Part shown: positions 1 through 64,000 of the stretch, one piece after another
Layout: every line of letters starts with the position of its first letter
Position numbering within the stretch: position 1 is the stretch's first letter
Source of the DNA: Chondrosia reniformis
Lineage: Eukaryota > Porifera > Demospongiae > Chondrillida > Chondrillidae
NCBI GenBank assembly: GCA_947172415.1
Contig: OX359190.1
Location: forward strand, 8,556,001 to 8,620,000
Reading direction: 5' to 3'
Length of the DNA: 64,000 bases
Notes under the pieces: generated by a model
Seen by the model: only the letters and a program-made list of their open reading frames with translations
What the model was told of the DNA's origin: nothing
Databases searched by the model: none
Made by a program: the position numbers and the translations under genes

Positions 1-93
1 AACTTCATGTATTTAGCTAAGTGTTAACGTATTTTAAAAACACAGATGGTTCAGCATTGTATGGCTTCCGCAAATTTTAACAGATATACGTAC

Positions 94-177
94 CTTAAGT
101 TTCTTTTTAAGTTCGTCCATCTCATCAGGATAGCCCCACTGCTTAGTCGAGGTAGGATGGCGCTGTAGGGCAGACAT
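94..177 (-). CDS. First coding exon of an unidentified gene (partial; continues beyond the left edge)
   Basis: On the minus strand an ATG at 177-175 opens 28 codons (MSALQRHPTSTKQWGYPDEM, then an acidic/lysine-rich DELKKKLK) and ends in phase 0 at a consensus donor GTACGT (93-88). An in-frame TGA lies directly before the ATG, so the start is well defined. The lysine-rich end looks like the start of a helix or coiled coil. No family was recognised, and the other exons lie outside the window. The gene is head-to-tail with JNK, whose stop is about 1.5 kb upstream. Confidence 0.5.
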
Positions 178-887
178 TCAACCTGCAGTAATGAATGATG
201 TGAAGTAAAGTCGCTCACTTTGGGTCACACTGCAAAGTTAGCACTGCTACGAATAGTAATGGGCGCATTTACGCTGTAGGCTAGGCTAGATCTGGCTATA
301 AAGATAAGTGTCGCAGTTACAGTTACACTACTGAACGAGGATGCATAGTTAGGCGCGGATCATTTTTGAGACGCATCTATATAGGGGTACGATAGAAATA
401 GGATTTCAATTCATCAGAGAGAATTACCCTTTAAGCAAACCCGTACATCTAACTAGTATAATTAATGCAGTCACTTACCATATACTTGGGAGTATATTCG
501 GCCAACGAGACTTGATAGAAGCCACAAAAGTGAGTTGTGAGCGTTCACGAGTTCCTTCCGACGTTCCTTCTTCCTTGCAGTCCTTTAACTTTAAGAATTG
601 ATCTCCTTCCGTAGGCGGGCTAGCTCCTACACATGCCACTGCATCCCACATACCTGGACATTCGGAGGTGTGTTTACCTCCTACGGCTTACACCACTCCT
701 TCTTACCATGCGACCAGACCACACTCGGAAGACATTTTGAAGTCAACCTAACTGTGGAGGTTAAGTATGGAGTCTTACAATTAAGACAAATACAAACAAA
801 GCTCATGTTCAAATGTTTCCAAAGAAGCTGTTTTCAGTACCAGTTGATTAAAACGAGATGAATGCATTAATAATCTAACACAAAAGT
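178..887. other. Upstream region of the left-edge gene; nothing else recognised
   Basis: This stretch should hold the promoter and 5'UTR of the minus-strand gene starting at 177. It is less AT-rich than the flanks and has several CpGs, but no convincing TATA box or CCAAT box was found. An 87-codon open frame at 598-861 has no recognisable protein features and is not called. Confidence 0.3.
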
Positions 888-1086
888 TTTCTCAGATGCT
901 ACATCTGCTTCAGAGTAAAGGCTTAGGGAACTAAACCTAGCGAGAGTTTGAATGAGGATACAAGAGTTTTCTTCTATTTCTCTTTTCGTCACAGAGTCAG
1001 GCAGCTGTTTCTGGGGATTCTACCCATCATCAGTAACCCTGGGAATCTTTGTCTTCTTGATCTTTTGTGAGTCCTTGCCATGTATA
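888..1086 (-). repeat. R1 dispersed repeat, copy 1
   Basis: Reverse-orientation copy of the R1 family. It runs from the end motif ATGCTACATCTGC through AAGGCTTAGGGAACTAAACC and CAAGAGTTTTCTTC to TTGATCTTTTGTGAGTCCTT. The reference full copy is at 51044-51312. Confidence 0.7.
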
Positions 1087-1674
1087 TCATGAATAATGCA
1101 TTGGTACTACTTCTTGCTAAATTCCCAGTTCCAATATATTAATAGTACAGAGAATATATTGTTAAATCATTCATATTTAATGGACAATACTTTAAGAATA
1201 ATTTCTTAGAGAAATACAAGGCAATAACAGTTAATCACACCTCCTAAAGATAGTAGTTTACTACTAAGATGTACAAGGTTCTGTATGATGGAAAGCAGAC
1301 ATCCATTTACGGGTTCTTCCTCTTAGTTATATGATACAACTTCTTGATAAATAAGCTCTGTTTGAAAAGAAGAAAAATGAGGACCATTCACTTTGTGGAT
1401 CACTCTATCTATAAAGAGCAGATTTCTTATGTATGCTCCAGTAAAATAGTAATCAAAATTAATAAACACACACACACACATACCATAAAATGGCAACTAT
1501 AGAGGAGCACACATAAACTGCATGCTGTACGTGGGCACTTGACGTGGGTCATGAGACTTCGATTCAAGGATTCTAGCTTTCCCATAGGCCATTTTGAGAA
1601 ACGTCAACAAAGCATAGATGGCATAGAAAACATTCCCATACAATTCCATTTTGCCAAAAATATTATTGAATACA

Positions 1675-9294
<7,620 letters not shown>

Positions 9295-9513
9295 GGTATC
9301 TGGAAACTAAATAATCTGCATATCAGATAGAAACGGTTACTGTTAAAATGTAGTGATGAAAACACAACTTTTTTAAATTTGAAACAAATTATTTCTTAAC
9401 AAAAGAACGATACTATCAAAATAAACTTTAGCATACTGCATTAAGAATCTGACTACGAGAAACAAGAATTATTTTAAATGTAAATTAGTTGTCCTTTCAT
9501 GTTGAAAGACATT

Positions 9514-9990
9514 TTAGTGGTGAGGGGAGCTGTGTGATGAGGCGGTGAGGGGAGCTGTGTGATGAGGTGGTGAGGGGAGCTGTGCGATGAGGTGGTGAGG
9601 GGAGCTGTGTGATGAGGTGGTGAGGGGAGCTGTGTGATGAGGTGGTGAGGGGAGCTGTGTGATGAGGTGGTGAGGGGAGCTGTGTGATGAGGTGGTGAGG
9701 GGAGCTGTGTGATGAGGCGGTGAGGGGAGCTGTGTGATGAGGTGGTGAGGGGAGCTGTGTGATGAGGTGGTGAGGGGAGCTGTGCGATGAGGTGGTGAGG
9801 GGAGCTGTGTGATGAGGTGGTGAGGGGAGCTGTGTGATGAGGTGGTGAGGGGAGCTGTGTGATGAGGTGGTGAGGGGAGCTGTGTGATGAGGTGGTGAGG
9901 GGAGCTGTGTGATGAGGTGGTGAGGGGAGCTGTGTGATGAGGTGGTGAGGGGAGCTGTGTGATGAGGTGGTGAGGGGAGCTGTGTGGTGG
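9514..9990. repeat. 25-bp minisatellite upstream of JNK
   Basis: About 19 copies of a 25-bp unit (GGGGAGCTGTGTGATGAGGT plus GGTGA). Because 25 is not a multiple of three and the unit has no stop on the minus strand, three overlapping minus open frames of 159-192 codons arise. They are period artefacts (Ser/Pro/His-rich 25-residue period), not genes. It lies 220 bp upstream of the JNK start. Confidence 0.9.
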
Positions 9991-10589
9991 CACAACACCC
10001 AGGTACTACCCGCGTTTGTGTATCTACGTAGGTACGTACATATGATGAACATTCAATCAAAATGTAAGTTTCAGATTAAGCTTAGTGAAATATAACAAAA
10101 CTTGATTTTAAGCAAAGCCTTTTCTTTTATTTGGTTAAATCAATACAGAAGTTGAAAATGTGTACGTCTGTTCACTAAGTGAAACGTGCAGTTATGCATT
10201 GGCTGTGACAAAGCATGTGGATGAGCATGCTGAAAGCTGCCTGCGTCAGGTGACCAATGAAGCATAAACCACAATTAAGAGATTATTTATTTCACTTTGT
10301 ACTAATAAACTGCTAAAGTAAAGTAACAAAATTAACCTCACCAAATACTTGGTGCCACATTACCATGTGATAACTTCAAGTAGAAACCATCTAAACAATT
10401 TGGTTGTAAGCAACTGAAATGACCAAGTTTGTGGCATCAGAATACTATCTCCAGGGAAATTGAACCACTGAGTACTGTTGACTTTAGCGTATTAGAAGAG
10501 TGAACTCCAAACGTACATAGCAAAGATCTACACTGTGTCTACGAGGGCAGACAAAGTCATTTTCTGTGCTTACAAGAGGCTACAGGACA

Positions 10590-10702
10590 AAGATAATACT
10601 TTGATTGTTTGGCCAGTCAGTGTAATACCTTCCAGTGATTATTTACGTCCATCATAGCCTTTGTACAAGCTTAGTGCAATTAACTCCCTGAGTCCAATAG
10701 AT
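10590..10702 (+). repeat. R2 dispersed repeat, copy 1
   Basis: Contains TTTGGCCAGTCAGTGTAATA, CCAGTGATTATTTACG and TCATAGCCTTTGTACAAGC followed by TGCAATTAACTCC. Same order as the copy at 42775-42895. Confidence 0.6.
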
Positions 10703-10802
10703 GGTATAATAGCATAGAAAATATTCCAAACTGCCATGCAACCAAGTCTTACCAGGCAAGAGCTCTATTAAAGTGGCAACCAGTGGTTATCTATATTGCA
10801 TA

Positions 10803-11046
10803 CCAAGGATTCACAGAAGATCAAGATAAAGAAAAAGAAAAAGACTCCCAGGATCACTGATGAAGGGTGGAATTCCCAGAAACGGCTGTCTGACCCAGTG
10901 GAGAAGAAGATGAAAGAAGGGAAAGAAGGAAGAAAAGACTCCTGTATCCTCATTCAAATCTCTCTTCAGGCTTAGTTCCCTATAGGCTCTTTTACAGAAT
11001 AGGCGTATACGTAGCATGTAGGAAAATGGTATCTTAGATTTTTCAT
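10803..11046 (+). repeat. R1 dispersed repeat, copy 3
   Basis: Nearly full-length forward copy, from CCAAGGATTCACAGAAGATC to GGTATCTTAGATTTTTCAT. It closely matches 51062-51312. Confidence 0.8.
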
Positions 11047-11749
11047 ACGTACATACACATCATAGCCCTTTTAAAGGCATTGTGCAATTATCCATTTTCA
11101 TATATCTGCAATTTACATATAAAGTGTATTAGATAGGTTTTGTGCGAATAAGTAGTGCTACAATGAAAGTAGCTTCATTATAAATTGTACCTTTCATTAA
11201 ATATGAAAGTATATACCACCGTATGGAGTTATAATATTTCACCTTAAAGATGAATATAATAGTACAATATGAAAAATTGAAATAATAAAATTATGAAATA
11301 AATAAATACACAGCAACAATCAAAGGAGCACACCCCCACGCCTATGTACGTATATAAGACACAACCAACCACACAATTAAGTACAGTCACCTATAGTAAC
11401 ACTTATAACAACAAATCTGTAACCAGCCATATAAACCCATTTGTAAACATTCATTAAACAATAATACAATCTCAGGCCTTAAAGTTCCCCTATCTTGTTA
11501 ATAATATGATCGCCCATTTTGATAATTGACACAAATGGTGGAATTGAATTCAGCCAAGTCAAAGGATGCCAAAGGATCTCTACTTAGAGCAATTAAATGC
11601 GTGGGAGTACAACATAAACTTTTGTAACAGTTAACGTACAATTAGTGTAGAGTAAATATCACTCCCAGCATTCCGCTAAACTATTTAGCCAAACACTACA
11701 TAATAATAATACTCATAGTAACGCATCTTAAAAGTTCCAAATGTACCTA

Positions 11750-11950
11750 CTTCGCTAATAACTACTTGCTTCTTCCTCTAAAACGTCGACCAGAAAAGAA
11801 AATGGCGACGCTGCTCGATCGGGATAGATTAGCACACAACGAGATAGCTTCAGGCTCCTAACTTTTCGTCCAACCTTTGAGAGACAAGTGAGACCACGGG
11901 ATTGACTGTGACAAGCCTGTTTCTGCAAACTGTTCCTCTTCCCTTTTACT
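11750..11950 (+). promoter_or_regulatory. Probable HERC promoter / 5'UTR, possibly shared with JNK
   Basis: A CpG-richer patch between the divergent JNK and HERC genes holds a YY1-like AAAATGGCGACG (11800-11811) and a short upstream ORF (ATGGCGACGCTGCTCGATCG... to TAA, 20 codons) on the plus strand. A core promoter at the 5' end of HERC is inferred from position and composition. No TATA box was seen. Sharing with JNK would need a long JNK 5'UTR intron. Confidence 0.35.
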
Positions 11951-12109
11951 AGTACAAAAATAGAAACTATTTATTATGATAAAGTAGTATAGTAATAGTA
12001 ATACATATAAAATGGATATTATTTAAATATTTTAATAGGTCTATATTTTTGTATAAATTTGTAAAAATGGAAGTTTTGTGAACATCAGAGTGTAGCGCGT
12101 TTAGCAAGA

Positions 12110-15100
12110 ATGCTTTGTTGGGGATCAAACACATACAAGCTGATACCTGTAGATTTTCATCAGATCACTAGGCCGGTGGAGTGTACATACTTCAAGTGAG
12201 AGATGACAAGATTTAGACTATTTATATTAAAGGCAATTGAAATTGAAAAGCAAATAGCTACCTACTACCTAATGGAAATTTAATAAGATTTTAGGCTAAT
12301 TATTACATGCGCAATACTATACTACTGTCATGTACTGTACCTGTGCTCAAGTAGTGTATTAATTATAATGCAATGTATGGGTTCATTTGTAGTTTGATGT
12401 AGTCCAATGTACTGATGTAATATGCTTTGTCTTCAGCAAGTGTGTATATTCTATGTTTTTAGTAATCATAAGATAGAGAATGTGGCCACGAGCGATTCGC
12501 TCTGTGTTGTGGTAACTAAGGATGGAATGGTTTACAAGTCAGGAAGGGAAGAGCATGAGCTAGGAACAGGGCAAGACTCCAATCACCCTGGTATTGTCTA
12601 AATGCATTACATGTCATGTAGTCATGCAGTCTCCTCTCTCTTGTTCTACCATACAGTCATGCTCCTATTTCTTCTTCTACCATACAGTCATGCTCCTATC
12701 TCTTGTTCTACCATACAGTCATGCTCCTATCTCTTGTTCTACCATACAGTCATGCTCCTATCTCTTGTTCTATCATACAGTCATGCTCCTATCTCTTGTT
12801 CTACCATACAGTCATGCTCCTATCTCTTGTTCTATCATACAGTCATGCTCCTATCTCTTCTTCTACCATACAGTCATGCTCCTATCTCTTGTTCTACCAT
12901 ACAGTCATACTCCTATCTCTTGTTCTACCATACAGTCATGCTCCTATCTCTTGTTCTATCATACAGTCATGCTCCTATCTCTTGTTCTACCATACAGTCA
13001 TGCAGTCTCCTATCTCTTGTTCTACCATACAGTCATACTCCTATCTCTTGTTCTACCATACAGTCATGCTCCTATCTCTTGTTCTACCATACAGTCATGC
13101 TCCTATCTCTTGTTCTACCATACAGTCATGCTCCTATCTCTTGTTCTACCATACAGTCATACTCCTATCTCTTGTTCTACCATACAGTCATGCTCCTATC
13201 TCTTGTTCTACCATACAGTCATGCTCCTATCTCTTGTTCTACCATACAGTCATGCTCCTATCTCTTGTTCTATCATACAGTCATGCTCCTATCTCTTGTT
13301 CTACCATACAGTCATGCAGTCTCCTATCTCTTGTTCTACCATACAGTCATGCAGTCTCCTATCTCTTGTTCTACCATACAGTCATGCAGTCTCCTATCTC
13401 TTGTTCTACCATACAGTCATACTCCTATCTCTTGTTCTACCATACAGTCATGCTCCTATCTCTTGTTCTACCATACAGTCATGCTCCTATCTCTTGTTCT
13501 ACCATACAGTCATGCTCCTATCTCTTGTTCTACCATACAGTCATGCAGTCTCCTATCTCTTGTTCTACCATGCAGTGTCAGTTGACATCTTCTCCACACT
13601 GTCAGTTCAGTCTGTAGCTTGTGGAAAGGACTACTCCATAGTGCTCACTCAAGCGGGACAGCTATACGGATGGGGGAGGAATGACCATGGTCAACTTGGA
13701 GTGGTGAACAGCTCTGCTAATTCTCTCATTACTAAACCAAAGTAATTACTGCATAGTACCAGGGTCATGCAGTCCTCCTGTTAATATACGTACATACGTA
13801 CATATGGGGATATGGTAACATATTTTTAGATTTCTTACTGTAGGGTATGTATTGAACTGAAATAGATTTCTTAAATTTTCTGCTTAATAGGTACATTGGT
13901 GCCTGGTGGCATCACGTTTGGTTACCATGGGATTGTCATTTAGTGGTGACATACGAAGTAGTCCCAATAGTTCATTATACTAGAAAAATCAATTCACATA
14001 GATAGGTTCTTCTTTGAGTTTTTTGAGAGTCTAAAACACGATTTGTTTTAATCTTCTTGCAATGCTTTGATCTCAGGAATCTTCTTCAGTGACTGGCGTT
14101 TGGAAGTCTGTTGCCTTTTAGGAATTAGTTCTGTAGACATTTCAGAGAAGAATTGTCTATAAAGAGGTAACAAAATTTCCTCCAGCAGCCATGCACTGAA
14201 AAAGGTTGAAACATCCAACAGATGATTAAATCAAAAATGTGTCTTTAGAGCCTCTATAAGCTCAGTAGATTCACCTAAAGATGCTTTTCAAGATGTTGAG
14301 TTGTTTTTGTAGGCAGATAAAGCAAGTTGGAAATGTTTCTGATAAAGTGATTCAAGTGAAAGGTGGACATTATCATGTGTTGGCAATGCTACAAGGTATG
14401 TACTGTATATCAATTGAATGTTCTCACAAGTCCCATCAAAGATCTGTTCTTTCCCTTCTCTATTGCTCCTCCCACCATCTCCTCCTCACTCCATTCCTCC
14501 CTCCTCCCTCCTCCCCCATTCCTCCCTCCCTCCTCCCCCCCATTCCTCCCTCCCTCCTCCCCCATTCCTCCTCCCTCCTCCCATCATTACCTCATCCTCC
14601 CTCCTCCCCCCATCCCTCCCTCCCTCCTCCCATCATTACCTCATCCTCCCTCCTCCCCCCATTCCTCCCTCCCTCCTACCCCCATTCCTCCCTCCCTCCT
14701 CCCTCATCCCTCCATGCCATCTATTCCTTGATCCCTCCTTCCCTAGATGGAACACTCTATGCTTGGGGTCTCAATTCCAGCGGTCAGCTCGGACTAGGAA
14801 ACCTCTCTGACAAGGAACCAGTACCTAAACTTGTATCACACCTTAAAGGGCTCCCTGTTGCCATGGTAGCTGCAGGAGGTAATCACAGCTTTGTATTGTC
14901 TCATTCAGGAGCAATTTATGGTTGGGGAAATAACAGGTATACTGAAATGAGTATTTTACCATCATTAATAGGGGGTGGATCTAGGGAACAAATAAATTGA
15001 GTTAAAAACTCGTGCATGAAGCTGCCACGAGTTATATACATATGCCATATATATATTATATACGTAGATATGTATATGTACGTAGTATAATCCCGTTATA

Positions 15101-18100
15101 GTGAAGCTCAATATAAAATGTTCCTTATATTGAATATTCACTATATTGAATGTATATACAAGTATACAACTTTTACTGGGGCTAGCAAAATACTTCACTA
15201 TACTGAGACATTTACTATAAGTGATCGTTGTAATGAGATTCTACTGATATACTTTTTATTTTTGTTTCCTGATTGTAGTCATGGTCAAGTTGGTGTCGGT
15301 TCTAGTGTGTCTGTTCTTCCTGTTCCGCAACTCCTAGAAACCTTAAGAAGCCTTGTACCTTCATTCATCAGCTGTGGAGATGACCATACTGCCATACTAA
15401 CTCAAGTATGTTTACAGACATCTAGCTGATATACTATATGACTATACTGTTAGGGCATACGTATACATAGCCGATATACTAGAACTTGTGGTTGATAGGG
15501 CAATTAATTAATTGCACGTAAAATAGTACATATTATGGCTGAAATAATAATTATTCCATATTCTGCCTTTATATTCTGGCTAAATACAGCAGTAACACTA
15601 CATTTTGACTATTTTAGAGTTTTTTCCTTATTTGGTCAGGATGGAGGTGTCTTCACATGTGGTGAGGGGTCCAAAGGTCAACTAGGCCATGGCTCACTTG
15701 GTAGTATATCCACCCCTAGGAAGGTTGCAGAGCTGATGGGGACAGTTGTCTCACAGATTGCCTGTGGAAGGTATACTTATACAAAACTATTTATATAATG
15801 ATGATATTAGAAGTAGGGATGCATATGGCAACAGTGACTAGCACATTGGAAAAAAGTAATGAAACAAGACAGTGATCAGAAATTAATGATGAATTATTGT
15901 ATAAATATGTAGATAATGTAACCCATGTCATAGTGTACGTATATACATATGAACGTACCTGAATGTACGTAAGTATATATGAGCCAAGGACTCACTACAG
16001 ATCAAAAAGAAGACAAAGTTTTCCAGGGTCACTGATGAAGGGTGGAATTCCCAGAAACAGCTGTCTGGCCTAGTGGAGAAGAAGAGAAGAAGGAAAAACT
16101 CTTGTATCCTCATCCAAAGCTCTTACTTGGTTTAGTTCCCTAAAGGCCTTTTACTCTAAAGTAGATATAACATGTAAGAAATATGGAGTATTACATTATG
16201 TACATACAGTAGGAGTGTATCTGAACATACGTACAAATCAGTCCTGTCCTTGTTTGCTGGTGCAGCTCACATACTCTAATTCTTGAGCAAACCTCTGGTA
16301 AAGTTTGCTCATTTGGGAGTGCTACTCAGGGACAACTGGGAGGCGAACCTTTGGAGAATCAGGCCACGCCCACTAGGATCAAAGGTGTGCAATGGAGTCC
16401 CAGCTATGGTTCTCCGGTGGACTCCAATACAGTAGTTGTGCAGAAGCTACTTGCTAGTGGAAATAACTCTTTTGTCATCAAAGTCACTGATGTAAGTTTT
16501 TTGAATAGTGATGACCATAATTTAACATTGAATTGTTCCTTGTACGTACTTTTGTAATGTAGATTCTATAATCAATAAATAACTTCTGCATATTGTTTAC
16601 TACAAATATATAAATGCTACTATTCTTGAAATTGCTTAAAATTAAGGCATTTGGCTACTTTTATTTTGGTAATTTTACTGACAAGACAGTTGTTGTTTGG
16701 TGTAGTTTGGCAGTTGAAATATTGGATGGTTCATCTTTTCATAATTTTGAGTGTCTAAAGATGCAGTTTTTGTTCTTTGTTCTGTCGGACGTTTCGACCC
16801 TGGGGGTCTTCTTCAATCATGATCATCTATTAGTTGAAATATTGGTGGATTGCTCTCAAAGCCAGCAATCTGCCACATATAAGTTCACGCCAAAATTTCT
16901 TGCTATACAATATAATACATACGTACAACCTGTCATGTTTGCATACGCATAGAAAGGTTCCTGTCTTTCTTTGTCAGGTTAATGATGAGGTCTCAGATCA
17001 CAGATACTTTAAGGGTGTTTCCCTCCCATTTCACATCACAAGTGAAGAGGTGAAATCAATTTGGGAAACAGTTAGTAAAGCTACCACTATTGAAAAATTT
17101 AAAAGGTACATATTACCTACGTATTACCTACGTATATTTTGTAATGGAGATTTCTACATACGTACGTTCGTACGTACAGGTATGTATAAACTGATTAGAG
17201 ATTTAATTTGTGTACCAACTACAGGTATTGCGAGTTGGTCTTTCAATCCTTGAGTAGCTTCAATGCCTCTTTCTTGAGCAGGTAAGTTTATATGTAAACA
17301 CCATTTTACCATCTTCTTAGAGATATGGTTGACATCAATAGGAAGCTGAGGAATTTATATTTGTCTTATTGCAGCACTCATCACTTAACCAACGAGAGAA
17401 ACCCTGGAATTAGCTCTGAAGCTGTGACTTGTTTCTCAAAAGTTTTATTGGCTGTGATCTCAGAAAAGGATTTGGAGCAAAAGGTGATTTACTAATTGTC
17501 ATATACGTAGAGTCTTAAAACCTCGTACTACAATGTTAATACTACATAAAGTAGTGGCTAATGAACACTGTATAAGAGAAAGTACTGCACTTCTAATCCA
17601 TACAATCACTACTTTTTGCTGTGGTTTGACAATTTCAAACATTTAAAGAGTAGACTATTGTTGAAGACAGAATAACCTTGAAACATCTTACCTAATATAA
17701 TGAACAGTATCTTCAGGCATTGAGGTGCTCAGATTAATGGTTCAACCTTATAATTCTACTTTTAAAGCATTTTCATCCTAACCACTCACAAGACATTGAA
17801 AGATTAACAATTTCAAATTTAACACATTTTGAGACATCCTAACTTCATTTCGGTCCTTTCATTCCCATTGTGTAGATGTGTACCTGGTTTAACCAGTTAT
17901 TGTCCAAGGTTTCAGTCCAGTTGGTAGACATTGAGTGTATGAGGGTCTACTGGTCCAGCAGTGTCTTAATGATCAGCCTCCCGTACCAGGAGAGATTAAG
18001 CCTCATTCTACAGCCTCTTACAACTTTCAGTAAGAGTATTATCCAACAAGACAAGGCAATGCTGAAGGTGTTTGGTGAGCTGTGATCTTTGAAGAATATG

Positions 18101-21100
18101 AAAATCTTCATTCTGAATCTACAATTTCATATTTAAATCTGTAATTAGGACGTTGGTTGGTAAACAATGAGAAAGAACACTTCAAAGCCTTGGTTGCCAT
18201 GTGTGTCCATACGCTAAACAGTGTTATTAAGGAGTTGTACAATCTTAAAAAGGTAGCATATGAATTCTATGTATTGTGTAATGTGTTCGTTTATTGGAAA
18301 ATTTAAATATAGTAAATACTGTAACTGTATGATTTTGTTTGGGACTAAAATTTTATGGTTGATTTTTTTTTCGAGATTCATTCCTTCCAGCCTTACTGCT
18401 GCAGTCAGCCAGGTTCCATTGTATACTAATCTATACTAAGAGCATGAGGCTTCACTGCATTCTCTCACACACACATTTCCTGTTTTTGTTCATTTCTTGT
18501 TTTGCTTTGATCTGCTCAACCTAGAAAAATGTAAAAGTTGAGAAATGGAGAATTGACCCAAAGTCAGCTAGATTTGATGTCCTCTACAGTGCCTTGACAA
18601 ACATACTTCTCTTAACAGACAAACTGAAGGAGGTTAGTAAAACTTTATGAATACTTATACTGAAATTGGAGTAGTTCTCAAAATAGGTGTAACATCCAAC
18701 TATTCGTACGTATGTTTGTATATACTTGATACTATATGTACAGTATGCTGACAGAATATACGTACGTACGTACGTAGTTAATATTTGAACAATTAAAATA
18801 TAAGATTACGTATTTATATGGAATGATGTGGATTTAGTAACTGGAAGTATGACATTAGTAACAGTTAGATATATGTGTAGTGGCAGCCTTATCGTAGAAA
18901 ATTTAGGAACCTCTGATCTAACTTCAAATTTACACTACGTATATTTCTAATATACGTAGGGCCTCATTGCTATGTACGTATATACGTACGTAGATAAACT
19001 TTATAACATTTTTTGAGCTGGTTTTAAAGTAATAGTAGAAAAACTGTCACTCTAGCTAGTAAGGAAACATTAATACTTTTTCTTTTAAAATTACATGATG
19101 TAATTAAATGGTTGTGGTTTACAATTGTAGTTTATCTGTATGCATACATACCTCTTGTTGCTATACAGTGGAATACTGATGAAGCGGGTAGTGACAGGGT
19201 AATCTCCTACCGTTCCTTCTATCTGTCAAGCATCCAGGACAGGGTCAACTTCATTGAGGATTATATTATATGGAAGAACAAAGAGGTAACTTGTACATAC
19301 GTACATATCCAATTAGATTTACCAGCAAAGTAGCTTTAAATAATCACTTTTGTTGGATTGATCCATCGAAATTTAAACTTTCAGACTTCTACAAGTTAAC
19401 TGCTAGTATATATATATGTCTTAACTGATGTCTTCTAACATGCTATCATAAGCAGCCAAGCAGATCCACTTTTTAACACTTTTTAATCTGCCAAAATTGA
19501 AATGCGTATGCATGAATGCATGAAACTGGTTGTCAGAGTTCTCTTACTCTCACTACCGAATCCGAATGTGGAGGATTCAGTGAGATGCAAGAGCACAAAT
19601 AGCTGCATATGGTGTTTCCATCTAGTGAAGTAATTGAATATTTAAAAGTACTGTCTCTTCTCCTCTTCTCCATTTTGTTTAGGCTGGCAAGCTAACCTAC
19701 TGTCATCACCCTCACACACTTGACGCTGCCTGCAAGGCTACTCTGATGGAGGTGGAGTCTGTCATTACCATGGAGGTAACCCCACCCCTAGCCCCACAGG
19801 CATTTTGTTACCATGGAGGTAACCCCACCCCTAGCCCCACAGGCATTTTGTTACCATGGAGGTAACCCCACCCCTAGCCCCACATGCATTTTGTTACCAT
19901 GGAGGTAACCCCACCCCTAGCCCCTCATGCATTTTGTTACCATAGAGGTAACCCCACCCCTAGCCCCACAGGCATTTTGTTACCATGGAGGTAACCCCAC
20001 CCCTAGCCCCACAGGCATTTTTAAGGCTTCACTTAGTACATACGTAGGTTTCATTGTTAGAGTATCTAAATTTCCTACTGCAGTCACCTATTTATGAGTT
20101 TCTGTACAATTTGTTCTTTAAGACATGTTTTCATCCGGTACATGTGTATTAATTATGATAGCTACACTTCACTACATATTTGTATATCTCTGCTACAATT
20201 AAAATGTCTCCCTTACAATTATTATTGTCCACAGGCTTTCAATCACACAGAACGGATCGGGCCAGGTTTAATTCCGCCCAACATCACACCTGGCCCTTAT
20301 CTCCACATTCACGTTAGTCGGGAGCACATTCTACGTGACTCTATGATAGCCTTGAAGGATCTTCACAGAATTGAGCTCAAAAAACGACTGAGAGTTAGCT
20401 TTATTGGAGAGGAAGGAGATGACGAGGGAGGGTTGAGAAAGGTAAACCAAATGCATTAGCTGACTGTATATCATGATAATTTAGTAAAGTACTCTTGGAC
20501 CAATTGATCACTTGTGAGTTTGAGAGGTTAACTGATGTAATTTTGATATATTGTAACTTTTTATGTTGGTTGTTATGTAGATTGGCTTAAAGTAAACCAA
20601 ATGCATTAGCTGACTGTATCTACTAGATTGGGCACTAATATTAACAGGAATGTCTATGCTTATGTGATCATAATCTATTTGAGTACTTTCTTTGTCTCTA
20701 GGAATTCTTTATGCTGGTGATTCAAGAACTGATGAATCCTCAGTACGGTCTTTTTGTTGAAGATGAAGAATCACACATGATTTGGTTCAGTGACAGTCTG
20801 GCTCACCTCAACTCAAAAGACGACAATATGAACTACTTCCTGGCAGGCCTCATCTGCGGCCTTGCAATCTATAATTATGTTGCTATAGACCTGCCCTTTC
20901 CCTCTGCTCTCTATAAGATGTTGATAGGAAGGTACATACGTAGGTATAGGTAATCACCTGTTTGGTGTAAAGTATGTGATTTCATGCTAATTGTTTATAG
21001 TAGAGTTTTGTTCTTTTGATTGCTAATTAACATATTTGTTGAAATCAAACTCATATGAGTCTGGAATTCCCAGACATCTCCGATCTGGTTTCCTCTATGT

Positions 21101-23636
21101 AGGGCCTATCTTCTACTATGTAGGACATTATACCAGCTACCACGTAATATAGCATTGCACTGCACTATGCTTCTTAGTGAAACAATTACGTATTTGGTTG
21201 GTAGGGATTTCTTCTAACTGCACCAAACTTATCTTTGAGGTAGTTCATCTTTAGTCTTTTGAGCAGCTAGAAATGCAGTCATTGAAGAAGACCCCCAGGG
21301 TCGAAATGTCTCATTCTGCAGAAAACAAGCTACGTATGTCTCTAGATGCTCAAAAGACCAAAGATGAACCATCTAAAAGAGAAACAAATCTAGTGTGATT
21401 AATAATCGATCAGCCATAAGTACGTATGTATATGCAGCCTTCAAATGATCTGTGACTTTAATGCTGTTCACCTCAGGCACATGGTCTATCAAGACTTGGC
21501 AGAGCTGAAGCCTTCGCTTGCTAGTGGCTTTCAGGCAGTACTAGACTATAATGGAGATGATATTCAGAGAGACTTAGATCTTACCTTTGAAATTTGCAAA
21601 CATGCTTTCGGACAAAGTGTCAAGCATTGCTTAGTTCCCAATGGAGACAAAATTCCTGTTACTATGGAAAACAGGTGAGAATTGTCTGAACTACAACTAT
21701 AATTGCTTCCTGAAAGCCATCATAAAGAAGTAATTACAATACAGCTCTTTTACCACTTTTGTCTCCTCTAATTAATGATTACGTATTTAACAGATTCTCT
21801 CTACAAAAATATCGCAAGGAGGACTGAATACAGTATGGAAACAACTTTAGGGGGCAACCCAGTTTAATGGCTTGCTTGCTATTAAAAATTGGCAATTTGA
21901 TCTTCTTTAAGTTGGGTAGGCAAAATATTTTCAAGGTGGGGGGAGGGGGGGATGCCCACAACTCCATAAAATATACCCTGTTTAATAATGTTTAATTTAG
22001 ACAGAACAATTATACATTTTATGTGTAGTACGTGTATTTTTAGTGCTTTATATCAACTTCAAATCAGATTGTAAATTGCTGTATGTTAATACCTGTGAAT
22101 TCCACCTGACACTAAGAGCAGTGTACAGTAGATGTGCATGTAGAGTATCGATCATGAGACTCTTTCTTCTCCTGTTATGCATAGGGGAGACTATGTTTCC
22201 GCTTATCTGAAGTACACTCTGTACGATTGTGTGGAGGCCTCTTTTGAGTCTTTTAAAGATGGATTTCTTAAGGTGTACGACAGTCACCTTCTGACACTCT
22301 GCCACCACGAGGAACTCAAGGCAATGGTTATCGGAGAGAGATTTATAGATTTTAAAGCCTTAGAAGAGGTAGGTATCAACGAACCATAAATGATATACTG
22401 TAAATCCCTTATTAGCGTGCTTTTAAATTTAGCTATATTAGCAATTTGACATTTACTGCTAAAATTATATTTCACTAAATATAGTACATTACTACAAAAT
22501 AGAGTACTACTGTAATTATTTATTACTGTAATTAACTAACAAAACTTCCATGCATTTTATAAGTCGCTAATATTAAATTCCACTATGTAGGGGTAAAATC
22601 CAGTTTCACTAACTTTTGGTTCCGCTTAAATAAAGGGATTTACAGTATGTAGCCACAGTTGACCCACACTTATATAACTGCAAAGTATATGTAGCCATGT
22701 ATGGCTGAATAATGCAATCTCTGAATTCATGAAACTAAATGGAAAAATAGGATTAATAATACTCAAGGTGTTGGTTTTAGACTCTTAGAAGTGATAGGTA
22801 TTAATGTACCATAAAAAATCTAGCCACAAATGATCCTCTCTTAATCAAACAACTTTCTACAGTATGGCTGTGACAGTTGTATCATAAGGACAGCTACTGA
22901 CAGCTTCATCTGGTAACCAGAGTGTGTCTTTGTTGTGGTTTAATGATTTCTGCATGTATCTAGGCATTTACAGCTCTTTGAACATTTTACATAGTTCCTC
23001 CTGACTTACGTAGATAACAGAATATCGCAATGGATACAGCAAATATCATCCTGTTATTGAAGCATTTTGGAAAACATTGCATGAATTTCCACAAGAAGCG
23101 AAAAGAAAATTTCTTGGTACTGTTTTAATATATACATAAATTGTATGATATTATTGTATTTACATATAAATATAATCATTCGTATATCGGTATACATCAA
23201 GTATACATCTTTACATCTCCATTTCCTTGATTTTTCACTGACACAGCTTTCCTAACAGGAAGTGACAGAATATCAATTGGAGGGATGAAGTACTTGAATG
23301 TAAGTGGGGACTACCTCAGTTAGTTTCTTAGAATGCAGTACGCTTCTTCTATAATTTATGTACGTATATTAGGTTGTTATTCAAAGAACACATGGTGGTG
23401 AAGGCTGTCAGAACCTGCCTGTTGCTCACACATGTTTTATCGTGCTGGATCTACCTCCTTATCCCAATGGAATCATGATGAAAGAGGTAATGAATCACAT
23501 TTTGATTTTTGATTAATTATTATTAATCTCTATCAGGGTGTGCTGGTTACTGGTTGTATTATCAATTAATCTTTTCTGTTTTTTATAGAAATTACTGCAA
23601 GCAATTTATTTTACTCAAGGCTTTGGACTTCTTTAG
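12110..23636 (+). CDS. HERC4: HERC3/4-type E3 ubiquitin ligase (RCC1-like domain + HECT), 24 coding exons
   Basis: HECT ligases take ubiquitin from an E2 onto a catalytic cysteine and pass it to substrates. Exons: 12110-12195, 12463-12590, 13576-13741, 14313-14395, 14747-14936, 15279-15405, 15640-15770, 16266-16491, 16978-17105, 17225-17281, 17375-17483, 17876-18074, 18149-18252, 18525-18632, 19169-19285, 19683-19775, 20235-20441, 20702-20931, 21477-21674, 22185-22368, 23014-23116, 23247-23299, 23373-23486, 23589-23636. Phases close; 3189 nt, 1062 aa (vertebrate HERC4 is about 1057). Residues 1 to ~379 are RCC1-type blades (MLCWGSN start, LYGWGRNDHGQLG, LYAWGLNSSGQLGLG, GGVFTCGEGSKGQLGHG, VCSFGSATQGQLGG). 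The first blade lacks the GQLG motif. A helical middle follows, then HECT from ~720: FIGEEGDDEGGLRKEFF, MIWFS, GLICGLAIYN, TGSDRI. The catalytic cysteine is Cys1030 in LPVAHTCF, 32 residues from the end as in HERC4, and the -4 Phe is kept (GFGLL). Assignment to HERC4 rather than HERC3 is by length and overall similarity. Confidence 0.95.
12619..13575 (+). repeat. 31/35-bp minisatellite carrying the HERC intron 2 splice acceptor
   Basis: About 30 units filling intron 2. Each reads CTCCTATCTCTTGTTCTACC ATACAG then TCATG (31 bp, or 35 bp with an extra GCAGT). Each unit is a pyrimidine tract plus CAG, the form of a 3' splice site. The true acceptor of exon 3 (ending at 13575, ...TACCATGCAG) is the last unit with one base changed. 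Three long plus-strand open frames across the array are artefacts. Confidence 0.95.
14466..14740 (+). repeat. C/T-rich tract before HERC exon 5
   Basis: About 275 bp of CCTCCCTCCTCCCCC-type sequence, almost pure pyrimidine on the transcribed-sense strand, ending just before the acceptor of exon 5 (14746). It looks like an overgrown polypyrimidine tract. Open frames in it are low-complexity artefacts. Confidence 0.85.
15087..15245. mobile_element. Putative pogo-like MITE in HERC intron 5
   Basis: The left end TAATCCCGTTATAGTGAAG and the reverse complement of the right end (CAGTAGAATCTCATTACAAC) are imperfect inverted ends similar to the element at 61452-61879. About 160 bp, no coding capacity. 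Confidence 0.45.
15808..15882 (+). mobile_element. Fragment related to the foldback element of JNK intron 6
   Basis: TAGAAGTAGGGATGCATATG, then CAACAGTGACTAGCACAT and AAGTAATGAAACAAGACAGT, parallels one palindrome arm (4050-4110) with substitutions. A solo diverged half-arm in HERC intron 7. Confidence 0.6.
15970..16186 (+). repeat. R1 dispersed repeat, copy 4
   Basis: Forward copy in HERC intron 7, from GAGCCAAGGACTCACTACAG to ATAACATGTAAGAAA, with internal deletions relative to 51062-51312. Confidence 0.75.
16725..16822 (+). mobile_element. R3 element copy (partial)
   Basis: GATGGTTCATCTTTTCATAA starts it, and the internal CGTTTCGACCCTGGGGGTCT is shared with 21237-21375. The far terminal repeat is missing or diverged. 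In HERC intron 8. Confidence 0.55.
19765..20020 (+). repeat. 43-bp minisatellite carrying the HERC exon 16 donor
   Basis: Six near-identical 43-bp units starting at 19765, 19808, 19851, 19894, 19937 and 19980. The first unit contains the last 11 nt of exon 16 (TTACCATGGAG) and its donor GTAACC. Every later unit repeats that donor and also holds CCCCTAGCCCCACAG, an acceptor-like string, so each unit could define a 19-nt pseudo-exon. Confidence 0.95.
20442..20619 (+). repeat. Duplicated intron 17 start
   Basis: The first 27 nt of intron 17 (GTAAACCAAATGCATTAGCT then GACTGTAT) recur at 20592-20619 without the exon sequence before them. A short direct duplication of a donor region. Confidence 0.7.
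21237..21375. mobile_element. R3 TIR element (MITE-like)
   Basis: Left end GTAGTTCATCTTTAGTCTTT and the right end, which reverse-complements to GATGGTTCATCTTTGGTCTT, form ~30-bp inverted repeats around a core containing GACCCCCAGGGTCGAAATG. About 140 bp, no ORF. In HERC intron 18. Confidence 0.75.
22394..22648. mobile_element. MITE with perfect 16-bp terminal inverted repeats
   Basis: ATACTGTAAATCCCTT at 22394-22409 is the exact reverse complement of 22633-22648. The AT-rich interior has no ORF. In HERC intron 20. Confidence 0.8.
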
Positions 23637-23809
23637 AATGAAGGACCTTCAAATTGTTGAAATGATTGTTAATGAAATATATTACCACTATTTTTAGTAT
23701 GCATACCTACGTATGCCTTTCATAGTATTTTTCCTGATCACACTCATAATTTTTCTATTGATGGGCTTGTTCATTAATTGTAATGATTTCGAATATATAC
23801 AATTAACTC

Positions 23810-23815
23810 ATTAAA
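23810..23815 (+). terminator. Candidate HERC polyadenylation signal
   Basis: ATTAAA, 174 bp after the HERC stop codon and before the satellite array. A variant of the AATAAA signal. Position-based call. Confidence 0.3.
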
Positions 23816-23999
23816 GTGAGGGTTATATTATACATACATATACGTAGGAACTTCCATAAACACAATGGCCACGTACATAGAATATATAATATTTTGTATA
23901 TATCCATATATACATACATACATGTACATGCAGAAGTACTAAACTTTTTCCAAAGCTCTCACCAGCTATAGCTATACACGTATATTAATATATATTTGC

Positions 24000-24180
24000 C
24001 ATTGGAATACCAGAATTTAATGTACATTTAGGGCTGTAACTCTGTCAAATGGAAAGATATGAGGCTAATACTTGGTGTCCGTATTCACAGACAACTATAA
24101 AGCATATCCAATGAGTTTTTGTAATTTTGAAGTATATATATACATGCGTCAATATTTGCCCTATATATCTCTCACCATAC
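24000..24180 (-). repeat. Inverted satellite monomer at the left edge
   Basis: AATTTAATGTACATTTAGGG, CTGTAACTCTGTCAAATGG and CCAATGAGTTTTTG are reverse complements of the usual monomer. It meets forward monomers at a palindrome TCTCTCACCATACATTAATG (about 24171). The same arrangement recurs at 26470-26650, and a single inverted monomer ends the array at 36785-36915. Confidence 0.85.
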
Positions 24181-25009
24181 ATTAATGTATGGTGAGAGAT
24201 AGGGCAAATTTTAAAATTTCAAAAACTCATGATCATTGGACATGCTCTATAGGTGTCTGTGAATGCTGACACAAAGTGTTAGCTTCATATCTCTCCATTT
24301 GATAGAGTTACAGCCATCAATGTACATTAAATCCTGGTATACAAAGTATGGAGAGATATAGGCAAATTTTTTTTAAGTTTCATCAAAATTTCAAAAACTA
24401 GTTGGACATACTCTATAGGTGCCTGTGAATGCTGACACAAAGTATATTTGCTTCATATCTTTCTGTTTGATAGAGTTACAGCCATCAATGTACAATAATA
24501 TATTCTAGTATACAATACATGCAAAGTTAATGTATGGTGAGAGATAGGGCAAATTTTTAGTTCCATCAAAATTTTAAAAACTCATTGATCATACTTAATA
24601 GATGTCTGTGAATGCTGACACAAAGTGTTAGCTTCATATCTCTCCATTTGATAGAGTTACAGCCATCAATGTACATTAATTCCTGGTATACAAAAGTTAA
24701 TGTATGGTGAGAGATAAGGCAAATTTTAAGTTCCATCAAAATTTCAAAAACTCATTGGACATACTCTATAGGTGCCTGTGAATTCTGATACAAAGTATTT
24801 GCTTCATATCTTTCTGTTTGATAGAGTTACAGCCCTCAATGTACATTAAATTCTGGTATACAAAGTTAATGTATTGTGAGAGATATATGGGGCAAATTTT
24901 TTAAGTTTCATCAAAATTTCAAAAACTCATTGGACATACTCTATAGGTGCCTGTGAATGTTGACACAAAGTCACAACTTCATATCTTTCCATTTGATAGA
25001 GTTACAGAA

Positions 25010-26150
25010 CTCTAGTTAATGTACTGTATTGTTAGTGAAAATTGCGTAATACCATATATGGCCGACCGTTAGAAGGTGATGTAAAGACAACATTCGATAC
25101 TATATCCGAAAATCTAGAATACTTTCTAAATTTTATTATACACTGGGATATGCACTGTGTAGTAATTGATTGTTATTGAAGCACTATCTATCCATATTTA
25201 ATATATGGATCCGGTTAAAGTGAAATTTCGTCAATCGACAGCCAACGAAACTCCAAAGAAAAAAAGTTGGACCATACCGAACGCTACCATCCACGACGCT
25301 CAGAGGCCGGGATCGGTGGTAACGCTCTGCCGAGTTGAGCTTTGGGTGTCACTTGCGTGAGAAGAACCAGTTCTTCTCGATATGGCCGACTCATATGAAT
25401 CCTAAGATATCAGATGCCAATCCCACATTACGTGGAACCCCCCCGAAATCCGGATTATTGGTGAGCACGTCTCTATGGCACCAACCGATTAGGAGACAGC
25501 TTCAGAGTCTAAGCGCTACCAACCTCTATGGGAACCGCAACCACCATAGAGATGTGTCCAGGTAGGCCTACTATATAAGGTTTTTCGCTTCTATTTATAT
25601 GAAGTTTTGTCCAAAGAAAACGGTTGTGGTTGGGGCTTTTTTTATATATTTCTCGTTATTTCCAGATCAGTGAATTGTTCCAAGCAAGTTTAAAGACATA
25701 GTCAGTATTAGTGGTTCATCTGAAAACTGGGAAAAGCGGAAAAATTCCTGTAAGTGTCTTGATGGGCCGAGGAGAACGACTTTTCTGATCCCAATTATTT
25801 TCGAGAAATCGTCAATTTATTCCACTCTAATTCTAGACCAGTGAATCGTTCCGAGCAATTTTACACACATACGCAGTATTTCCAACACATCTCAAAACTG
25901 TGGCAAATGGATAAAAGCCTGTATGTGTCTTAGTGGAGGAAGGAGAGCGACTTTTCACGATACGGCAAACTAGAGATAGTGCGAGGTCCGATATTTATCG
26001 CTAGTACGATATTAATGTCTATGATCGATATTTCAACTTGGCCGGCTGTATTAATTCTAAGTCTAATTCCTAATTCAAGAGAGAATCATGTATTGATAAA
26101 ATATAGCTAAATAATGGTTTAAAAGCAAATGTAGCTCCAAAAAATACAAA
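25010..26150 (+). repeat. Non-satellite block, copy 1, with two short ORFs
   Basis: A 1.1 kb segment of higher complexity and CpG content inside the satellite. It holds a 51-codon ATG ORF at 25205-25360 (MDPVKVKFRQ..., lysine-rich KKK at 18-20) and an overlapping open frame at 25335-25565 without an ATG. The second frame reaches a donor-like CCAG|GTAGGC (25561/25562), and an acceptor-like TTATTTCCAG ends near 25667. This suggests a captured gene or transposon fragment with remnants of exon structure. No family recognised. Confidence 0.7.
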
Positions 26151-29100
26151 TGTACGGTGAGTGAGATAGGGCACATTTTAAGTTCCATCAAAATTTCAAA
26201 AATCCATTAGACATGCTCTATAGATGTCTGTGAATGCTGACACAAAGTGTTAGCTTCATATCTCTCGATTTGATAGAGTTACAGCCATCAATGTACATTA
26301 AAATCTGGTATACAAGGTTAATGTATGGTGAGAGATAGGCAAAATTTAAAATTTCAAAAACCCCTTAAACATACTCTATAGATGTCTGTGAATGCTGACA
26401 AAAGGTTTAGCTTCATATCTTTACTTTTGATAGAGTTACGGCCCTCAAATTCTGGTATACAAAGTTAAGTTGGTATACCATAATTTAATGTACATTTAGG
26501 GCTGTAACTCTGTCAAATGGAATATGAAGCTAATACTTGGTGTCAGCATTTACAGACAACTATAAAGTATGTCCAATGAGTTTTTGTAATTTTGAAGTAT
26601 ATATATACGTGCGTCAATATTTGCCCTATATATCTCTCACCATACATTAATGTATGGTGAGAGATAGGGCAAATTTTAAAATTTCAAAAACTCATGATCA
26701 TTGGACATGCTCTATAAATGGCTGTGAATGCTGACACAAAGTGTTAGCTTCATATCTCTCCATTTGATAGAGTTACAGCCATCAATGTACATTAAATCCT
26801 GGTACAAAGTATGGTGAGAGATAGGGCAAATTTTAAGTTCCATCATAATTTCAAAAACTAGTTGGACATACTCTATAGGTGCCTGTGAATTCTGATACAA
26901 AGTATGAGCTTCATATCTCTCCATTTGATAGAGTTACAGCCCTCAATGTACAATAATATATTCTAGTATACATACAAAGTTAATGTATGGCTAGAGATAG
27001 GGCAAATTTTTAGTTCCATCAAAATTTTAAAAACTCATTGATCATGCTTAATGGATGTCTGTGAATGCTGACACAAAGTGCAATATATCTCCCCTTTTGA
27101 TAGAGTTACAGCCATCAATGTACATTAAATCCTGGTATACAAAAGTTAATGTATTGTGAGAGATAGGGCAAATTTTAAGTTCCATCAAAATTTCAAAAAC
27201 TCATTGGACATACTCTATAGATGTCTGTGAATTCTGATACAAAGTATGAGCTTCATATCTCTCCATTTGATAGAGTTACAGCCCTCAATGTACAATAATA
27301 TATTCTAGTATACAGTACATACAAAGTTAATGTATTGTGAGAGATAGGGCAAATTTTTAGTTCCATCAAAATTTTAAAAACTCATTGATCATGCTTAATA
27401 GATGTCTGTGAATGCTGACACAAAGTGTTAGCTTTCATATCTCTCCATTTGATAGAGTTACAGCCATCAATGTACATTAAATTCTGGTATACAAAGTTAA
27501 TGTATGGTGAGAGATAAGGCAAATTTTTTAAGTTTCATCAAAATTTCAAAAACTAGTTGGACATACTCTATAGGTGCCTGTGAATGCTGACACAAAGTAT
27601 TTGCTTCATATCTTTCTGTTTTATAGGGTGACAGCCCTCAATGTACATTAAATTCTGGTATATAAAAGTTAATGTATGGTGAGAGATAGGGCAATTTTTT
27701 TTAAGTTTCATCAAAATTTCAAAAACTAGTTGGACATACTCTATATGTGCCTGTGAATGCTGACACAAAGTATTTGCTTCATATCTTTCTGTTTGATAGA
27801 GTTACAGCCCTCAATGTACATTAAATCCTGGTATACAAAGTTAATGTATGGTGAGAGATAAGGCAAATTTTTTAAGTTTCATCAAAATTTTAAAAACTAG
27901 TTGGACATACTCTATAGGTGTCTGTGAATGCTGACACAAAGTATTTGCTTCATATCTTTCTGTTTGATAGAGTTACAGCCATCAATGTACATTAAATCCT
28001 GGTATACAAAAGTTAATGTATGGCGAGAGATAGGGCAAATTTTAAGTTTCATCAAAATTTCAAAAACTCATTGGACATACTCTATAGGTGTCTGTGAATG
28101 CTGACACAAAGTATTTGCTTCATATCTTTCTGTTTGATAGAGTGACAGCCCTCAATGTATATTACATTCTGGTATACAAAGTTAATGTATGGAGAGATAT
28201 ATGGGGCAAATTTTTTAAGTTTCATCAAAATTTCAAAAACTCATTGGACATACTCTATAGGTGCCTGTGAATGCTGACACAAAGTATTTGCTTCATATCT
28301 TTCTGTTTTATAGGGTGACAGCCCTCAATGTACATTAAATTCTGGTATATAAAAGTTAATGTATTGTGAGAGATAGGGCAATTTTTTTTAAGTTTCATCA
28401 AAATTTCAAAAACTAGTTGGACATACTCTATATGTGTCTGTGAATGCTGACACAAAGTATTTGCTTCATATCTTTCTGTTTGATAGAGTTACAGCCCTCA
28501 ATGTACATTAAATCCTGGTATACAAAAGTTAATGTATGGCGAGAGATAGGGCAAATTTTAAGTTTCATCAAAATTTCAAAAACTCATTGGACATACTCTA
28601 TAGGTGTCTGTGAATGCTGACACAAAGTATTTGCTTCATATCTTTCTGTTTGATAGAGTGACAGCCCTCAATGTATATTACATTCTGGTATACAAAGTTA
28701 ATGTATGGAGAGATATATGGGGCAAATGTTTTAAGTTTCATCAAAATTTCAAAAACTCATTGGACATATATACTCTATAGGTGCCTGTGAATGCTGACAC
28801 AAAGTATTTGCTTCATATCTTTCTGTTTGATAGAGTTACAGCCCTCAATGTACATTAAATCCTGGTATACAAAAGTTAATGTATGGTGAGAGATAGGGCC
28901 AATTTTAAGTTCTAGCAAAATTTCAAAAACTCATTGGACATACTCTATAGGTGTCTGTGAATGCTGACACAAAGTATTTGCTTCATATCTCTCCATTTGA
29001 TAGAGTTACAGCCCTCAATGTACAATAATATATTCTAGTATACAGTACATACAAAGTTAATGTATTGTGAGAGATAGGGCAAATTTTTAGTTCCATCAAA

Positions 29101-32100
29101 ATTTTAAAAACTCATTGATCATGCTTAATAGATGTCTGTGAATGCTGACACAAAGTGTTAGCTTCATATCTCTCCATTTGATAGAGTTACAGCCCTCAAT
29201 GTACATTAAATCCTGGTATACAAAAGTTAATGTATGGCGAGAGATAGGGCAAATTTTAAGTTTCATCAAAATTTCAAAAACTCATTGGACATACTCTATA
29301 GGTGTCTGTGAATGCTGACACAAAGTATTTGCTTCATATCTTTCTGTTTGATAGAGTGACAGCCCTCAATGTATATTACATTCTGGTATACAAAGTTAAT
29401 GTATGGAGAGATATATGGGGCAAATGTTTTAAGTTTCATCAAAATTTCAAAAACTCATTGGACATATATACTCTATAGGTGCCTGTGAATGCTGACACAA
29501 AGTATTTGCTTCATATCTTTCTGTTTGATAGAGTTACAGCCCTCAATGTACATTAAATCCTGGTATACAAAAGTTAATGTATGGTGAGAGATAGGGCCAA
29601 TTTTAAGTTCTAGCAAAATTTCAAAAACTCATTGGACATACTCTATAGGTGTCTGTGAATGCTGACACAAAGTATTTGCTTCATATCTCTCCATTTGATA
29701 GAGTTACAGCCCTCAATGTACAATAATATATTCTAGTATACAGTACATACAAAGTTAATGTATTGTGAGAGATAGGGCAAATTTTTAGTTCCATCAAAAT
29801 TTTAAAAACTCATTGATCATGCTTAATAGATGTCTGTGAATGCTGACACAAAGTGTTAGCTTCATATCTCTCCATTTGATAGAGTTACAGCCATCAATGT
29901 ACATTAAATTCTGGTATACAAAGTTAATGTATGGTGAGAGATAAGGCAAATTTTTTAAGTTTCATCAAAATTTCAAAAACTAGTTGGACATACTCTATAG
30001 GTGCCTGTGAATGCTGACACAAAGTATTTGCTTCATATCTTTCTGTTTTATAGGGTGACAGCCCTCAATGTACATTAAATTCTGGTATATAAAAGTTAAT
30101 GTATGGTGAGAGATAGGGCAATTTTTTTTAAGTTTCATCAAAATTTCAAAAACTAGTTGGACATACTCTATATGTGCCTGTGAATGCTGACACAAAGTAT
30201 TTGCTTCATATCTTTCTGTTTGATAGAGTTACAGCCCTCAATGTACATTAAATCCTGGTATACAAAGTTAATGTATGGTGAGAGATAAGGCAAATTTTTT
30301 AAGTTTCATCAAAATTTCAAAAACTCATTGGACATACTCTATAGGTGCCTGTGAATGCTGACACAAAGTATTTGCTTCATATCTTTCTGTTTTATAGGGT
30401 GACAGCCCTCAATGTACATTAAATTCTGGTATATAAAAGTTAATGTATTGTGAGAGATAGGGCAATTTTTTTTAAGTTTCATCAAAATTTCAAAAACTAG
30501 TTGGACATACTCTATATGTGTCTGTGAATGCTGACACAAAGTATTTGCTTCATATCTTTCTGTTTGATAGAGTTACAGCCCTCAATGTACATTAAATCCT
30601 GGTATACAAAAGTTAATGTATGGCGAGAGATAGGGCAAATTTTAAGTTTCATCAAAATTTCAAAAACTCATTGGACATACTCTATAGGTGTCTGTGAATG
30701 CTGACACAAAGTATTTGCTTCATATCTTTCTGTTTGATAGAGTGACAGCCCTCAATGTATATTACATTCTGGTATACAAAGTTAATGTATGGAGAGATAT
30801 ATGGGGCAAATGTTTTAAGTTTCATCAAAATTTCAAAAACTCATTGGACATATATACTCTATAGGTGCCTGTGAATGCTGACACAAAGTATTTGCTTCAT
30901 ATCTTTCTGTTTGATAGAGTTACAGCCCTCAATGTACATTAAATCCTGGTATACAAAAGTTAATGTATGGTGAGAGATAGGGCCAATTTTAAGTTCTAGC
31001 AAAATTTCAAAAACTCATTGGACATACTCTATAGGTGTCTGTGAATGCTGACACAAAGTATTTGCTTCATATCTCTCCATTTGATAGAGTTACAGCCCTC
31101 AATGTACAATAATATATTCTAGTATACAGTACATACAAAGTTAATGTATTGTGAGAGATAGGGCAAATTTTTAGTTCCATCAAAATTTTAAAAACTCATT
31201 GATCATGCTTAATAGATGTCTGTGAATGCTGACACAAAGTGTTAGCTTCATATCTCTCCATTTGATAGAGTTACAGCCATCAATGTACATTAAATTCTGG
31301 TATACAAAGTTAATGTATGGTGAGAGATAAGGCAAATTTTTTAAGTTTCATCAAAATTTCAAAAACTAGTTGGACATACTCTATAGGTGCCTGTGAATGC
31401 TGACACAAAGTATTTGCTTCATATCTTTCTGTTTTATAGGGTGACAGCCCTCAATGTACATTAAATTCTGGTATATAAAAGTTAATGTATGGTGAGAGAT
31501 AGGGCAATTTTTTTTAAGTTTCATCAAAATTTCAAAAACTAGTTGGACATACTCTATATGTGCCTGTGAATGCTGACACAAAGTATTTGCTTCATATCTT
31601 TCTGTTTGATAGAGTTACAGCCCTCAATGTACATTAAATCCTGGTATACAAAGTTAATGTATGGTGAGAGATAAGGCAAATTTTTTAAGTTTCATCAAAA
31701 TTTTAAAAACTAGTTGGACATACTCTATATGTGCCTGTGAATGCTGACACAAAGTATTTGCTTCATATCTTTCTGTTTGATAGAGTTACAGCCATCAATG
31801 TACATTAAATCCTGGTATACAAAAGTTAATGTATGGCGAGAGATAGGGCAAATTTTAAGTTTCATCAAAATTTCAAAAACTCATTGGACATACTCTATAG
31901 GTGTCTGTGAATGCTGACACAAAGTATTTGCTTCATACCTTTCTGTTTGATAGAGTGACAGCCCTCAATGTATATTACATTCTGGTATACAAAGTTAATG
32001 TATGGAGAGATATATGGGGCAAATTTTTTAAGTTTCATCAAAATTTCAAAAACTCATTGGACATACTCTATAGGTGCCTGTGAATTCTGATACAAAGTAT

Positions 32101-32667
32101 GAGCTTCATATCTCTCCATTTGATAGAGTTACAGCCCTCAATGTACAATAATATATTCTAGTATATATACAGTACATACAAAGTTAATGTATTGTGAGAG
32201 ATAGGGCAAATTTTTTAAGTTTCATCAAAATTTTAAAAACTCATTGATCATGCTTAATAGATGTCTGTGAATGCTGACACAAAGTGTTAGCTTCATATCT
32301 CTCCATTTGATAGAGTTACAGCCATCAATGTACATTAAATTCTGGTATACAAAGTTAATGTATGGTGAGATATAAGGCAATTTTAAGTTTCATCAAAATT
32401 TCAAAAACTAGTTGGACATACTCTATAGGTGCCTGTGAATGCTGACACAAAGTATTTGCTTCATATCTTTCTGTTTGATAGAGTTACAGCCCTCAATGTA
32501 CATTAAATTCTGGTATACAAAGTTAATGTATTGTGAGAGATATATGGGGCAAATTTTTTAAGTTTCATCAAAATTTCAAAAACTCATTGGACATACTCTA
32601 TAGGTGCCTGTGAATGTTGACACAAAGTCACAACTTCATATCTTTCCATTTGATAGAGTTACAGAAC

Positions 32668-33808
32668 TCTAGTTAATGTACTGTATTGCTAGTGAAAATT
32701 GCGTAATACCATATATGGCCGACCGTTAGAAGGTGTATGTAAAGACAACATTCGATACTATATCCGAAAATCTAGAATACTTTCTAAATTTTATTATACA
32801 CTGGGATATGCACTGTGTAGTAATTGATTGTTATTGAAGCACTATCTATCCATATTTAATATATGGATCCGGTTAAAGTGAAATTTCGTCAATCGACAGC
32901 CAACGAAACTCCAAAGAAAAAAAGTTGGACCATACCGAACGCTACCATCCACGACGCTCAGAGGCCGGGATCGGTGGTAACGCTCTGCCGAGTTGAGCTT
33001 TGGGTGTCACTTGCGTGAGAAGAACCAGTTCTTCTCGATATGGCCGACTCATATGAATCCTAAGATATCAGATGCCAATCCCACATTACGTGGAACCCCC
33101 CCGAAATCCGGATTATTGGTGAGCACGTCTCTATGGCACCAACCGATTAGGAGACAGCTTCAGAGTCTAAGCGCTACCAACCTCTATGGGAACCGCAACC
33201 ACCATAGAGATGTGTCCAGGTAGGCCTACTATATAAGGTTTTTCGCTTCTATTTATATGAAGTTTTGTCCAAAGAAAACGGTTGTGGTTGGGGCTTTTTT
33301 TATATATTTCTCGTTATTTCCAGATCAGTGAATTGTTCCAAGCAAGTTTAAAGACATAGTCAGTATTAGTGGTTCATCTGAAAACTGGGAAAAGCGGAAA
33401 AATTCCTGTAAGTGTCTTGATGGGCCGAGGAGAACGACTTTTCTGATCCCAATTATTTTCGAGAAATCGTCAATTTATTCCACTCTAATTCTAGACCAGT
33501 GAATCGTTCCGAGCAATTTTACACACATACGCAGTATTTCCAATACATCTCAAAACTGTGGCAAATGGATAAAAGCCTGTATGTGTCTTAGTGGAGGAAG
33601 GAGAGCGACTTTTCACGATACGGCAAACTAGAGATAGTGCGAGGTCCGATATTTATCGCTAGTACGATATTAATGTCTATGATCGATATTTCAACTTGGC
33701 CGGCTGTATTAATTCTAAGTCTAATTCCTAATTCAAGAGAGAATCATGTATTGATAAAATATAGCTAAATAATGGTTTAAAAGCAAATGTAGCTCCAAAA
33801 AATACAAA
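32668..33808 (+). repeat. Non-satellite block, copy 2
   Basis: Near-identical to 25010-26150, shifted by 7658 bp, with one extra T near 32733 and very few substitutions. The 51-codon ORF (32863-33018) and the second frame (32993-33223) are intact. Confidence 0.85.
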
Positions 33809-35323
33809 TGTACGGTGAGTGAGATAGGGCACATTTTAAGTTCCATCAAAATTTCAAAAATCCATTAGACATGCTCTATAGATGTCTGTGAATGTTGACA
33901 CAAAGTGTTAGTTTCATATCTCTCGATTTGATAGAGTTACAGCCCTCAATGTACATTAAATCCTGGTATACAAGGTTAATGTATGGTGAGAGATAGGGCA
34001 AAATTTAAGTTTCATCAAAATTTCAAAAACTCATTAATCATGCTTAATAGATGTCTGTGAATGCTGACACAAAGTGTTAGCTTCATATATCTCCCCTTTT
34101 GATAGAGTTACAGCCCTCAATGTACATTAAATCCTGGTATACAAAAGTTAATGTATGGTGAGAGATAGGGCAAATTTTAAATTCTAGCAAAATTTCAAAA
34201 ACTCATTGGACATACTCTGTAGGTGTCTGTGAATGCTGACACAAAGTATTTGCTTCATATCTTTCTGTTTGATAGAGTGACAGCCCTCAATGTATATTAC
34301 ATTCTGGTATACAATGTTAATGTATTGTGAGAGATATAGGCAAATTTTTTAAGTTTCATCAAAATTTCAAAAACTCATTGGACATACTCTATAGGTGCCT
34401 GTGAATGCTGACACACAGTATTTGCTTCATATCTTTCTGTTTGATAGAGTTACAGCCCTCAATGTACATTAAATCCTGGTATACAAAAGTTAATGTATGG
34501 TGAGAGATAGGGCAAATTTTAAATTCTAGCAAAATTTCAAAAACTCATTGGACATACTCTATAGGTGTCTGTGAATGCTGACACAAAGTATTTGCTTCAT
34601 ATCTTTCTGTTTGATAGAGTGACAGCCCTCAATGTATATTACATTCTGGTATACAAAGTTAATGTATGGTGAGAGATAGGGCAAATTTTTAGTTCCATCA
34701 AAATTTTAAAAACTCATTGATCATGCTTAATAGATGTCTGTGAATGCTGATACAAAGTGTTAGCTTCATATCTCTCCATTTGATAGAGTTACAGCCCTCA
34801 ATGTACAATAATATATTCTAGTATACATACAAAGTTAATGTATGGCTAGAGATAGGGCAAATTTTTAGTTCCATCAAAATTTTAAAAACTCATTGATCAT
34901 GCTTAATGGATGTCTGTGAATGCTGACACAAAGTGTTAGCTTCATATATATATCTCCCCCTTTGATAGAGTTACAGCCATCAATGTACATTAATTCCTGG
35001 TATACAAAAGTTAATGTATGGTGAGAGATAAGGCAAATTTTAAGTTCCATCAAAATTTCAAAAACTCATTGGACATACTCTATAGGTGCCTGTGAATTCT
35101 GATACAAAGTATTTGCTTCATATCTTTCTGTTTGATAGAGTTACAGCCCTCAATGTACATTAAATTCTGGTATACAAAGTTAATGTATTGTGAGAGATAT
35201 ATGGGGCAAATTTTTTAAGTTTCATCAAAATTTCAAAAACTCATTGGACATACTCTATAGGTGCCTGTGAATGTTGACACAAAGTCACAACTTCATATCT
35301 TTCCATTTGATAGAGTTACAGAA

Positions 35324-36464
35324 CTCTAGTTAATGTACTGTATTGTTAGTGAAAATTGCGTAATACCATATATGGCCGACCGTTAGAAGGTGATGTAAAG
35401 ACAACATTCGATACTATATCCGAAAATCTAGAATACTTTCTAAATTTTATTATACACTGGGATATGCACTGTGTAGTAATTGATTGTTATTGAAGCACTA
35501 TCTATCCATATTTAATATATGGATCCGGTTAAAGTGAAATTTCGTCAATCGACAGCCAACGAAACTCCAAAGAAAAAAAGTTGGACCATACCGAACGCTA
35601 CCATCCACGACGCTCAGAGGCCGGGATCGGTGGTAACGCTCTGCCGAGTTGAGCTTTGGGTGTCACTTGCGTGAGAAGAACCAGTTCTTCTCGATATGGC
35701 CGACTCATATGAATCCTAAGATATCAGATGCCAATCCCACATTACGTGGAACCCCCCCGAAATCCGGATTATTGGTGAGCACGTCTCTATGGCACCAACC
35801 GATTAGGAGACAGCTTCAGAGTCTAAGCGCTACCAACCTCTATGGGAACCGCAACCACCATAGAGATGTGTCCAGGTAGGCCTACTATATAAGGTTTTTC
35901 GCTTCTATTTATATGAAGTTTTGTCCAAAGAAAACGGTTGTGGTTGGGGCTTTTTTTATATATTTCTCGTTATTTCCAGATCAGTGAATTGTTCCAAGCA
36001 AGTTTAAAGACATAGTCAGTATTAGTGGTTCATCTGAAAACTGGGAAAAGCGGAAAAATTCCTGTAAGTGTCTTGATGGGCCGAGGAGAACGACTTTTCT
36101 GATCCCAATTATTTTCGAGAAATCGTCAATTTATTCCACTCTAATTCTAGACCAGTGAATCGTTCCGAGCAATTTTACACACATACGCAGTATTTCCAAC
36201 ACATCTCAAAACTGTGGCAAATGGATAAAAGCCTGTATGTGTCTTAGTGGAGGAAGGAGAGCGACTTTTCACGATACGGCAAACTAGAGATAGTGCGAGG
36301 TCCGATATTTATCGCTAGTACGATATTAATGTCTATGATCGATATTTCAACTTGGCCGGCTGTATTAATTCTAAGTCTAATTCCTAATTCAAGAGAGAAT
36401 CATGTATTGATAAAATATAGCTAAATAATGGTTTAAAAGCAAATGTAGCTCCAAAAAATACAAA
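35324..36464 (+). repeat. Non-satellite block, copy 3
   Basis: Near-identical to copy 1, shifted by about 10,314 bp. The similarity extends into flanking satellite on both sides (about 24.66-26.61 kb against 34.97-36.92 kb), so copies 1 and 3 belong to one segmental duplication. ORFs at 35519-35674 and 35649-35879. Confidence 0.85.
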
Positions 36465-37111
36465 TGTACGGTGAGTGAGATAGGGCACATTTTAAGTTCC
36501 ATCAAAATTTCAAAAATCCATTAGACATGCTCTATAGATGTCTGTGAATGCTGACACAAAGTGTTAGCTTCATATCTCTCGATTTGATAGAGTTACAGCC
36601 ATCAATGTACATTAAAATCTGGTATACAAGGTTAATGTATGGTGAGAGATAGGGCAAAATTTAAAATTTCAAAAACCCCTTAAACATACTCTATAGATGT
36701 CTGTGAATGCTGACAAAAGGTTTAGCTTCATATCTTTACTTTTGATAGAGTTACGGCCCTCAAATTCTGGTATACAAAGTTAAGTTGGTATACCATAATT
36801 TAATGTACATTTAGGGCTGTAACTCTGTCAAATGGAATATGAAGCTAATACTTGGTGTCAGCATTTACAGACAACTATAAAGTATGTCCAATGAGTTTTT
36901 GAAATTTTGAAGTATGTCAATAACGTAGACCTTTAAGAAAGCTCATGCATGTTAAAAGAACCATTTAACGTTGGCTAGCATTTTACGAGTGATCGAATTT
37001 CAATAGATGTGGTATGTTAAAAATGGTATTTTCAGATTATATATATATAATACGGATTTGTGTCTTCTCCTAGATGTCTATAAATGTACATAAATCTACT
37101 CATGTGTGTGA

Positions 37112-37216
37112 TGAATAAAGGGAGTTATGCACTTGGCCTGTACAAAGGCTATATATGATGATAAGCAAAAATAAGCAAAAATTATTCACTGGAAAGTGTT
37201 ACGCCTACCAGCCAAG
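37112..37216 (-). repeat. R2 dispersed repeat, copy 2
   Basis: Reverse copy: GCACTTGGCCTGTACAAAGG, ATTATTCACTGGAAAGTG and CCAGCCAAGTGACCAAAGTC. Confidence 0.65.
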
Positions 37217-37375
37217 TGACCAAAGTCTATGTGCATGGGATATATACATAGTTAGAGGTGAAGGTGGTCTGGAATTTGGAATATGGTGTACATGATTGTT
37301 GAAAGATATATGTATATATCTAAATTTATGGATTTCACTCCAGTTTATATATACTGTCACATGAAAATCTGAGAT

Positions 37376-37486
37376 ACCATTTTCCTACATGCTATATGCC
37401 TATTCTGTAAAAGAGCCTATAGGGGAACTAAACCTGAAGAGAGCTTTGGATGAGGATACCGGAGTCTTTTCTTCCTTCTTTTCCAT
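37376..37486 (-). repeat. R1 dispersed repeat, copy 5 (partial)
   Basis: Reverse partial copy: CATTTTCCTACATGCTATAT, GAGCCTATAGGGGAACTAAA, GAGCTTTGGATGAGGATACC. The remainder is absent. Confidence 0.75.
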
Positions 37487-37504
37487 GTACATGCATATAT
37501 ATGG

Positions 37505-37618
37505 AAAAGGGAGTTAATTGCAATGAGCCGTGCAAAGGCTAGGATGATAAGCAAGAAAATATTAGACTTCGGTCACTTGGCTGGTTTGGTGTAATATCTT
37601 TCAGTGATTTTTTTGCTT
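37505..37618. repeat. R2 dispersed repeat, copy 3 (rearranged)
   Basis: Contains GAGCCGTGCAAAGGCTAGGA and then GGTCACTTGGCTGGTTTGGT with TTTCAGTGATTTTTTTGC. The halves are in opposite orientation, so the copy is rearranged or two copies abut. Confidence 0.55.
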
Positions 37619-37839
37619 ATGCATATATATGTACGTACCTCATGGTTTGATTATATGCATTTGTAAAATATAATATTGTGACTATATATTTATTACTACG
37701 TACAGAGTATTAGCCTTGCACAGGCAAGAGTGACTGCATGTTTTGATTCCAGTTAATAACTTTGCCCATACTAGTTCTCCTGAATTATTGGATATTGATG
37801 ATTTTGAGGTTCATTTGTCATGCATCATAGAGAAGAGGG

Positions 37840-37975
37840 GCGGACCCATGCATATGTGAGACCTCTGCCACTCCCCTCCACAATACATGACAAACCACAC
37901 CCCTCTATGTAATTGGCTGTACACTATATACACGTGTATATATAAATTAAATCTCAGTGGCTCCTTACAGAGAAG
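37840..37975 (+). promoter_or_regulatory. Promoter-like patch with E-box palindrome (speculative)
   Basis: GGGGCGGACC, an inverted CCAAT (AATTGGCTG) and an 18-bp perfect palindrome TATATACACGTGTATATA centred on CACGTG lie within 130 bp. No gene was found next to it. Inference only. Confidence 0.2.
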
Positions 37976-37979
37976 AAAA

Positions 37980-39100
37980 GTATTCACTACTAGATGAGCT
38001 TTAAAATTAGAGTATTTCAGTTCAAAACTTTAAATGTTACCAAAATTCAGAGTCAAAATTAATATTATGCATTTTGAGGTTGGTTTGTGGTTTGTTAGCT
38101 ATATACTAATCCTATGCATACATATAATACAAAATAAAACAGACGGAAGAAAATTCTGCTTTTTATGATAGAGAGTACATTAAGATATTTACATGCATGA
38201 TAGCTATATTGATTTTATAGCATCTCTATATTATTGTAGAGTACCTTCATGACAATTGTGCTCTATATACACTTATTAAAACTGTATATTAAAGTGAGAG
38301 ACTGGTATAAAGTATTGTTTACCTGTATAAATATATTTGAAGATTATGGAGACCTCAGACCCTGGTATAGACCAGATCATTCACTACAGTTAGTCAGAAA
38401 ACCTTTCTTACTATCTAGCAACTATAATTATAATAGAATCTATCCAGTGTAGTGTACCTCAATCTTTAGTAAATTATTTAGTCAGGAAGTTCTTTGAGGT
38501 AATTCTCTAAAGCTGTTCTTTTCTTGATAAAAATCACCTCTTTGCCTTCTTATCTTCTTATGAGAGCTCTTTACTTAAAGCCAATTGGCTGTCCCTTTTA
38601 TTTCCTCTATTTTCCTACTAACACCACACTTCCTCCAACTGTGGTTAATTTTATATTATAGGTTATACTATATATCTTATATATATACATACTACTATAG
38701 TAGAGTATATATATGCTATATATATGCTATATATATTTACTAGGACTATTCTTATTTCATTCAATTAACTAAATACAGCAAATTATATTACGTATATATA
38801 CTGTTATGATACATGTAAACTAGTATTGATTTGTGGGTTTTCTATTTGTATTATGTTAACATGCTCTACGTATGCATTAATATAATTACTATACAGTACA
38901 CTGTTTCACTGAACTGTGTCACCTTTCAGTATAAAAACAGAAAGTCAGACAATTGCTTCCTTTTAATGGGGTCTCAAGGCCACTAATCCATTAACCTGCT
39001 GAAGACACCTGCATACCCATGGGAAACTGGCATACATATACACTCATCCCTAACCTATATATGAGAGTATATTGTGTCAAGTGATGTATGCATGTCTTTT
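37980..39100. other. AT-rich intergenic DNA, nothing recognised
   Basis: Contains ATATAT-rich stretches (38660-38760) and a 67-codon open frame at 38249-38452 with no similarity I can name, AT-driven composition and no splice context. No gene called. Confidence 0.4.
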
Positions 39101-39104
39101 GATT

Positions 39105-39650
39105 AACAGTTCTGTCAAACCTTATATGGCGCTGAGACCTGGGCATGCAGCAATCAAGCATCTCATTAGAAGGCTGAAGAGATGCCTTCTGACATACATT
39201 TTAGGTGGGACCTTGTGCTCTATGGGATATGCACTGTAATAATATATATTGACATATTGGAGGAGACTGGGAAGATATATACTGATAGAACAACAGTTAA
39301 ATCACTGATAAAGATCCTTGGGTCAAAACTTTAGACCAAGAGATTCATGTGATTTTAGATGCTCAAAGAGTTGAAAGATGTAACCTCCAAAAGATGATAA
39401 CAATAAGGCAAAGGAGGCTCTCCAGTGGTTCAGACACCTGATGGAAGAGGATGCCAGACAATCATCCACAGAGGAAGAGGATGCCAGACAATCATCCACA
39501 GAGGAAGAGGATGCCAGACAATCATCCACAGAGGAAGAGGATGCCAGACAATCATCCACAGAAGCAGCTCCTATGGTGCAGACTGAAAGGAAAGAAGAAG
39601 AAGCCATCTTTGTGTTGGATGGACCTCACTAACAGAAGATCTACATAGCT
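39105..39650 (+). mobile_element. Degenerate non-LTR retrotransposon 3' end (endonuclease-reverse transcriptase type)
   Basis: Frame-broken remnants match the C-terminal landmarks of RTE/CR1-like ORF2 proteins: LYGAETWAC at about 39120, LIRRLKRCLLTYILGG, LQWFRHLM, then MPDNHPQ and KQLLWCRLKGKKKK. Stops and frame shifts separate the pieces. Family placement beyond non-LTR retrotransposon is uncertain. The MPDNHPQ segment has been amplified (see the repeat at 39441-39565). Confidence 0.6.
39441..39565 (+). repeat. 30-bp in-frame repeat inside the retrotransposon relic
   Basis: Four copies of a 30-bp unit (GAGGAAGAGGATGCCAGACA plus ATCATCCACA), a multiple of three, so MPDNHPQRKR repeats in one frame and EEEDARQSST in another. 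Confidence 0.9.
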
Positions 39651-40129
39651 GGCCATGGAATATACAAACTGGCAGGAAATTATGGAAGTAAGAAATAAAT
39701 AATTATACGTATACAATGTACCATAATCCATCAACAAACAACTCCCAATTCATGATGGAATTCAAAAAGGTATAAAGAAGAAGAAAAGCTACAAGAGTGC
39801 TATTATGTATGCTGCATATACGTACATACAATGGTATATACCGCAAAGAGTTGACCCCTGTATATATATATATATATATACACTGTCAACCTGTAATCCT
39901 CTTGTTGAGGACTTTTATATCCATTAATTATTACAGAAAGTAAATACTTGTGGTTGCTAATCAGTGAGTAGGGGGAAGCTACGTACGTATATACAACCAA
40001 GATGTGATATACTATACTGTAGATACTCTGAATTGTGTGTAATATATATGTAACAGTTGTTCATTTAATGTTTTACCAATTTATTATAATTTAAAGCCAT
40101 GAACTGAATATGGTCATATTTTATAAACA

Positions 40130-40200
40130 GCTCTCTGGCCAATCAGATTTCACAGTGTGGACCAATCAGATTTGTTGGTCCCGCCCACAATGAGGACTAA
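40130..40200 (+). promoter_or_regulatory. Orphan promoter-like cluster: two CCAAT boxes and a GC box
   Basis: GGCCAATCAGATTTCACAG and GGACCAATCAGATTTG place two identical CCAATCAG motifs about 25 bp apart, followed by GTCCCGCCCAC. This NF-Y/NF-Y/Sp1-KLF layout is typical of animal promoters. No coding exon could be identified within 1 kb on either side. It may drive a non-coding RNA or be fortuitous. Confidence 0.4.
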
Positions 40201-41028
40201 CCAGTAACCTTGTACTGGTACCACTAATTTCCTTCAATGTGTACGGTGACCTCAATATCCTACTCCAGTGCCAACCAGTGGGGGTCACTTGAAGAACCTT
40301 CTCTTGCAAACTTGCTTACCATGCATAAATTCTCAGACACTGTATACAAGATCTACTATATATATATACCTTGTGATTATATAGTATATACATATATATA
40401 GCATCTTAATGTGTAATAGTGCTGTATTTGCAACAGAGCACAATCATATGACTCCATAGCAGTAAAGGTACTGCTACTGCTACATAAATATCCCATCCCA
40501 ATGTGCCAATACATCAATAGTTCAAGTCTTGTGACTTCTTGCATAATTGCTGTGTCAGCAACAAACAACCCCTTACTTCAACTATTTCAATTACTTCAAC
40601 TTAACACTCTTCAACTCTTATTTGGAGACGGTACTAATTTACATTAACATCATATTTATACTGTACATATACGTACTACACTACATATATATGAACAAGA
40701 ACATGAACACTTCATAATTCCAAGTTAAATGCATAATACTTTATGACAAATACACATGCACAATCTAAATAACAATAAAAGTTTCACTTTGGCAGAAGTT
40801 ACTACCTCTAAAAGCAAGTGATGGATTGTCTAACTAGGGCTTGTTAAAGCTGAATACCAGAATGTCAGTAAAGATTGACTCAAGAAAAATAATAAACGCA
40901 AATGGGAAAATGGCAAAGATACAATTCTTTGTAAGGTACTCCATTTTCACAAAGAAGAGCTACAAAATAGAGAAAGAGAAAGACTAGAAATGGGCCTACA
41001 TTTGCATGTTATTGAATAATCAAAGCAA
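40200..41028. other. Intergenic DNA, nothing recognised
   Basis: AT-rich sequence with no coding signature or repeat I recognise. A 63-codon minus frame at 40377-40568 is not supported. Confidence 0.35.
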
Positions 41029-41170
41029 TAATCAAACCACAAGTAATCATTCTCAGATATCAGGAAGAGGGAAAATATGAAAGAAGCGATTACACAATAT
41101 ACTAGGAGTCAAACCCAGAACAGCTGGTTATGACCACCAGTACTCTGCCACTGAGCTACAATTGCCACAG
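41029..41170 (-). mobile_element. tRNA-derived SINE with Met(CAU)-like head
   Basis: On the minus strand TAGCTCAGTGGCAGAG matches a pol III A box and GGGTTTGACTCC a B box. Between them CTGGT...ACCAG can pair around a CAT triplet. The acceptor arms (41164 and 41095) pair poorly and the anticodon loop lacks the usual T33, so it is not a working tRNA. The tail (TTACTTGTGGTTTGATT) is shared with 46440-46556. Confidence 0.55.
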
Positions 41171-41179
41171 CAAAGCTTC

Positions 41180-41940
41180 ATTCATGTTTTCCCTCTTATG
41201 CGTACGTATGTACTAACTACAAAGTACAGTAGGTGTTGTAATTAGTTGCCACTCACACTACACTGATTAGTGTATGTGTAGTAGTGCATGCATGGCAAAT
41301 TTCTACATCTTAAGAAGTACGGAGACACTTGCCATTGTATTATTCTAATTATAGAGTGTTATCCTAAGTATCTGCGGCATGTTTACATATCAATATTCAA
41401 AGCTACATACAGTGTTAATAAACTATACATAGAAAGTATTGAAGAATCAATAAAATACTGACAATCAATCTTAACTATGTTCCTCCTTGCTAAGGCAATT
41501 ACAACTAACATGTATCATAGTCTAGCAATACAAGCAAATCCACACAATAGGCATCCTTTGTTGCCCTTCTCGCAATACAATGATTTACCTACAATGCCCT
41601 GAATAAAGGCATTATAATCCATTATAATTGAAAGGTTAACTTGAGTATACCTTCTGACAAGTGATTTAGGAATTGGGATGTTATTTCATGAAATACAAAG
41701 AACCAATTTAATAAAAGTTCATGTGTTTATATAATATTAAGTCTAGGAAAACCAATTGATACAAATACATCAAATAACAGCTACATAGTACATAACTATG
41801 AGCAATGGAGCAAAGAATAATTATAAAATACAATCTCTATTATAAATGAAAAAAAAAACTTAACAAATGATGAACAAATGGATATAATACATCCATTTGA
41901 AATGCTTTAAATATTATATTATTTAAAGTTAAAATACTTG
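41180..41940. other. Intergenic DNA, nothing recognised
   Basis: AT-rich, without clear ORFs or repeats. Confidence 0.35.
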
Positions 41941-41943
41941 CAA

Positions 41944-42140
41944 AAGACCGAGAAAAAGATAGAGATTCATTAATGAAGGGTGTAATTCCCATAAACACCT
42001 GTCTAGCCTATTAGAAAAGAAGGTAAAGAAAGCTCTTATATCACAAAGCTCTCAATAGATTCAATTTCCTATAGGCCATTTAATTACTCTAGAAAAAATG
42101 TCCGTAGCAGGTGTAGGGAGTAGTATTTTAGAATATCCAT
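41944..42140 (+). repeat. R1 dispersed repeat, copy 6 (diverged)
   Basis: AAAGACCGAGAAAAAGATAG, TTAATGAAGGGTGTAATTCC, CAATAGATTCAATTTCCTAT and TAGCAGGTGTAGG follow the R1 order with many substitutions. Confidence 0.65.
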
Positions 42141-42774
42141 ACATATGTATATCTAAATATCCTTTATACCTTAAACTCCAAAACAGATAGTACAGTATGC
42201 TTTCTAAAGACCACCTCTACATTCTAATAGAGAACTGATACATTCTACATACGTATTTCACTTTAGGAAAACTATTTAACTAATTTTACAATAGTATGTA
42301 CAATTATCAGTCAACAACATTGCTCACGCCAATCTTATACACCTTAATAGGAAAGTGGCATTAGAGGAAGGACTATAGAAGAAATCCTTATTGTATATGA
42401 GGAAGCAGTATACACACTTGATGAGAACCAGAGTTACCCTTGCTACCCAAAACATTCAAGTTTTTACAAAATTAGTAATCTACAAAGAATCTATTTTAGC
42501 AAACAACAAAAATGAGGAACCACAGTCTTCTTTGTTCAGTTAATCAACTTACCAAAAACGGATACACTTGAACTGTACCTATACACAAAGAGAATTGAAC
42601 CATGATACAGTTATGATGCGCCAATTCACAGTTGCTTCACACTCACATAGAAAGCTGATTAGCAAAAGAGCATAATTCTTATTCCCTGACTCAATTCCAG
42701 CTTGCACTGATGCCAAAATGACAGTCACCTACATTTGTATTGATATACATATCATTAGTTGCTAATAAAAGTCC

Positions 42775-42895
42775 CCCAGCCAAGATGAGATTGTGGTCAC
42801 TTGGCTGGTTTGGTGTAGTGCATTCCAGTGCTTATTTACTAATCATCATAGCCTTTGCACAGGCCAAGTGCAATTACCTCCTCATTCACAGTACA
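42775..42895 (+). repeat. R2 dispersed repeat, copy 4 (best copy)
   Basis: GGTCACTTGGCTGGTTTGGT, CATTCCAGTGCTTATTTAC, CATCATAGCCTTTGCACAGG and CCAAGTGCAATTACCTCC. Used here as the R2 reference. Confidence 0.7.
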
Positions 42896-43031
42896 CACAT
42901 TCACACTAAGTACAACTGAATGGCAAATATCAAAAATAATAAAGTAAAAATAAAAAAGAGAAATAAAGGAGTAAATTAAACTGAGCCTGTACAAAGGTTT
43001 TGATGGAAAACAGATTATATTTTCCAATGAT

Positions 43032-43236
43032 CACTGTATAGTTGGAAATTTTGGCAGGGAACTTATTTTGGTTGATTGGTGGTTTTGAGAGCAATCCGTT
43101 AACATTTCAACCGCCTAACTAGACTGAAATGTAGAATAACTGTCTTGTCAGTAAAATTACCCAAGGTAAAATTCGAGAATGCTATTATTGGATCAATCTG
43201 CCAAATGTTCTGCCCAAAATTTCCAACAATACAGTA
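43032..43236. mobile_element. MITE with ~25-bp terminal inverted repeats
   Basis: Left ACTGTATAGTTGGAAATTTT GGCAGG and right CTGCCCAAAATTTCCAACAA TACAGT are near-perfect inverted repeats. The internal AACTGTCTTGTCAGTAAAAT is also found inverted near 16662-16692 in HERC intron 8. No ORF. Confidence 0.75.
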
Positions 43237-43527
43237 TTGCTCTACTATAACAGAGGTTGTGCAATAACTCTGACACTCCAAACAGGAATGGTCACATAAT
43301 AACGACACAGGTTACTTATTGAAACTCACCACGACACACAATGACACCAGAATTGTCACTAGAATAATAACAATTTTCTGTGGGAAGGAAAATTTGTAGT
43401 AAGTGAGGGTTATTGAGACATCTCAGGTGGGCAAAATATTTTGATCTTAACTTGAGGTGTCATCTTTTTAATGTTTAATTTTTATATATACTTAGCATCA
43501 AAAAGATATACACTATTTTTTGTGTGA

Positions 43528-43658
43528 TATTCCCAGAAACAAATGTCTGGTCCAGTGGTGAAGAAGAGAAGCAGAAGGAGAAACTCTTGTATCCTCATCC
43601 AAAGCCTTACCTATAGGTCTTTACTCCAAAGTAGATGTAGCATGTAAGAAAATTGGTG
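43528..43658 (+). repeat. R1 dispersed repeat, copy 7 (partial)
   Basis: ATTCCCAGAAACAAATGTCT, CTCTTGTATCCTCATCCAAA and TAGATGTAGCATGTAAGAAA. The left half is missing. Confidence 0.7.
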
Positions 43659-43734
43659 TGCTAGATTTTTCACGTTCACATTTTGAGCATTCAGTCTATT
43701 TAGTCCCAGATATACGGATATACAGATAATGATA

Positions 43735-43980
43735 TACATGAGGCCCCTAGATTTAGCATAGAGAGCCAAGGATTCACAAAAGATCAAGATAAAGAAAAAG
43801 ACAAAGACTCCCAGGATCACTGATGAAGGGTGGAATTCCCAGAAACAGCTGTCTGACCCAGTGGAGAAGAAGATGTATCTTCATCCAAAGCTCTCTTCAG
43901 GTTTAGTTCCCCTAAAGGCTTTTTTACAGAATAGGCATAGAATGTAGGAAAATGGTGTATTAGATTTTTCATGAAGTGGA
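43735..43980 (+). repeat. R1 dispersed repeat, copy 8
   Basis: Near full-length, directly after copy 7 in the same orientation. It shares the extended left flank AGGCCCCTAGATTTAGCATA with 51044-51312, so that flank is part of the longer element. Confidence 0.8.
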
Positions 43981-43984
43981 AATT

Positions 43985-44915
43985 GGTAGGCATGGTAGAT
44001 TTTAAATATTGCTGTAGCGATTGCAAACACGCGTCTTTGTAGTTCACTTAAGAAGAATGAAATGTTAAGTGGCAAGCCCATAATATGAGGTACATGTGTC
44101 TACTTGTGGTTTGATTATCACTTTGATATACTTATAATATGTGATGAAACAATAAGCGACTTTTGGTTGCTCGTGCCTTTCTGCAAACTGTACACTCACC
44201 AATATCGGATGAGACGCTTTGTCGTAATAGATGGGTTCTGAACCGCCTACATCGCTTGAATCCTTCTTATACAAGGGTTCACTTTCGGCCATTTTTTGGT
44301 GTTACAATAATCGCGCACAATATGCATCGTTACACGTTTCACACATTCATTAAAGTCTTATACAAAAGTTCAAAATCTATGCATGTGTTATAAAGCAAGA
44401 AAATAAATGCTTATAACTCTATCTAACTGGGGCTATAAGTTATTATTTCTTGCCTTCAAAGCCATGAAGCCTCCTGGCTTATGTGTAAATTTCACTAATG
44501 GGACATTTTACTGTGAACTTGTAAAACCTGTTATCTGTTGCAGTTATTACAATATATTATAATTGGTGATATATGCATCCTCAAGTTTAACTTGACATTT
44601 TATTGCAAGTACAATAGTTTGGAACCTGGACTATATACTGCTGTATACATGGAGAGATACATAAAACTCCTCATGTATATAGTTACAGCATCTAATGTCT
44701 CAAAGAAAGATAGGAAATCATTTGAATATACCAAATTATACATCTACAAACAATGCAAAGTTACAACATAATTTGTTTGATAGAGTTAATATTATGCAAT
44801 GTACAAAAAATGATGTACACAGCTGGATTCAAAAATGATCATTAATAGAAATTGATTGGTCTCTAAAAGAAAAAAAAGATAAAAAGGGATATACATACGT
44901 ACCTATAATCTAACG
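43985..44915. other. Intergenic DNA; possible diverged satellite monomer
   Basis: No gene recognised. TTTGTTTGATAGAGTTAATA and TATGCAATGTACA at about 44770-44815 resemble the 24-37 kb satellite monomer. Weak similarity. Confidence 0.25.
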
Positions 44916-44917
44916 CA

Positions 44918-45027
44918 CCATTTTTCAACATGCTACATCTCCTTTAGAATAAAGGCCTATAGGGAACTAAACCTGGTGAGAGCATTGGATAGGATACAAG
45001 AGTCTTCTCCTTCTTCTCCACTGGGCC
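44918..45027 (-). repeat. R1 dispersed repeat, copy 9 (partial)
   Basis: Reverse copy: CACCATTTTTCAACATGCTA, TAAAGGCCTATAGGGAACTA and AGGATACAAGAGTCTTCTCC. Lies just downstream of the coiled-coil gene stop. Confidence 0.7.
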
Positions 45028-45179
45028 AAACATAATATGCATTGGTATATACAGAGAGATTAATCACATTCAACAACAAATGCAATCATTATATATATTT
45101 ACATGATAACCAATCAATATCAAGAGTCCCAACTCTATGTGAGAATATTTGGTAGCATGAAAGATATCATTGGACAATC

Positions 45180-48100
45180 TTACTGAAGTGATTTTAAATC
45201 TTCAATGCTGCTTTCAGATTGGTAGATAATCATGAGGCTGCCTGTGCTGGCTGACCTCACCCTCCCACTTCTCTTCCCTAATCTGTCAATCCTCTCGTGT
45301 TCCTCTTCAGAGTCAAACCAAGTAGAGTCATTCTCAATTACTGAAGGATTCAACTCAGATTGGGTGGGACGAGAGGGAAATCGAAGGTATGGACCAATTG
45401 GTATTCCTTCACTCCGCTGAGTTTCACTGTCCGTGGACCATGTCTGCTTGTGGTATGTTGCAAAAGGTGGAAGCTGATCCTGAAACTTTTGTCTGTGCAT
45501 TGAACATAAAAAATGAAGTGCATAAAATTAGTTTATCAACATCATATTGAAATTTACACATATACGTAAATATCCAGTCAAAAAAAGGAAGAACAAGTAA
45601 TTTAAGTATTCTGAGTTTAAAAACTCGTGGGGCTACCGCACCCCGCACTCAAACTACTTGGCCGCTTCTTTGGGATTTAATATATATATTCTTAATCTTA
45701 ATGATTGAGGACGCTTAGGTGTCCTGAACATTCTAAATAATGACAAAAAAGCTTCGTAACTAAAGCTTCCTGAACGCTGCCGCTCATGGGGCTGTCCCCA
45801 CACTCAAATTACTTAGCCACTTTATTGAACTTATATATTGTGGTAATCTAAACGATAGGTCCCTATAAAGCACTACACAAAAATGTACACTTTACACTGG
45901 TTCTCACTTAAACGATCTTCTGATAGTGTGAGTTCTAGAGCTCCCTGCAAGGTCCTCGACTGATCGACTTATGTGGTGACGAGGTTTCTGGGGGTACGTA
46001 TTCTCTTCATCGCTACTCAATTCAGGAGAGATAGTCTTGAATGACTTCCCTGTAGCTGATGCATACATAGTGCATATAAAGTGAACGGAGGCATGAATGT
46101 ACATAATTCTAATTGTGATAGAAATAATCATAGGGAGATATTACACCTGACCAACCAAGTGACCAAAGTCTGATCTTGGTTGGGAGACTGAAGTCCTATT
46201 GATTGGCAACCAGTGATTATTGCTATCACATCATAGTTTTTTTACAATTCTAACTGTATGTCATATGGAACAGAATGAAATTAAAATATGCAATAGTCTC
46301 AGTGGTTATCAGTACTGATTTGGTAGCTTGTGAAAACATAATTTTACTGCACTGAAGCAGAAATGGTAGTGCTCTAGTATAGAATGTTTGAAACTGTTTG
46401 TTTAACTATAAGATGAGGTTCTATTGACAATACATGAGCAATCAAGGGAAATCAAACCACAAACAATCACAGACAAGCATTAAGTAGGTAAAAATAATTT
46501 TAGCTGGGAATTGACCCAAAGAAAGATGGTCTCAACCATCAGCGACTTGTGTTACACCAAGCATTACAAAATTCATCTCTCATTGACAAGCTCATTCTCA
46601 CCAGTAAAAGGAAAAGGAACGTCTGACAAGTGCTGTTCAGAAATAATTGAGTTTGGACTGCTTTCTCCTCCATGACTTGCAAAGGACTGATTCCTCTCAA
46701 CTTGAGTATTGTGAGTGTCGTCATTGGGGCTGGCCATGACACCACTTTCCACAGAAGATATGCTCTCTTGTTTCTGAACACCACTCTTGACTTTACCATT
46801 CTGATTACCAGAAGAGAACGGCAAATCCTTGCGTTTTGAATTATTCAACTTATTGCTTCCTCTTAAGCCAGCACTAGCCCTCCAGGGGGTGGGGTGGGGG
46901 AGGGTTTGCCACTTTTTAGCATCAACACGCTCTCCACGTTTAAGGGAACTCCCCTTAGCAGTTGCTGGCCTATTAAAACTGATGGCAGATTGTGCTCCAC
47001 TTGCCTGTCTAGAATCATGTGAACTAACTGGTGAATGAGGACGATATACTCCCAAGAACCTTTCATTCATATCCTGTACTCCATTATGCATGCAAAGATA
47101 TAAAAATACGTAATGTAGATACAGTAGTTAAATATCCTGTACTCCATTATGCATGCAAGGAAATAAAAATACGTATTGTAGATACAGTAGTTAAATATCC
47201 TGTACTCCATTATGCATGCAAGGAAATAAAAATACGTACTGCAGATACAGTAGTTAAATTAAGCCAAAAAGTTATATGTAGTTGAGAGATTAAAGTATCA
47301 CTACGTACATGTATGTAGAAAGGTATTATACAGTACATCCTATATGCATGGATATGCACACTACGCTTTATATAAAACCAATACATACTCTAGTACATTA
47401 TCAAACATTAAACGTATACGTACAAATGTACTGTGCTGTATACAATCGACAGTCAAATGAGTGCATATATGTAACAGGGCTGTACCAGTATCAGAGACAT
47501 GGTCAGGAAATAAGCTTATTGTGCAATGCAACTAAATAATCCTAGTCTGGAAAAAGGGGAATTTTAATGATGACGAAATCCTAGTCCCTAAAATCTAGCT
47601 AATAAGTGGAGAATGTTTTTTAAGAGTAAACCTTTCAAAAAACATTTGACAGACTATCCAAGATTGAAATGGAATTACTAAGAGCTAATTCTTACATTTG
47701 ACAGACTATCCAAGATTGAAATGGAATTACTAAGAGCTAATTCTTACATTTGACAGACTATTCAAGATTGAAATGGAATTACTAAGAGCTAATTCTTACA
47801 TTTGACAGACTATCCAAGATTGAAATGGAATTACTAAGAGCTAATTCTTACATTTGACAGACTATCCACACTCTTTGGTCGACTGATAAGATGAGGTGGC
47901 GAGTCTGAAGATTCAGAGGTATCCATGGTAACACCAACTGACGGTTGAGTGAGCTCAGCTGTTGTACTACCATCACCACTTTCAACAGTCTCCAAAAAGT
48001 TGGTTTCACTGTAATCTGGTCTCAAGGGTGTTATAGGTGTAAAGAATTCTCTACTTGCCAGGAAGCTATCGTGACTAGCAACTCTTCTATGGCGGCCAAT

Positions 48101-51100
48101 AGTCTTGAGTTGCTGGACATACGACACATCTTCATGAATTTCTTGTTCTCTCTTGTGATGGAGGAGTCCCCGATGGTGTGCACCAAAATCAGTTTGGATG
48201 GATGGGCCAAGCGGAATCTTACTAACTTCCACTGAAACAGAAAAGTCAAAGTATGGAGAGAAATACGGCTGGCTGGCTGGTTGATTGGTGGGTGCATGGA
48301 TGGCTGGTTGGTTGGTGAGTGTGTGGATGGTTGGTTGGTGAGTGTGTGGATGGCTGGTTGGTGAGTGTGCGGATGGTTTATTGGTGAGTGTGCGGATGGT
48401 TTATTGGTGAGTGTGCGGATGGTTTATTGGTGAGTGTGTGGATGGTTGATTGTTGGTTGATGTAGACATACATTCTTCTGATTTTTCTAGATCCACGTAT
48501 TCAGCATCTCCATCAGTCTTAGGAAGCATAATTGTGAACGCAGCTCTAATGAGAGATGATTAAACAATCGCATAAGACACAACTTATAATAAAATTTCAC
48601 ATATGTACGTAGCCTAAACTTTAGGCAGAAAATCTATTAAGTCACTTGGCTGTTTAGAGAACAAACAGCCAATGTACTGTACGTATGAACTCCCATACTG
48701 TTAGGATATCTATTGAACCTGATTCCCTACTGTGAATAATCCTTTAACTTGAATACATATCAGCTTAGTTTTTCCACAACTTATATGTTGTTGCTAGGTA
48801 CCTAGAATACGGCTAAAGGCTTTCCCAGTTAAAACAAGATGGCTGAATATTTGACTACCATGTACATGAACAGACTAACATACCTGCAAGCACTGTTGCT
48901 ACGAAATCTGTTGTACGGCTGCTGTCTAGGTCCATCAGCACTCTGTGGTCGGTTTGTATGCACACGTAGACCCTTCTGATGGTACTCTTCATTTGTGGAC
49001 AGATTGAGGTTGGGCGGGGACAGGAGGGTGTGGTGAGGTTCCTCCCTCTGGTTAGCTGATTTTCCACCCTGCAGCTCCCGATTAAACTCCAGTAAATTGA
49101 TTGTTGTGTCTCTGCTAGCAAGTTGACGCTCCAGATCATTAATCATTGTGTCCTTTTCCTTCATACTGAGTTTCAGAGCTGAAATCTAAACACACAGTAG
49201 AATTCACCTATTACGTACATTTCTTAAGACATATTAACACCAGAAATATGTCTCCTCTAAGTTTCTGTAGGTGATATGTTGATCTTGTAATATGTGACAA
49301 GATTTTGCTGAAAGGGATCTTCAAAAGTACTTTGAAGGAGTCTTATCATCCAAAAATCTTTTAAACTATTGGAGCCATGGAAATAGTAAGAACCCTTAGT
49401 TTAAAGTATCGATAAGAGATAAGAAAGTGTTTACTACTGCTTAATTGACTTCCTGTGGTTTCCTAATTAACAGGTTCGTACATAAGCATGTCCATGTACA
49501 ACTTCAGCTACAATTGTACGTATGTGTGAGTTTTATTTATGTGAATTATGCAAATTTCTATCGCACTAGATTAGTAAATAAACAATGCATAAATTTGTTT
49601 AGTGGCCAAAATTGCATAAATTTCTCACATGCATGTACGTACCTTTACAGTATTACATATAGCAGTACAGGACAATAACATTATATACGTATCAAAATGC
49701 CATTTCAGTTAATTTCCATATGTATGCTCATGCTAAATCCTTTAGAAGAAATATTAAAATACACACAGTCATCAGCGGAGGGACATAACTCTGGTTAAAG
49801 TAGAATAATTATGGCTTAAGGAGCTTTACCTCCTGCTGGGCATCCTCAAGCTTTTCAGTGTCACAAAGATTCATTCTCATGTCTTGAATTTCTCTCATTA
49901 GTTCAGGAAGTTCCTCCACTGGATACGTACGTAAAGAAAATGACAGTCTATGAGTCCCATAAATATTCCAACACACCATCTTTCAACATGCTATTTTGGA
50001 GTAAAAGGCTTATAGGAAACTACACCTAGTCTGGTGAGAGCTTGCAATAAGGATACAGGAGTTTTCTCCTCCTTCTTTTGCTCCACTGGGCCAGACAGCC
50101 GTTTCTGGGAATACCACCCTCAGTGACCCTGGGCATCTTTGTTTTGGTCTTTTGTGAGTCCCATAAAATTCTAGCTTGGTAGATTCTTGGATGAATGGGA
50201 CATTATACGTACGTAGATACAGACATGTGAAATGGAAGTGATGGTGAAACCACATGTAATGACAGAAAAACATCATGAGGCCTTGTATGCAGATCAACCA
50301 TATTTATTTAGATGATCCATAACTATAGGAAAACAAAACATTGACTATCAAAAATCTGTCTCACATTTTGCTCTCTGATCGGCCAACTGAAAGTTCATTT
50401 GCCTCAGGAAACGAATACTACTCAGATATCTAGTAAACAGGGAAAAAAGTATAAATAATTTCAGTTTAAAATGAATGTGGGCTGCCCCATGAAATCAGCA
50501 TCAAATATGCATATAGTACTTTGTTTGTATTGTGTATAAGTTACACACAAGAAATAAAACATCAATCTGATTCCAGGGATTTCCTCTACCTGCATCTCAT
50601 TTATCTCTCAGATGGTTCATCTTTTACTGGGTCACTGAACAAGACCCTCAGGATGGAAACATCTAAGGACCTCTCTAAAACCAAACTGTGTCTTTAGATG
50701 CTCCCAAGATGAAAGATGAACCATGCTCACATAAACATTTATTAGTTTACAAAAGAGAGCATTCAACTCACAGCTAAAACCTTACCTATCTATAGTTGAC
50801 TTCAGTAGCCTCTCATTTTCATGACTTTTCTGTTCCATTGCACTTTTCTCCCTCTGCACAGTGTCAGAATAGTGCTGCAACTGGCTCAATTTGAATGAGA
50901 GCTCTCCAATGATCTGACGCAATCTGCTTACATCAGTGTTGGATAGAGTACCACCACTTCCAGTCTTAGCAACAGCTAATCCTACATTATAAGTACAAAC
51001 AGAAAATACATGGCAGACATGAATCTCTTCATGAGACATACATAGATAGGCCCCTAGATTTAGCATAGAGAGCCAAGGATTCACAGAAGATCAAGATAAA

Positions 51101-54100
51101 GAAAAAGACAAAGACTCCCAGGATCACTGATGAAGGGTGGAATTCCCAGAAACAGCTGTCTGACCCAGTGGAGAAGAAGATGAAAGAAGGGAAAAGAAGG
51201 AAGAAAAGACTCCTGTATCTTCATCCAAAGCTCTCTTCAGGTTTAGTTCCCCTATAGGCTCTTTTACAGAATAGGCATAACATGTAGGAAAATGGTATCT
51301 TAGATTTTTCATAGATATTTGGCAAATTTCTGAGAGAAACATCATTGGTAAAAATAATCCTAAATCAAGATTAACTGCAAATACAGTACGTAGCATCCAA
51401 GCATTTTTCAATGCACTCTACAGTGTATGGAGTATGTAAAGTGAGCCTTTGAACTCACATTGTATATACGTATACTAGGGAGGGAGAAAACTTTACAAAA
51501 GTGCTAAACATGGCCCGAAATCTCTGCTTGAAGTATTTACCATTTACACTGCTGAAATCATTGATTATTAAATACACACACTACAGCTGCCTGGCATACT
51601 GAGAATATCTTATATATCTAGAAACATTATTGGTAAAAATAAAAATCAAGATTAACCATAAATAGAGTACGTAGCATCCCTAGTATACGTATATAAAATG
51701 TGACTTCTTTAAAGCCTTACACATACAGTACGTTACCACTAACCTGGTACCAGGGTGGTCTGTGAAGTCAAGAAGGCGTCACCCTCTTCATCTTGCTCGC
51801 TGTAGCTGGCAGAGGTCAACATGGTCGAGCTAATTGATGACCCAACGCTGACGTGAGCTTGAAAGTTGTGATCCTTGAGCCTGTCAAGAAGACAAGACAT
51901 ACATAATTGTGTGTTTTAAACAAAAATGTTGTTTACAATTATCTCTATATACGTACAATCTCCATATACGTAGACCCACTAAGATCTCCATATAGACCCT
52001 CTAAGATCTCCATATAGACCCTCTAAGATCTCCATATAGACCCTCTAAGATCTCCATATAGACCCACTAAGATCTCCATATAGACCCACTAAGATCTCCA
52101 TATAGACCCTCTAAGATCTCCATATAGACCCACTAAGATCTCCATATAGACCCACTAAGATCTCCATATAGACCCACTAAGATCTCTATATAGACCCACT
52201 AAGATCTCCATATAGACCCACTAAGATCTCCATATAGACCCACTAAGATCTCTATATAGACCCACTAAGATCTCCATATAGACCCACTAAGATCTCCATA
52301 TAGACCCACTAAGATCTCCATATAGACCCACTAAGATCTCCATATAGACCCACTAAGATCTCCATATAGACCCTCTAAGATCTCTATATAGACCCACTAA
52401 GATCTCCATATAGACCCTCTAAGATCTCTATATAGACCCACTAAGATCTCCATATAGACCCTCTAAGATCTCCATATAGACCCACTAAGATCTCCATATA
52501 GACCCACTAAGATCTCTATATAGACCCTATAAGATCTCCATATAGACCCTCTAAGATCTCCATATAGACCCTCTAAGATCTCCATATAGACCCTCTAAGA
52601 TCTCCATATAGACCCTCTAAGATCTCCATATAGACCCACTAAGATCTCCATATAGACCCTATAAGATCTCCATATAGACCCTATAAGATCTCCATATAGA
52701 CCCACTAAGATCTCCATATAGACCCTCTAAGATCTCCATATAGACCCACTAAGATCTTCTATACATGTGTATGTACGTATGTAGGTGTATGCCGATAAGG
52801 TACACAGGATGTTGCTAAGATAACAAATTAAAAATTATTGCCAAGGATAATCATGGGTACTTACTTTGCTAATTCAGCATTTTTCAGATCCATTTCTTCA
52901 TGCAGGGTCCTCAGCAGACTGTCCTTCATGGTCAAACTTCCTTGGAGGTCAATAATCTTAGCTTTCAGTTCAGTAACCTCCTGCAGGGTCAAATTATGGG
53001 ATAGTCAAATCATTCCCAGTCTGACTAGGAAACCGTTTGATGCATGCCATGAGGGTCTGACTGGTAGATACTCAAAAGTCAGATGGTGAGGGTATGATTA
53101 AAGGTCAGATTGGTGAGGGTATGATTAAAGGTCAGATTGGTGAGGGTATGATTAAAGGTCAGATTGGTGAGGGTATGGTTGATTAAAGGTCAGATTGGTA
53201 TGATTCAAGAATATAAAGGTCATATTAGTGAATTAAGGCTTTAATTATTCCTACAAATGCAGGCAAGAGACTTGTGGTTAAGGGTATCACGTTGGAAAGA
53301 AAACACTCTAGCTAAATATCAAATGTCTCAGCCTACTTTGGACATCATCAGGTCTCTATCTCTCAATTCCCTCAGTTCTGCGGATGCTTCTTCTAAAATC
53401 TCATCCCTAGCAATAATACTTTCTTGCAAAGCTAGAATCTTCTCCTGGACCTCTGCAAAATTGTCAATGTTCAAACCCAACTCATTGAAGAACTGAGTTA
53501 AAGACAATCTCTGCTCATTGACTGAACTCTCTCTTTTCAAAGATTGATTATCATCCAGAAACTGGCCAGCCTTGTCCTTTAGGTCTGAAGGGAAGGCAGC
53601 CATGATATCAGCAAGGTTTGAACTATTTCTCACAGAACTGGACCCATCATTGATATTTTCGGTTTCCTTGGAAATACTGGTCCCAGAGGGGGAGGCCCCT
53701 TCTCCGGATTGCATTTTGGCCCGAATGGAGTTCTGCTCTCTCCTGATTCTCAGCTCATTCTCCTTCTCGTGAATGGACTGCCGAAAAGATTGCCTAGGTC
53801 CATGCAGTCGGGGACGCAACACAACAGTACTATGATCTGCCAGCTGTTCTTCCCCGGGAGCGGCCATTTTGGAACTCTGTTGCTCTTGTACATCTGAAGG
53901 CAATAACAATATATACATATTACACATGGAATTAATATTGGTACTCATGGCAGTGTCTGTCAATAATATTAAATCACTTAGTAAATTGTGCTCCATATTT
54001 TCAACTATTAGGATTGTTTTATAATCCCTTTAACTTATTAGTGAAACTATGCTGACCGCTGTACTTCCTACTGAAATACTTCAGTGGTGATGAAGTTTGC

Positions 54101-57100
54101 ATCAAAAGAATTGGAAAATCAATGACCCACTCCAAACAGTCAGACGTTTCAACCCAAGGGTCTTCTTCAGGAACAAATTTAGAAGAAATCCTTATTCTAT
54201 TAAGGACTAATAACTTGGAGTTACATGATTCTGCTTAAGCCACGCCCACTCATATCTCCTGAGGAGCACAATGAGCTAATGGGGTGGAACCAAAGTTCGC
54301 CTAGACATGAGTGGGCGGGATGGAATCCAGAGAGATATGATGATGATACAAGCGGCTTCAGATCTCTTAAAGTCCTGCCCCCATTTTTCAATCTCGGAGC
54401 CAAGTTTTCATAATCTTTCCAACCCTACGTACGTACCAATGACTCAAAGAGGCTATCCGAAGAGGATTGATTTGTGCATCCAATTAATACACATACCATG
54501 AGCAGTTATCAATACACAGGAAGCCCCTACAATAACACTAATTGAGTAGCACTGGAGTATCATTTTACAAAATATTAAAAACACAGCAAATTAGATAAAT
54601 TCTTCAAGAGCCTCCCCATCCCACTCAGTTACCCAACAAATCTAACTTGCGGTACAGTTGTACACAAATGTGAACTAAAAGAGGGTTAAATGCACAAAGC
54701 TAGATTGTAAATAAATAGTGACAAAATGTAAACTCACTGACAACTATCATATACTCACACTAACTATGTATATGTATGTAGATATAAGTATATATATATA
54801 CATATTTAAGAATTAAAGTGACCTCATTTACATAGTATACTTGTACAATAGTATTGACCAGTAATATTATAACACTCCATTAAGTTCATTCATTAGCTGC
54901 AATTATCATTGTACCAGTCTGAATATAACAACCATATTAATGAATCAATTGGCTGTCCTATTAACCATTATCACAAGCATTTACTATAATTACCTTGATA
55001 AACTTGTAGCCTATAGGATAACACATTACAGGCTATTGTGAATGTACTACTACAAAATGACAACTTTATCCTCAAATACAATTATATGGGTATGTTAATA
55101 TGTAGAAGGCTAGAAAAAAAACTATATTTTCAAGAATGTAGTCAGAACGTTTACTAGCAAATCCATTTATAATCATACACATGTACCTTCTGTTGAACTC
55201 CTTGTAGGTGTCGGTGGGTTGTTTCCATAGAGATAACGAGGGGCATAGTGATTCTGCTTCCCCAGCAGCTGCTGAAGATGGTTAATTTTAATCTTTAAGT
55301 CTTCATTTTCTGCCAAGAGTTCCGAAAGCTGTATTTCTATATCTTTTTCATCATTGTCCGTAGGCCTCTTTTCAAAGTCTTTCAATTTCTTTTTTAAGAC
55401 TTCATTTTCTTCTAGAGTCTGTTTTAGTTTCTCAATGTCCCTAGATTTCATCTGTTTGGCGGCCATGTTTGTTTCCTGGTTTTTCAGTTTGGTTTCCCGT
55501 TTCTGTGCTTTGAGTTTCAAATCTTTGTTTTCTGATTCTAAACTGCTAACCTTCTTTTTAAGTTCATTCATTATCTGTTTTATCTATCAAGTAAAAGGTT
55601 GTGGTTAGACAAGTAATTAATCATTCAAAAGATTACTTAATCACATTAAGTCCTTGTAAACTCTTATTATTAGTCTAATGTGACATGCATATACGTAAGA
55701 CTGCAACCAGAAGGTAATCAAGACATGTCAAGAAAGGGGGAACAAGAAGGGAAGAGGGAGGAGGGAGGAGGGAGGGGAAGAGGGGAGGGAGAGAGGAGGG
55801 AGGAGGGAGAGGAAGGGAGGAGAGAGGGGAAGAGAGGAGGGAGAGAGGAGGAGGGAGAGAGGAGGAGGGAAGGAGGAGGGAGGGGAGGGGAGGAAGGAGA
55901 AAGGAGGAATGGAGGAGGGAGGAGGGAGGGGAAGAGAGGAGGGAGAGAGGAGGGAGAGAGGAGAAAGGGAGGAGGCTATTTTGGGCTTCCGAGATACAAT
56001 AAATTTCACTGAAGCGTCATTCAGCTAGCAAGTATTGCATACACTTAACAGGTAAATGTTAGAAAACGAAACCACAGACCAGATAATCACGTACCTCTTT
56101 GCTTTCAGGAACTTTATCATCTTGCTGTTTCTTGCTGGATTTTTCTTCCTTCTCCTTTCTCCCTTCTTCAGAGGATGTCGACTGGTCTTTCTTTCTCTTC
56201 TCCTTCTCTGCAGACTGCTTCACTTCCCTCCCCACCGCCTTACCAGCACTCAAAGACCTGTACAGGGAAGCACAGACAGGTTGTGATTGTGGTCACACTA
56301 GGCTATAAAGCAAGAGATACGTACGAGTGGTCAGTGGAATATGGGTAGTCATCCACACACAATGTTCTGGATACAGCATGCGGTTTCAATTAGAAAACAT
56401 TAAAAGGGGAGGGTAGGTAAGGGGAGGGTAGGTAAGGGGAGGGTAGGTAAGGGGAGGGTAGGTAAGGGGAGGGTAGGTAAGGGGAGGGTAGGTAAGGGGA
56501 GGGTAGGTAAGGGGAGGGTAGGTAAGGGGAGGGTAGGTAAGGGGAGGGTAGGTAAGGGGAGGGTAGGTAAGGGGAGGGTAGGTAAGGGGAGGGTAGGTTA
56601 AATATTTTAGAAAGGGAAGGGAAAATGCTCCTCCTCAATCCCAGCACTTCAAAAGAAATTGTAGTATATGTACGTAATTTATGTATCCCCTCCTCCTCCC
56701 CCTCCCACCACTCCCCTCCCCCTCCCACCACTCCCCTCCCCATCCCACCACTCCCCTCCCCCTCCCCCTTCTGCCACTCCCCTCCCCCTCCCCTCCCCCT
56801 CCCCCTCCTGCCACTCCCCTCCCCCTCCCCCTTCTGCCACTCCTCTCCCCTCCCCTCCCCCTCCCCCTTCAGCCACTCCTTCCCCCTTCAGCCACTCCCT
56901 CCCCCTCCCGCCACTCCCCTCCCCTCCTGCCACTCCCCTCCCCCTTCCACTACACAGAATGGTTGACAGTGTGCAAATAAAGTGTCCAATGATCTCACCA
57001 ATGGCTGTAGTCTAGTGATGATCATTTATACTATTACAAGCAATACTATGTAGTTGGCACCACCTACAGTAGGCATTCATCACATACAGGTCTATCAGAG

Positions 57101-57860
57101 CACTGATGTCACACAGAAGTGTCGGCACCATACGTAGGTAACACACTGGAAGCTCCTGCTTCAATGGACTCTCTCAGTGAGTATCAGCCCCACTATACTT
57201 ACAAACTGAAATGTACAGATGGATTTTATAATGTCTACATCTAAAATTAGGATACCTTTCTATAATGGGCACCTTCTTAACTATATTTGTATAGCACAAA
57301 CAATAAAACTTTAACCTCAAAAGTGGATGGAATTAATACAAAAAGAGAGATCCAACTAATATACTAGTTGACTGACCGGATATGACCCTTGAATGCTGAT
57401 GATGGCTTTTTTGTTGAAGAAAGGGTAGCTTCTGTAGATGGGGTCCCATTGCTTTCCCCTGAAACAATTCCTTCATCACCTTTCCGAAGGATCACCTCAC
57501 GCTGTACATCCTACAACATAAACAAATGACACTAAAATAGCAAACAAAGATACCATGTGACTACACACCCTAAGTAAACACACAAACACACAAACAAAAA
57601 TATGGCTGATGCCTCTTCTTGTTAAACGGCAAAAACAAACAAACTCACCATTGACAAACTACTTTCTAAACGCTGGTTCACCTTACCTCTCCAAGTTGCG
57701 TCCCAAGGTCCGTCGTCCCGGCAGATGAAGACTGTCGGACTGGTATCGTTAGGTGAGAGACTTCCGAAGGATTTCCGGTCTGTATAGAAGCGACTCGGTC
57801 CGGGGGAAGTATATCTAATGAAGTAGCACTCTTGGCCACTTGTAAACTCTCAGTAGTCAT
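45180..57860 (-). CDS. Large coiled-coil protein of unknown identity, 16 coding exons
   Basis: Exons (minus): 57860-57687, 57510-57377, 56257-56095, 55583-55187, 53893-53337, 52980-52865, 51880-51744, 50981-50786, 50429-50365, 49918-49830, 49185-48884, 48545-48472, 48231-47852, 47073-46602, 46055-45908, 45492-45180. All junctions are GT-AG, phases close, 3717 nt, 1238 aa. The 65-nt exon 9 was found because exons 8 and 10 are out of phase without it; it continues the helix. Residues ~103-157 are Lys/Glu-rich. Heptad-like coiled coils cover about 158-265, 400-520 and 560-720. The C-terminal ~450 residues are Ser/Pro-rich and probably disordered. That region has a SKIP tetrapeptide (805-808, SxIP form of EB1 ligands) and three related motifs KSVDSL (921-926), RSVEDL (1116-1121) and SSIEDL (1229-1234) near the end. 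No catalytic domain, signal peptide or membrane segment. A cytoskeletal or centrosomal scaffold is plausible but only inferred. The start ATG follows a non-conserved TTG. Confidence 0.85.
46143..46216 (-). repeat. R2 dispersed repeat fragment in intron 14
   Basis: ACCAACCAAGTGACCAAAGT and a following GATCTTGGTTGGGAGACT match one end of R2 (compare 37190-37216 and 42765-42800). Confidence 0.45.
46440..46556 (-). mobile_element. SINE-like copy related to 41029-41170
   Basis: Minus strand: GATGGTTGAGACCATC and a B-box-like TTGGGTCAATTCCCAG, then a tail ending in TTGTTTGTGGTTTGATTTCC. The head is more degraded than the copy at 41 kb. Confidence 0.4.
47069..47257 (-). repeat. 63-bp repeat carrying the exon 14 acceptor of the coiled-coil gene
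   Basis: Three 63-bp units starting at 47069, 47132 and 47195. The first contains the true acceptor (minus GGAGTACAG, exon 14 begins GATATG at 47073). The next two repeat the acceptor followed by GATATT. The array lies in intron 13. Confidence 0.9.
47643..47862 (-). repeat. 52-bp repeat carrying the exon 13 donor of the coiled-coil gene
   Basis: Starts at 47643, 47695, 47747, 47799 and 47851, exactly 52 bp apart. The unit at 47851 is the true exon end (minus GATAGTCTGTCAAAT, donor GTAAGA). The four others repeat about 15 nt of exon end plus the donor inside intron 13. Confidence 0.95.
48262..48465. repeat. ~23-bp minisatellite in intron 12
   Basis: Seven or so variants of GTGAGTGTGTGGATGGTTGG between exons 13 and 12. 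The plus strand carries GGTGAGT in each unit, but the gene is on the minus strand, so these are not usable donors. Confidence 0.85.
49970..50166 (-). repeat. R1 dispersed repeat, copy 10
   Basis: Reverse copy: CACACCATCTTTCAACATGC, AAACTACACCTAGTCTGGTG, GGGCCAGACAGCCGTTTCTG and GGTCTTTTGTGAGTCC. In intron 9. Confidence 0.8.
50610..50724. mobile_element. R3 TIR element
   Basis: Left GATGGTTCATCTTTTACTGG and right GATGAAAGATGAACCAT are inverted ends. The core AAGACCCTCAGGATGGAAAC matches the R3 core. In intron 8. Confidence 0.7.
51044..51312 (+). repeat. R1 dispersed repeat, copy 11 (reference copy)
   Basis: The most complete copy, about 250-270 bp: AGGCCCCTAGATTTAGCATA, GATTCACAGAAGATCAAGAT, ACTGATGAAGGGTGGAATTC, CAGCTGTCTGACCCAGTGGA, CTCTCTTCAGGTTTAGTTCC, CTTTTACAGAATAGGCATAA and a TCTTAGATTTTTCAT end. 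No ORF of its own, no clear terminal inverted repeats, no obvious pol III boxes. In intron 7. Confidence 0.8.
51968..52757. repeat. 22-bp minisatellite in intron 6
   Basis: About 35 copies of GATCTCCATATAGACCCACT plus AA, with recurrent A/T and C/T variants (CCCACTA or CCCTCTA, CTCCA or CTCTA). It contains a BglII site (AGATCT) in most units and no splice junction. Confidence 0.95.
53085..53215. repeat. 27-bp minisatellite in intron 5
   Basis: About four to five copies of ATTAAAGGTCAGATTGGTGA plus GGGTATG. Confidence 0.85.
54136..54180 (+). repeat. R3 core fragment
   Basis: CAGTCAGACGTTTCAACCCA followed by AGGGTCTTCTTCAGGAAC matches the R3 core at 16785-16815. Confidence 0.45.
54238..54330. 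repeat. Foldback with GC boxes in intron 4
   Basis: GCCACGCCCACTCATAT and, 65 bp on, ACATGAGTGGGCGGGAT are inverted copies. The sequence between is unusually GC-rich for the region. Confidence 0.5.
55738..55976 (-). repeat. Purine-rich tract (pyrimidine-rich in the transcript) in intron 3
   Basis: GAGGGAGGAGGGAGAGAGGA-type sequence on the plus strand, so the minus-strand transcript is a ~240-nt C/T tract about 155 nt upstream of the exon 4 acceptor. Open frames here are low-complexity artefacts. Confidence 0.85.
56402..56607. repeat. 15-bp minisatellite in intron 2
   Basis: About 13 perfect copies of GGGGAGGGTAGGTAA. Lack of divergence suggests recent expansion. Confidence 0.95.
56687..56948. 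repeat. C-rich tract in intron 2
   Basis: CCCCTCCCCCTCCCACCACT-type irregular repeat with CTTCTGCCACT variants. Purine-rich in the sense of the minus-strand gene. Frames across it are artefacts. Confidence 0.85.
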
Positions 57861-58080
57861 CAATAATCCTCCTTACACATCAATTAAAGGTTGGATAACA
57901 GAGACTGGCAGGTTAAAAGCGTGTATGAAAATTTGCGTTTCTGATTGTCTAATAAACATTTGCGTTTTGTGATGTCATACATCTTGCGTCATGTGTCGCA
58001 CCATTACTGGTGAAAGTGGGGGGGATAAGTCTCGGAGAAGTGGATAAGTCATTGTGCCACACTTCTGTATGGTAACCCCT
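57861..58080 (-). promoter_or_regulatory. Probable promoter of the coiled-coil gene
   Basis: A CpG-containing region directly upstream of the ATG. GTGATGTCATACATC and TTGCGTCATGTG hold two TGA(T/C)G-type ATF/CREB-like half-sites 15 bp apart. A core promoter is inferred from position. Confidence 0.35.
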
Positions 58081-58239
58081 TTATCACATGATCTTTTATT
58101 GATGTACCAAAAAAATATACAAGGAGAAAAAATTTGAAATACAATTTATAAAATCAAAATTGGAAATCCATGTAATAAGCCTAAGTGATTTAAATGGAAT
58201 TGAAATTGAAACTTGGTGACAACAATCACAGAAACCCAT

Positions 58240-58362
58240 TAAGTAGCTAATCACAATGATGCATGCATGTGCTCTAAAGATGTCTGTGAATGCAGACACT
58301 GAGAATTTTATAGTTTCACAACTATCCATTTGAAGGAGTTGCAGTACTAAATGTCTACAAAA
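58240..58362 (+). repeat. Lone diverged satellite monomer
   Basis: GATGTCTGTGAATGCAGACA, TCCATTTGAAGGAGTTGCAG and TACTAAATGT parallel the 24-37 kb satellite monomer in the same order, with many substitutions, 21 kb from the array. Confidence 0.6.
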
Positions 58363-58548
58363 TTAACACTCTACTCTTTAAACTATAAGCTCAGCTAATT
58401 CAGAAAATATTTGTTTAAATTAGCCTTTTTGTCAAACTCAAATTATTGGATTTTTTGAATACAATGGCATGTAAACACTACCAGTACCTAAAGAAGTTCA
58501 CTATCACAATAAATTCCTAAAGCTAATTGTCACAATTCAAGTTCATAG

Positions 58549-59346
58549 TTAATCTCTAGTGACTTCCACTTCCATGTACTCCAACTTGTATTCTTCGTTT
58601 GCATTGTTGCCATACAGCTCCACAAAGAGACCTTGAGTAACATCCAGCTTAGAGGTGAAGGTGCTTGCAGCTGTGAAGCCTCCATTGGTTGGAAGATGGA
58701 AGGATCCCCATTGCCTTGCTGGCTTGTATGTGACAGTAACTGCCTTTGGTGAAATATAGGGACTGGTTATAGCAAGTCCTCCACAGGTGCTACTTGCCTC
58801 AAAAACAGTGCCTACATATCCGGGTGTAAAGCCTCCAAATTGGCAAGTCAAGCCACTTATTTGATTATATCTATCTGCAATCCAGTTGCCATTACAGGAG
58901 TCCTTATCACACAGCATAATGGCAGGGTCTGAATCAGTTGTTGGAGGATCTTGAAAAAAGAGCTTTATTTTGACAGTTATGTCCTCTGTGCAGAGCTCAT
59001 CTTTTTGGAACAGTGGTACTCGAATCAATCTTGTGTATAGCACTGGATTTCTGAAATGAAGCAAATCATTTGAGGATGACACAAGTCCAATAACCGAACC
59101 GTGGTCCAATAACCAATCAGGATCCATTACTTGTCTGTACAGCAGCAGTGGACATTCATGAGAGCAGCCTTCGCGATTACCGCCATATGCGAGAGTAACC
59201 TGAAATTCAATGGAGTTGAATCAGGAATTAAATGATATATAGAGAGATTAGCTAATGTAAACTATAGTGTCATTTATTACAGTGTATATATAACAATTGT
59301 AATATCTCACCACTGAAATCAAGAAGATTAATTTAGCATTTTCCAT
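58549..59346 (-). CDS. Small secreted protein, two exons, member of a tandem family
   Basis: Exon 1 (59346-59311, 12 codons) and exon 2 (59199-58549) join in phase 0 at GTGAGA/CAG to give 228 aa. The first ~18 residues (MENAKLIFLISVVTLAYG) form a signal peptide cut by the intron. The mature part has seven cysteines, including GCSHEC, CDKDSC and TCGG, and many beta-type stretches ending FVELYGNNANEEYKLEYMEV, which suggests a secreted beta-sandwich, perhaps lectin-like. That is inference; no family was recognised. A near-identical C-terminal coding segment and 3' flank recur at 63851, so the gene is tandemly duplicated in the same orientation at ~5.3 kb spacing. The first gene is intact. Confidence 0.8.
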
Positions 59347-59454
59347 TGCTAACTTTTTTATTTTCTCCTGGTTTTGCACACAATTTGAAAGTATGAAATT
59401 ATTTGCTCAGTCTTCTTTATATAGAAAACATGTGATTTAATTGTGGTCACATAA

Positions 59455-59552
59455 TGCTAAACCTATTCTTTGGGATCAGAGTCTTTTCCTTCATCTTTTC
59501 TTGTCGCTTTCTTTATCTTGATCTTCTGCCAATCCTTGGCTCCTTGGCCATG
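59455..59552 (-). repeat. R1 dispersed repeat, copy 12 (partial)
   Basis: Reverse fragment: TCTTTATCTTGATCTTCTGC, CAATCCTTGGCTCC. It lies about 110 bp upstream of the secreted-protein start. Confidence 0.6.
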
Positions 59553-59639
59553 TACATTATTCCCACTACACAGACTTAATGTAACCTCTGGAAGATGCCA
59601 TTAGGCAGTCATTCATCCCAGCACTGATATATAAGAAGA

Positions 59640-60315
59640 CAGGTTCACAATGCGGAACAAAGAGTCATATTGACTTGCCCTGTCGCATGGGTGGTATGGG
59701 AATATGCAACTCTGTCACCATGCAGAGCTCCCCATGCAGGACTTCGAGATGTCCAAGCAAATAACATATCTGTCATGGCTGCTTTAATGGTCAACCATTA
59801 AAGCAGCCATGACAGATATGTAATACAGTACCTACACTAATGTAGAAAAAAATGGGAGAAATGGCAGAGGCAGAAAGAAGACCTGCAGAAACTGAAGGAA
59901 GATCTGTCTGCAAATCATGCAGCAAAGATCTTTGTCTCTTGCTGGAGAGAAAGGTTCTTCCATCTGGTTGACCACATTACCCATCGAGGACATGGGCTTT
60001 GCTCTGCATAAGAGATCATTCAGGGATGTAGTTAACCTTCCTACAGCACATGATCATGAGATGGAGAAGAGAAGACAGTACGGCAAATGTGTCCATGAAG
60101 TTGAGCATGAGAGCTTTGCACCCCTGGTTTTTGCCATCTCCGGAGTGGTGGGCAAACAAGCGAATGTTGTCTACAAACGTTTTGCCTCCCTGCTTGCCAG
60201 GAAGAGGGACCAGCTCATGGTCATTGCGTGATATTGAGGTCAAGCTAGGGCGTCTGCATATAGATGGGTTTGGGACCAAATCCAACGGCAGACCTCGTGC
60301 ACGTACCCCTCCTTA
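59640..60315 (+). mobile_element. Degenerate non-LTR (CR1-like) retrotransposon ORF2 tail
   Basis: Remnants in order: LPCRMGGMGICNSVTM, then after a hairpin ELQKLKEDLS-like sequence, SSIWLTTLPIEDMGFALHKR and SFRDVV, then SFAPLVFAISG, KQANVVYKRFASLLARKRDQ. These are the conserved C-terminal landmarks of CR1-like LINE ORF2. The cysteine/histidine segment normally between RDV and SFAPLVF is deleted, and the end is frame-broken. The longest surviving frame is 59917-60231. Inactive relic. Confidence 0.65.
59764..59821. repeat. Perfect 28-bp hairpin within the retrotransposon relic
   Basis: Arms 59764-59791 and 59794-59821 are exact reverse complements (starting ACATATCTGTCATGGCTGCT) with a 2-nt loop CA. 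Confidence 0.9.
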
Positions 60316-60604
60316 GATTCCCCAATCCAACTACCCTGCACAACATTGACAAAATTGTTTAGCTCAACTTCAATTATATACATATGCATCCATTATGCTT
60401 TTTATTATCTTAACTATCTATCATCATTTTATATATGTATTATCCTATCACACATTAAAATAATATATATGAACAATTAGGCAGTTTTTCTTTTATTCAA
60501 TTGGCATTATTATTATTAAAAGAAGAAATCCTTATTCTATTATGGATGTATTTATAAATTCTGATGTATACGTACATACAAAAAAAGCTTATCCTATATA
60601 CTGT

Positions 60605-60950
60605 TATTATATAACTTTGTTGGCTCCCCTTGCATACATTTCTTCTTCAATATAATCAGTCATTGAGTTATTATGTATATTATACTGTAGATTCGAGCCT
60701 TGAGAGGTTGAATCAAGTGTATATACATAAACATACAAGGTAAGCTTAACAATTCCCAATTATCAGTGGCAATCAGACCTAGCTGGACGAACTTTGGTAC
60801 AGTGGATATTTACGAAAACAAGGGTTAATGGTGTCTGTTTGACCAATAGGATAACTTTGTTGGTTTGAGTTATAATAACAACAAGCTAGAGGACATGAGA
60901 ATGTTCCAGTCTCTGCACACAGGAAGACATTCAACATTTATGTAAACACT
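60605..60950 (+). repeat. Duplicated segment, copy 1
   Basis: GGCTCCCCTTGCATACATTT, GAGAGGTTGAATCAAGTGTA, AGCTGGACGAACTTTGGTAC and GTTCCAGTCTCTGCACACAG recur in the same order at 62240-62850. No complete gene recognised in it. Confidence 0.75.
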
Positions 60951-61451
60951 AAATTAATCAGTTTGTACCACTTGCAAAATTAGTGTATTATAAGCATGAC
61001 AGTGTATACACATAATTGACCATGCACTGAAGTCACCCCACTGGCTATATATGGCGGCATATTGCAGACTGGAAGACTCTCATGTTGGCCAACTTGTTGT
61101 TATTGTAAGTCAAGCCACAAAATTCATCCTATGTACTGATAATATGAATGAATGAATGAATTTCTCTGACAACTAGTACAGTATCTCCAATGCTGAAGGT
61201 AGCCCCTTAAAACAAGCATACGTACGTATATATACATAAGTGTTAATACTGATAATAAACCAGTGTATATATATATATCTCACATGGAATTGTACTACAC
61301 GAACATTCATTTATGATTGATAATTTAATCATATTATATACCTGATGTATTTTCAATTTGTACGTATTTTGTGGGGAAGTACGACATTCGAATCAAATTC
61401 ACTAATTACTCACTCCACTAAACTCTAAACATTTACATGCACATTATTATA

Positions 61452-61879
61452 CAGTAGAGCACGGATATAACGAACTTCAAATTGCAGTAAATACATGGAA
61501 TGTCTATAGCTCTAAGTCATTTGTTCGTTTTTGTAGTACATTGACATCAAAATAAATTATAAACGATCACGTGATTTCGTAAACGTACGATTTTCAAGTT
61601 ATAGAATGTCATGCAGGACTGTAACTAAAGAAGTTCGTTTTTAGTAGTTTGTACTTTGCAATTTTCAAGCTCCTTTGCATCTTGCTTGATTTCCTTTTCT
61701 ATGGCTACAAGATGTGGTAAGCTGGTAGCTCTTTCGTTATAAACGAATTTTTTCAAGATTCGCACCTAAAATTTCGTTATAAACCGAAGGTTTTATGTTG
61801 TTTAAAACCGTTTTTTCAAAACGTTTCGTTACAACCGAAATTTCGTTAAATCCGTGTTCGTTATAAAGGTGTTCCACTG
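61452..61879. mobile_element. pogo/Tigger-like MITE with TA target duplication
   Basis: Left end CAGTAGAGCACGGATATAAC GAA and right end (reverse complement CAGTGGAACACCTTTATAAC GAA) agree at about 18 of 23 positions, with TA on both sides (61450-61451, 61880-61881). CAGT(A/G)GAA termini and TA insertion are typical of pogo-clade Tc1/mariner elements. The interior has repeated TTCGTTATAAAC motifs and no transposase. Confidence 0.75.
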
Positions 61880-62054
61880 TATGTACCATGAACTGATGTT
61901 ATTGGACTTGTCGTCACAAAATGAATTATCTGTAGTTTCATAAAGGATTTAGTCAATTTAATGTACACAATACTGAATATAGAATGCAGTCTCCTTAATT
62001 CACAATTAAAGACCAATGCGGTGATGTATACGGCCGGATGCATGCATAATCAAT

Positions 62055-62252
62055 ACACCATTTTTCTTACATGCTACATCTATCTTATATAAAGGCCTAT
62101 AGGGAACTAAACCTAGTGAGGGCTTTGGATGAGGATATAAGAGTTTTCTCCTTCTCCACTGGGCCAGATAGCTGTTTCTGAGAATTCTATGCAGCTAGTG
62201 ACCCTGGGAATATTTGCCTTCTTGATCTTTTGTAAGTCCTTGGCTCCCCTTG
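62055..62252 (-). repeat. R1 dispersed repeat, copy 13
   Basis: Reverse copy: ACACCATTTTTCTTACATGC, AAAGGCCTATAGGGAACTAA, TTTTCTCCTTCTCCACTGGG, TTCTTGATCTTTTGTAAGTC. It runs directly into copy 2 of the duplicated segment. Confidence 0.75.
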
Positions 62253-62850
62253 CATACATTTCTTCTTCAATATAATCAGTCATTGAGTATAATATATAAA
62301 TAATAATAATAATAATAATGATTTTTATTAATGTGACATGCTATTCTGAAAAAAAGATCAGTCAGAAATAGCCCAACCCATGGTGGGTTTACAAGTCACT
62401 AGCAGGGGGTATACATTTCCAGGGCCATGCAGGGAGGGTGTATGTATTACAAAACCTTTATGGAACAAAAATTAGTGAGAATGAGTGAGAGATTTACGAT
62501 GAATGTACATACTGTAAATATAATTTGAGATCTTTTGATTTGGGTATGTTAGGATGAAGTGGTAAAAGTGATAAATATATTATATATATTACTGCAGATT
62601 TGAACCTCGAGAGGTTGAATCAAGTGTAAAACATACAAGGTAAGCATAACAATTCCCAATTATCAGTGGCAATGAGACCTATAGCTGGACGAACTTTGGT
62701 ACAGTGGATATTTACAAAAACAAGGGTTAATGGTGTCTGTTTGACCAATAGGATAACTGGTGGCTTGTGTTACAATAACAACAAGCTAGAGGACATGAGA
62801 ATGTTCCAGTCTCTGCACACAGGAAGACATTCAATGTTAATTATGCACTG
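62240..62850 (+). repeat. Duplicated segment, copy 2
   Basis: Second copy of 60605-60950, with an insertion (about 62290-62580) between its first and second halves. A 61-codon frame at 62666-62851 is partly kept in copy 1, but no protein family is apparent. Confidence 0.7.
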
Positions 62851-62859
62851 ATTAGTTTA

Positions 62860-63660
62860 TCACATAAGCATAATAACTGCCAGTAATTATAAACAACACT
62901 AATTAAGTCACCTCACTGGCTAACCTCAATATCCCAGCCGCTTAATTGAAAGATCCATAAAAATAGATTCCACCATAGTCCTCCTTTTTATGAGACAAGA
63001 ACTATATATTATTATTATTGTATGTGCTTTGTGTGCTAGATGCACACTAGGGCTACATTGCCCCATGTAGCACTGTACACAAAGAGTAAATGAAACAAAC
63101 ATTTGGGTTAAATATGGATAAACACATGTACAATACTTATATATAACTCCTAATTCATCCCCTCCCAACAACCCTATCTTGAGCTCGAGATCTTCCCCGT
63201 GAGAAATGCTTATTCATGATTAGCCTCTCAATTTTCCAAAATCTATGGTGCCATTTTGACTCCAATTACATCAGCAGTTCCTCCTTTCCTTTGAGCTTTG
63301 AGCAAATTGAACGTTTCATACAATTGTTGCTTAGTCTCAATAAATTAGTATGCTCAGCCATATATGTATATATAAAATCTAAATAGACTACACTCTATGA
63401 AATAGCTACAGTATATTCAGAGCTATAATTAAGCTGGGGTTAACCTTTTATATGAGTTTTCATTTTTGCATGAGACTCAGTAATTCATGACTGTACTATG
63501 TGCTTTAGATGACCATCAAATATTGTATTTTACATTCGTTCTGTTTTCAATTGTGAATTCAACAATAAGTTTGTAGACTTGAAATTGTATCATATTACGT
63601 ATGTGGAATACATGTCAAAGCTATATATTCCTACAGAAGTTAACATTGGCCTAAAGCTAC
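62860..63660. other. Intergenic DNA, nothing recognised
   Basis: AT-rich, no supported ORF. From about 63670 it becomes homologous to the 3' flank of the secreted gene (58370 onward). Confidence 0.35.
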
Positions 63661-63850
63661 GTATATTTGTCACAATCCAAGTTCTTTAAACTATAAGCTC
63701 AGCTAATATTATTTTGTTTAAATTAGCCTTTTGTTAAACTCAAATTATTTAGATTTTTAAATACAATAGCATGTAAACACTACCAGTACCTAAAGAAGTT
63801 CACTATCACAATATATTCCTAAAGCTAATTGTCACAATTCAAGTTCATAG

Positions 63851-64000
63851 TTAATCTCTAGTGACTTCCACCTCCATGTACTCCAACTTGTATTCTTCGT
63901 TTGCACCCTCGCCATACAGCTCCACAAAGAGACCTTGAGTAACATCCAGCTTAGAGGTGAAGGTGCTTGCAGCTGTGAAGCCTCCATTGGTTGGAAGATG
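63851..64000 (-). CDS. Secreted protein paralogue (partial; C-terminal part only)
   Basis: Last ~50 codons of a second copy of the 58549-59346 gene, cut by the window end. Stop TAA at 63853-63851. Nearly identical to the first copy. YGNNANEE becomes YGEGANEE, with a few silent changes. The downstream ~180 bp are also conserved, so the duplication includes the 3' flank. Confidence 0.75.
   Translation of the reverse strand, partial: HLPTNGGFTAASTFTSKLDVTQGLFVELYGEGANEEYKLEYMEVEVTRD

Follow-up and report, generated by a model that had tools for sequence, protein, structure and literature searches.

Mirage-type minisatellites at exon/intron junctions of a demosponge, probably formed by random tandem duplication and hidden by splicing

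Four minisatellites lie at splice junctions of two genes in the window, as we call the whole 64,000-nucleotide stretch of Chondrosia reniformis DNA analysed here. We give a probability of about 0.7 to the reading that they are mirage-type minisatellites, i.e. products of random tandem duplication over junctions that are hidden by splicing and lengthen the introns. The observations behind this reading are the anatomy of the arrays, the splice sites in their copies, the reading frame (all four arrays), homology (the HERC4-like gene only), recurrence at other loci and the finding of no excess at junctions.

Four junction arrays in two genes

The initial annotation had placed four arrays at splice junctions of two genes, and the TRF arrays together with the modelled junctions confirm this, with the refinement that three arrays contain the junction, whereas the 31-bp array stops one base beyond it. 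The first gene is HERC4-like (RCC1-like domain plus HECT; 12110..22368, plus strand) and was modelled with 20 exons encoding 957 aa in a stop-free reading frame, the model being without the C-terminal end. Its protein matches the Pfam families WD40_RLD (1.3e-74), RCC1 and HECT (1.6e-44), and the best homologues among the matches listed have 100% query coverage. Since these exons served as training seeds for the gene finder, the latter gives them no independent support. Intron 2 (12591..13575, plus strand) is nearly all made up of a 31-bp minisatellite of 29.9 copies (TRF; 12631..13576, plus strand), in which every copy has a pyrimidine-rich stretch followed by a CAG acceptor. The last copy forms the modelled 3' splice site of the intron (acceptor junction 13575/13576), and only one exonic base is common with the neighbouring copy. 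The second array, a 43-bp minisatellite of 6.0 copies (TRF; 19765..20021, plus strand), lies at the donor after exon 16 (modelled junction 19775/19776), and its unit consists of the final 11 bases of that exon, all common with the neighbouring copy, and the donor GGAG|GTAACC.

Seven aligned homologues have no insert over either of these array-borne junctions. The exon 16/17 join falls between the invariant M683 and A685 of the homologue alignment, where the HERC4-like protein is one residue shorter than all seven (M-E-A versus M-x-x-A), and a single homologue (P0018) has a gap adjoining the exon 2/3 join.

The other two arrays occupy opposite ends of one single intron in a minus-strand gene. 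A 63-bp minisatellite of 3.0 copies (TRF; 47069..47259) contains the acceptor GAGTACAG|GATAT, with the modelled junction at 47074/47073 and 5 exonic bases common with the neighbouring copy, while a 52-bp minisatellite of 4.4 copies (TRF; 47642..47868) contains the donor TCAAAT|GTAAGA, with the junction at 47852/47851 and 17 such exonic bases. The flanking exons are 47852..48231 upstream (gene finder score 31.0; in frame with the next exon) and 46602..47073 downstream (score 48.0; frame continuity). The gene has no homologue and no Pfam family at E<=0.001, and both of its junctions are thus best called predicted, drawing on frame continuity and ab initio modelling; the gene was absent from the gene-finder seeds, yet self-training covered the window. 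An Rfam scan at gathering thresholds and a tRNA scan of the window returned no match.

Copies of the window arrays match each other by 95-98% (TRF), which makes ongoing duplication, as proposed in the initial annotation, plausible from sequence similarity. An assembly artefact, in which the copy numbers are wrong or the arrays themselves spurious, is very improbable, as the 31-bp copies can be told apart by sequence variants and like arrays occur at independent loci.

Splice sites in the copies

The predicted splice sites of the main copies are similar in strength to the used site: ranked among predicted real sites, they fall at quantiles 0.37-0.87, and so do the used ones. In all four arrays, the copy that preserves the reading frame in the models is the exon-most one. 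All five alternative donors of the 43-bp array lead to stops, as do the six alternative sites tested in the arrays of the minus-strand gene. The splice-site redundancy suggested earlier is present at the sequence level, but every alternative site tested in the 43-, 63- and 52-bp arrays gives a stop, and productive redundancy is likely to be confined to the 31-bp array at most. The motif AGGT, which had been linked to the creation of new splice sites, is found at the used site in the 43-bp unit only, and there at an already existing junction; the other three arrays are without it at that position.

The oddest pieces of the window are the 30-copy 3' splice-site array with its ten in-frame, stop-free upstream acceptors and the 43-bp unit with its AG|GT. 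They bear on the possibility that the arrays are functional, the redundant splice sites governing isoforms, so that the 31-bp array would be partly exonised (22 to 296 residues added via in-frame upstream acceptors) and the AG|GT of the 43-bp array would provide stepwise (recursive) sites. The 30 acceptors of the 31-bp array are indeed of similar strength, and 10 of the 29 upstream ones are in frame without a stop. Furthermore, the donor AG|GT of the 43-bp unit scores as an acceptor too: in the five downstream copies its acceptor score is 3.97-4.61, compared with a median of 3.96 for predicted real acceptors, and its donor score is 5.57. In addition, the acceptor-like CCCCACAG|G is present in four of the six copies. 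However, a stop-free run would be unsurprising for a pyrimidine-rich unit with 31 codons per cycle, none of the seven aligned homologues has an insert at the 31-bp array position, and the stops reached from the alternative sites of the other arrays also argue against such a function, which we consider unlikely.

Equally doubtful is a joint reading in which the 31-bp array is a self-amplifying 3' splice site, the 43-bp array a tandem of recursive splice points, and hundreds of junction arrays are tolerated in demosponges. If the first part were true, every slippage event would alter the set of possible protein lengths. First-AG scanning is a rule of 3' splice-site choice, and the spliceosome would have to choose the last of 30 near-identical sites in spite of it.

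Recurrence and frequency at junctions

The host is a demosponge by its COX1 and has a genome rich in tandem repeats, and 25 loci of 10 kb, at round coordinates fixed beforehand on contigs 1 to 10 and not a random draw, were examined in addition to the window; they represent 0.2% of the genome. Exons and junctions are predictions of a self-trained ab initio gene finder, and some predicted exons are false, including some in satellites and mobile elements. The preset loci contained two more firm cases, a 31-bp acceptor array of 5.4 copies preceding a POLG-like exon (L021 583) and a 34-bp acceptor duplication of 2.2 copies in another gene (L009 2590), and the phenomenon is thus a recurring one, as had been anticipated.

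These two were kept from eight junction matches screened by eye. The matches dropped were L009 5752 and L009 8572 (satellite-like copies ~170 bp apart), L016 1469 (single copy, exon side), L021 6836 (inside a stop-free frame of 687 codons), L024 1132 (TG-rich) and L029 8235 (repeat inside a stop-free frame of 816 codons). Three of five window matches were kept, those at 39562 (weak exon, score 5.4) and 20442 (separate copy 150 bp off) being dropped; the 31-bp junction was missed by the test criterion and added by hand.

Local copies of 20-mers were found for ~0 of exon positions, 1.2% of junctions and 2.5-4% of intron interiors. In the preset loci the counts were 7/604 at predicted junctions, 1/604 and 0/604 at 40 and 20 nt into the exon, and 5/604, 11/602, 15/595 and 24/594 at 10, 40, 150 and 200 nt into the intron, and donors and acceptors taken separately, window included, gave a similar pattern. 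The lower rate at junctions than in intron interiors was not significant for the preset loci (Fisher p 0.09 and 0.14); for the window the values were 0.001 and 0.006.

For intronic arrays of period 8-120, random seeding predicts an exon overlap of 2(u-1)/(I+u-1) per array. The raw count was 12 of 49 against an expectation of 10.65 (sd 2.36), and 7 of 33 against 7.87 in the preset loci. Six of the raw overlaps are firm, those at L013 7234, L016 1973, L021 6826, L024 1130, L029 7907 and window 39443 having been dropped; 6/49 falls short of the seeding expectation by ~2 sd, and the 2/33 of the preset loci falls short of theirs (7.87, sd 1.95) by ~3 sd. The exonic share is <40% of the unit in every one of the six firm cases, which is below even the uniform-seeding expectation. 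Only 4 arrays lay wholly within exons, which total ~85.7 kb if some window exons are counted two times, and 3 of the 4 have period 9; intronic arrays numbered 49 in 111 kb of intron.

These figures bear on the alternative that junctions are preferred sites of duplication, for instance owing to breaks linked with transcription or to the pyrimidine tract, which would lead to directed, genome-wide splice-site redundancy. Four junction arrays in one window are in line with this, and so is the mild excess of exon overlaps there (5 of 16 arrays versus 2.78, sd 1.34), in a window selected for such arrays. With arrays placed strictly inside introns, 13/51 reach a junction versus 2.17 expected (tolerance 0), and 0/1000 shuffles are as high, but we set this apparent excess aside as unfair because overlap is forbidden by construction; under a null by which arrays may extend halfway into exons, 19.92 would be expected, and the same 13 is then a deficit (a count this low occurs in 0.009 of shuffles). 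Preferred duplication at junctions appears improbable, since local repeats are rarer there than in intron interiors, the raw overlap count is accounted for by the seeding model, and the preset loci hold 2 firm cases among their 604 predicted junctions (0.33%, 95% interval 0.04-1.19%). The enrichment predicted by the initial annotation was consequently not borne out: junction-spanning arrays in this small sample are no commoner than random tandem duplication predicts. As the firm counts fall ~2 sd (all loci) and ~3 sd (preset loci) below the seeding expectation, strict neutrality of junction-spanning duplication is doubtful.

Known systems and proposed origin

The view that the phenomenon is little described could not be upheld, given the mirages of amphioxus (PMC3087553) and the tandem-duplication introns of fission yeast and potato (PMC4974935). 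Mirages, as described for Adh3, BflGb6 and BflGb9, are exon/intron boundaries of either kind, 5' or 3', duplicated in tandem in a minisatellite-like manner, with AG/GT signals retained in many units and regular splicing apparently undisturbed; length polymorphism and RT-PCR support were reported, and an origin of new introns was suggested (PMC3087553). Three of the sponge arrays likewise have units that straddle the boundary with exonic bases (11, 5 and 17), and both boundary types are hit (two donor and two acceptor arrays); the 31-bp array, with its 1 exonic base only, is a borderline mirage. The sponge units measure 31-63 bp versus 10-72 bp (Adh3) and ~150-160 bp (globins) in the amphioxus account (PMC3087553), and the sponge differs in phylum and in having one array that reaches 30 copies.

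Fission yeast SPOG_01682/SOCG_00815, vertebrate ATP2A1 and potato RdRp provide examples of introns ascribed to tandem duplication (PMC4974935), with a further report in PMC3629103, and in the fission yeast case the intron extends over several copies of a 24-bp repeat (PMC4974935). There, as in the sponge, duplication brings ready-made splice signals, and the 43-bp unit also has AGGT; unlike these new introns, the sponge arrays duplicate the end of an existing intron, which grows. Human intronic VNTRs, such as that of ABCA7 intron 18, are also minisatellites within an intron of a coding gene, but the available description of the latter, unlike that of the sponge arrays, contains no statement that the unit includes the junction. 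Introner copies carry splice sites. Introners are likewise repeats linked to introns and are described as dispersed over many genes (PMC9860276), whereas all 12 matches of the 31-bp unit in a whole-genome DNA search (very common words skipped) were at its own locus; a dispersed introner-like element is accordingly not supported for this unit.

We therefore return to mirage-type duplication. Local tandem duplication, presumably by slippage or unequal exchange, would hit this repeat-rich genome roughly at random, and the first duplicated segment may by chance straddle the boundary of an exon and an intron. Additional copies would then carry a splice site each and end up within the intron because the frame-preserving transcript joins the exon-most copy, a choice that would be enforced by the spliceosome or by decay of faulty transcripts. 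The coding sequence would remain unaltered and the copies nearly neutral, so that the array could grow much as any intronic array does, lengthening the intron unit by unit, while some junction duplications are probably purged.

The mirage phenomenon would thereby be extended from amphioxus to a demosponge. Our data also supply an approximate rate along with a null model: junction-spanning duplication does not exceed random seeding, and hardly any arrays lie within exons. With these, the idea that splicing shelters duplications of intron ends, and so permits intron growth, can be tested wherever a genome is rich in repeats. Finally, the acceptor array with its 30 copies is a natural setting in which to study spliceosomal choice between near-identical 3' splice sites.

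Arrays at the junctions of two genes

Four minisatellites found by TRF reach modelled splice junctions. The plus-strand HERC4-like gene, which encodes an RCC1-like domain and a HECT domain (Pfam) and whose 957-aa model is 100% covered by the best homologues listed, carries a 31-bp array of 29.9 copies (12631-13576) and a 43-bp array of 6.0 copies (19765-20021). The 31-bp unit gave 12 of 12 matches at its own locus, in a search that passes over very common words. The 63-bp array (3.0 copies, 47069-47259) and the 52-bp array (4.4 copies, 47642-47868) lie at opposite ends of a single intron, 47074-47851, in a minus-strand gene. Its product has a coiled-coil look as judged by eye; a Pfam search gave no match and a homologue search at E<=0.001 found none. 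The exonic bases common to the next copy number 1 in the 31-bp array versus 11, 5 and 17 in the 43-, 63- and 52-bp arrays, and thus the 31-bp array stops one base beyond its junction, whereas each of the others genuinely includes its junction.

Seven homologues, including a sponge sequence (Ephydatia muelleri), align over both joins concerned in the HERC4-like gene, exon 2/3 and exon 16/17, and an insert at either join was seen in none of the seven; a gap adjoins the exon 2/3 join in one of them (P0018). The exon 16/17 join (19775/20235) falls between the invariant M683 and A685, and the protein is one residue short relative to all seven homologues exactly at this array-borne donor. For the minus-strand gene, with which the gene finder was not seeded, coding scores are 48.0 and 31.0 for the two exons flanking intron 47074-47851, and these exons join in frame.

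Other repeats are present in and around these genes. The minus-strand gene has further intronic minisatellites clear of junctions at 51971-52757 (22 bp, 35.8 copies) and 53074-53199 (27 bp, 4.6 copies). In the HERC4-like gene the exon 17 donor (20442) has one extra copy 150 bp downstream (~20592), a junction duplication outside any array, and a CCTCC-rich array (14481-14713), which resembles an overlong pyrimidine tract and is open across in one frame, stops ~33 bp upstream of the exon 5 acceptor (14746/14747). At 39443-39562, four 100% identical 30-bp copies end at a gene-finder acceptor of a weak exon (score 5.4).

Splice sites within the copies

Sites were scored with matrices derived from predicted sites, and quantiles are relative to predicted real sites. 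In the 31-bp array the main acceptors, 30 in number, span quantiles 0.49-0.68 of predicted real acceptors, and the modelled one, which is the last, ranks highest. Within each of the other arrays the main sites score equally: the 43-bp array has six donors at quantile 0.87, the 52-bp array four main donors at 0.61, and the 63-bp array three main acceptors at 0.37. The 63-bp array also holds one extra acceptor-like site, stronger (0.73) than these. Frame is kept by the exon-most copy in the models of the window genes. In the 43-bp array each of the five alternative donors runs into a stop, and so do the three donors and three acceptors tested as alternatives in the minus-strand gene. The 31-bp array is exceptional, since 10 of its 29 upstream acceptors are in frame and stop-free, adding 22 to 296 residues, while 19 give stops.

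An acceptor-like CCCCACAG/G occurs in four of the six copies of the 43-bp unit; paired with the donor that follows, it could delimit a 19-nt microexon. In the five downstream copies GGAG/GTAACC scores 3.97-4.61 as acceptor (median of predicted acceptors, 3.96) and 5.57 as donor. At recursive splice points an AG/GT acts as both acceptor and donor; judged by its sequence, the AG/GT of the 43-bp array is a putative arrangement of this sort, and an intron of 43 nt would be a short one.

Recurrence and placement of arrays in the genome

The genome measures 117.4 Mb in 15 contigs, and contig 2 contains the window. COX1 on contig 15 has eight in-frame TGA codons, and its top match under code 4 translation is a cluster named Demospongiae (93% identity; named cnidarians, 89%), and the host is treated as a demosponge accordingly. 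Tandem repeats, satellites included, make up 20% of the window and 0.3% to 78% of 25 loci of 10 kb, preset at round coordinates on ten contigs. A satellite block of ~170-bp arrays occupies window 24522-36900 with a higher-order period of 342-344 bp, and segments between its arrays bear identically scored predicted exons (25221-26089, 32879-33718 and 35535-36403). A 169-bp array is also present in preset locus L009, and 13-bp arrays of 112 to 235 copies, intronic according to the gene finder, in L018 (2442-5476), L019 (511-2015) and L031 (5981-7392).

In the preset loci, junctions were those predicted by a self-trained gene finder at an exon score of 5 or more. The initial annotation had proposed a recurring phenomenon, and such arrays were indeed seen again: a local copy of the junction-spanning 18-mer was found for 8 of 604 predicted junctions, two of which were kept by eye as firm, giving a low rate of recurrence (2/604 = 0.33%, 95% interval 0.04-1.19%). 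One is a 31-bp acceptor array of 5.4 copies in L021, upstream of an exon matching DNA polymerase gamma from the exon's residue 2 onward; here a single in-frame alternative copy was checked and contains stops. The second, in L009, is a 34-bp acceptor duplication of 2.2 copies, with 13 exonic bases shared.

The suggested enrichment of junctions inside arrays is absent in this sample, the junction rate being below that of the intron interior and the raw overlap count close to the seeding expectation. Counts of 20-mers that have a local copy, by distance from the predicted junction, were in the preset loci 1/604 at 40 nt and 0/604 at 20 nt on the exon side, 7/604 at the junction, 5/604 at 10 nt, 9/604 at 20 nt and 11/602 at 40 nt on the near intron side, and 15/595 at 150 nt and 24/594 at 200 nt in the interior. 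With a Fisher p of 0.088 for the junction versus 150 nt (0.137 at exon score 10 or more), the junction deficit relative to the intron interior in these loci is suggestive only. In the window the gradient was alike at a higher level (2/163 at the junction versus 15/162, p 0.001).

Intronic arrays of period 8-120 were counted against a seeding model that lets the first duplicated unit land randomly within or across the intron; it is the mechanistic model, intermediate between two shuffle nulls. Exon overlap was found for 12 of 49 arrays versus 10.65 expected (sd 2.36), that is, 7/33 versus 7.87 (sd 1.95) in the preset loci and 5/16 versus 2.78 (sd 1.34) in the window, and firm overlaps (6/12 overall, 2/7 in the preset loci) lie below expectation. 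A strictly intronic null gives an apparent excess (13/51 versus 2.17 expected at tolerance 0), and one that allows arrays to lie half in an exon gives a deficit (expectation 19.92, with a fraction of 0.009 of shuffles at or below the observed count). Within exons there are 4 arrays in ~85.7 kb, a length that counts a few window exons twice, and three have period 9. Predicted exons of locus L025 contain in-frame 9-bp repeats at 1343, 3773 and 8859, with collagen-like frames near 1343 and 8859.

Relation to known boundary duplications and possible origin

The phenomenon had been thought little described, a view that amphioxus 'mirages' overturn: according to PMC3087553, these are tandem duplications resembling minisatellites that take in exon/intron boundaries, both 5' and 3'; many of their units have AG/GT signals, their length is unstable, and the paper sets out a model of intron gain. 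The demosponge arrays likewise tandem-duplicate exon/intron boundaries at donors and acceptors, and they belong to the mirage kind. PMC4974935 retells the AGGT model and describes a fission yeast example built from multiple 24-bp copies, as well as a potato intron that arose when an intron-exon segment was duplicated. An earlier sponge case was not found in a limited search of open-access literature.

Set beside what was observed (how the arrays are built, how strong their sites are, the kept frame, homology in one gene, no junction excess and rarity within exons), tandem duplication across the junction, at or near random, is the simplest account. Slippage or unequal exchange may have been the route, probably under near-neutrality with some purging, and use of the exon-most copy may be enforced by exon definition or by decay of faulty transcripts. 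Duplication would place the extra splice site and exon edge in the intron, leaving the coding product unchanged while splicing keeps to the exon-most copy, and the resulting array would then act much like any intronic minisatellite.
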